From the IMG/VR virus record IMGVR_UViG_3300017917_002785, positions 1 to 35,873 of that record: a DNA stretch of 35,873 nucleotides, one strand, 5' to 3'. The translations under genes were made by a program, and so were the position numbers. Each line of letters opens with the position of its first letter. Within the stretch, counting starts at the first letter, position 1. This document shows, piece by piece, positions 1-35,873 of the stretch. The DNA is from a virus. Under the pieces are notes generated by a model that was not told the DNA's origin, searched no databases, and saw only the letters and a program-made list of their open reading frames with translations.

Positions 1-456
1 AATTTCAAAATAACGAGCGTTTTTATCTAATCTATTTTCTTTTAATACTTGATATATTGCGGTCCTAAAATTGGATATTAGTTTATAGGCGGGGTCATTA
101 TCTTTTCTATGTTTTTCATATTCTCTTCTATTTTTTCTATGTTTATCGATATTTTTTTCTCTCCATTTTTGGTGATAAGTATTTAAACGGTCTCTATTAT
201 CTTTTTGCCAATCAGAAAAATATTGTAATCGTTTTTCTCTATTTTTAAAGTAATGTCGTTTATCTGATTCAGATTTGCCACCCTTAAATTTTCTACCCGA
301 AGGTCCAACTATTACACCATTTTCTTTTAGTGTTCGTAATACAACTTGTTTTGTGATATTTAGTTTTTCAGATATAGATGGGGACCCTAACATCTCGACA
401 CTATATAATCTTAATATTTCATCAACAATTGATTTTTCTAACATTATTTTTTTCAT
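1..456 (-). CDS. Endonuclease-like protein with N-terminal HTH (partial, runs off the left edge)
   Basis: An open frame starts at ATG 456 and stays open for 152 codons to the window edge, so the C-terminus is missing. It begins MKKIMLEKSIVDEILRLY. The first ~45 residues look like a helix-turn-helix (SISEKLNITKQVVLRTLKENG). A highly basic stretch follows, rich in Lys, Arg, Tyr and Trp (for example KWREKNIDKHRKNRREYEKH), then NDPAYKLISNFRTAIYQVLKEN. This layout, with a basic array followed by a DPxxKL..N.R..I segment, is what I associate with phage HNH or homing-endonuclease-like proteins; the nuclease core would lie in the missing part. It sits downstream of the capsid gene, a common place for homing endonucleases. 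A TATTTAT element lies just upstream (462-468, minus strand). The family call is recognition only. Confidence 0.6.
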   Translation of the reverse strand, partial: MKKIMLEKSIVDEILRLYSVEMLGSPSISEKLNITKQVVLRTLKENGVIVGPSGRKFKGGKSESDKRHYFKNREKRLQYFSDWQKDNRDRLNTYHQKWREKNIDKHRKNRREYEKHRKDNDPAYKLISNFRTAIYQVLKENRLDKNARYFEI

Positions 457-499
457 ATATTATAAATAGAACCATAAACTTGATTATTTACAAAGATAT

Positions 500-535
500 A
501 TAAAAAAAAGGGACAATTTCTTGTCCCTTTTTGGT
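500..535 (-). terminator. Intrinsic terminator after the major capsid gene
   Basis: A perfect stem AGGGACAA / TTGTCCCT with a four-base loop is flanked by an A-run on the left and a T-run on the right. It lies about 20 bases past the capsid stop codon, so read leftwards it forms a hairpin followed by U-rich RNA that ends the capsid transcript. Confidence 0.85.
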
Positions 536-552
536 ATTTTGATAAGTATTGA

Positions 553-2346
553 TTATCTCAATTCTCTTAAATCAAATGTTCTAACACCATCAACTGTAAT
601 TCTTCCGTAAAATCTATTATTCACCATTTTTTTAGCGTATCTAGTCATGATACCCTTGATTGGTGTAAAGTTAAACGGATTGTACATAGTTGGAGTTAAT
701 TGTAATGGTACATACGGTGCGTAGATGTAACCTGTGTCAAGTAAAGATGTACCTTTGTGTCCCATTAACACTTGGTTAGCTGGGAAGTAAGGGTCTCTAT
801 ACACTTGGTAACGACCTGCTAATGTACCAACTCTCTCAATACCCATGTTGTATTGGTCTTGCTCTGGAGCCGCGTTTGATACGTGGAAATATTCCAAATC
901 ATCAAAGATTGCACTGATTTCAGAAGAAACCACGATCCAGTTAGCACCACCTCTAAGAGTTGATTTGTGGATTTGTGCAGAAAGTTGGTTGATTGCTGTG
1001 ATAAGAGTTTGATTCCAATCTTTCTGAGTGTAAGGAACTGCTCCAACTGAAGAAAGTCTTTTCCAACCATTGTAGTCCCATCTTAAGTTCCAAGCCGCGC
1101 CTTTTCTAAGGTCTCTCAAGATTTCTCTATCGATTTCAGCTGCAACCTGCTCAGATAATAAAGCTGTCAATTCAGCTTCAGCATCGATGTTGTGGAAAGC
1201 CGCAACGTCTTGTGCCATTTCTGGAGACCATTGTGCTCTTAATTTTCTTTCTGTAACAGAAACTGTTACTGACATAAGGTCGAAAGAAACCTCACCAATT
1301 CTATCTTCAAATTCCAAATTCTTGTAGATTTTGTAAGTAGCAGTGAATGCACTGTTAGCTGAAGTTGAAGAAGAGAATGTTGAACCTGTGTAACCGTCAA
1401 GAGAACCTCCACAAGAGATACATACAGGAACCTGTAAGTCAACCTCTAAGTAGATTTTACCTTCTGCATCACAGATATTGTCATATTGACCACCGCCAGT
1501 TTTACTGTTAGGGAAAACTAAATCAGCATTATTGTTACCGTATTGTACGATACCTTTACCATATCTTTGAGTTACAACTCTGAATAAATAAGGGTTATTT
1601 ACGTTAGCAACTGTGTAAACGTTGTTTGGAGAACCTTTAACTGTTAAATCAGATAAGAAAGATTCGTTATCCATTGGTTGACCATCAGGACCGATTAATT
1701 TACCCGCTCCGTCAGATGCGAAACCTGACATAACAATCAATACTTTTCTATAATTGTCTGTTGTGTAAGCAGATGGAACTAATGAATCTCCAACCCAAGC
1801 AACTGTAACTACGTCAGCAGTGATTGCGGAAAATTGTCCTTTAGAATAGTCATATAAACCTGGAGGGTCTAATGCTGGTTCTGTACCTTCATAAAATCTA
1901 TCATAAAGGTCTTTAGTGTTATTGTAATCATATCCACTGTTTGGAGTTTGGTCAGTAGCTGCGTTAGGTGAACCATAAGGTGCCCAATGCTGATTTTCTG
2001 CATTCTCATAAGATTGGATATTAGGTACGAAGTAGAACAATTTACCGATCGGTAAGTTCATAGCTTGTACAGAAACGATATCGTTTGCTAATAATTTAGA
2101 GAAAACTCTTCTAACGATAGGGAAAACAACTGTTTCAAATGCACCTGTATCAGATGTAGATGATGCTTCATTAATTAAAAATGATGCTTGGTTTTCATAA
2201 AGTTGTGCTACGTTTTCTCTCATGTGACCTTTAAGACCCTCAAGGAATCCTAGTTTGTCCCATTTGTTGATTGTATCTTCTTTGATAACTTTAAGGTGCT
2301 TAAGACCGATGTTACCAACAAGACCTGATTCTAATAATGCTCCCAT
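553..2346 (-). CDS. Major capsid protein, T4 gp23-like
   Basis: This 597-residue protein matches the T4 gp23 family in size and in the conserved N-terminal block FETVVFPIVRRVFSKLLANDIVSVQAMN, here cited by its pieces ETVVFPIVRRVF and LLANDIVSVQ (about residues 70-95). It assembles the head shell. Residues 57-61 read LINEA, which fits the T4 prohead-protease pattern (L/I)-x-E with cutting after Glu60; gp23 of T4 is cut after residue 65, so the first 60 residues are probably the removed delta domain. The C-terminal half (about residues 370-560) keeps the R-x-QWSPEMAQD segment and the long alpha/beta region typical of gp23. It is the last gene of the minus-strand order protease, scaffold, capsid, exactly as in T4, and is followed by a strong terminator. 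The start is ATG 2346; no Shine-Dalgarno sequence is seen, as usual for Bacteroidetes. Confidence 0.95.
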   Translation of the reverse strand: MGALLESGLVGNIGLKHLKVIKEDTINKWDKLGFLEGLKGHMRENVAQLYENQASFLINEASSTSDTGAFETVVFPIVRRVFSKLLANDIVSVQAMNLPIGKLFYFVPNIQSYENAENQHWAPYGSPNAATDQTPNSGYDYNNTKDLYDRFYEGTEPALDPPGLYDYSKGQFSAITADVVTVAWVGDSLVPSAYTTDNYRKVLIVMSGFASDGAGKLIGPDGQPMDNESFLSDLTVKGSPNNVYTVANVNNPYLFRVVTQRYGKGIVQYGNNNADLVFPNSKTGGGQYDNICDAEGKIYLEVDLQVPVCISCGGSLDGYTGSTFSSSTSANSAFTATYKIYKNLEFEDRIGEVSFDLMSVTVSVTERKLRAQWSPEMAQDVAAFHNIDAEAELTALLSEQVAAEIDREILRDLRKGAAWNLRWDYNGWKRLSSVGAVPYTQKDWNQTLITAINQLSAQIHKSTLRGGANWIVVSSEISAIFDDLEYFHVSNAAPEQDQYNMGIERVGTLAGRYQVYRDPYFPANQVLMGHKGTSLLDTGYIYAPYVPLQLTPTMYNPFNFTPIKGIMTRYAKKMVNNRFYGRITVDGVRTFDLRELR

Positions 2347-2377
2347 TTTAGTATGTTTTGTTTTTTTAATTTATTTA

Positions 2378-3802
2378 TTACCCTAATTTACCCATCAAAT
2401 CCTTCATTCTTAAGAATTGAGGATTCTCATAAGTTTTTGATTCAATTAGAGTAGTTGAAGAACCTGTAGAAACTTGTTTGTTTAATTTAGTTTCAACTGA
2501 TTCGTTCATTGGTTTTGTTTCAACCTTAGCTAATTCGTCTTTGATTGACTTGTAAAGATTTTTAGATTCTTTTAAAGTTTCAACTCCGTCAAATCTTCTA
2601 AGGATGTTTATTTTTTCTTTTTTGGTTGTTGAGTGTTCTGTGAACAATCTTGTAGCGTATGCTAAGTTTGAATTGAAAATAGCAACTTCGTTAAGTTTTT
2701 CTCTGAAAACATTTAACGCTTTTCTATATTCTTCATTTTTTTCTCTCAACATTCCAACTTCTGCTTGTAAAGATTCTTCGATTGCAGTGTTAAATTTAGA
2801 ATGTGCTCTTTGTTTTGGTAGACCACCTTTTCTAAAGTCTGTACCCATACCAACAGTTCTTGCTGCTTCTTTGGTTTCAGTTTTTTTAACAATTTTGGAT
2901 TTACCTTCCATGTTAGCACCTTTCTTGTATTCGAATTTAGCCTTTCCAGTACCCATTTTTTTAGGACCTTCTTTTTTGTCTTCTTTAAATCCACCAGCAA
3001 CTTTATCTTTGTAAGTGAATTTAGGACCTGAGCCAATTCCAATACCTTTAGGTTTAATCGTCTTTTTTGATTTTTTTGAGTAAGCTTCGTCCAATGATTC
3101 TTCAATTTCTTCATCATACATGTCAGATTCTTCAATTTCTTCATCATACATGTCAGATTCTTCCATTTCGTCTTCATTAAATTCAATTTCATAAACAACT
3201 GAATCGTCATCATCCATTTCTTCACCTTTTTTTGCGAAAATTTGAGAAACGATATCGTCTATGTCTTGATGTTTAGATGACTTATGGTCATCGATTTCTA
3301 ATTCGTCAAAGTTCATATCTTCTTCTAAGTTTTTGTCTTCTTCAGACTCACCAAGCTTTACGATATATTCTTCGTCAGCGTTGTTATCACTTAAGTGAAT
3401 ATCGTCACCATCTTTTTTAACGATGATTCCGTCTTCTTCACCCATAGCTTTAAACACCTTAAGAATTTCTTCGTCTGAAGCATCAGTTAAATCTATTGGA
3501 CTTTCATCAGAATCCATGTCCATGTCAATATCAGTATCGATATCCATGTCCATATCATCTTCATTATCTGTATCCATATCAACGTCAACATCAGCGTCAT
3601 CTGCCATGTCATCCATATCAATATCTACATCTGCTTCAACCTCATCTTCATCATTTTGTTCTGAAAGAGATTCTTTTACTAACTGGTTGATTTCTTCCTT
3701 CATAGTAGAAGCAAGTATTCCTTTTGCATTTTCGGCGATAGCCTCTTCAACATTTTTCATTTGAATGAGCGCCTCTTGTACTAATGTTTTATTTTCTTGC
3801 AT
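2378..3802 (-). CDS. Prohead core scaffold protein, gp22-like
   Basis: The 474-residue protein lies between the protease and capsid genes, the place of T4 gene 22, and has the expected make-up of a scaffold: helical, strongly charged and low in complexity. An N-terminal helix (1-45) is followed by an extreme acidic run (about 50-110) built of alternating Asp with Val, Ile or Met, then a second acidic zone holding tandem EESDMYDEEI units, a Lys/Gly-rich basic segment (about 235-310), and a conserved helical C-terminal third with NSNLAYATRLFTEHSTTKKE. Scaffolds of this type fill the prohead and are degraded by the gp21 protease; several LxE sites (for example LSE near residue 47) would be substrates. 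T4 gp22 is shorter (about 270 residues), so the acidic and basic insertions are extra. An upstream TATTTAT element (3825-3831) probably drives it. Confidence 0.85.
   Translation of the reverse strand: MQENKTLVQEALIQMKNVEEAIAENAKGILASTMKEEINQLVKESLSEQNDEDEVEADVDIDMDDMADDADVDVDMDTDNEDDMDMDIDTDIDMDMDSDESPIDLTDASDEEILKVFKAMGEEDGIIVKKDGDDIHLSDNNADEEYIVKLGESEEDKNLEEDMNFDELEIDDHKSSKHQDIDDIVSQIFAKKGEEMDDDDSVVYEIEFNEDEMEESDMYDEEIEESDMYDEEIEESLDEAYSKKSKKTIKPKGIGIGSGPKFTYKDKVAGGFKEDKKEGPKKMGTGKAKFEYKKGANMEGKSKIVKKTETKEAARTVGMGTDFRKGGLPKQRAHSKFNTAIEESLQAEVGMLREKNEEYRKALNVFREKLNEVAIFNSNLAYATRLFTEHSTTKKEKINILRRFDGVETLKESKNLYKSIKDELAKVETKPMNESVETKLNKQVSTGSSTTLIESKTYENPQFLRMKDLMGKLG
3096..3155. repeat. 30-bp in-frame tandem repeat in the scaffold gene
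   Basis: Two perfect 30-bp copies (3096-3125 and 3126-3155) are followed by the start of a third (3156-3168). On the coding strand they encode the repeated decapeptide SDMYDEEIEE. Because the unit is a multiple of three, copy-number change would alter the length of the acidic zone without shifting the frame. Confidence 0.9.
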
Positions 3803-3824
3803 GAAAAAATTATTTATTTAACTA

Positions 3825-3831
3825 ATAAATA
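3825..3831 (-). promoter_or_regulatory. TATTTAT promoter-like element upstream of the scaffold gene
   Basis: The sense strand reads ACTATTTATT about 21 bases before the scaffold ATG. The same heptamer recurs upstream of many genes in the window, on both strands and always in the sense orientation. It starts a new transcription unit directly after the terminator at 3991-4021. Confidence 0.5.
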
Positions 3832-3990
3832 GTTCCAACTTACAAAAAAGTTTATTTCATATGGTTACGTATATAGTTTTTTTTATAAAACTATATTTGT
3901 AAATGTTTTGTTTGGATATGAATTCGTATATTATATTTAGGACTTACCTTCTTTTAAGGTTTAAATATTTTTAAATAAAAATCCTATAAA

Positions 3991-4021
3991 TAAAAAAAGT
4001 GGTCATTTGACCACTTTTTTA
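3991..4021 (-). terminator. Intrinsic terminator after the 69-70 residue DUF4494-like gene
   Basis: Stem AAAAAAGTGGTCA / TGACCACTTTTTT with a two- to four-base loop lies immediately beyond the stop codon at 4022. It separates the protease transcript from the scaffold/capsid transcript. The 3803-3990 stretch between it and the scaffold gene holds only AT-rich sequence and the TATTTAT element. Confidence 0.85.
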
Positions 4022-4234
4022 TTAATCTTCAATTACTTCATCGATTTTACTTTCAGAGACCGAAGTGATTCTCCAATCATGTGTAAAACCTTCATACTTT
4101 TTAGTTACTTTAGCCTCAACGTCAGTTACCGAGTAACCCTTAACAAGTTTTTCTTCTCTGATTTTTTTAATCTTTCCTGAATTTTCATCGGGTAAATCGT
4201 ATTGAATTTTTGCTACAAAATATTTTTCATCCAT
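4022..4234 (-). CDS. Small DUF4494-like protein
   Basis: A 70-residue acidic protein beginning MDEKYFVAKIQYDLPDENSG, with the pattern (Y/F)FVAKIQY...EEKLVKGYSVTDVEAKV followed by a short beta-rich end. That layout resembles the small DUF4494 proteins common in Bacteroidetes and their mobile elements; the function of that family is unknown. It begins eight bases after the stop of the prohead protease gene and shares its transcript, ending at a strong terminator. The family link is by eye and moderate. Confidence 0.6.
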   Translation of the reverse strand: MDEKYFVAKIQYDLPDENSGKIKKIREEKLVKGYSVTDVEAKVTKKYEGFTHDWRITSVSESKIDEVIED

Positions 4235-4242
4235 AGTTTAAA

Positions 4243-4959
4243 TTATTTTCCCAAATAATCGTTTAATTTTTTCATTAAATCAATAGATTTATTCGCAGAT
4301 GTTGTCTGTTCTTTATATTTTTTTTCCTCTTCTAAGTTTTCTTCATATTTCTCTCTATCATTAGGGTTGGAAAATAAATACGCACCTGGTGTTGATGGAG
4401 AAGAGACTAAATCAAAACAAATCAATTCAAAATCATCTTGAACCTCATTTCTCTCACCTACTTTTTTAAGTGACCCAACGCCTCTTGATGAAACTCCCAT
4501 TGTAACACCTTGTCTCATTAAATTTGCCGCAATATCTCCTTTTGTTGAAACAATACCACTTTCATGAAATCCAGGAGATGTTAATAGTTTTAATTTACCC
4601 ATTAAAATATTATTGTCCCACCAAATATCTGTGATTATATGTGCAACCCTATCTAAATCAATTAGTGATGATTCTGGATGATTTAATTCAGATGTAGATA
4701 AACCTTTTGCAATTGTTTGCTTATATTTTTCGGCTTCTCTTTTTAATATCTTTTCAGGGTAAAATCTACCGTTTCTATTTGGGGTGTTAAATTTTTGTAA
4801 AACGGCATAGAATTCAAATGGATTTCTATAATCTAACTCTTTCGCCTCTTTTAAAAAAGACTCGTTAAATTTATCTTTTGGTGAAACCCAACCAGCATCC
4901 ATTTCAATTAGGATACCATGACCAACCTCATTTGCCTCTAAAATTCTTAATTGTTTCAT
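4243..4959 (-). CDS. Prohead core protease, T4 gp21-like (S80/herpes-assemblin type fold)
   Basis: A 238-residue serine protease expected to mature the prohead by cutting capsid, scaffold and internal proteins at (I/L)-x-E sites. The family signatures are visible: FNTPNRNGRFYP (57-68), the catalytic-histidine motif TSELNHPESS (His94), a second conserved His in DLDRVAHIITDIWWD, and the catalytic-serine motif GVSSRGVGS (Ser157 or Ser158). The gene lies between the portal region and the scaffold, as in T4, and its length is close to T4 gp21 (212). The tail after residue ~205 is charged and helical. A TATTTAT element at 4973-4979 precedes the ATG by 13 bases. Confidence 0.92.
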   Translation of the reverse strand: MKQLRILEANEVGHGILIEMDAGWVSPKDKFNESFLKEAKELDYRNPFEFYAVLQKFNTPNRNGRFYPEKILKREAEKYKQTIAKGLSTSELNHPESSLIDLDRVAHIITDIWWDNNILMGKLKLLTSPGFHESGIVSTKGDIAANLMRQGVTMGVSSRGVGSLKKVGERNEVQDDFELICFDLVSSPSTPGAYLFSNPNDREKYEENLEEEKKYKEQTTSANKSIDLMKKLNDYLGK

Positions 4960-4972
4960 CTATTCTTTTAAG

Positions 4973-4979
4973 ATAAATA
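4973..4979 (-). promoter_or_regulatory. TATTTAT promoter-like element upstream of the prohead protease gene
   Basis: The sense strand reads TATATTTATC, ending 13 bases before the protease ATG, in the short gap between this gene and the 145-residue gene upstream. It is one of the recurrent elements described in the findings. Confidence 0.45.
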
Positions 4980-4999
4980 TATCAGTTTGAGATACTTTA

Positions 5000-5437
5000 T
5001 TAATTTTCTCCTTTTTTGGTTGTTGAGAATTCAAAGTATGTGTTTTGATTTATGTTATTCTTAAAAATATTTTTAACTATTTTTTTTACAGAATCTTTAA
5101 TTTCTTGTGATTTAAAATCCATTTCGTTATGGGTGTATAAATTAACTTCTAAATTAAAAAAAGATTTTTTTCCTTGTGAGATACCGCTAGTTCTAAGGTC
5201 TAAATCTACAATACTTTTTTCTTTAAAAATTGATAGGTCGATTGAATTAAATACAGAGTGTTTTATTTCTCGATTAAGATTACCAACAATTCTATTCCAA
5301 TTGTCATAATCGTCTTTGGGTGTTACCCATGATTGGATGTTTATATATACGGATTTTAAGTTTTTTGAATCCACGGTACCGTATACGGATTTAATTGGGT
5401 TATATAAGTTTAATTTTACACTTTTCCCTTTTTTCAT
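5000..5437 (-). CDS. Unknown head-region protein (positional counterpart of T4 gp67/gp68)
   Basis: I do not recognise this 145-residue protein. It is mixed alpha/beta and basic at the N-terminus (MKKGKSVKLNLYNPIKSV), with INIQSWVTPKDDYDNWNRIVGNL in the middle and a Lys/Asn-rich helical end. It lies between portal and prohead protease, where T4 carries the small prohead core genes 67 and 68, so a role in the prohead core is an inference from position only. An upstream in-frame ATG lies only a few codons away (near 5451), so the start is slightly uncertain. The divergent gap 5438-5533 separates it from the plus-strand bS21 gene. Confidence 0.65.
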   Translation of the reverse strand: MKKGKSVKLNLYNPIKSVYGTVDSKNLKSVYINIQSWVTPKDDYDNWNRIVGNLNREIKHSVFNSIDLSIFKEKSIVDLDLRTSGISQGKKSFFNLEVNLYTHNEMDFKSQEIKDSVKKIVKNIFKNNINQNTYFEFSTTKKGEN

Positions 5438-5533
5438 TAATTTTCATATTATTAAATGTTTATTTTAATAAAAAATAACACTTAATAATCCCATAGTCAA
5501 AAAATTTTTAATAAATAAAGATATTTGTAATAT

Positions 5534-5719
5534 ATGATAATTGTAGAAATAAAAAACTCAGATAATATTGAGAGGGCTTTAAAGATATTAAAGTCTAAAG
5601 TAATTAAGACAAAACAAACTCAAATTTTGTTTGATAGAAAAGAATTTACCAAACCTTCGGTTAGAAAAAGAACGGAAAAATTAAAGGCGATGTATATCCA
5701 AAAAAAGAAAAGCTCTTAA
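5534..5719 (+). CDS. rpsU: Ribosomal protein bS21
   Basis: This 61-residue basic protein has the bS21 layout: a short N-terminal strand (MIIVEIKNSDNIERALKILK), a helix, then FTKPSVRKRTEKLKAMYIQKKK, matching the (F/Y)xKPSxxKRxxKxKAxYxxx core of Bacteroidetes bS21. bS21 sits on the 30S platform near the 3' end of 16S rRNA; in Bacteroidetes, bS21 with bS6 and bS18 is reported to hold the anti-Shine-Dalgarno tail. A phage copy could therefore exchange with the host protein and change mRNA choice. The gene is on the plus strand within an otherwise minus-strand head block, and its stop overlaps the stop of the 232-residue gene by three bases. A variant of the usual element (GATATTTGTAAT) precedes the ATG. 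Confidence 0.88.
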   Translation: MIIVEIKNSDNIERALKILKSKVIKTKQTQILFDRKEFTKPSVRKRTEKLKAMYIQKKKSS

Positions 5720-6414
5720 ATAGAGCTTTCTAAATTCTTTAATTTTAAGAAATTCATTTGGTCGAATTTCTCATCTTTTAATCTTTCGATTGTTTCAGAG
5801 ATTTTTGTTTTTAATTCAAACTCCTCTTCTTTTTCTAAAATTGTTTGTAATTTAGAAATCGCACTTTCTTTAAGAGTTTCAAATTTTGTTTCTAAAACAT
5901 TACTATCTTCTGAAATAATTTGTAAAAATTCTTTTTTAGAATTTTCATCCATAGTCTCAATATAAGTTCTTAAAGTTTGGTTTGCAATGTTGACCATAGA
6001 TTTAATTGGAATATTGATACTTTCTTTTACAAGTTTATTATCAGACATAACCACGCTAATAATTCCTTTTTTAGCATTAACTCTCTCTAATAAATTTAGT
6101 TTGTTAGTATATACTAAAGTATCAATATTGGAATATTTGTTCTCAATTTTTTCAGATATTGTTTTTGGTAATTTAATATCTGAAGATAATTTTTGTATTA
6201 ATTTGATTCCCTCCTCAACAAATTCTTTGGCATCAGATTCGGACAATCCTTGTGGAGTGCTTAATTGGTCGTACAAAGCATATACTTTTGACATTGTTTT
6301 ATTACTCAGAACATTTTGTCTGAATTCTCTCAATGATTTTTTGAAATCCGATTCGTTCTTGTAGGATTCAATTAAATTGTTTTCAATTATGGATTTTACT
6401 TGTCCGAAAGTCAT
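5716..6414 (-). CDS. Unknown helical protein between portal and protease
   Basis: A 232-residue, almost wholly helical, charged protein with no motif I recognise. The N-terminus MTFGQVKSIIENNLIESYKNE is amphipathic and holds I-x-E and L-x-E triplets that could be prohead-protease sites. It follows the portal gene at the position of T4 genes 67/68, so it may be an internal prohead or portal-associated protein; this is inference from position. A TATTTAT element (6431-6437) lies about 16 bases before the ATG. Its 3' end meets the bS21 gene head-on with a three-base overlap, and a short GAAAGCTC-type inverted repeat spans the junction (about 5708-5731), perhaps a weak shared terminator. Confidence 0.7.
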   Translation of the reverse strand: MTFGQVKSIIENNLIESYKNESDFKKSLREFRQNVLSNKTMSKVYALYDQLSTPQGLSESDAKEFVEEGIKLIQKLSSDIKLPKTISEKIENKYSNIDTLVYTNKLNLLERVNAKKGIISVVMSDNKLVKESINIPIKSMVNIANQTLRTYIETMDENSKKEFLQIISEDSNVLETKFETLKESAISKLQTILEKEEEFELKTKISETIERLKDEKFDQMNFLKLKNLESSI

Positions 6415-6437
6415 TTTGTGTGGTTTTCAAATAAATA

Positions 6438-8300
6438 TTACGAGTTTAGTAACTTATCTAATTCTTTTGTGATTTCACCCAAAGAATCTTGTGCAACCCC
6501 CAAATTTATTATTTGAGCCCCTTCAATTAGGTTATTTTCAACTAAAATATTCAAATTATCCATTCTTGATTCTGGTGTTACCCCTCCTTCGGTTGGTGGA
6601 AGAGGAGCCTCTCCGCCCGCTTCTTCAGGTGGTAATGCACCGCCCTCACCACCAATACCTTCTTCTGGTGGCGGTGTTGGAGTTGAGAATGACCCTCCTC
6701 CAAATGATGGTTCTTCTGGTGTTGTTGCCGTTGCAGTTGCAGTACCTCCAGATGAATTACCATATAGTTTGTCAATATTATCAAATAATCCTGTTTTATT
6801 AATAACGGTAGGAGTTGCTTTAAGTTCTTCTCCAACCGCTCTTTCGATTCTTTGTTGTTGTAGGTCAAGTCTAATTTCTTCGTCAGACCAACCAAAAATA
6901 TGTTTCTTTGCCCAAGTTGATGATGTAGGTTGAATCCCGTTTCCTGGGTCCGCAACCAAATCTTTGTATAATAAAACTTTTTCTTTCCAAACATCAATTT
7001 TTAACAAATCTGCTTGAGTGGATGGGTTTGTTAAACCTAAAGTAAAGTTCGATAATTCATCTTCAAATCCTAATAAAAATAAATGTACAATTGCAATTTT
7101 ATTTAATTCTTGCAACATACTTTTTTGGATTCTGTTAATAGTTCTAGCAAAACGAATATCCTGTAATGATAGATTTTTACCATCTCCAACGACTTCTTCA
7201 AATCCTAAAAACGCTTTAGGCACACGAAGAGCGGTTAATAATTTCTTTTGAATATATTCTATATCGGCAATCTCTGATAGGTTTGTGGCGCCAGGTAATG
7301 TTGTAATTGGGTCCGGTGCTGCAGGGTCTCTAACAGGTATAAAATAATCTTGGTCAACCGCCATTTGGTTAAACCTCATATCCACATTCCCTGTTTTACT
7401 ATCAACGATTTGTTCTCTCTTGAATTTATTGGCGACACGATTTACATATGCCTCAACATCATCATCATTCATGTTTCCAACAAACACTTTAAACATTCTT
7501 CTTTCAGGTGCTCTTGATGTTCTATAAATCAACATCGCATCTTCAGAAAGTAAAAGTTGTTTCCATGTTCTTCTTGCCTTTTCTAACATAGAAGTACCAT
7601 AAGGAAGTTTTCTATCATCACCCAATAATCTAAAATGAGCAATTTCCCAAGACTGAAATTCCATGTTTTTATTTTTCCATGTAAATGTCATTGGTTTTCT
7701 TTCACCTTGAGGTTCGACCGTTGTTGTAATTTTTTGTGTTGTTCCCACTTCATGTCTTTCAATCTCAATCGTAGGTAATTGTTGACAACCTACAATTCCT
7801 TTTTCAGGGTCTAATTTCAAGTAAACAAAGTTATCTCCGTACTTACAGGTATTTCTTGTCCACATTGGTAAGTTAGTATTGATATCAAGTGCATTGTTAA
7901 ATAAATCCGCTAAAACACCTTTAATCCTTTTTGATTCAGAATATATTTGAAGAATAAACCCATCTTCATTTGTTGTTGTTGATTCTTCAGCGTAGATATC
8001 TAAAGCAGCCGAAATCTCAGGAGTGTATTCCATAGATTCATAGTCATATTGTGACGATAATCTTGTTGGTTCGTAATAAACTGCTTGAGAGTATAAATTA
8101 TTCTCAACTTTTGCCCATTGATTTGTTAAATAGAACGTTTGTTGAGCCTGTAGCTTTTCTTTTTCGTATTCTTCTCTGCTTTTTGTGCGTAGAAGTTCTT
8201 TCTTATCAAACTTAAATGTTGGATAATCCTGATTTAATAATGAATTTGGCCCGAATGTTTTCGATAATCGTTGCCAAACTGTCATGTTTTGTTCGCTCAT
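6438..8300 (-). CDS. Portal vertex protein, T4 gp20-like
   Basis: A 620-residue portal (T4 gp20 is 524). It forms the dodecameric ring through which DNA enters the head. Recognisable gp20 features include the N-terminal YDYESMEYTPEISAALDIYAEE block (cited in part, about residues 84-105), WTRNTCKYGDNFVYLK, the wing/stem region FRLLGDDRKLPYGTSMLEKA, RTSRAPERRMFKVFVGNM, and LRVPKAFLGFEE in the crown region. After residue ~505 comes a Gly/Pro/Glu-rich low-complexity tail (~60 residues) and then a final helical segment, which are additions over T4. It lies directly after the terminase gene and has a TATTTAT element (8330-8336) about 31 bases upstream. Confidence 0.93.
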   Translation of the reverse strand: MSEQNMTVWQRLSKTFGPNSLLNQDYPTFKFDKKELLRTKSREEYEKEKLQAQQTFYLTNQWAKVENNLYSQAVYYEPTRLSSQYDYESMEYTPEISAALDIYAEESTTTNEDGFILQIYSESKRIKGVLADLFNNALDINTNLPMWTRNTCKYGDNFVYLKLDPEKGIVGCQQLPTIEIERHEVGTTQKITTTVEPQGERKPMTFTWKNKNMEFQSWEIAHFRLLGDDRKLPYGTSMLEKARRTWKQLLLSEDAMLIYRTSRAPERRMFKVFVGNMNDDDVEAYVNRVANKFKREQIVDSKTGNVDMRFNQMAVDQDYFIPVRDPAAPDPITTLPGATNLSEIADIEYIQKKLLTALRVPKAFLGFEEVVGDGKNLSLQDIRFARTINRIQKSMLQELNKIAIVHLFLLGFEDELSNFTLGLTNPSTQADLLKIDVWKEKVLLYKDLVADPGNGIQPTSSTWAKKHIFGWSDEEIRLDLQQQRIERAVGEELKATPTVINKTGLFDNIDKLYGNSSGGTATATATTPEEPSFGGGSFSTPTPPPEEGIGGEGGALPPEEAGGEAPLPPTEGGVTPESRMDNLNILVENNLIEGAQIINLGVAQDSLGEITKELDKLLNS

Positions 8301-8340
8301 CTTATAATTTTACTTGTTACCTTGATAATATAAATAGTTA

Positions 8341-10101
8341 TTACGCACCAAATAACCATCCATACTTTTTATAATCATCTTTTGATGGTCCTTGGTTTGT
8401 GAGTCTGGGGTCTCTACCCATTTGAGGTACCATTGGATTAAAAAATTCTGAGCTATTTTTATTTTCACTAATTGCCGTTGACCAAGAATTTAACATGGCT
8501 TTAGTGTGATTTGTAACTTTTTCTAATGATTGAAAAGATTTTTCTGCAACATATATCGCCATAGAAATTCCCATTATACAATCGTCATGATGTCCCTTTT
8601 GGTGGTCGGGCCTTCCATTAACGTAAATGAATGTATTCATTTCATTATATAATCTATGAGAATAAACTTTAAATCCGTGTCTTGCGGCCTCTTCTAATGC
8701 GGCAATAATTTGTACTCTTTTACTGTTAAAATTAATACCTGGTATTTTTTCATTTAACTTGGGATCGTATTTCCACTTATTGGTAGTATCGACGTTGTCC
8801 ACATACAATCCTCCACCGTAACTCATTTCTTGCATTCTTCTTGCGGTGGATACACCCATACCACCTGTGATATCAATTACACAATAAGCATTGTACATCG
8901 TACCCCACTTGTAGGCTATCTCCGCAGTTACGTCTGGAGGTACTTTTCCGACGTATTCAAGTACTTGTTCTCTCGTATCAAAGTCAATTATCTGAATACA
9001 AGAGAAGTCTTCAGAATCCCCTCTAGATACGTCAACACCCATTACATATTTGTGTCCGTTTTCAGGTTCCTTAAATATCCATAATCCTCCTCCCATCATC
9101 TTAGCCATAGGGTCTCTTAACTGATTTTTAGCAATATTCTGCATTAAATCAGAATCAAATACGTTATCACCCGAACCTAAAAAGTTACATTCCAACTCCT
9201 GAGCCACTTTTCTCCTATCGTACTTTAACTTTTTAACCATACCTTCGAACCAAGCGGAACAAGGTTTATATCCTTGGTTAATATAATCAGTTACAACTGA
9301 GTGGTCTCTTTCATATGGATTATCCATAGATAAATCAATCACAACATCGGTAAGGTTATAGTCTTCTCTATTTAATAGGAAATGAACTAAATCATTTGTT
9401 TTAACCACATATAAATCCTTGGTATATCTTGGGTCACGATACCAAAACATTTCAGAAATTTTGAAATCATTCATATTTCTTAATGCTTGGTCATAAATTT
9501 CATAATAGATTGGGTCATATCCGTTTGGAGTGGATACAACAATAACTTTACCACCCGTAGAAAGTGATGCCATACAGGCAGACCAGAAATCATTATCCGC
9601 CTCGATGAACGCGGCCTCATCAAAAATAAGAATAGTTGGGGTATAACCTCTCAACGCATCTTTTGACGTTGCAACGGCTTTAACTTCACAATCGTTAGTT
9701 AATTTAAAATGTCTTGCGGCGTTCTTTTTAGGGTCAAAACCAACTCCAACCCACGCAGGCCATTGTTCGGTAAATCCTCTAATTTTGTTGGCCATCTCCA
9801 CAGATGTATCCAACTTATTAGCAATAATTAGGATTTTTTCAGGTTTTTGTTTTTTTGCAAAAACTAATTTTTTAGATGCCCAAGCGGCGGTTACGGTGGA
9901 AACACCTGCCTGACGATATTTTAACGCAATATTTTCGTTGTAATTATCGTAGTCTTCGATAAGACTAATTTGGTCAGGGAATAAATCTAATGGAACATAC
10001 TTTGATACCGTATTATCGTATGTCTGTAAATAAGTACGAAGTGCATAAGGAGTATTCCTCATACACTTCGTAACTTCAATAATTAATTGTTCTTTAGTCA
10101 C
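8341..10101 (-). CDS. Terminase large subunit, T4 gp17-like packaging ATPase/nuclease
   Basis: A 586-residue DNA-packaging motor protein. The ATPase half shows an adenine-binding Q/ARDFQ-like zone, a Walker A-like loop KYRQAGVST (61-69) of the SRQxGKS/T type, and Walker B TILIFDEAAF with Asp161/Glu162. The nuclease half (RNase H fold) shows VMGVDVSRGDSEDFS (Asp357), YCVIDITGGMG (Asp410) and HHDDCIMG near residue 530, the three acidic clusters expected for metal binding. Length is close to T4 gp17 (610). The gene begins six bases after the stop of the upstream 432-residue gene, so they form one operon. The Walker A loop has Val in place of the usual Lys of a GKT, a variation to check against relatives. 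Confidence 0.94.
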   Translation of the reverse strand: MTKEQLIIEVTKCMRNTPYALRTYLQTYDNTVSKYVPLDLFPDQISLIEDYDNYNENIALKYRQAGVSTVTAAWASKKLVFAKKQKPEKILIIANKLDTSVEMANKIRGFTEQWPAWVGVGFDPKKNAARHFKLTNDCEVKAVATSKDALRGYTPTILIFDEAAFIEADNDFWSACMASLSTGGKVIVVSTPNGYDPIYYEIYDQALRNMNDFKISEMFWYRDPRYTKDLYVVKTNDLVHFLLNREDYNLTDVVIDLSMDNPYERDHSVVTDYINQGYKPCSAWFEGMVKKLKYDRRKVAQELECNFLGSGDNVFDSDLMQNIAKNQLRDPMAKMMGGGLWIFKEPENGHKYVMGVDVSRGDSEDFSCIQIIDFDTREQVLEYVGKVPPDVTAEIAYKWGTMYNAYCVIDITGGMGVSTARRMQEMSYGGGLYVDNVDTTNKWKYDPKLNEKIPGINFNSKRVQIIAALEEAARHGFKVYSHRLYNEMNTFIYVNGRPDHQKGHHDDCIMGISMAIYVAEKSFQSLEKVTNHTKAMLNSWSTAISENKNSSEFFNPMVPQMGRDPRLTNQGPSKDDYKKYGWLFGA

Positions 10102-10107
10102 AAATTG

Positions 10108-11406
10108 TTATTTGGGTCTCGATATACCCAAACTACCTAAGAAATCATCTAAACCATCTTCATCATCTTCGTCAGAGTCAATATTCTCCTCTTCTTTATA
10201 ATTTTCGAACTCATCTTTCATATTTTGAGCTTCCTTCATAATTTCTTCAAATTTTCTGGTTGCCTTTTTAACTTTAGATTCGTCCTCAGAAATGGCATTT
10301 CCTATGATTTCCAAAAATTCTTGTGCAGGTATTTGGTATAGCAAGATATGGAACCAGTTTATTAGACCTTTGTTTGAATCGTCAAACATTTGGTCTGGTA
10401 GTGCGAACCTAAGTTTCTCAACGATTTCAGGTCCAATTCTTAATTGCATAGGCTCATTTGATAATATATCAACTTGTCCTTGTACTTTTTGACGCATTCC
10501 AGGTTCTTTTGGTAATCCGTGTCTACCTTTAGCTTCTTCTAATCCTTTGATGATTTCATGACAAAGAATTGGGAAAATCATGCCTTGTGCAATGATTTTA
10601 GTGTCAGGTTTTTCTTCACCTTCTTCTCCACCTTCATCATCACCATCGGCATCATCTAATTCTACTTTACCGGCAACACCTTGCCCTGTCTGACTCATCA
10701 TTTCAATCATCTGTTCCATTGTAAAATACAAGAAATCATTAATTGCCATAATACCCAAATAGTCTCTATATAACGATGGGTTAATCGCATCTAATCTCTC
10801 TTTAATATCCGGTTTTTGGAAAAGGTAATGTCCTTTTTTTGCGGCACCTTGGATGATTGCATTTATAATATTTCTTTTATGTTTTTCTAATTCTAATTGC
10901 TCCTCGTCTGTTAAATCCTCAATATCAAATGATGGAATATCAAGAGATTGTTTTTCTTCTTCTTCATCCTCTTCCTCATCTTCAGGCTCTTCAGGGTTGT
11001 ATCTAAAATTTGAAGTGTCAATAGGATTACCTAATTGAGCTTCAATTTCATACCATCCCTCAGGAACTTCTCCCTCTTCTAACGCAGCATCAATAGCTAA
11101 TTGTTCAAGTTCTTCTTTATGGGCGGCTTCGATTCTCATTATATTAGGAAGCTTTCTCATCATTTCTTGATAAATCATTCCTTGAACTTGTTTTGAACTA
11201 ATATCTTGAATTCCCGTAACTTCTTTTAATTTGTCCGCAACTTTACCGAATCTTTGACTTACAAGTCTTTGTACGTCCGCGCTTCCTTTTTTCATCGCAG
11301 GATTAGATGCGTACAAATTCTCAGGACTACCTAATTTTCTTTCCAAATTAGGGTCCATTCTTTCAGGTCTATTGCCGTAATCTATTTGTTCTTTTATTTT
11401 AGCCAT
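10108..11406 (-). CDS. Unknown conserved phage protein upstream of terminase
   Basis: A 432-residue acidic, mainly helical protein. It has two Asp/Glu-rich low-complexity stretches (about 138-152 and 245-265) and an acidic C-terminus ending DDFLGSLGISRPK. Conserved-looking blocks are LERKLGSPENLYASNPAM, an RFGKVADKLKEVTG helix, and a C-terminal half with MFDDSNKGLINWFHILLYQIP. I cannot assign a family. It lies immediately before terminase in the same transcript, so a role in packaging or the head is plausible, but the place of the small terminase subunit (gp16) would normally require a DNA-binding helix-turn-helix that I do not see. Confidence 0.75.
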   Translation of the reverse strand: MAKIKEQIDYGNRPERMDPNLERKLGSPENLYASNPAMKKGSADVQRLVSQRFGKVADKLKEVTGIQDISSKQVQGMIYQEMMRKLPNIMRIEAAHKEELEQLAIDAALEEGEVPEGWYEIEAQLGNPIDTSNFRYNPEEPEDEEEDEEEEKQSLDIPSFDIEDLTDEEQLELEKHKRNIINAIIQGAAKKGHYLFQKPDIKERLDAINPSLYRDYLGIMAINDFLYFTMEQMIEMMSQTGQGVAGKVELDDADGDDEGGEEGEEKPDTKIIAQGMIFPILCHEIIKGLEEAKGRHGLPKEPGMRQKVQGQVDILSNEPMQLRIGPEIVEKLRFALPDQMFDDSNKGLINWFHILLYQIPAQEFLEIIGNAISEDESKVKKATRKFEEIMKEAQNMKDEFENYKEEENIDSDEDDEDGLDDFLGSLGISRPK

Positions 11407-11410
11407 TTTC

Positions 11411-12247
11411 TTATTTTTCTAACATTTTAATAATAACATTAATTACCTCATCTTTTGCATTTTCAGGTGATATTTTTTTCGCCTTTGGTGCGGGTTTTTC
11501 ACCAGGGTTTGGATTTTTGCCAGGATGTGATGGTCTTGGTTTTTTATCGGGAGTCCCAGGTTTAGTTGTTGGTGATGTTTTTGGTTTTGAAGGTGCGGTT
11601 GTTGTACCTTTAAAATCTTGAATATGTTTTGTTGCAAAACTCTCACCTTCGGTGAGATAATTCACTAAATCTCCTTTTGTAATTCTTGGAGGTAAATTTT
11701 TCTCTACTATTTTCATAATTTGATTTTCGATAAACAAAGATACGGGATTTTTTCCTTCCTTTAATTGTTTTTTTACCGATTGAACACATCTTTCAAATTT
11801 TCTTGTTTTCTTAGGTCCTACCTGTGCGTGACATATCGCCCAAGGGTTTGGCTTTTGTTTAGATTCATCAATAACTGATTCGATAGCGTTTAGAACATTT
11901 TTTTCAGTTTCGTTATCTGAATCATCGTCCATTCCATCTGGTGCCATTTTTTGATTTGGAGTTTGAGTTGTCTCTCCTTGAGATGCGTCGTCTTTGTCTA
12001 CTTCTACGCCATTCTGTTCATCGAGTTCTTCTTCATAAGTAATGAATGATTGTTTTTTAGCCATAGCTTCTCTTTCTTGAGGTGATCCTTTAGGAACTTT
12101 TAAAATGCCAGTTGTTGTTTGTTCACTTAACAAATCTTTAAACAATTTGTTATGTAAAACATCAATTTGCGATTCATTCAATTTAGAAACCGTCTTTGCG
12201 GATAGTCCCTTTTCGATTAATTCAAGTGCTTTTATATTAGTTTTCAT
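11411..12247 (-). CDS. Unknown protein with possible N-terminal prohead-protease site
   Basis: I place the start at ATG 12247 (MKTNIKALELIEKGLSAKTV); a longer frame from TTG 12265 is open but less likely. The 278-residue product has an N-terminal helical segment ending LFKDLLSE at residue 42, followed by a flexible Gln/Thr/Gly-rich zone, then an acidic Asn/Asp stretch. A small block WAICHAQVGPKKTRKFERCVQSVKKQ resembles short conserved motifs of phage proteins with a Cys/His pair (cited in part), and a Pro/Lys-rich linker (about 215-255) leads to a final helix. The L-S-E at residue 42 fits the prohead protease pattern. The start overlaps the end of the upstream gene by 11 bases, so translation is probably coupled. 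Function unknown. Confidence 0.7.
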   Translation of the reverse strand: MKTNIKALELIEKGLSAKTVSKLNESQIDVLHNKLFKDLLSEQTTTGILKVPKGSPQEREAMAKKQSFITYEEELDEQNGVEVDKDDASQGETTQTPNQKMAPDGMDDDSDNETEKNVLNAIESVIDESKQKPNPWAICHAQVGPKKTRKFERCVQSVKKQLKEGKNPVSLFIENQIMKIVEKNLPPRITKGDLVNYLTEGESFATKHIQDFKGTTTAPSKPKTSPTTKPGTPDKKPRPSHPGKNPNPGEKPAPKAKKISPENAKDEVINVIIKMLEK

Positions 12248-12629
12248 ATATAACTTTCTTTTCAAATTCCAAAATCAAATCTCTTTCATAGAGTTTGTCT
12301 TTTATTTCTTGTTCTGTTGCTCCGAATCTAAAGACCAATCTTTTTTGACCTTGTACTTCTTCGGATTCCCAGGCTAACGCAACCACATCATCCATTGCGT
12401 CTATCATACAAAAAAAATCGGAGTTCTGAATCAATTCCAATTTTATATCAGTATTTCTCAGAACTCCTACCTTTTTAATATATTTTAATTCGGGAGGGAC
12501 TGGATAACCATTACAAGGTTTACTTTCCCAATATTCTCCCCACACATCTAAAACATCAGAAAATATAAATTCGTAAAGATTGTCTCCTTTATAATTAGGA
12601 CCTAAACCATTTACGTAAATTAATTTCAT
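12237..12629 (-). CDS. Unknown 130-residue phage protein
   Basis: A compact alpha/beta protein beginning MKLIYVNGLGPNYKGDNLYE, followed by FSDVLDVWGEYWESKPCNGYP and ending with a helical segment. I do not recognise a family, but the sequence has no low-complexity regions and looks like a folded domain. The ATG overlaps the stop of the upstream 408-residue gene as ATGA, and its own end overlaps the downstream start, so three consecutive genes appear translationally coupled. Confidence 0.72.
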   Translation of the reverse strand: MKLIYVNGLGPNYKGDNLYEFIFSDVLDVWGEYWESKPCNGYPVPPELKYIKKVGVLRNTDIKLELIQNSDFFCMIDAMDDVVALAWESEEVQGQKRLVFRFGATEQEIKDKLYERDLILEFEKKVIYEN

Positions 12630-13852
12630 ATTACTAATCCTTCAGGTGATATTTTATATTGTTTTTTATTAGATTCAAAAACTAAATTATTTTTATTAGT
12701 TTTTCCAATTAATTTAGAATTTTTATTTTCTTCTAAAAATTTTTTGGAAGCTAATTCTTGTTCAATAGTTTCTGTTAATTTAACAACATTACTCATTGTT
12801 TTTTTAAGTTCAATATTTTCTTTTTGAGACTTTCTTTCTTTACTCTCTATTATTTCTTTCTTTGACATTTCAAAGTACTTTGAAATAACTTTATCAACTT
12901 TAGATTCTTTAAAGATATGGTCAAAAATTGCTCCGTGTAAACTTCCTTCTGTTGCTTCTGCACCCATATCTTCAGCACCTAAATCAGGAGTTGAATCTCC
13001 ACCTAATTCTTCGTCACCTAAATCAGGAGTTTCTTCTCCACCTAAACCTTCATCACCAAATTCTGGTGATTCTTCACTCTCTTCAAATTTAGACATGATA
13101 TCTTCTTTATCTTCTTCAGATAAATTTTTAAGTTCTAATGAAGATAAAATCATATTAATAACATATTTGATATCTTCAGAAGTCATTCCTTCTTCATTAT
13201 CTAATGTTCTAATTTTTTGAGTTAATTTACCGGTTAATTTTTGAATAGTTTTAAAAGTAACTTTTTCTTCTTCGGTTTCTCCACCCATTCCCATATCATC
13301 ATCAGTACCTCCCAAATCTTCAGGTGCCATGTCATTACCTAAACCTTCTTCTCCACCTTCAGGTGCAACCTCGTCTTCACCTCCGCCAACTGGCGACGGT
13401 GGTAATTCTGGTGATGGTACCGATGGTGGTGCCGCAGGAACTTCAGGTGCGGGTGCAGGTGCTGAAGCTGGCTGTGGAGTTTTTAATGTGTATTTTTTTT
13501 GTTCACCAAATAAAGAAGTACCTTCTTCATTCTCATTAAGTCTATTAACCTCTTTAGTTAGAAGATTTAATCTCTTTAATGCTTGAGAATATGAAGAATA
13601 GTATTTTCTATTTTTCATTGGTTCAATATAATCTGTTTCAGACTCAGAGATAGTTTTTTTAATTATATAACCAGCTCTTTCTTTCACGATTTGATAGTTA
13701 TTACCATCAACAAGTGAAATAGAAAACTCTGAACGAGATGTTTCATTAATATTCGATGGATTATTCTCGTTATAACGAGCTATTTCCATGATTCTTTTTA
13801 TTTTATCTTGGCCTGTGAGCTTTTCACTTCCGATTGGTTTTAAATCTGCCAT
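12626..13852 (-). CDS. Unknown structural-region protein with Pro/Ala and acidic Gly-rich repeats
   Basis: A 408-residue protein with a folded-looking N-terminus (1-115; MADLKPIGSEKLTGQDKIKR), a Pro/Ala/Ser linker (about 125-150), an acidic Gly/Glu/Asp zone, a helical segment (about 200-255), and then repeats of the type TPDLGDEELGGDS (three imperfect copies, about 265-300), before a Lys-rich helical C-terminus. This modular, low-complexity make-up is common among large-phage virion or assembly proteins, but no family is recognised. It heads the transcript that leads on to terminase and portal. Confidence 0.72.
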   Translation of the reverse strand: MADLKPIGSEKLTGQDKIKRIMEIARYNENNPSNINETSRSEFSISLVDGNNYQIVKERAGYIIKKTISESETDYIEPMKNRKYYSSYSQALKRLNLLTKEVNRLNENEEGTSLFGEQKKYTLKTPQPASAPAPAPEVPAAPPSVPSPELPPSPVGGGEDEVAPEGGEEGLGNDMAPEDLGGTDDDMGMGGETEEEKVTFKTIQKLTGKLTQKIRTLDNEEGMTSEDIKYVINMILSSLELKNLSEEDKEDIMSKFEESEESPEFGDEGLGGEETPDLGDEELGGDSTPDLGAEDMGAEATEGSLHGAIFDHIFKESKVDKVISKYFEMSKKEIIESKERKSQKENIELKKTMSNVVKLTETIEQELASKKFLEENKNSKLIGKTNKNNLVFESNKKQYKISPEGLVI

Positions 13853-13872
13853 TTTATCTATTTATTTTTTTT

Positions 13873-14433
13873 TTAATTATTAAGTCCGTTAAATCCACCT
13901 AATTCAACTGAGTTTAGTTCTACAAAAGGTACTCCTGCTGCGTCTGTGTATACCGCGTGTGGTACTACAGAACCTGAAACTGTTGTACCTGTTGGGGGGT
14001 CGCAACATTCATTTAGGTAAACGTATTGGTCATTAACACTATATCCGCTAATTGGAAATGGAGTGTGGGTTGGTGTTGGTGTGGGTGCTGGCGTTCCAGT
14101 TTGGGTTTGAGTTGGTGTTGGTGTAGATGCTGGTGTTCCTGTTTGAGTTGGTGTAGATGCTGGTGTTCCTGTTTGAGTTGGTGTAGGTGTTGCACTTGCT
14201 GTTGGGGTTGGTGTTCCTCCGACGATACAATTAACACACGTACTCCAAGGACCACTATATATTGTTGCGGTAAACGCTAATGGTGTTACTACACCTTCAG
14301 CAATCGTATAACAAGAATGAGAACTACCTATATTAAGGTCATAAATTAACCCTAAAGTAAGAGTTCCGTCAATCACAATATTGTAGTATGTTTGAGACGA
14401 ACAAGAGACTGCCAAATAATAATTCAATGCCAT
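13873..14433 (-). CDS. Unknown protein with Thr/Pro repeat linker (putative virion surface protein)
   Basis: The 186-residue product has two small Cys-containing beta-rich parts (1-72 and about 128-186) joined by a 50-residue linker made of TPTPTQTGTPA-type repeats. Such Thr/Pro linkers occur in extended, surface-exposed proteins. Cys occurs in pairs (for example YLNECCDPPTG), and there is no signal peptide. Together with its place beside structural genes, this suggests a virion decoration or fibre-associated protein, which is inference. A TATTTAT element (14447-14453) lies 12 bases before the ATG. The linker DNA contains a 30-bp tandem repeat. Confidence 0.65.
   Translation of the reverse strand: MALNYYLAVSCSSQTYYNIVIDGTLTLGLIYDLNIGSSHSCYTIAEGVVTPLAFTATIYSGPWSTCVNCIVGGTPTPTASATPTPTQTGTPASTPTQTGTPASTPTPTQTQTGTPAPTPTPTHTPFPISGYSVNDQYVYLNECCDPPTGTTVSGSVVPHAVYTDAAGVPFVELNSVELGGFNGLNN
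14117..14176. repeat. 30-bp tandem repeat encoding the Thr/Pro linker
   Basis: Two identical 30-bp copies (14117-14146 and 14147-14176), with degenerate copies of the same theme on both sides (about 14070-14215). On the coding strand each gives ten residues of the type TQTGTPASTP, so gain or loss would keep the reading frame. Confidence 0.9.
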
Positions 14434-14446
14434 CTATTTTTTCTTA

Positions 14447-14453
14447 ATAAATA
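14447..14453 (-). promoter_or_regulatory. TATTTAT promoter-like element
   Basis: The sense strand reads TATATTTATT, 12 bases before the ATG of the Thr/Pro-repeat gene, in the 63-base gap after the nucleotidyltransferase gene. Confidence 0.45.
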
Positions 14454-14496
14454 TACGATTATATGAATAATTTACGTAATTACTTAAATATCGTAA

Positions 14497-15240
14497 TTAC
14501 TCCTCTATTTTTCTTTCGACGGAAAGCTCTTTATCTAACTCTTTATTTGTAGCATCAAAGAGCTTTTGGATATGACCTGACCTTCTTAAGAATTTAAAAA
14601 CTAAATTTTCATAAGAAAGTTCCCCATCTTTTTCCAATCCTGATTTCCTATATTCCTTTAATTTATCTTTAATCGCCTCAAGTTTTTTACCGTCAGAACC
14701 TTTTTCAGATTCTTCAACCGCATTATCAATCTTCTCCGTCCAAGATTTTATTTTTTTAGACAGAACTTCTTTGTCAATATCTTTATTAAACTTTTCAGGT
14801 TTACTAATCCATTCGTCATCCATAATTGAATAAACCCCTGTACTAAAATGAGGCTCACTTTCATCTTGAGCATAAAGTTCTACATCATATCCATATATTT
14901 TGATATCGTGCTTATCATTAAAAACCTGCTTTTTCAGATTATACAATTCTTTATATAAATCAGATTGTTTTCCAAAATGTTCTAAATTAACAAGTATGTG
15001 TAAGTCAAAATCAGAAAACTCTGACCAGTTGAAATTGGCCAACGAACCAGTAAGAACAATATCCTCAACAAAAACATCTTCCCCCAAATAATCAATAAAT
15101 TCTTCTGCAATATTTTTCAATGCCTTTAGAACTTTTGGGTTTAAGGTTGCTTTGTCGGGATTTTCAGGATTGTCCCAAACTTTCGGATTCAAAGTTTTCT
15201 TAAGAGAAAAACTATCTAAAATTTTTTGGAAATTGCTCAT
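14497..15240 (-). CDS. Nucleotidyltransferase, DNA polymerase beta-like fold
   Basis: A 247-residue protein with a clear Pol-beta-type nucleotidyltransferase signature: VLTGSLANFNWSEFSDFDLHI, cited in pieces as TGSLANF and SDFDLHIL, giving the Gly-Ser pair and the Asp-x-Asp metal pair, with a later acidic strand YDVELYA that can give the third carboxylate. The helical C-terminal half contains LSYENLVFKFLRRSGHIQKL. Proteins of this superfamily transfer NMP groups to proteins, RNA or small molecules; the target here cannot be told. It has no obvious paired HEPN gene beside it, which argues against a simple MNT/HEPN toxin-antitoxin pair. A TATTTAT element (15246-15252) lies only four bases before the ATG. 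Confidence 0.75.
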   Translation of the reverse strand: MSNFQKILDSFSLKKTLNPKVWDNPENPDKATLNPKVLKALKNIAEEFIDYLGEDVFVEDIVLTGSLANFNWSEFSDFDLHILVNLEHFGKQSDLYKELYNLKKQVFNDKHDIKIYGYDVELYAQDESEPHFSTGVYSIMDDEWISKPEKFNKDIDKEVLSKKIKSWTEKIDNAVEESEKGSDGKKLEAIKDKLKEYRKSGLEKDGELSYENLVFKFLRRSGHIQKLFDATNKELDKELSVERKIEE

Positions 15241-15261
15241 TGTTAATAAATACTACAAAAC

Positions 15262-15504
15262 TTATAGTTTTTTGTATTTGTATTTCTTGGCAATATCAGT
15301 TGTGAAAAATTTACCTTGTGATTCAGATATTCTAAATCTTGTGTAAATTTGATGTGGTACATTTTCGTACTCGTATTTGAGACCGTTGTTAAATTCAACA
15401 ATTAATTTTTTATTCTCGGTGTCGTATTCAGTTTTTTTAATGTTAGAAGATTTTATCTCATTAATAATCTTCGTCCCTTGAATCTCTTCTCTTACTATAG
15501 CCAT
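15262..15504 (-). CDS. KTSC-domain protein
   Basis: An 80-residue protein that matches the KTSC domain pattern: IKSSNIKKTEYDTENKKL, then LIVEFNNGLKYEYENVP, then YTRFRISESQGKFFTTDI near the C-terminus. KTSC domains occur at the end of some lysyl-tRNA synthetases and as stand-alone small proteins in bacteria and phages; a nucleic-acid-binding role is proposed but unproven. The start overlaps the upstream 111-residue gene by 44 bases in another frame. An internal start is not obvious because the conserved core begins about residue 14. Confidence 0.78.
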   Translation of the reverse strand: MAIVREEIQGTKIINEIKSSNIKKTEYDTENKKLIVEFNNGLKYEYENVPHQIYTRFRISESQGKFFTTDIAKKYKYKKL

Positions 15505-15796
15505 TTTCTGATAAAGGTGTTATTTCGTTAATTTTTTCAAGTAATGGTTTCACGAATTCAATAAACTCGTTCCAACTTATATCAAAACCATAATCTTTAA
15601 CTTGCTGAAATAAAGCCTTTTGAGTATCACCAAACTTATGAAATAATCTCATCATTTTTTCAGTATACATTGGCGGTTTCTCTAAGTCAGATTCACTGAA
15701 TCCTACCTCTTGAAAATGTTTTCTTAAATCAAGATATATTTCAATTAAATGTCTTAGCCCGACACGGTCATGTAAAAATTTTTCGTATGGTTTCAT
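15461..15796 (-). CDS. Unknown 111-residue helical protein
   Basis: A helical protein beginning MKPYEKFLHDRVGLRHLIEI, with no family that I recognise; it has Trp/Phe-containing helices (YGFDISWNEFIEFVKPLLEK) and a charged tail ending RDSRDEDY. The tail overlaps the KTSC start by 44 bases. Two overlapping TATTTAT elements (15797-15803 and 15801-15807) abut the ATG, close to the terminator of the hsp20 gene. Confidence 0.65.
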   Translation of the reverse strand: MKPYEKFLHDRVGLRHLIEIYLDLRKHFQEVGFSESDLEKPPMYTEKMMRLFHKFGDTQKALFQQVKDYGFDISWNEFIEFVKPLLEKINEITPLSENGYSKRRDSRDEDY

Positions 15797-15808
15797 ATAA
15801 ATAAATAC

Positions 15809-15839
15809 AAAACCCCACCAAAAAGTTGATGGGGTTTTA
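15809..15839 (-). terminator. Intrinsic terminator after hsp20
   Basis: Stem AAAACCCCA / TGGGGTTTT with A- and T-runs on its flanks lies 18 bases past the hsp20 stop. Because both flanks carry the homopolymer runs it could work in both directions, but only the minus-strand hsp20 ends here. Confidence 0.8.
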
Positions 15840-15857
15840 ATTCAAACATATTAATGG

Positions 15858-16259
15858 TTAAAGAATACTGATTCTTTTCTTATCTTGTTTTTTGTAATTA
15901 GGTACGAATACCGTCAGAAGACCATCTTCAATAGTTGCTTCAATAGAAGAAGAATTATATCCTTCACCGATTTTAAATTGTTTCTTAATTGATTTGGTTT
16001 TTTCCTCACCATTTAACTTATAGGTTCTAACACCTTCAATATGGATAGTACCACCTTCCATTTCCACCTTTAAATTTGTTTTATTAAAACCAGGGGCATC
16101 AAAGAAAAGATACGCACCATCTTTAGTGTGGTTAATTTCATAAGATTCTTCCGAATCTCCGTTTTTCAAAACTGTTGTTGAGTAATTGTAATTACTTCTT
16201 CCTCTGTTGTTAAAAAATGTGTCAAACAAATCATTTAATTCTGAACTGTTGTAAATCAT
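15858..16259 (-). CDS. Small heat-shock protein Hsp20 (alpha-crystallin family)
   Basis: A 133-residue holdase chaperone that keeps unfolding proteins soluble for later refolding or degradation. The alpha-crystallin domain spans about residues 35-128: YEINHTKDGAYLFFDAPGFNK, then NLKVEMEGGTIHIEGVR, and the conserved ATIEDGLLTVFVPN strand. The C-terminal I-x-I anchor is present as ISI at the end. Small heat-shock genes are known in other large T4-like phages. It is divergent from the ClpC-like gene, with three TGACA/TGTCA dyads in between, so the two are probably co-regulated. No TATTTAT element precedes it. Confidence 0.92.
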   Translation of the reverse strand: MIYNSSELNDLFDTFFNNRGRSNYNYSTTVLKNGDSEESYEINHTKDGAYLFFDAPGFNKTNLKVEMEGGTIHIEGVRTYKLNGEEKTKSIKKQFKIGEGYNSSSIEATIEDGLLTVFVPNYKKQDKKRISIL

Positions 16260-16292
16260 AGTTTTCTATTTTTTATTTTAAAATTTATTATT

Positions 16293-16300
16293 TATCTTTG
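16293..16300 (+). promoter_or_regulatory. TATCTTTG box, possible distal promoter for the clp gene
   Basis: A perfect match to the Bacteroidetes -7 consensus TAnnTTTG on the plus strand, but without a TTTG about 20 bases upstream. If active it would give a leader of about 155 bases containing all three dyads. Confidence 0.35.
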
Positions 16301-16332
16301 TTGTAGTCAAGTTTGATGCCAATGGAACAAAT

Positions 16333-16408
16333 ATGACAATCTGTATGTCATTTTTAAACCAATATGTCATTTTGACACACAAATAAAAAATATAATGACA
16401 ATATGTCA
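16333..16408. promoter_or_regulatory. Cluster of three TGACA/TGTCA dyads between hsp20 and clp
   Basis: Three inverted repeats occur in 76 bases: TGACA-N7-TGTCA (16334-16350), TGTCA-TTT-TGACA (16365-16377) and TGACA-ATA-TGTCA (16396-16408). Spacing is about 31 bases between centres, or three helical turns. They look like operators for a dimeric regulator controlling both divergent stress genes. I do not recognise the regulator. Confidence 0.65.
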
Positions 16409-16414
16409 AAATAT

Positions 16415-16445
16415 TTTGCAGTGTCCAATTTTTGATACATCTTTG
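16415..16445 (+). promoter_or_regulatory. Bacteroidetes-type promoter for the clp gene (one mismatch)
   Basis: TTTG at 16415-16418, a 19-base spacer and CATCTTTG at 16438-16445 approximate TTTG-N19/20-TAnnTTTG with one mismatch. Transcription would begin a few bases before ATG 16462, which supports that start rather than the upstream TTG 16432. The third dyad lies just upstream. Confidence 0.45.
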
Positions 16446-16461
16446 TAAAAATTATTTAACT

Positions 16462-18477
16462 ATGAACGATTTAATGGACGATGACGACAAAATGATGAGT
16501 AAAAAACAAAAACAATCTTCAGACAGTAATACACCTGTCTTGGATAATTTCAGTAGAGATTTAAATAAACTCGCTGAAGCAGGAAAACTCGACCCTGTTA
16601 TTGGTCGTGACCGTGAGATTTTAAGAATTGCTCAAATTCTATCTCGTAGGAAAAAGAATAACCCAATTATCATAGGTGAACCTGGTTGTGGTAAAACTGC
16701 AATTGTTGAGGGTCTTGCCATGAAAATTGTTAGTGGAGAATGTCCAAGAAATTTGGTCGATAAACGAATTGTAAATCTTGATTTAACTTCGGTTGTTGCC
16801 GGTACAAAGTACCGCGGTCAATTTGAAGAAAGAATGAAAGTGATTATTGAAGAACTTCAGGCAAATCCTAACATTATCGTATTCATCGACGAAATTCACA
16901 CCCTTGTTGGGTCTGGTAATTCAGCAGGTTCTATGGATGGTTCCAATATCTTCAAACCCGCACTTTCTCGCGGAGAACTCCAATGTATTGGTGCAACAAC
17001 TAATGATGAATTCCGTAAGAACATCGAAAAAGACGGAGCATTAGAGCGTAGATTCCAAAAGGTTATGGTTGAACCGTCTACTGTAAGTGAGACCATTCAA
17101 ATCCTTAAAAATGTTCGTGACAAATACGAATCATATCACAAGGTAAATTACACCGATGAGATTATTGAAACTTGCGTTAAGTTGGCGGACAGATATATTA
17201 CCGACCGTGAGTTCCCAGATAAAGCATTTGATATCTTGGATGAGGTTGGGGCTCGTATGCAAACCGAAGTAAAAGTTCCTGAAGTTATTGAAGACCTTAA
17301 AAAGAAGGCCGCAGAACTTAAACTATTGAAACTTGAGGTGGTTAAAAAACAAAACTACGAGCAAGCCGCAGACTTGAGAGATAAAGAGAAAAAACTCCTT
17401 GATAAACTTGAGGCAGAAAAGACCAAGTTCGAAGAACAGATGCAAAAAGATAAACAAACCATATCTTTGGAAGATGTATATGATGTTGTGTCTAATATGA
17501 CAAAAATCCCTGTAAATAAGATGAGTGCCGATGATTCAAAGGCTCTGTTGAACTTGGATAAAGAATTAATGGGTAAAGTTATTGGTCAGGATGCTGCAGT
17601 TGTTAAGATTGCAAAATCAATCAAAAGAAACCGTCTTGGTATTAAAGACCCAAATCGTCCAATCGGTTCGTTCATCTTCTTGGGTTCCACAGGTGTTGGT
17701 AAGACCCACTTGGCAAAACAACTCGCAAAAGAAATGTTTGGTTCCGAAGATTCTCTTATCCGTGTGGATATGAGTGAATATCAGGAAAAACATACCGTAT
17801 CTAAATTGGTTGGAGCACCTCCCGGATATGTTGGATACGAAGAGGGTGGAATGTTGACCGAAAAGGTTAAGAACAAACCATATTCTGTTATCTTATTTGA
17901 TGAGGTTGAAAAGGCGCATAAAGACGTGTTTACCGTCCTTCTTCAAATCCTTGATGATGGTCACGTTACAGATAGTCTAGGTCGTAAGATTAATTTCAAG
18001 AATACCTTGATTATTCTTACATCTAACTTGGGTGTTAAAAAACTTCAGGATTTTGGTACAGGTATTGGATTTGGTAGTAATTCCTATTCTAATGAAGAGG
18101 CTAAGAAACAAGTATTGATGAAAGAGATGAAGAATTTCTTCTCCCCTGAGTTCCTAAACCGTATTGATGATACGATTGTGTTCAATTCATTGACACCTGA
18201 GGATATTAAAAAAATCACAGAAATCGAACTTAAGAAGTTGGTTACTCGTCTTGGAGATATGAAATACACAATTGGATATGATGAGACTCTTGTCAATTAC
18301 TTGGCAAAGGTTGGGTTCGACGAATTGTATGGTGCTCGTCCATTGAAAAGAGCAATCCAAGATAAGATTGAGGACCTTTTATCCGAAGAGGTATTAACGG
18401 GTAGAATGATTGAGGGTAAAACCTACAATCTAAAGGTTGAGGGTGAGGAAGTTAAAGTGGTTAAAAAAGGTAGATAA
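16462..18477 (+). CDS. ClpC-like AAA+ unfoldase lacking the N-terminal Clp repeats
   Basis: A 671-residue Hsp100 protein with two AAA+ modules; it should unfold proteins with ATP. D1: Walker A GEPGCGKT (72-79), Walker [11 protein letters not shown] (about 139-148), and arginine-finger region LERRF. A UVR-like coiled segment [16 protein letters not shown] (295-310) replaces the long ClpB coiled coil and points to ClpC. D2: Walker A GSTGVGKT (408-415), pore loop GYVGYEEGG, Walker [12 protein letters not shown] loop TGIGFGS holds IGF (535-537), at the site where ClpA/ClpC/ClpX bind ClpP. Host ClpC is about 800 residues or more, with ~150 residues of Clp_N repeats; here only an acidic, Lys-rich lead of ~25 residues remains, so adaptor use must differ. 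The start at ATG 16462 is preferred because promoter boxes overlap the TTG 16432 alternative. No clpP gene lies in the window. Confidence 0.93.
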
Positions 18478-18478
18478 A

Positions 18479-18506
18479 TAAAAGGGGGAGAAATCCTCCT
18501 TTTATT
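18479..18506 (+). terminator. Intrinsic terminator after the clp gene
   Basis: AAAAGGGGGA / TCCTCCTTTT stem (one G-U pair) with a four-base loop and a T-rich end immediately follows the clp stop codon. Confidence 0.7.
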
Positions 18507-18507
18507 A

Positions 18508-18514
18508 TATTTAT
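18508..18514 (+). promoter_or_regulatory. TATTTAT promoter-like element
   Basis: TATATTTATA ends about five bases before the ATG of the 115-residue gene and directly follows the clp terminator. It shows that the motif also occurs on the plus strand, in sense orientation to the downstream gene. Confidence 0.45.
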
Positions 18515-18519
18515 ATGTT

Positions 18520-18867
18520 ATGAATTTACAAGAACAAATTGATAGAAATAAAGAACTAATGAATATTGTTAATTTATCTGACTTGAAGGACGCTGGAACT
18601 TGGAGTGCAGACGCTTTAGTTAGAGTAAAGAAAGGTAGAGGCGTATACACTTACGATAAAGGTAAATTCGTTAAGAGAGATAGAGAACCAGAAGAAAGAA
18701 ATAGTTGGAGGTGGGGACACAAACCTAAGGATGTTTTTTATCTAACAAATGAAGAAGCTGAAACAGTTAATAGTCTTATATTAAGAGCCAGAGAATTAGA
18801 ATTGGAGTCAAAAAAAATTAGAGAAGAAATCAAACAAATTATTGGTTCCAATAAAAAATACAAATGA
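18520..18867 (+). CDS. Unknown 115-residue protein
   Basis: A basic protein beginning MNLQEQIDRNKELMNIVNLS. The middle (VKKGRGVYTYDKGKFVKRDREPEE) is strongly charged, a WRWGHKPKDVFYLT block follows, and the end is a coiled helix. No family is recognised. Its stop overlaps the ATG of the metallopeptidase gene as ATGA, so the two are probably translated together. Confidence 0.65.
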   Translation: MNLQEQIDRNKELMNIVNLSDLKDAGTWSADALVRVKKGRGVYTYDKGKFVKRDREPEERNSWRWGHKPKDVFYLTNEEAETVNSLILRARELELESKKIREEIKQIIGSNKKYK

Positions 18868-19619
18868 AAGACCTAATTAAGAAAATATTAAAAGAAACTA
18901 TTAATAACGGTAAAGTTATTTGTGATAATTGTGGATGGTCTTGGAGTTTGAATAATGGAGGTGGTGATAAATATGTTTGTCATAAATGTGGCCACGATAA
19001 CAAACCAAAACAATCCAATTTAGATAGAATAGTTGATAAATTTAAATCTAAATTTCCTGTGGAATATCAGGATAAATTTGAAAGGATTAAAAAATTTGTT
19101 AAAGATTATATTACCTCAAACGGTTATAATGTTAAATTTTTAAATGCTTGTAATACAGGATTTGGTGGTGTCAGAACTAAAGACCAGATAATTGTTTGTT
19201 CTCCATCTAATATGGAAAGTATTGGTGATTTTCTCTATACCATTTTTCACGAAATAAGACACGAATCTCAAGTATCCAAAATTAAAATGGATAACCCATT
19301 AAGCGATTATGATTTAGATGATTTTGAAAAAATATACAAGCAATATTGGGAAATGGAGTTAGACGCCGACCAATTTGCAAAAAATATGGTCGGCAAATTA
19401 ATTCGGCATCTTGACATCCCTATTGATATTGCAAAAGAACAATTCTCACTTTCTCCATATATTAAAAACTATCCATCTATGTCTAAAATGATTGAGAGTT
19501 CTTTAAGACAGATAGTTGACCAAATTAAGATAATAAAAAAATCGGGTGGAGAATATGAAGATATTCAAGACCACCCGATAGTAAAAAGACATTTAGATAA
19601 ATTAGAGTCTCTGATTTAA
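18864..19619 (+). CDS. Zinc-ribbon metallopeptidase (zincin with HEIRH)
   Basis: A 251-residue protein. Its N-terminal 11 residues MKDLIKKILKE form a short amphipathic helix ending L-K-E, followed by a zinc ribbon with CDNCGW (Cys20, Cys23) and CHKCGHD (Cys39, Cys42). The catalytic part has the zincin motif HEIRHES (129-135; His129, Glu130, His133) and a downstream MELDAD (Glu165) that can supply the third zinc ligand, as in gluzincins. No signal peptide is seen, so it should act in the cytoplasm or be carried in the virion. The helix resembles the T4 capsid-targeting sequence, which ends in I-A-E. Its end overlaps the convergent peptidase gene by four bases. Substrate unknown. Confidence 0.75.
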   Translation: MKDLIKKILKETINNGKVICDNCGWSWSLNNGGGDKYVCHKCGHDNKPKQSNLDRIVDKFKSKFPVEYQDKFERIKKFVKDYITSNGYNVKFLNACNTGFGGVRTKDQIIVCSPSNMESIGDFLYTIFHEIRHESQVSKIKMDNPLSDYDLDDFEKIYKQYWEMELDADQFAKNMVGKLIRHLDIPIDIAKEQFSLSPYIKNYPSMSKMIESSLRQIVDQIKIIKKSGGEYEDIQDHPIVKRHLDKLESLI

Positions 19620-20458
19620 AAAACTCTTCTGGTTCTCCAATCGTAACTGACCGCTTTCTTAAAATGAAGATTGTATCCCAAACTTTCAATCATTTTACGA
19701 CCCATATCAATTCCATTAAAAACATCTTCAATTACAACATACTCATTTCTTGTATGATAATTGTAATATCCGATTGAGAAATTAATACAAGAGAAATCAA
19801 ATTTACCTCTTAATGCGTAAACATCAGTGTATGGATGGACCATATATTGCATACTTTGATTATCCATACCTTCAGTTAATACTTTATCACATACTGTGAA
19901 AAATTCCGAATCCCTATCAAAAAGAACTTGTCCGAAACATTTTTCGGTAATCATCCAATTCTCAGGAGCATCGAATTGTATACCATATCCAACATTCGTG
20001 AAAAATTCTTCTTTTGCCCTTAATGACCCGTGGCATCCTGTTTCTTCCGAAACAAAAAAAGCCGCTTTAAGATATGGTAATTCTTTAAGTAATGTTAAAC
20101 ATGCAAAAACACCGCATTTATCGTCACCACCAATACCTGTAGGGTTATCAGAATCGTTATAGGCCTTCAAAGAAAGTTTAATTTCTTGTTGAGCATTTGG
20201 TAACATTTCTTCCCTAATGTTAATAGGTTCAATATTATGAACTGTGTCAGTATGTGAAATTACACACGGGAAGTAGAAATTTTCGGGGATAAGAACAGAC
20301 TCCTGTTTTGTTGCATAAACGTTGTTGTTTTCATCAACAAAATGTTCTATATTGTTTTCGGTCAACCAATTAACTAAAAACTCAACCATTCTTTCTTCCT
20401 GATAAGTTTTTGTTGGTACACTTAAAACATCTTTAAGTAGTTGTATATCTTTTGTCAT
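19616..20458 (-). CDS. M20/M28-type zinc peptidase without lid domain (peptidase T-like)
   Basis: A 280-residue co-catalytic zinc exopeptidase. All metal ligands are visible: ISHTDTVH (His69, Asp71), GIGGDDKCG (Asp112), the catalytic Glu pair SEETGCHGS (Glu138, Glu139), QFDAPEN (Asp163) and NYHTRNEY (His235). Typical peptidase T is about 410 residues; the ~110-residue dimerisation/lid domain that normally sits between the Asp and the last His is absent, so the phage version is a single catalytic domain. It would trim short peptides to amino acids, fitting downstream of Clp proteolysis. A perfect promoter TTTG-N20-TATCTTTG lies just upstream, with only four bases between box and ATG. Confidence 0.85.
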   Translation of the reverse strand: MTKDIQLLKDVLSVPTKTYQEERMVEFLVNWLTENNIEHFVDENNNVYATKQESVLIPENFYFPCVISHTDTVHNIEPINIREEMLPNAQQEIKLSLKAYNDSDNPTGIGGDDKCGVFACLTLLKELPYLKAAFFVSEETGCHGSLRAKEEFFTNVGYGIQFDAPENWMITEKCFGQVLFDRDSEFFTVCDKVLTEGMDNQSMQYMVHPYTDVYALRGKFDFSCINFSIGYYNYHTRNEYVVIEDVFNGIDMGRKMIESLGYNLHFKKAVSYDWRTRRVF

Positions 20459-20462
20459 TTAA

Positions 20463-20494
20463 CAAAGATATTAAAAATTTAGATTTCTTCCAAA
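20463..20494 (-). promoter_or_regulatory. TTTG-N20-TATCTTTG promoter of the M20/M28 peptidase gene
   Basis: On the minus strand TTTG (20494-20491) and TATCTTTG (20470-20463) are separated by exactly 20 bases, the Bacteroidetes housekeeping layout. The box ends four bases before ATG 20458, so the message should be leaderless or nearly so. Confidence 0.75.
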
Positions 20495-21522
20495 TTAAAT
20501 AATGAAGGTTGGTATAATAAATTATAAAAATTTTGTTCTGATACCTTAATTTTCTTTTGTTTAAACCCTTTTTGGAGTATTACAATAACTTTCATTGCGG
20601 GATATTCAAACCCATCAATTTTAAACCTGATCTCTTTTTTTGGGTCTTTTGGTAATTTATAGAACTTATCTTCTTTAAATTTTTTTGTAATTCTATCCGT
20701 CATTTGCGTATACTCTTGAACCGTTGCACCCTCTTCGCTATTTTCAAGTTTTTCTAATATATCATTCAACTTTTTTGATGCATAAGAATTAAATGACGAT
20801 TTGTTAAAATATTCATCGTTTTGGAATTCATATGAATTTTCATACCATCCACCAAGTCCATATTTATCACCATCTAAAATCTTTTTAAGAAATTCTTCCA
20901 ACGATAAATGAATACTATTTTCTTTTAGATATAGCATCATGAGGTTTGCAACCGTAGTTTTAAACCCATCACCATACAATTCAAATCCTAATCTTTCCAA
21001 ATATTCATTAACTTCTTTTTTTACTTTATGATGAGCCACATTTTGCATCTCACTATTTTTTTCACTTTGGTAATCGGAAAGAATATCTTCAATTTCACTT
21101 TTAAAATTTGTTAATAATTTTTCTGCAAACCCTTCTTTAAAATCACTATCCTCAATATCAAAAGGTTTTGAATATATTATTTTTGATATTTTTTTTAACA
21201 AGTCTATGTTTTCCTCATCAAAAACATACCAAACTCCATAACCATTTTTAAAATCGTCATTTACCGAATATTGATCCATAAACTCATAATCACTATAATA
21301 TGAAGTAACCACCTTATAAAACCAAGCGTCATCCTCACTCAAACCAATAGTTTCTAGAAACTTGTTTTCATCATCAAAATCTACAACAACTATACTTTGA
21401 CCTCTGTTTGAACGGTCTTCTTTTACCTCACTTATTAACTCATCAGAATCCTCCAATTCATATTTGTCAATCTTACCTCTAGTGTAGTTGCGTAATCCAA
21501 TAAATGTATCTAATGCTGCCAT
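20479..21522 (-). CDS. Unknown 347-residue protein
   Basis: An acidic, Tyr/Phe/Lys-rich protein, mixed alpha/beta at the N-terminus (SIVVVDFDDENKFLETIGLS) and helical later, with a C-terminal beta part (EIRFKIDGFEYPAMKVIVIL). No motif or family recognised. Its 3' end contains the -33 element of the next gene's promoter. A TATTTAT element (21529-21535) precedes the ATG by five bases, and the gene is divergent from the tmRNA. Confidence 0.68.
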   Translation of the reverse strand: MAALDTFIGLRNYTRGKIDKYELEDSDELISEVKEDRSNRGQSIVVVDFDDENKFLETIGLSEDDAWFYKVVTSYYSDYEFMDQYSVNDDFKNGYGVWYVFDEENIDLLKKISKIIYSKPFDIEDSDFKEGFAEKLLTNFKSEIEDILSDYQSEKNSEMQNVAHHKVKKEVNEYLERLGFELYGDGFKTTVANLMMLYLKENSIHLSLEEFLKKILDGDKYGLGGWYENSYEFQNDEYFNKSSFNSYASKKLNDILEKLENSEEGATVQEYTQMTDRITKKFKEDKFYKLPKDPKKEIRFKIDGFEYPAMKVIVILQKGFKQKKIKVSEQNFYNLLYQPSLFNLEEI

Positions 21523-21544
21523 ATCTGTATAAATACTTTTTTTC

Positions 21545-21576
21545 TTTGATTTTTTAAATATTTATCTTTATCTTTG
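21545..21576 (+). promoter_or_regulatory. TTTG-N20-TATCTTTG promoter of the tmRNA
   Basis: TTTG at 21545-21548, 20 bases, then TATCTTTG at 21569-21576: a perfect host-type Bacteroidetes promoter 19 bases upstream of the mature tmRNA end. The short leader would be removed by RNase P. Confidence 0.8.
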
Positions 21577-21595
21577 TATTGTTCTTTGAAAATAT

Positions 21596-21992
21596 GGGCT
21601 CGCCCTGGAATTGATTTCAGGTGTCAGGGATAAATTGCAAGTAGTCAGAATTCATCTATGACTTAAATACACGGTGAAAAAGATTAAATGGCAATACATT
21701 TGCTAAGCTTGCTGCTTTAGGTTTAACTAAAGAAGCTGCTGTTGTTGGTGCTTAATTAGTACAGAACAACACTTCGGGTCGGTTAGGACATATAACCTAG
21801 GAACAGAAGTCCGTCATGGGGGTCACAGGTCAGAGCTCCCTTAAAATAACTCTGAGACCAAGTTGTTTGTAGGTTGGTTTCTCACATATATCAAACCTAA
21901 TATTTCGTAACGTTGAGAAACAATGTTGTACTAAACTTGTAGTAATTTATTGTTGAATCTGGAAGACAGCGGTTCGACTCCGCTCGGGTCCA
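21596..21992 (+). ncRNA. ssrA: Transfer-messenger RNA (tmRNA)
   Basis: The ends form a tRNA-like domain: 5' GGGCTCG pairs with 3' CGGGTCC over seven base pairs, with the G3-U pair that marks alanine acceptance and discriminator A21992. A T-arm AGCGG-TTCGACT-CCGCT sits before it. No CCA is encoded. The tag frame starts at GGC 21690 (my choice, since Bacteroidetes tags usually start with Gly): GNTFAKLAA, then LGLTKEAAVVGA, and stop TAA at 21753-21755. The GC-rich central part (21760-21950) should hold the pseudoknots. With SmpB it frees stalled ribosomes and tags their products. A host-type promoter precedes it and a strong terminator follows at 22004-22030; smpB lies 129 bases downstream. The tag extension beyond LAA is described in the findings. 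Confidence 0.92.
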
Positions 21993-22003
21993 CTAAATAA
22001 AAA

Positions 22004-22030
22004 CGGGTTCCTAATTGGAACCCTTTTTTA
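22004..22030 (+). terminator. Intrinsic terminator of the tmRNA
   Basis: Perfect seven-base stem GGGTTCC / GGAACCC with a five-base loop and six T residues, 12 bases beyond the mature tmRNA end. Confidence 0.92.
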
Positions 22031-22120
22031 TTTACTACCTATCTTAATTTTCGTAATTAGAAAACAATAAGGTTTTTGAAAAAAAATAGGTTAATAAAAA
22101 AATATTCTTATTTTTGAGTC

Positions 22121-22555
22121 ATGAGTCAGGTTTTATATAATAAAAAGGCAACGTTCAATTATTCAATTGAATTAAAGTATATTGCAGGAATTGTGTTATT
22201 AGGTACTGAAGTTAAATCTATTCGAGAGGGTACAATTAACTTTGGTGATTCGTATTGTCTATTTATTAATAATGAACTATGGATTAGAGGATTACATATT
22301 TCAGAATATGGACACGGAACTATACATGAAACAATTAGAGATAGAAAACTCTTATTAAATAAAAAAGAGATTAGAAAAATCCAAAGTTTGATAAAAGAAC
22401 GAGGATTTACTATATTTCCCTTAAGAATTTTTTTCTGTGAAAAAAATATCGCTAAAATTGAGATTGCAATCGGAAAAGGTAAAAAGAATTACGATAAGAG
22501 AGAATCAATCAAAAAAAGAGAGTCCGAAAGAGACCTAAAAAACAATTGCGTATGA
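22121..22555 (+). CDS. smpB: SmpB, tmRNA-binding protein
   Basis: A 144-residue protein that binds tmRNA and carries it to stalled ribosomes. Family features are in order: NKKATFNYSIELKYIAGIVL at the N-terminus, GTEVKSIREGTINFGDSYC, HISEYGHGT (in the place of the usual HI..Y..G/A), RKLLLNKKEI and the long basic C-terminal part KGKKNYDKRESIKKRESERD, whose tail normally lies in the mRNA channel. The length fits the family (about 150). It is next to the tmRNA gene, so the phage carries both parts of the trans-translation pair. The stop overlaps the start of the glucosaminidase gene. Confidence 0.93.
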   Translation: MSQVLYNKKATFNYSIELKYIAGIVLLGTEVKSIREGTINFGDSYCLFINNELWIRGLHISEYGHGTIHETIRDRKLLLNKKEIRKIQSLIKERGFTIFPLRIFFCEKNIAKIEIAIGKGKKNYDKRESIKKRESERDLKNNCV

Positions 22556-23055
22556 AAAAACTAATATTATTTATATTTCTATTCGTTATTAGCTTTCCAA
22601 AAGCACAACTAATAGATCATATAAACCCAATAAAATACTCTTCAGTATATAATTTAATTTTGGAAATTGGAATCGAATTTCCTGATATTGTTTTCGCACA
22701 ATCTATATTGGAATCAGGTCATTATCGCAGTAAGATATTCAAATCAAACAATAACATTTTTGGTATGAGATTACCAAAAAAGAGAGAAACAACCGCGATA
22801 GGTCAAAAAAATGGATATGCTGTTTATGAATTTTGGGAAGATAGTATTGAAGATTATTGGTTTTATCAGGAATTTATATTAAAAAATAAAAAAATGACCC
22901 GTAGTCAATATTTTTCATTTTTAGATAGGACTTATGCCGAGACTCCAGGATATAGTAAAAAATTGAAAAAAATAATTTTGGAATTTAAGGGTATTTTGTA
23001 TGATCCTCCTAAGGATAGAAATGATGGTAACTTAAATAATAATCAATTAACTTAA
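22552..23055 (+). CDS. Secreted N-acetylglucosaminidase-like protein (GH73/FlgJ type)
   Basis: I use ATG 22552 rather than TTG 22546, giving 167 residues. Residues 1-19 are a signal peptide (MKKLILFIFLFVISFPKAQ), so the protein should leave the cytoplasm and act on peptidoglycan. The catalytic motif AQSILESGHYRSK with Glu54, followed by SNNNIFGMR and YAVYEFWEDSIEDY, is that of the glucosaminidase/FlgJ family (GH73), which cuts glycan strands. A signal peptide is unusual for a phage lysin that depends on a holin. The ATG overlaps the smpB stop as ATGA, implying coupled translation. The charged Asn-rich tail has no clear role. Confidence 0.87.
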   Translation: MKKLILFIFLFVISFPKAQLIDHINPIKYSSVYNLILEIGIEFPDIVFAQSILESGHYRSKIFKSNNNIFGMRLPKKRETTAIGQKNGYAVYEFWEDSIEDYWFYQEFILKNKKMTRSQYFSFLDRTYAETPGYSKKLKKIILEFKGILYDPPKDRNDGNLNNNQLT

Positions 23056-23160
23056 TAGTTTGACCATTTCCAAAAATTAACTATACTTATAAAAATACAA
23101 AACAAATATGATTAATTTAGTCCTGATGTATAAACTTTTAACAACTTTTTAAAATATATT

Positions 23161-23190
23161 CCCGTATCCTTACGTTTACGGGATTTTTTA
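23161..23190 (+). terminator. Intrinsic terminator between the glucosaminidase and receptor genes
   Basis: CCCGTA / TACGGG stem with a ten-base loop and a T-rich end. It lies about 30 bases before the receptor ATG. The preceding stretch 23056-23160 shows nothing else that I can support. Confidence 0.7.
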
Positions 23191-23195
23191 TTTAT
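23189..23195 (+). promoter_or_regulatory. TATTTAT promoter-like element upstream of the TonB-dependent receptor
   Basis: TTTATTTATA directly follows the terminator stem and lies 23 bases before the receptor ATG. If active it would put this host-like gene under the same control as the phage genes. Confidence 0.4.
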
Positions 23196-23218
23196 ATAAA
23201 CCAATAAACAAAACAAAC

Positions 23219-26200
23219 ATGAAAAAAACAATCATGATGTCACTTTTATCCTTATTCGTGACAATCGCATCTTTCGGGCAAATTACAACATCCGCCCTGT
23301 CTGGTGTTGTGAAAAATGAAAAAGGAGAAACATTAGTTGGTGCGTCTGTACAAGCGGTTCACCAACCAACAGGTTCTGAGTATCGTGCTAGTACAAACAA
23401 ATCAGGTGGGTATCAAATACCTGCAATTCGTGTTGGGGGACCTTACATCATTTATATTAGTTATGTTGGCTATAAGAAAGCTGAAATAACTGATGTAAAC
23501 ACACTTTTAGGTGTTACAAGTAATATTGATGTTGTATTAGTATCTGAAGTTAAATCTTTATCTGAGGTAACTGTTGTTGGGAACAGAAACAACTCATTTT
23601 CAAAAGATAAAACCGGAGCAACTCAACAATTTGGTAGGAGAGAATTACAAGCAATTCCTATCACAGGTGCTAGAACTATAAACAGCATTACTAAGTACAA
23701 CCCATTTGGTGACGGTTCTTCATTCGGAGCACAAGACTCACGTTTAAATAACTTCACAATTGATGGTTCTCAATTCAATAATGGGTTTGGTCTTGGTTCT
23801 TCGGCTCAAGCAGGTGGTAGAACAGGTTCGACTGCAATTTCTTTAGACGCCCTTGACCAACTTCAAGTTAACGTTGCTCCTTTTGATATTCGTCAAAGTG
23901 GTTTTGTTGGTGCTGGAATTAATGCAGTAACTCGCTCAGGTACAAACAAAGTCGAGGGATCCATTTACCAAACTCAAAGGGATAACACTTCAAGATATGT
24001 TGGTAATAAAGCATATGGAGTTCCTGTAACAGCATCAAAATTTGACGAAAAGGTTTTGGGTTTCAGACTTGGTGCACCGATCATCAAAAATAAGTTATTC
24101 ATCTTTGGTAACTACGAATCATTAGTTAAAACCGAACCAGGTACAACATGGATTTCAGAAGGATCATCTCTTACAGGTTCTCAAATCAGTAGAGTTAAAT
24201 ATTCTGATATGAAATCTCTTTCAGATTTTATGAGAGGCAAATTTGGTTACGAAACGGGATCTTGGGAAGGATACAGCAACGCTAACGAATCAAAAAAATT
24301 CTTGGTTCGTTTAGATTGGAATGTTAATGAAAAACATAAATTAACAGCTCGTTATGTTCACCATAATTCATCTGCAGAGATTAACATTTCAAACTCACAA
24401 TCAGCAGGTGCTGGTAACAGAACAACTCAATTTAACTCAATGTCGTTTAAAAATAGTGGTTATGTTATTACGGATAACACTCGTTCAGGTGTTATTGAAT
24501 TGAATAGCAAATTCTCAAACACTTTACATAACAACTTGATTGTTGGGTATGATAAACAAATTGAGGATAGAGCTTATTTAAGTCAAATGTTTCCAACAAT
24601 TGATATTAGAGAAGGTTCGGCGACTTACACTTCTGTAGGTTTTGACCCATTCACTCCAGGTAACAAATTGGATTATAACACATTACACGTCACAAACAAC
24701 GTTACAAAGTATTTGAATAAACATACTTTAGTTGGAGGTGTTAATGTTGAAAAATATCGTTCTAACAACTTATTTTACCCAGCATCTAATGGTGTTTATG
24801 TTTTCAACAGTTTATCTGATTTCTACACTGCAGCAAATCAGTCACTTACAAACGGTGGTAAACCATCTACATTTGTACCTGCAAGATTCCAATTAAGATA
24901 TTCTGCACTTCCTAATGGTGAAGAACCAATGCAAACATTAAAAGTTACTCGTGTTGATTTTTACGGTCAGGATGAATATCAGGCAACTAAAAACTTAAAA
25001 CTTACTTTTGGTTTAAGAGGTGCACACATATCATTTGATAATACTGCACTTGAGAATAAAGTTGTTAGTAACATGACTTTTACAAATGGTGAAAAGTTTA
25101 ACACTTCAACTTTACCTAAAAATCAACTTTTGTGGGAGCCAAGATTTGGTTTCAATTACAACCACAAAGGTCAGTCTAAGACTCAAGTTAGAGGTGGTAC
25201 AGGTATCTTTACAGGAAGACCTCCTTATGTGTTTATTTCAAACCAAGTGGGTAATAATGGTGTGTTAACAGGGTTTATTGATGTGTCAGGTTCAGCGGCA
25301 ACTCAATACGGTTTCACAGCAAACCCTAACCAATATTTCATCCCTTCAACACCAACATTACCTTCAACATTTGATTTAGCATTTACAGACCCTAATTTCA
25401 AATTCCCTCAAGTTTGGAAAACAAATTTAGCAATTGACCAAAAATTGCCTTATGGGTTTGTTGGTTCTGTAGAAGTGTTATTAAATAAAACATTAAATGC
25501 TATTCATTATTATAATACAAACCAAGAATTACCTATTGGTACTTTAAAAGGTGGTGGTGCATTAATTTCTTCGGTTGATAACAGACAAATATTCGCTAAT
25601 AATGATAACGGTGTAAGAGTTAATGACAACGTATCTATGGGAGCGGTTCTTACCAATAAGAACGGTGCTTATCACAATTCATTAACTATGAAACTTGAAT
25701 ATCCAGCAAAGAAAGGGCTTTGGGGTTCAATCGCTTGGACAACTGCAAGATCTTATGATTTCATGAGTGCGGGTTCAATTGCATCAGGTTCTTGGCAGAG
25801 TGTTAGAACTGTTAACGGTAACAACGATATCAGACTTTCACTTTCTGACAACTTCATGAAAAACAGATTTGTTGGATTGTTAGGTTATAAAATTGAATAC
25901 GGTAAAAAATATGGTGGGGCAACAACAATCACTCTTGGTTATGTTGGTCAACAAAATAATCCATATTCTTATTACGTAGCTGGTGACCTTAATGGTGATA
26001 GAGTTAGAGATAACGAACTTATTTTTGTTCCAGTCAAAGGTTCAGATATTAAATTCCAATCACTAACTGTAGGTGCAAGAGTTTATACAGAAGCAGAACA
26101 ACAATCAGCACTTGATGCATTTATCACACAAGACCCATATCTATCAACAATAAGAGGACAATATGCTGAAAGAAATGGAGGTATTCTTCCATATCTTCAC

Positions 26201-26515
26201 AGATTTGACCTATCAATCGCACAAGATGTCTTTGTTAAAATCGGAGGTGAGAGAAATGCATTTCAAATTCGTTTTGATATTCTTAACTTCGGAAACATGA
26301 TTAACGATAAGTGGGGCGTATCTCAAAGAGCAACCGCTCCCGCACTTCTTAACTTTGTAAGTTATAACACAGCAGGTGAACCTACTTACAGATTGTCAAC
26401 TCAAAAACTTATTGACGGTACAACAATCTTAGCTAAAGATTCCTACCAGAGAAACTCTTCAGTTTTTGATGTTTGGACCGCACAATTAGGTGTTAGATAT
26501 ATCTTTGGTAAATAA
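23219..26515 (+). CDS. Oar-like TonB-dependent outer-membrane receptor
   Basis: A complete 1098-residue outer-membrane protein. A signal peptide (1-20, ending ASFG) is followed by a carboxypeptidase-regulatory-like beta domain (about 24-112: SGVVKNEKGETLVGASVQA, GYQIPAIRVGGPY), a plug domain (about 118-245: EVTVVGNRN, NNFTIDGSQFNNGFG, ALDQLQVNVAPFDIRQSGF, GAGINAVTRSGTN) and a large beta-barrel ending FDVWTAQLGVRYIFGK with the aromatic terminal strand of outer-membrane proteins. This is the Oar-type receptor layout of Bacteroidetes hosts, where such proteins take up polymers or act in adhesion and also serve as phage receptors. The frame is intact with no decay. It uses more AAC and TTC codons than most neighbours, though the capsid and clp genes do so too. 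A phage-borne full receptor is very unusual. Confidence 0.93.
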   Translation: MKKTIMMSLLSLFVTIASFGQITTSALSGVVKNEKGETLVGASVQAVHQPTGSEYRASTNKSGGYQIPAIRVGGPYIIYISYVGYKKAEITDVNTLLGVTSNIDVVLVSEVKSLSEVTVVGNRNNSFSKDKTGATQQFGRRELQAIPITGARTINSITKYNPFGDGSSFGAQDSRLNNFTIDGSQFNNGFGLGSSAQAGGRTGSTAISLDALDQLQVNVAPFDIRQSGFVGAGINAVTRSGTNKVEGSIYQTQRDNTSRYVGNKAYGVPVTASKFDEKVLGFRLGAPIIKNKLFIFGNYESLVKTEPGTTWISEGSSLTGSQISRVKYSDMKSLSDFMRGKFGYETGSWEGYSNANESKKFLVRLDWNVNEKHKLTARYVHHNSSAEINISNSQSAGAGNRTTQFNSMSFKNSGYVITDNTRSGVIELNSKFSNTLHNNLIVGYDKQIEDRAYLSQMFPTIDIREGSATYTSVGFDPFTPGNKLDYNTLHVTNNVTKYLNKHTLVGGVNVEKYRSNNLFYPASNGVYVFNSLSDFYTAANQSLTNGGKPSTFVPARFQLRYSALPNGEEPMQTLKVTRVDFYGQDEYQATKNLKLTFGLRGAHISFDNTALENKVVSNMTFTNGEKFNTSTLPKNQLLWEPRFGFNYNHKGQSKTQVRGGTGIFTGRPPYVFISNQVGNNGVLTGFIDVSGSAATQYGFTANPNQYFIPSTPTLPSTFDLAFTDPNFKFPQVWKTNLAIDQKLPYGFVGSVEVLLNKTLNAIHYYNTNQELPIGTLKGGGALISSVDNRQIFANNDNGVRVNDNVSMGAVLTNKNGAYHNSLTMKLEYPAKKGLWGSIAWTTARSYDFMSAGSIASGSWQSVRTVNGNNDIRLSLSDNFMKNRFVGLLGYKIEYGKKYGGATTITLGYVGQQNNPYSYYVAGDLNGDRVRDNELIFVPVKGSDIKFQSLTVGARVYTEAEQQSALDAFITQDPYLSTIRGQYAERNGGILPYLHRFDLSIAQDVFVKIGGERNAFQIRFDILNFGNMINDKWGVSQRATAPALLNFVSYNTAGEPTYRLSTQKLIDGTTILAKDSYQRNSSVFDVWTAQLGVRYIFGK

Positions 26516-26528
26516 TTTAATGGTAGAA

Positions 26529-26566
26529 TAAAAAAAACTCTCAATAATGTTGAGAGTTTTTTTTAT
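26529..26566. terminator. Bidirectional terminator between the receptor and the second zincin gene
   Basis: AAAAAAACTCTCAA / TTGAGAGTTTTTTT stem with a five-base loop and homopolymer flanks on both sides, lying between two convergent genes. Confidence 0.9.
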
Positions 26567-26575
26567 TAATAACAA

Positions 26576-27310
26576 TTAACTATTTTTTAAATATAGATAT
26601 ACGTATTTCATAAATTTCTTATATTGACCATCATCTAAAACTTGTTTATAAACATTATGTATCCAACTTTTTATATTTTTTTCTTTTCTTAGAAAATTTT
26701 CAATCTCACTATTATCATACCCATTATTGTGTAGGTCATCTATAAGTGATTGAGCATATGCCATAATTTCGGTTTGAGATGCCCAATATTTTTTAGGGTT
26801 ATCGGTCGGAGAAGCATCCAAGACATACCTATCTTTACCCATCTTATTTACTTGTTGTAAATGTATTGATTCGTGTCTCAATATTAATTTTAAAAAATTA
26901 TAAAAATCTTTTTTATTTTCATTAGAATTTATATAATCAAGAAACATTCTTGGAACAACAACCACATTAATTTTATCAATATTTGTATTATATAGTGCGA
27001 ATTTAATGCCACCCATCAACATTAAATTCTTAGGTGCAACAAGTTTTTCTTTTTCATTTGTTAAACTATCGTAATATTCATCAAAATCTGAAAAATGAAT
27101 TTGTGAGCCTTCAAATATTTCATTAACATCATTAAGATTTGATATATTTCCTTGTTCTTCTTTTAATTTTAAAATATATTTGTTAAAATCAAATGGATTT
27201 ATTATTGCCATCTCATTTAAACCTTTTTTTGATAAATTTTTTTGTTCTTTTATGACGGTTTTCACTAAATTAATCAATTCTGATTCCGTCAATCTTACTA
27301 TTTTTAACAT
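26576..27310 (-). CDS. Zincin metallopeptidase with HESIH motif
   Basis: I choose ATG 27310 (MLKIVRLTESELINLVKTVI) over two upstream ATGs (27337, 27322), because a TATTTAT element (27321-27327) ends ten bases before it. The 244-residue product has the zinc motif RHESIHLQQ (His146, Glu147, His150), and QTEIMAYAQ (Glu181) supplies a likely third ligand, so a gluzincin-type peptidase. There is no signal peptide. The first 22 residues form an amphipathic helix ending V-I-K-E, matching the (I/L)-x-E prohead-protease pattern, followed by a Gln/Lys-rich hinge. It is the second zincin in the window with such an N-terminus, but the two share little else. Substrate unknown. Confidence 0.75.
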   Translation of the reverse strand: MLKIVRLTESELINLVKTVIKEQKNLSKKGLNEMAIINPFDFNKYILKLKEEQGNISNLNDVNEIFEGSQIHFSDFDEYYDSLTNEKEKLVAPKNLMLMGGIKFALYNTNIDKINVVVVPRMFLDYINSNENKKDFYNFLKLILRHESIHLQQVNKMGKDRYVLDASPTDNPKKYWASQTEIMAYAQSLIDDLHNNGYDNSEIENFLRKEKNIKSWIHNVYKQVLDDGQYKKFMKYVYLYLKNS

Positions 27311-27376
27311 ATCTTTTACCATAAATATATTTACCATATTGAATAAATTGATTATCCTTATTAAAAAATTAAAACT

Positions 27377-27718
27377 ATGACTATTTTAACAATTATTGGA
27401 TGGGTGTTATCTGTCGGAACTGCATTATTTTTAGGTAAAGGTGCAATCGATAAAATCAGAGGAACTCAAGAAATGGTGGGTAATTTTGCTTACATGAAAT
27501 TGGAGAAATACAGAGTTGCAACAGGTGTTGGCGAGTTAATCGGATCACTTCTTCTTCTTTGTCCAATCTTTTCTCTTTATGGTGCAATCTTAATTGCTTG
27601 TTTTATGAGTGCGGGTGTTGCACTTCATCTTTCACTTATGGGAGGATCTAAAACTCACGTTCCTATGTTAGTAGGGTTAGGGGCTATTTTAGGTTATGTA
27701 TTAACCCATTACAACTAA
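27377..27718 (+). CDS. DoxX-like small membrane protein
   Basis: A 113-residue protein with four predicted membrane helices (about 3-20, 46-65, 66-86, 92-110) and the pattern GKGAIDKIRGTQEMVGNFAYMKL then GVGELIGSLLLL that I associate with DoxX-like proteins (cited in pieces). This family sits in the inner membrane and is of uncertain function; some are linked to redox or antibiotic stress. The gene stands alone between two terminators' reach, convergent to the 74-residue membrane gene. It looks host-derived. Confidence 0.72.
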   Translation: MTILTIIGWVLSVGTALFLGKGAIDKIRGTQEMVGNFAYMKLEKYRVATGVGELIGSLLLLCPIFSLYGAILIACFMSAGVALHLSLMGGSKTHVPMLVGLGAILGYVLTHYN

Positions 27719-27736
27719 ACTTTATATGTTTATTTT

Positions 27737-27768
27737 AAGAAAACCTCACTAATTGGTGAGGTTTTTTG
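27737..27768. terminator. Bidirectional terminator between two membrane-protein genes
   Basis: AAACCTCAC / GTGAGGTTT stem with a six-base loop, A-run before and six T residues after, between convergent genes. Confidence 0.88.
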
Positions 27769-27776
27769 TTATAACT

Positions 27777-28001
27777 TCAATTATTTTTAGCCAATCTGCG
27801 AAAGTAGATATATAACCCAAAGAAAAATCCCGCAATACAATACAAAACGAAGTTCGCTTTCCATAAACTTCCTGTCAGTAATATTAGGGAATATTGAACG
27901 GCATCGAATCCAAAAGGATTGAAGAATAATGCCAACATTAAAAAAATTTGTGATAGATTGTCTTGGAAGGTTCTTTTCCAAGTTTGTATTTTTCCCATCA
28001 T
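27777..28001 (-). CDS. Small two-helix membrane protein
   Basis: A 74-residue protein beginning MMGKIQTWKRTFQDNLSQIF, with two hydrophobic segments (about 18-42 and 48-68), the sequence FFNPFGFDA between them, and a basic end RRLAKNN. No family that I can name. An overlapping frame (27787-28008) is less plausible because this one has the coherent membrane topology. A holin-like role is possible for a small two-span protein but there is no direct support. Confidence 0.6.
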   Translation of the reverse strand: MMGKIQTWKRTFQDNLSQIFLMLALFFNPFGFDAVQYSLILLTGSLWKANFVLYCIAGFFFGLYIYFRRLAKNN

Positions 28002-28042
28002 CGTCCATACCCTACTGTTTAAAATTTATGTCGAAAATTGAC

Positions 28043-28074
28043 TTTGTTGTTTTCATATAAATACCTTATCTTTG
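28043..28074 (+). promoter_or_regulatory. TTTG-N20-TATCTTTG promoter with a leaderless start
   Basis: TTTG at 28043-28046, 20 bases, TATCTTTG at 28067-28074, then four bases and ATG 28079. The -7 box is identical to those of the tmRNA and the M20/M28 peptidase. A start site five to seven bases past the box would fall on the ATG. Confidence 0.75.
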
Positions 28075-28078
28075 CTTA

Positions 28079-28546
28079 ATGGAAAATAAAGATATCGACA
28101 TATTAAAACAAAAACATAAAGAACAGATGGAAATCCACAGGATTGAAAGGGAGAAGTATTTGAAAGAAGTGTGGGAAAACTTAAAACCTTTTAAGGTTCA
28201 TAAAGATATTCCTAATTTGCCGAAAGTTGATGAAAAAACTTGGAAGGAATATTATGTACCAAAATTAATTGGTGCGGGTGCAATACCCAAAAAAGACCTA
28301 ATTGATGGCGAATATTATATTGGAGATCATAGATGTACTCATATTGCAAAATGGAACCAAAAAGAAAATGTTTTTGAATATTGGAAATGGGAATTTTTTC
28401 CTATACTTGACGATTGTAATCATTTTGAGGACGATAATGGTTTTGCCCTTTTTGTTCCAATCGCTATTGGGATCAAAGAAGAGTATGACAAATATGGGTA
28501 TGACACTTGGTTAAAAGAAAAAGAAAATAAGGAAAATGATAAATAA
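28079..28546 (+). CDS. Unknown 155-residue protein
   Basis: A charged protein with an N-terminal coiled helix (MENKDIDILKQKHKEQMEIH) and a folded-looking C-terminal part rich in Trp, Tyr and Phe: DGEYYIGDHRCTHIAKWN, YWKWEFFPILDDCNHFEDD. The His/Cys/Asp-rich middle could bind a metal, but I recognise no family. Its strong promoter suggests early or constitutive expression and a nearly leaderless message. The downstream gene starts within its last 11 bases, so a polycistronic unit begins here and may run to 31085. Confidence 0.7.
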   Translation: MENKDIDILKQKHKEQMEIHRIEREKYLKEVWENLKPFKVHKDIPNLPKVDEKTWKEYYVPKLIGAGAIPKKDLIDGEYYIGDHRCTHIAKWNQKENVFEYWKWEFFPILDDCNHFEDDNGFALFVPIAIGIKEEYDKYGYDTWLKEKENKENDK

Positions 28547-29165
28547 TTTAGAACTAATAAAACCGTTGTTAAACTTCGAAAATGAAGGTGACTTTTACAT
28601 GCTTTATGTTTTAAAGCGTAAGAAAGACCAACCTGAGGGAGAAAGAGATAATCATCAATCTGTTAGAACTATTAAAACATATTGTGTTGATAGTATTCAA
28701 TATCTTGAAAAAATATATGATGAAGTAATTCAACTGTGCGAACTTTTTAAAGCTAGATCTTACATTCATATTCAAAAACAAAACCATAAGGATGTTTCTT
28801 TAGAGATGATGATGACGTTAGCTCAAAAAATTAAAGACGGCCAACATAATCAAAAAAATCTATTTGATTCCGTTGTTGGTCAATTAAAAACACATGAAAA
28901 AAGATGGATTGTTGATGTTGATACAAAAGATGAGAATTCAATGCTAAAAATAATGCATATTATTAATAGCGTTAGACCTTATAAGAACGAACCTAAACTT
29001 ATTAAAGTTATACCAACTAAGAATGGTTATCATTTAGTCACAGAACGGTTTGATGTTATTGAATTTCAAAAATATTTTTTAGGTGGAGATGTTCCTGATA
29101 TTCAAAAGAAAAATCCAACTTTGTTATATTATCCGAACAGTTTAGATGAAACTATTAAAAATTAA
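28536..29165 (+). CDS. Putative archaeo-eukaryotic-primase-like (AEP) protein
   Basis: A 209-residue protein that I tentatively relate to the AEP/PrimPol fold: RWIVDVDTKDE (Asp127, Asp129) resembles the catalytic hhhDhD motif, and PTKNGYHLVTERFDV (His166) resembles the second motif, s-x-H, in correct order and spacing. The N-terminal part is helical with RSYIHIQKQNHKD. It is much smaller than a full primase and lacks a zinc-binding domain, so it might be a minimal domain, an inactive relative or a different RNA/DNA-binding protein. It overlaps the preceding gene by 11 bases and is followed by the CCA-adding enzyme gene. Confidence 0.5.
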   Translation: MINNLELIKPLLNFENEGDFYMLYVLKRKKDQPEGERDNHQSVRTIKTYCVDSIQYLEKIYDEVIQLCELFKARSYIHIQKQNHKDVSLEMMMTLAQKIKDGQHNQKNLFDSVVGQLKTHEKRWIVDVDTKDENSMLKIMHIINSVRPYKNEPKLIKVIPTKNGYHLVTERFDVIEFQKYFLGGDVPDIQKKNPTLLYYPNSLDETIKN

Positions 29166-29225
29166 TAATATGATTAAAGATTTTAAATGGAGGAAAAGTC
29201 GTAAATTTGATGGAAATATAAAAGT

Positions 29226-29954
29226 ATGTTTAAGATTTATAAAGTGGGTGGATGCGTTAGAGATAAACTCTTGGGAATCGAATCAAAAGATATTGATTTC
29301 GTGTTTGTTATTTCTGACTTATCTTCAGTAAAGAGTGTTGATGCGGGATTCCAAATGATGGAATCTTACATGAAAGAAAACGAATACACCATTTTCTTAT
29401 CAACTCCTGACTGCTATACTATCAGAGCCAAATTTCCTAACAACCATAAGTTCAAAGGTATGGTTGCCGATTTTGTGTTGGCAAGAAAAGAGATTGGATA
29501 TTATGAGGGAACTCGTAGACCTATCTTGGAACTCGGAACTCTTCATGATGATTTGATTCGTAGAGATTTTACTTTGAATGCCATGGCTGAGGATGAAGAT
29601 GGAGACATAATTGATTTATTTGGTGGAAAAGAAGATTTAAAAAATAAAGTTCTTAAAACTCCGAGAGATACTAATGAAACTTTTAATGATGACCCATTAA
29701 GGATATTGAGGGCGATTCGTTTCTCAATCACCAAAGGATTTAAAATACCGAGTGACATGCAGGATATTATCTACAACTATAATTATGTGGATAAAATGGG
29801 TGTTGTATCAGGCGAAAGAATCAGAGAAGAACTATTGAAGTGTTTCAAAAAAGACACAAAGGCAACTTTGTCACAATTAATGATGTATCCAAGGTTGTTA
29901 GAATATATTTTTAATAAAACAGGATTGTGGCTGAAACCCACATTTGAACAATAA
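29226..29954 (+). CDS. Minimal class II CCA-adding enzyme / tRNA nucleotidyltransferase
   Basis: A 242-residue protein with the class II head and neck signatures: KVGGCVRDKLLG (Gly8, Gly9, Arg12, Asp13), the metal pair SKDIDFVFV (Asp22, Asp24), RRDFTLNAMAEDEDG, the nucleotide-selection-like region DDPLRILRAIRFS, and a GERIREELLKC neck helix. Bacterial CCA enzymes run to about 400 residues or more; the body and tail domains that grip the tRNA are largely missing, so this is a minimal form. None of the tRNAs here, nor the tmRNA, encodes CCA, so an enzyme adding or repairing CCA makes sense beside them. A poly(A)-polymerase role cannot be ruled out. It is separated from the next gene by one base. 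Confidence 0.85.
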   Translation: MFKIYKVGGCVRDKLLGIESKDIDFVFVISDLSSVKSVDAGFQMMESYMKENEYTIFLSTPDCYTIRAKFPNNHKFKGMVADFVLARKEIGYYEGTRRPILELGTLHDDLIRRDFTLNAMAEDEDGDIIDLFGGKEDLKNKVLKTPRDTNETFNDDPLRILRAIRFSITKGFKIPSDMQDIIYNYNYVDKMGVVSGERIREELLKCFKKDTKATLSQLMMYPRLLEYIFNKTGLWLKPTFEQ

Positions 29955-29955
29955 T

Positions 29956-30561
29956 ATGAAAGTATTTTTTTTAGACCATGATGGTGTAATCTGTTTAAGT
30001 AATAATTGGGGTGGTAGACATAAAAAGCAACGCAAAAATGGATTTACCAAAATAAACGACTTGGAAATGCCCGTTCAATTCAGATTTGATGATTTTGATA
30101 AAAAGGCAGTAAAGATTCTAAATGAAATTATTGAAAAAACAGGATGTGAGATTGTTGTTAGTTCTGATTGGAAAAGATGGGCAAATGTTGAGGAAATGGG
30201 TGAGTATTACTTAATGCAAGGAATTATTAAAAAACCAATTTCTTTTACAAAGAATCTATCTGAAATTGATGTTCCTTCTGATTTCGCATGGTCATCATAT
30301 TATGAGTTAGAACAAACCAGATCTCTTGAAATTAAAGAATATTTGAAGGACCATCCTGAGGTAACTAATTGGGTTGCGGTAGATGACTTAAATATGGGTA
30401 TTCCACAAACACATGAAAGTTGGGGTGAAATGGAGATGGATTGGGGTCTAACCAATTTTGTCTTAACACCAAAAGAAAATGAAGGAATTAAACAAACTGG
30501 AATTAAAGAAAAAATTATAAAATTTTTAAGTGATGATATATCGAACAAGGAAGTTGATTAA
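29956..30561 (+). CDS. HAD-superfamily phosphatase (Swiss-army-knife RNA-repair type)
   Basis: I start at ATG 29956, one base after the preceding stop. The 201-residue protein has HAD motif I FFLDHDGVICL (Asp7, Asp9), motif II EIVVSSDWKRW, and the acidic motif IV WVAVDDLNMG. The layout, in which a FDxxAVxILNxIIExTG(C/A)EIVxSSxW region follows motif I, is that of HAD domains grouped with RNA-repair (SAK) proteins. Such enzymes could remove terminal phosphates from nicked RNA or nucleotides. Located between the CCA enzyme and other enzymes, it may serve tRNA repair, which is inference. It ends with a 29-base overlap with the thioesterase gene. Confidence 0.75.
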   Translation: MKVFFLDHDGVICLSNNWGGRHKKQRKNGFTKINDLEMPVQFRFDDFDKKAVKILNEIIEKTGCEIVVSSDWKRWANVEEMGEYYLMQGIIKKPISFTKNLSEIDVPSDFAWSSYYELEQTRSLEIKEYLKDHPEVTNWVAVDDLNMGIPQTHESWGEMEMDWGLTNFVLTPKENEGIKQTGIKEKIIKFLSDDISNKEVD

Positions 30562-30901
30562 ACCTGAAGATTTAAATCCAAGAGGGACTTTATTTGGAGG
30601 ACGACTACTTCAATGGATCGACGAGGAAGGAGCAATATTTGCAATGTGTCAGTTAAATAGTGCAAATATTGTTACAAAGATAATGTCCGAGGTTGATTTT
30701 GTTAGAACCGCACATGTTGGGGATGTTATTGAATTTGGGATGGAATTGATTAGTTTTGGTAGGACTTCAGTCACAATAGGATGTGATGTTAGAAACAAAA
30801 ATACTATGGAATCAATAACCAAAGTCGATAAAATTGTATTTGTATTATTAGACAAAAATGGTAGACCAACTCCGCACGGAAAACAAATGCCAAATGATTG
30901 A
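30533..30901 (+). CDS. Acyl-CoA thioesterase, hotdog fold
   Basis: A 122-residue protein (ATG 30533; an in-frame GTG lies one codon earlier). The hotdog signature NPRGTLFGGRLLQWIDEEGA (15-34) with the helix acid Asp30/Glu31, VDFVRTAHVGDVIEFGMEL and GRTSVTIGCDVRNKN is that of the YciA-type acyl-CoA thioesterases, which hydrolyse acyl-CoA to free acid and CoA. The host-type end KNGRPTPHGKQMP is also typical of cellular members. In a phage it could shift lipid or CoA pools, or protect against acyl damage; no neighbour explains it. It overlaps both adjacent genes, so it belongs to the same polycistronic unit. Confidence 0.85.
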   Translation: MIYRTRKLIKPEDLNPRGTLFGGRLLQWIDEEGAIFAMCQLNSANIVTKIMSEVDFVRTAHVGDVIEFGMELISFGRTSVTIGCDVRNKNTMESITKVDKIVFVLLDKNGRPTPHGKQMPND

Positions 30902-31085
30902 TATTAAAAAAATCTTAGAAGAAGATGGCCTTGTTAGAAAATTTGAAGGGTGTGCACCTGAAGGGTTCATATTAGTCCATGAAAAAACTTTGGAGGACCT
31001 CAGAGACATGGATCTTTGGATCGAATGGAGAAATGGGAGGGTAACAATTAAAGATTTAAATAAAAAGAACTTTGATGATATCTAA
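30894..31085 (+). CDS. Unknown 63-residue protein
   Basis: I choose ATG 30894 (MIDIKKILEEDGLVRKFEGC), which overlaps the thioesterase stop by eight bases; a longer frame from 30858 is open but lies inside the thioesterase gene. The product is acidic, with PEGFILVHEKTLEDLRDMD in the middle. No family recognised. Confidence 0.55.
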   Translation: MIDIKKILEEDGLVRKFEGCAPEGFILVHEKTLEDLRDMDLWIEWRNGRVTIKDLNKKNFDDI

Positions 31086-31143
31086 AAATGTATTATCTTT
31101 TAAAAAACTGAATCCGTTAGATTACATATTGTTGTTTAGCGAG

Positions 31144-31228
31144 TGATGATCAAACTGGTGTATCCGTCTGCAGCGGTGAACGGAAGTGCACTCCTAGGTT
31201 TTGTATCCCCACCAGTCCCTGATCATTT
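31144..31228 (+). ncRNA. Candidate structured RNA or 5' leader element upstream of the HAD gene
   Basis: The 155-base gap holds a GC-richer block closed by two perfect helices: ATGATCA (31146-31152) with TGATCAT (31220-31226), and CTGGTG (31155-31160) with CACCAG (31210-31215). Inside lie a TCCG/CGGA helix (31163-31166 with 31181-31184) and palindromes CTGCAG, AGTGCACT and CCTAGG. The closing stem ends 14 bases before ATG 31241, so it may be a cis-acting leader, or a stand-alone RNA. It matches no riboswitch or ribozyme consensus that I can recall. The AT-rich 31086-31143 shows nothing definite. Confidence 0.5.
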
Positions 31229-31240
31229 TAAATTAAGACC

Positions 31241-31633
31241 ATGAATAAAGTAATAAAAAATCCAACCCTTTTCGTCGATATTGACGGAACATTAGTTAAG
31301 TACCGAAAGTTTAATGAATTAGCAACCTCGGTCCTTACTCCAATTCAAGATGTTATTGATTATGTAAACGACCATTATGATTCGGGTTCGATTGTAATTA
31401 TCACCACAGCCCGTCCAGAGAGTTATAGGGACCTAACCATTCAAGAATTAAGTGAAGTTGGAGTAAAGTATCATCAAATTGTTATGGACTGTGGAAGAGG
31501 TACAAGAGTTGTTTTAAATGACATGGACCCTGAAAATCCAATCCAACGAGCTGTTGGAATAAACTTTGTTAGAGATGAAGGATTTAAATCAATCAGAGAA
31601 AAGCCAAACGTCAATTCATATGAGTCAAACTAA
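31241..31633 (+). CDS. Small HAD-superfamily phosphatase
   Basis: A 130-residue HAD core without a cap domain. Motif I is LFVDIDGTLVKY (Asp13, Asp15), motif II IVIITTARPES (Thr55/Thr56), and the C-terminal acidic motif is VVLNDMDPENP. The TAR sequence in motif II is typical of small phosphatases seen in phages and in sugar-phosphate or capsule pathways (for example the LNS2/HAD hydrolase type). Substrate cannot be told. It follows the structured leader and ends with a 14-base overlap with the DUF2061 gene. Confidence 0.8.
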   Translation: MNKVIKNPTLFVDIDGTLVKYRKFNELATSVLTPIQDVIDYVNDHYDSGSIVIITTARPESYRDLTIQELSEVGVKYHQIVMDCGRGTRVVLNDMDPENPIQRAVGINFVRDEGFKSIREKPNVNSYESN

Positions 31634-31952
31634 AGTACAAATCAAGCGACATTTATTGAAAACCATAAGTTATAGAATCTTAAGTAGTTTAATTGGATTT
31701 TTGATTTTATATATTACAACAAAAAATTTTAAAATTAGTATTTCTTTTAGTTTATCCGAATTTTTATTTAAACCTCTTGTATATTTTATACATGAAAGAG
31801 TTTGGTATAAATGGATTAAATTTGGTGTTATTAAAGAACCTGAAAAAAAGAAAAAATCAACAGGTTTAACTGAAGGTAAAATTAAAACACAATCATCCCC
31901 ACCACCAGTGCCTCAAGGTAAAAAAGTTTTAAATTATAGTTCAAATAGATAA
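31620..31952 (+). CDS. DUF2061 membrane protein
   Basis: I choose ATG 31620, giving 110 residues; the longer frame from 31566 would lie inside the HAD gene. The DUF2061 pattern is visible: KRHLLKTISYRILSSLIGFL, then LYITTKNFKISISFSLSEFL, then KPLVYFIHERVWYKWIKFG, giving two membrane helices with a conserved HERVW. Function of this family is unknown. A Lys/Pro-rich tail (about 80-110) is an addition. A strong terminator follows directly. Confidence 0.8.
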   Translation: MSQTKVQIKRHLLKTISYRILSSLIGFLILYITTKNFKISISFSLSEFLFKPLVYFIHERVWYKWIKFGVIKEPEKKKKSTGLTEGKIKTQSSPPPVPQGKKVLNYSSNR

Positions 31953-31977
31953 CCGAGATATTTCTCGGTTTTTTTAT
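31950..31977 (+). terminator. Intrinsic terminator after the DUF2061 gene
   Basis: AACCGAGA / TCTCGGTT stem with a four-base loop and a seven-T run begins at the stop codon of the DUF2061 gene. Confidence 0.9.
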
Positions 31978-31986
31978 TTAACGGGG

Positions 31987-31993
31987 TATTTAT
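31987..31993 (+). promoter_or_regulatory. TATTTAT promoter-like element upstream of the M23 gene
   Basis: GGTATTTATT lies eight bases before ATG 32002 and immediately follows a terminator, which makes it the only candidate promoter element in the 49-base gap. Confidence 0.5.
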
Positions 31994-32001
31994 TATCATA
32001 T

Positions 32002-33273
32002 ATGGATAAAAATATATTAGAAATATTAGAATCTTATAAATCGATTCAGAATCTTAAAAAAGATTTACGTAATGGTATTAATGAAGTATCATCAGCGTCT
32101 CCTGATTTGCTTGGTGGGAAATCTGTAAATATTCCAAATGATGGTGCACATGTTGGTCAATCTGGTTGGCAAAGTGGAAACGCTTGGGATATTGCAGCCA
32201 AAATTGGTGATCCGGTATACGCAATTGCGTCAGGTACGGTACAAACATTTAATGATTATGGTTCAACTGTAGTTAAAAAAGATGGTAAAAAATTATTCGG
32301 TATTGGATTTACTGTTGATAGTGATAATAATTTACCAGATGTATATTATGCTCATTTAAAAGACGCTCAAATTAAAAGGGGTGACCATATAGAATGTGGT
32401 CAACTTTTAGGTTATGTTATGGATTTTCCTGATAGCTCATATGACCATGTACATATTGGTGTGGAGTCAGGTCATAATATTAGAGAATTTTTAAATTCTG
32501 ATGGTTCATTAAAATGTGCTAGCGGTAGAAAATTGGATATTCAAAATTTATCACAATCAAATTCTACAGATAGTAATGAAACAAGTTTGAATAATGACAA
32601 AAATGGAATAATATATGATTTAGTTAAAAATATAATTGGCGGATTAACAGGGTTGAAAGAAGAAAGGGTCTATTCTAATTTTGGGAAAAACGTGATTCAC
32701 CGTAGCGGAGATGTTATTATACCGAAAGATGGTAATCAAAAAATTTATAGTCCAGTAAATGGTGTGGTTAATAACACAAAATATCTTTCGTCTTGTAAGA
32801 ATCAAATAATAATTCAACATAAAATTGACGGTTCAACATATTATACTGTATTCTGTGGAATCACAAATCCATCTGTAGGTGATGGTAAATCAATTAAACA
32901 AGGAACTCTTTTAGGTACAACTGATGAAGATGTGAGAGTCAGTGTTTACGATTCGATGTTTGATAGAGAATATATTTCAACGTATTTAAATAAAGAAAAT
33001 AAATCAAATAAACAAACTTCATCTAAACCTGAATATAATAAATCAAAAAGCTATCGTGCAACACATGACTTGGCAGATATTTTTATGGCACCGTTAAGAT
33101 CATTTGAAGACAAGATAGATAGTAATGGTGAAGTGATTCAAAAAAGGTGGTCAAGAGTCGGAGATAAAGAACAACCAGAACCTTGGTTAAACAAATATAG
33201 TGCAACATACAATCCTGAAAAACAAGGAAAAAAATTAAAAGAAAACGTAGAAAAAATCAAAAGATTATTATAA
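32002..33273 (+). CDS. M23 (LytM-type) peptidase with a second, degenerate M23 domain
   Basis: A 423-residue protein. Domain 1 (about 40-175) is a complete LytM-like zinc peptidase: GAHVGQSG with NAWDIAAKIGDPVYA (His and Asp ligands), VYYAHLKDAQIKRGD, and YDHVHIGVES (the H-x-H). Such enzymes cut peptidoglycan cross-links. Domain 2 (about 215-330) has the same fold pattern (DGNQKIYSPVNGVVNN, YYTVFCGITNPSVGDGKSIKQG, LLGTTDEDVRVSVYD), but the H-x-H has become VRVSV, so it should be inactive or structural. No signal peptide. The first 28 residues form a helix ending G-I-N-E, the same I-N-E as the capsid cleavage site, which suggests that it could be packaged or be a virion protein that helps entry. 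A terminator follows. Confidence 0.85.
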   Translation: MDKNILEILESYKSIQNLKKDLRNGINEVSSASPDLLGGKSVNIPNDGAHVGQSGWQSGNAWDIAAKIGDPVYAIASGTVQTFNDYGSTVVKKDGKKLFGIGFTVDSDNNLPDVYYAHLKDAQIKRGDHIECGQLLGYVMDFPDSSYDHVHIGVESGHNIREFLNSDGSLKCASGRKLDIQNLSQSNSTDSNETSLNNDKNGIIYDLVKNIIGGLTGLKEERVYSNFGKNVIHRSGDVIIPKDGNQKIYSPVNGVVNNTKYLSSCKNQIIIQHKIDGSTYYTVFCGITNPSVGDGKSIKQGTLLGTTDEDVRVSVYDSMFDREYISTYLNKENKSNKQTSSKPEYNKSKSYRATHDLADIFMAPLRSFEDKIDSNGEVIQKRWSRVGDKEQPEPWLNKYSATYNPEKQGKKLKENVEKIKRLL

Positions 33274-33306
33274 TAAAAAAACCCATCGAAAGATGGGTTT
33301 TTTTAT
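33274..33306. terminator. Bidirectional terminator between M23 and lipoprotein genes
   Basis: AAAAAAACCCATC / GATGGGTTTTTTT stem with a GAAA loop between convergent genes. Confidence 0.92.
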
Positions 33307-33325
33307 TTCTATACGGAAAGTTATA

Positions 33326-33505
33326 TTATTTAACTTCATCCGCTTTAGGAGTCTCAGCGTTTACTGAATCTACAGAAACAACTGTAGAATCTACTTTAGT
33401 TGAGTCAGTTGCTACAGCAGTTGAATCAGTACTTACTTCGGTTGATGTTCCTGTACCACAAGATACCAATGCCACGATTGATAAGATTGCAAGGATTTTT
33501 TTCAT
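33326..33505 (-). CDS. Small Ser/Thr/Val/Asp-rich lipoprotein
   Basis: A 59-residue frame that starts at ATG 33505 with MKKILAILSIVALVSCG: a lipoprotein signal with lipobox LVSC (Cys16). The rest is a low-complexity chain of repeated TDST/VDST units (for example STDSTAVATDSTKVDST), likely extended and exposed. Bacteroidetes genomes carry similar tiny lipoproteins. Being lipid-anchored, it would sit in the cell envelope of the infected host. A TATTTAT element (33551-33557) lies 45 bases upstream, farther than for other genes. Lipoproteins on phages often act in superinfection exclusion, but here that is only a possibility. Confidence 0.75.
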   Translation of the reverse strand: MKKILAILSIVALVSCGTGTSTEVSTDSTAVATDSTKVDSTVVSVDSVNAETPKADEVK

Positions 33506-33603
33506 GTTTTTCTTTTTTTAGTTTAATGTTAATTAATAACTTATTAGAATATAAATATACTATAAATTGATTGATAAGTCAAATATTAGTTGTATTTTTT
33601 TTG

Positions 33604-33688
33604 CGGAAAGTGTTGGATTCGAACCAACGGGGCTATTACACCCAACGCCTTAGCAGAGCGCCCGTTTAAACCACTCACGCAACTTTCC
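33604..33688 (-). tRNA. tRNA-Ser (GCT)
   Basis: Acceptor GGAAAGT/ACTTTCC with discriminator G, anticodon loop CTGCTAA (anticodon GCT, codons AGC/AGU), a long variable arm TGGG-loop-CCC(C) as expected for serine, and T-arm GTTGG-TTCGAAT-CCAAC. No CCA encoded (CAA follows the discriminator). Confidence 0.93.
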
Positions 33689-33700
33689 ATTTTTTAAATG

Positions 33701-33774
33701 TTGGAGTAGGTGGACTCGAACCACCGACCTTCTCGGTATCAGCGAGATGCTCTAACCAACTGAGCTATACTCCA
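33701..33774 (-). tRNA. tRNA-Ile (GAT)
   Basis: Acceptor TGGAGTA/TACTCCA with discriminator A, D-arm GCTC/GAGC, anticodon loop CTGATAC (GAT), T-arm GGTGG-TTCGAGT-CCACC. No CCA encoded. Confidence 0.92.
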
Positions 33775-33780
33775 ATAAAA

Positions 33781-33916
33781 GAAGATAGAAGCAACCATTT
33801 ATTTATTCGGTCATCCAAGGATGACAAGGGTTTACGGCTCGGGTTACATCACGCATAGACCATTCTCCCGATATTCTGCGACGCCCTACGGGTTTCTACC
33901 CGACTTCTCTATCTTC
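33781..33916 (-). ncRNA. Candidate structured RNA in the tRNA cluster
   Basis: The ends of this 136-base block are perfectly complementary: GAAGATAG at the 5' end (33916-33909) with CTATCTTC at the 3' end (33788-33781). Inside are a hairpin CGGGT-AGAA-ACCCG and a hairpin GTCATC-CTTG-GATGAC, plus CGCA/TGCG and TCGG/CCGA helices. It is far richer in G and C than the surrounding non-coding DNA. A TATCTTTG box on the same strand (33928-33921) lies five bases upstream, after a terminator. It contains no plausible reading frame and matches no RNA family that I can name. It may be co-transcribed with tRNA-Ile and tRNA-Ser downstream. Confidence 0.6.
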
Positions 33917-33920
33917 AACA

Positions 33921-33928
33921 CAAAGATA
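33921..33928 (-). promoter_or_regulatory. TATCTTTG box upstream of the candidate RNA and two tRNAs
   Basis: A perfect TAnnTTTG box in the minus direction, but a TTTG exactly 20 bases upstream is missing. It lies between the ferritin-gene terminator and the candidate RNA, where a promoter for the RNA/tRNA unit is expected. Confidence 0.5.
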
Positions 33929-33933
33929 CAAAA

Positions 33934-33972
33934 AAAATCCCCCTGATTCTAATTCAGAGGGATTTTTTATTA
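33934..33972 (-). terminator. Intrinsic terminator after the ferritin-like gene
   Basis: AATCCC-CTGA / TCAG-GGGATT stem (one bulge) with A-run on the left and T-run on the right, 15 bases past the ferritin stop. Confidence 0.85.
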
Positions 33973-33986
33973 AAAAATTTTCTCAA

Positions 33987-34568
33987 TTAGAAATATGTTT
34001 GTTCGAAATAAAGAATTTGGAATTTATCACTAGTATCAACTAAATGTAACCCATTAATCAAATCATTATATTCAACAACCGCTCCCTTCTGAATTTTTCT
34101 GAATTTAGTCAAAACATCAAATGTTGTTATATCATCAGAAAATACATCCTGTGAATCTTTATTATATTCTTTCATCAAACCTAACTCCATCTCATATGCA
34201 CCATGAATAATATCCTCCAAACTGTTAAAGGTGTGTGTTGTTTTTGTGGTTGGAATGTTAGGAATAATGTTAAAATCTGTCATGTATTTTTGTAATGTTT
34301 CCGCATGTTCCAATTCATCTTTGGCCTCATTCTCAAAAAACGCAGCGGCTTTCTTATAATTCATATCGTTACACCAGTTAGTTGCATCTCTATAATAATA
34401 GTGTGCGGTGTATTCGTCTTTGATTCTATCTGTTAAGATTTTAACAACCTTATCACTTAACTTATACAATTTTGGTTCTTTTGATGATTTCACTTTATCA
34501 TCAGATTTTTGTTCTCCAAGCATCATAGCCTTGAACAATTGTTCCTTAGTCATTGTTACTTTATCCAT
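33987..34568 (-). CDS. Ferritin-like di-iron protein
   Basis: The open frame runs back into the tRNA at 34604-34675, so I place the start at ATG 34568, which follows a TATTTAT element (34573-34579) by four bases; the product is 193 residues. The four-helix ferritin core is visible: DRIKDEYTAHYYYRDATNW (Glu52, His56), ENEAKDELEHAETLQKYM (Glu85-x-x-His88), a long linker, YEMELGLMKEYNKDS and KGAVVEYNDLIN. Ferritins oxidise and store iron or protect DNA from radicals. The N-terminal 19 residues form a helix ending M-L-G-E, followed by a Lys/Ser/Asp linker, unlike normal ferritins and fitting the (I/L)-x-E pattern. It lies within the tRNA cluster. Confidence 0.82.
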   Translation of the reverse strand: MDKVTMTKEQLFKAMMLGEQKSDDKVKSSKEPKLYKLSDKVVKILTDRIKDEYTAHYYYRDATNWCNDMNYKKAAAFFENEAKDELEHAETLQKYMTDFNIIPNIPTTKTTHTFNSLEDIIHGAYEMELGLMKEYNKDSQDVFSDDITTFDVLTKFRKIQKGAVVEYNDLINGLHLVDTSDKFQILYFEQTYF

Positions 34569-34572
34569 AACA

Positions 34573-34579
34573 ATAAATA
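34573..34579 (-). promoter_or_regulatory. TATTTAT promoter-like element upstream of the ferritin-like gene
   Basis: ATATATTTATTG lies between the tRNA (CAT) and the ferritin ATG, four bases before the start codon. It helps to decide the start at 34568. Confidence 0.45.
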
Positions 34580-34603
34580 TATCGATAAATAAGAAATATT
34601 TTG

Positions 34604-34675
34604 TAGCGATAGGTGGATTTGAACCACCGACAACTTGGATATGAATCAAGTGCTCTACCTCTGAGCTATATCGCC
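34604..34675 (-). tRNA. tRNA with CAT anticodon (Met, or Ile2 if lysidine-modified)
   Basis: Acceptor GGCGATA/TATCGCT (G1-U72 pair), D-arm GCTC/GAGC, anticodon loop TTCATAT, T-arm GGTGG-TTCAAAT-CCACC, discriminator A and no CCA. The top pair of the anticodon stem is mismatched (A/C). Sequence alone does not tell Met from Ile2. Confidence 0.88.
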
Positions 34676-34680
34676 ATTTG

Positions 34681-34752
34681 TAGTCCCATTAGGACTCGAA
34701 CCCAAACTCCGAAGTCCGTAGCTTCGTGTGCTATCCGTTACACCATAAGACC
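34681..34752 (-). tRNA. tRNA-Arg (ACG)
   Basis: Acceptor GGTCTTA/TGGGACT (with three G-U pairs), D-arm GTGT/GCAC, anticodon CGAAG-CTACGGA-CTTCG (ACG), T-arm TTGGG-TTCGAGT-CCTAA, discriminator A and no CCA. Reading of CGC and CGA would need host TadA to make inosine. Confidence 0.9.
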
Positions 34753-34767
34753 GTTGTAATAAAGATT

Positions 34768-34959
34768 TTATTTATTACTCTCTTCCATACATTTTGGACA
34801 CATTCCATCAACTTTACTTACCGAATGTGTTGAACAAAGGTCTCTTTGAATTGCTTCTGATATAGATTTTCCAAACCATTCTTTCCATTCTTCAAAAGTG
34901 AATTTACTTTCAGGATGGTCATAAAGAAAATCTTTATATTGCGTTTCAAGTGTTGCCAT
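34768..34959 (-). CDS. Small protein with C-terminal zinc-binding motif
   Basis: I choose ATG 34959 (MATLETQYKDFLYDHPESKF); longer starts (34968, 35001) lie inside the HNH gene. The 63-residue product has a helical FTFEEWKEWFG part and a tail with CSTH...GMCPKCM, enough for a small zinc site. No family known to me. It overlaps the end of the HNH gene by 14 bases and ends before tRNA-Arg. Confidence 0.6.
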   Translation of the reverse strand: MATLETQYKDFLYDHPESKFTFEEWKEWFGKSISEAIQRDLCSTHSVSKVDGMCPKCMEESNK

Positions 34960-35614
34960 AATTTTCATAAAATTTGATCCATTTTCTAATTGCGTTATCA
35001 CTCACACCATATTTACGACCTGTTTCAGAATAACCAAAATTATTAACTTCATTTATTAAAACAGAATATTCAGGTCGATCAACCATTCTTTTAGAAAGAT
35101 AATTCTGAATTTTTTTATCATTCATTATTTTCCTATACTCATCTTTTTTTAATTTACTTTTTTGCTTACCACAATGAGTATCTAATGTTGCATTACAATT
35201 AGGACAAACAATTCTAAGATTTTCAATTCTATTATCATTCCAAACACCATTTTTATGGTCTAAAATTAAAGACATTTTTTTACCATTCCAAATTTCATTT
35301 TGACCACATATCTCACATTTTTTTTCTTTTAGACCTTCTTTATATAATCTTTCTTTAAGATGACCTCTGCTGTAGGTTGAATTTTCAACCAGGTACTCAT
35401 TTAAATTTTTTTTTATAAAGATATTTTTATAGTCATTCAATTTTTCTTTTCGTACATTATCCGAATCAAAATGACTCACATCTAAATTATATTTCTCAAC
35501 ATAATTTTTTAATGTTTTGAAATTACCTCCAGCGGATCTTAGTCCTAATTTTTTTAATGTTTCGGTATAAGTTCTACTCTCTTTTATTATTTTTTCTAAT
35601 TTTGTTTTTTCCAT
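34946..35614 (-). CDS. HNH endonuclease with zinc ribbon and helix-turn-helix ends
   Basis: A 222-residue protein. The HNH core is complete: KKCEICGQNEIWNGKKM, LILDHKNGVWNDNR (the DH of the first H), IENLRIVCPNCNATLDTHCGK (N and second H), with CxxC pairs that bind structural zinc. Flanking DNA-binding helices lie at both ends: TYTETLKKLGLRSAGGNFKT at the N-terminus and YSETGRKYGVSDNAIRKWIK at the C-terminus. This is the widespread phage HNH type, often a free-standing homing endonuclease. Its place within a tRNA cluster fits mobile behaviour. A TATTTAT element (35630-35636) precedes the start. Confidence 0.9.
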   Translation of the reverse strand: MEKTKLEKIIKESRTYTETLKKLGLRSAGGNFKTLKNYVEKYNLDVSHFDSDNVRKEKLNDYKNIFIKKNLNEYLVENSTYSRGHLKERLYKEGLKEKKCEICGQNEIWNGKKMSLILDHKNGVWNDNRIENLRIVCPNCNATLDTHCGKQKSKLKKDEYRKIMNDKKIQNYLSKRMVDRPEYSVLINEVNNFGYSETGRKYGVSDNAIRKWIKFYENYGNT

Positions 35615-35661
35615 AATCGAACCTTTATTATAAATATCTCGAACTATGGAAAAAATTATTG

Positions 35662-35733
35662 ATGCTCCGTTTGGATTCGAACCAAAACCAAATCAGTCAA
35701 AGTGATTTATGCTAACCATTACACTACGAAGCA
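35662..35733 (-). tRNA. tRNA-Gln (TTG)
   Basis: Acceptor TGCTTCG/CGGAGCA, D-arm GTGT...GCAT, anticodon AATCA-CTTTGAC-TGATT (TTG), T-arm TTTGG-TTCGAAT-CCAAA, discriminator T and no CCA. Confidence 0.92.
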
Positions 35734-35804
35734 ATTTAGACAGATATTAAAGGACGTATTATTCCTCTCATTATCCTTCGAGATGAAAAGCGTGTGTCTG
35801 TTTG

Positions 35805-35873
35805 TGGACTCTACAGGACTTGAACCTGTGACCTTATCATTATGAGTGATCTGCTCTAACCAACTGAGCTAAG
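35805..35873 (-). tRNA. tRNA-Met (CAT), cut by the right window edge
   Basis: T-arm ACAGG-TTCAAGT-CCTGT, anticodon loop CTCATAA (CAT), D-arm AGCTC/GAGC, 3' acceptor AGAGTCC with discriminator A and no CCA; the 5' acceptor strand lies past the window end. The stretch between this and tRNA-Gln (35734-35804) shows no supported feature. Confidence 0.85.

Follow-up and report, generated by a model that had tools for sequence, protein, structure and literature searches.

Phage-encoded tmRNAs have been noted for years, mostly without a clear reason for their carriage by viruses. In the available text of the report on methylophage Melnitz, its tmRNA was proposed to tag host proteins for recycling, and 402 phages with ssrA were surveyed (PMC9004378). 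The available sections of Al-Shayeb et al. 2020 (PMC7162821) describe huge phages that encode tmRNA and SmpB, whilst those of Chen et al. 2022 (PMC9723584) describe bS21-encoding Bacteroidetes phages and list a Clp protease and chaperones for the same clade. Accordingly, tmRNA, SmpB, bS21 and Clp are already known in large phages, as is the amino-acid-recycling hypothesis for phage tmRNA (PMC7162821, PMC9723584, PMC9004378). Among bacteria, Mesoplasma florum has an unusual ssrA tag that is degraded by Lon and not ClpXP (PMC8138137).

The DNA analysed here (the window, meaning the whole stretch) is a viral fragment of 35,873 bases from IMG/VR, and is a member of the known clade of bS21-encoding Bacteroidetes phages. 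Its bS21 gene (5534..5719, + strand; PF01165, E 9e-10) lies inside a terminase, portal, protease and MCP block on the strand opposite to that of the virion genes around it, an arrangement also published for the clade (PMC9723584). The window shares with the phages of Chen et al. 2022 this placement of bS21 among TerL, portal, protease and MCP, an AT-rich large genome and the inferred hosts; the tmRNA, its tag, the TonB-like barrel and the SmpB of one member are not reported in the available sections of that paper (PMC9723584). The large terminase (8341..10101, − strand) served to define the clade, with at least 598 relatives in IMG/VR; the 80 retained displayed 86-90 % identity. The clade is widespread and consists of large viruses of lakes, the hosts of which are probably Bacteroidota. 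Gene order in relatives was as in the window, namely Clp, M20-type peptidase, the gene at 20479, tmRNA and an outer-membrane barrel. A phage–host chimera, a concern raised in the earlier note on this DNA, was looked for and ruled out because the tmRNA followed by the barrel, together with the flanking order, recurs in relatives; identity of just 57-60 % between the window SmpB and bacterial SmpBs was also counted against it. The genes listed in that note are real and reside together in one phage genome.

The tmRNA (ssrA) gene was identified with RF00023 and ARAGORN at 21596..21995 (+ strand), correcting the previously proposed end of 21992, and comprised the tRNA-like domain, tag template and 3′ half. 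It matched RF00023 with 83.9 bits against a gathering threshold of 47 (E 2.5e-31). The 3′ end is ACTA, hence CCA is not encoded in the window gene. The window acceptor stem (GGGCTCG/CGGGTCC) retains G3-U70, the alanine identity element. All seven pairs of the stem formed in 66/66 clade loci across several different stems, indicative of compensatory pairing, and G3-U70 was retained in 65 of the 66. Retention of both pairing and G3-U70 indicates that the clade tmRNA is selected to be chargeable. The window tmRNA has a resume codon with an A at four bases on its 5′ side (21686), an open tag frame and a stop. This A was invariant across 72 loci and corresponds to A86 in E. coli, the base that sets the frame (PMC2481249).

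The tag ORF (21690..21755, + strand), as called by ARAGORN, runs from resume codon GGC to stop TAA and encodes GNTFAKLAALGLTKEAAVVGA, with the same 21-codon frame present in relatives; GNTFAKMAALGLTREAVVVGA is an example of the clade tag. Amongst 19 clade tmRNAs found by RF00023, the tag comprised 21 residues in 16 and 22 in three, the longer form being that of one subgroup. The window tag ends VVGA, i.e. without the [LM]AA degron of the ClpXP type, and an LAA ending was found neither in the 19 RF00023 tmRNAs nor in the 72 loci; such an ending is typical but not universal and was not required for assignment as a tmRNA. As a control, tags in Bacteroidota genomes comprised nine residues ending ALAA or AMAA (25/25). 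Over the 72 loci there were 33 nucleotide variants and 28 peptides, with a nonsynonymous/synonymous ratio of 0.28 (0.14 within one subgroup) and a synonymous fraction that was attained in 0/200 column shuffles. No such constraint was evident in the second shifted frame, whilst the first had a ratio of 0.40, and some of the constraint is therefore not frame-specific. The stop codon alternated between TAA and TGA at a fixed position and a core of FAKMAxLGL was conserved, whilst the penultimate residue was highly variable, K and E included. Nearly all clade tags end in alanine (one member, L100, ends TI), and host ClpXP may therefore recognize some of them. Judged on these patterns, the clade tag is evolving as coding sequence, and is a recoded, phage-specific tag, unlike the nine-residue tag of the host, with a putative role as a degron. 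The earlier note had the tmRNA gene right but missed this conserved tag, and no earlier report of a recoded phage tmRNA tag was found in the literature searched. Two other readings of the template were discarded. A frame starting GCA was not equally open across members and was off register with the conserved upstream A, and the short tag AEEATVVA, called by ARAGORN in several relatives, was a partial call of a 21-residue frame.

These data bear on an alternative in which the phage gains from ribosome rescue only. The tag would then be a spacer, host proteases would still clear the tagged products via the terminal alanine, and the benefit would be an additional supply of tmRNA at times when phage transcripts are plentiful or have been cut, with tag conservation owing in part to RNA structure of the template. 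Part of the template is indeed base-paired in the RF00023 alignment, the constraint on the first shifted frame fits, and ribosome release can outweigh the tag in phage assays (PMC2481249). We nonetheless consider it somewhat unlikely, as synonymous changes in the tag frame exceed chance, the second shifted frame is unconstrained and the stop codon, be it TAA or TGA, keeps its place.

Comparison to other tmRNAs revealed that tag length varies among phages. Short, host-like tags were present in some other tmRNA-bearing huge phages (LR756511, ANPEFAMAA; Lak phages, DDEI[DE]FRMAA), ruling out that all phage tmRNA tags are long, whilst tags of 24-36 residues were found in LR756504, LR756508 and the IMG/VR phages G007, G002 and G008. 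Longer tags seem to have arisen on separate occasions in several unrelated large phages. The clade resembles Mesoplasma florum in that the tag is of other length and sequence, and the M. florum protease is not ClpXP; the system there is bacterial and uses Lon, whereas here it is phage-borne and the candidate is ClpP together with a ClpC-type unfoldase (PMC8138137). Melnitz likewise carries a phage-borne tmRNA, but one that is two-piece and riboswitch-linked, and the available text of that report contains no tag sequence analysis (PMC9004378). The huge phages of Al-Shayeb et al. also encode trans-translation partners, but neither a recoded tag nor a link to phage ClpC–ClpP features in the available text (PMC7162821).

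The window encodes a ClpC-type AAA+ unfoldase of 671 aa (16462..18477, + strand) with AAA, AAA_lid_9, AAA_2 and D2-small domains. Like Bacteroidota ClpC, its neighbour in the tree, it has two AAA+ modules, a short middle domain and an [IV]GF loop for ClpP docking (IGF in the window), but it lacks the N-terminal domain and is shorter than the 841-900 aa of those proteins. Identity was 57-60 % to Bacteroidota ClpC and 83-92 % within the clade. No Pfam match to Clp_N was found in the window ORF, which starts shortly before AAA-1, and the ORFs of relatives begin at the same ATG. Known bacterial ClpC depends on adaptors; because the N-terminal adaptor-binding domain is absent, we refer to the phage protein as ClpC-type rather than ClpC. 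Identity as ClpB or a disaggregase was ruled out by the IGF loop, which is absent from ClpB, and by the tree. Three clade records longer than 300 kb contained one ClpB-D2-small unfoldase each. An unfoldase with a ClpP-docking motif, as previously proposed, was therefore confirmed by its loop and by conservation of the gene in the clade, but the accompanying reliance on host ClpP was not supported. A ClpP gene with an intact Ser-His-Asp triad was found in 11/11 of the long clade records searched, located approximately 20 kb beyond the tmRNA on its downstream side, and there is accordingly no need to assume host ClpP as a partner. ClpP is known from the relatives, the window ending before its expected place.

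In a further alternative, which we regard as unlikely, the tmRNA rescues ribosomes whilst removing the host degron, such that rescued phage polypeptides are spared host ClpXP, and phage Clp serves a separate purpose, e.g. host takeover or virion quality control. The lack in phage tags of the LAA or MAA end found in 25/25 host tags, and a penultimate residue free to vary even to K and E, are consistent with this. Mere avoidance, however, should not preserve a length of 21 and the FAKMAxLGL core, a constraint suggestive of specific recognition, and the same genomes carry ClpC and ClpP.

An apparently lid-less M20/PepT-like peptidase of 280 aa (19616..20458, − strand) matched PHROG 4191 ‘peptidase’ (E 1e-31) and scored below all Pfam cut-offs. 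The presumed M20 metal-ligand motifs HTDTV, GGDDK, EETG and FDAPEN, and the histidine of YHTRNE, were invariant in 36 clade sequences, supporting an M20-type assignment (M20/M28 in the earlier note). The protein seems to be of insufficient length to include a lid domain, and is a predicted peptidase.

The best explanation of these observations, which we put forward tentatively and as close to an even call, is functional trans-translation with a recoded tag, the fragments probably passing to phage ClpC–ClpP and the products being trimmed by the M20-type peptidase. Phage tmRNA, with SmpB (its own in the window member, presumably the host’s in relatives), would enter stalled ribosomes and release them, adding the 21-residue tag in place of the nine-residue A[LM]AA tag of the host. 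The tag would most likely route rescued fragments to the phage ClpC-type unfoldase and ClpP, instead of or besides host ClpXP, with the peptidase trimming what they produce. Trans-translation by the phage, as the earlier note envisaged, is plausible. The sequences establish tmRNA integrity, coding-type conservation of the recoded tag, a conserved unfoldase with a ClpP-docking loop and triad-intact ClpP in relatives, and we infer that the tag may be a degron of phage ClpC–ClpP and that amino acids may be recycled. The M. florum tag and Lon offer a precedent. Counting against the explanation are the terminal alanine of nearly all tags, the TI ending of L100, the location of ClpP outside the window, the lack of SmpB in relatives, the adaptor dependence of known bacterial ClpC and the short tags of some other huge phages. 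It is possible, though we hold this more doubtfully, that the clade has a virus-run pathway of protein disposal in which the tag has become a private degron of 21 residues, recognized by the N-less ClpC and the ClpP of the phage, uncoupling rescue from host ClpXP and placing the supply of amino acids and ribosomes under phage control. A conserved tag differing from that of the host in length and sequence offers a testable answer to why phages carry tmRNA, namely that the phage redirects rescued proteins. Were the tag read only by phage ClpC–ClpP, it would parallel, in a virus, the change to Lon made by Mycoplasma, and would supply biotechnology with a new orthogonal pair of degron and protease and metaproteomics with a marker of phage translation. 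That a large phage has accumulated translation and proteostasis genes, with tmRNA, Clp, ClpP, peptidase and bS21 lacking a joint mechanism, would suit the variable presence among relatives of several genes, SmpB and the CCA enzyme included, the distance of about 20 kb between ClpP and tmRNA, and the occurrence of each gene type singly in large phages (as the earlier note stated, in agreement with the available text of PMC7162821), but is improbable given that Clp, M20 and tmRNA remain together in the same order throughout the clade and that conservation of Clp and M20 is strong.

SmpB and the CCA enzyme displayed a different distribution. The window SmpB (22121..22555, + strand; 144 aa) matched PF01668 (E 2e-52), exceeded the cut-offs of NCBIfam equivalogs and possesses a YDKR-type C-terminal tail with the DKR motif (YDKRESIKKRESERD). 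It was present only in the window member, with none in 36 clade records or 118 loci of relatives, which rules it out as a clade-wide partner. An origin from other phages was unsupported, as the tree displayed a weak grouping with Chitinophagaceae on a long branch. The gene at 29226..29954 (+ strand) encodes a CCA/poly(A)-polymerase-type nucleotidyltransferase of 242 aa comprising the head domain only (PF01743, E 4e-21). Its presence as a CCA-type nucleotidyltransferase gene stands, but ‘CCA-adding enzyme’ fell below every NCBIfam equivalog cut-off (best score 113.7 bits against 290 and above), and it was found in none of the 118 loci. The ‘complete chain’ with both partners could not be upheld as a conserved system on these counts; of the co-occurrence that was to be checked, tmRNA, the ClpC-type unfoldase and the apparently lid-less M20-type peptidase were conserved, but SmpB was absent from relatives.

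Several other genes accompany this region. A conserved 347-aa protein (20479..21522, − strand; 25-member alignment) is transcribed away from the tmRNA and yielded a confident structure model (pLDDT 90); no fold match was found in PDB or BFVD, and it was set aside as a known adaptor on that basis. A zinc-ribbon protein (18864..19619, + strand), conserved in most relatives, had no Pfam family over cut-off but contains an HExxH-like motif (HEIRHES), and is a possible metallopeptidase. The ‘at least six tRNAs’ previously counted comprised five complete genes for Ser, Ile, Met, Arg and Gln (33603..35733, − strand) and a sixth cut by the window end at 35805-35873. The bS21, SmpB and Hsp20 calls were all upheld by their Pfam families, the last of these, a small heat-shock protein (15858..16259, − strand; PF00011, E 7e-13), being encoded by roughly half of the relatives that were examined.

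The window record, a viral contig of 35.9 kb, has at least 598 terminase relatives in IMG/VR, of which the 80 retained displayed 86–90 % terminase identity. Within the terminase/portal/protease/capsid block, bS21 is encoded on the strand opposite to its neighbours, the same placement as in bS21-encoding freshwater Bacteroidetes phages. According to passages describing those phages, which mention Clp protease and chaperones but not tmRNA, their genomes span 293–331 kb (PMC9723584). All genes named in the earlier note were found at or near the positions where it had placed them. The idea that bS21, tmRNA, SmpB, the ClpC-like protein, Hsp20, peptidase, CCA-adding enzyme and tRNAs form a complete chain did not hold for a conserved unit, since in the relatives searched SmpB was missing (PF01668, 0/36 clade records including two >300 kb; tblastn, 0/118 clade loci), as was the CCA enzyme (tblastn, 0/118), whilst the glucosaminidase had a single match in the 118 loci (tblastn).

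The gene order common to relatives comprised Clp (83–92 % identity to the window), a zinc-ribbon putative peptidase, an M20-like peptidase (19616–20458, minus strand; 70–84 %), the gene at 20479–21522 (minus strand; about 35–58 %) and tmRNA, followed directly in many relatives by an outer-membrane barrel (73–76 %). The M20-like peptidase was recognized via PHROGs and its metal-ligand motifs, which are intact, rather than via Pfam. The conserved 347 aa product of the 20479 gene, which adjoins the tmRNA and extends to 604 aa in some relatives, yielded an AlphaFold model with pLDDT 90 but no structure match in the PDB or among viral structures, and its predicted fold is apparently unknown. Only in the window do SmpB, which scored over two curated equivalog cut-offs, and the glucosaminidase sit between tmRNA and barrel; the two look like one insertion. 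The glucosaminidase ORF (22546–23055, plus strand), nearly missing from relatives, overlaps the end of smpB. As relatives that keep the tmRNA lack SmpB, they presumably use that of the host.

The window tmRNA scored 83.9 bits against Rfam RF00023. In 66/66 clade loci, with several distinct stem sequences among them, all seven acceptor-stem pairs were present; 65 of these loci kept G3-U70, which is required for alanine charging. CCA is encoded in the gene at 48/66 clade loci but not in the window, whose tmRNA would therefore need a CCA-adding enzyme, supplied either by the host or by the phage as its short protein (head domain only). Judged by sequence, the tmRNA is intact and chargeable.

RF00023 detected 19 tmRNAs in the clade, counting that of the window; the tag ORF comprised 21 codons in 16 of them and 22 codons in three, none with an LAA ending, in contrast to the Bacteroidota genomes with a tag read, where 25/25 carried nine residues ending ALAA or AMAA. 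The A four bases 5' of the resume codon did not vary; in E. coli, the corresponding base, A86, sets the tag frame (PMC2481249). Further contigs came from scanning with a pattern based on tag codons one to eight, so that identity over these codons is partly built in, giving 72 loci (some contigs counted twice) with 33 nucleotide variants and 28 peptides. Over all loci the nonsynonymous/synonymous ratio was 0.28, and within one subgroup it was 0.14; the synonymous fraction was 0.55 versus a mean of 0.25 and maximum of 0.48 for shuffled columns, and the stop alternated between TAA and TGA at an unchanged position. The tag varies like coding sequence, although one shifted frame reached 0.40 and the contrast between frames is accordingly real, not extreme.

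The window Clp ORF contains two AAA+ modules without an N domain. In each of three clade records >300 kb, the ClpB D2-small domain was found in exactly one gene, the ClpC-type protein, which groups with Bacteroidota ClpC and shares its [IV]GF loop, a feature ClpB lacks. ClpP was encoded in 11/11 clade records searched of at least 97 kb, with the Ser-His-Asp positions kept in aligned copies. It lay approximately 20 kb from the tmRNA in records whose coordinates allow measuring, and its expected position falls past the window end. Given ClpP in clade records and the ClpC-type protein, the phage can, on predicted gene content, supply both protease halves.

Sequence comparison shows conservation of both the recoded tag and a ClpC-type unfoldase with its docking loop. 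We propose that the tag would send rescued chains to phage ClpC-ClpP; the unusual tag of Mesoplasma florum, degraded by Lon, offers a precedent (PMC8138137). Rival readings are ribosome rescue with a neutral tag and a stealth tag. Prior art includes huge phages with tmRNA and SmpB (PMC7162821), phage tmRNA surveys with the recycling idea (PMC9004378) and, for the present clade, the occurrence of bS21 and Clp (PMC9723584). Searches of the main text of open full-text articles turned up no phage tmRNA tag described as recoded and conserved.

Elsewhere, tags read by the resume-codon rule, not ARAGORN, were long in three unrelated IMG/VR contigs (G007, 26; G002, 25; G008, 27 residues), LR756504 (24) and LR756508 (36). 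Tags were short in LR756511 and Lak phages, and that of phage G has 13 residues. ClpP was present in all but one of nine tmRNA-bearing records of other large phages, a co-occurrence that is weak taken alone because short ClpP-like matches can be capsid proteases. Besides a full tmRNA, two huge phages carried tRNA-like-domain-only fragments over the RF00023 cut-off (L342, LR756508.1 414804–414915, 112 nt; L343, LR756511.1 2250–2386, 137 nt), recalling mycobacteriophage DS6A (PMC4131195), a case in which SmpB may be titrated. A second tmRNA-like match over the Rfam cut-off was also observed in Flavobacterium hydrophilum (G077:C21:429305–429575), ~16 kb from the main ssrA.

The window barrel (23219–26515, plus strand; Oar/TonB type, 1,098 aa, PF25183 and CarboxypepD_reg, apparent signal peptide) had matches in 28 clade loci; it might serve as a receptor decoy, block superinfection or take up nutrients. 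Other window genes encode a DoxX-like membrane protein (27377–27718), a HAD-type protein with a Swiss Army Knife RNA-repair domain (29944–30561), a YciA-like hotdog thioesterase (30530–30901) and a ferritin/rubrerythrin-like protein (33987–34649, minus strand), the listed ORF start of which overlaps a tRNA-Met gene (34603–34675).
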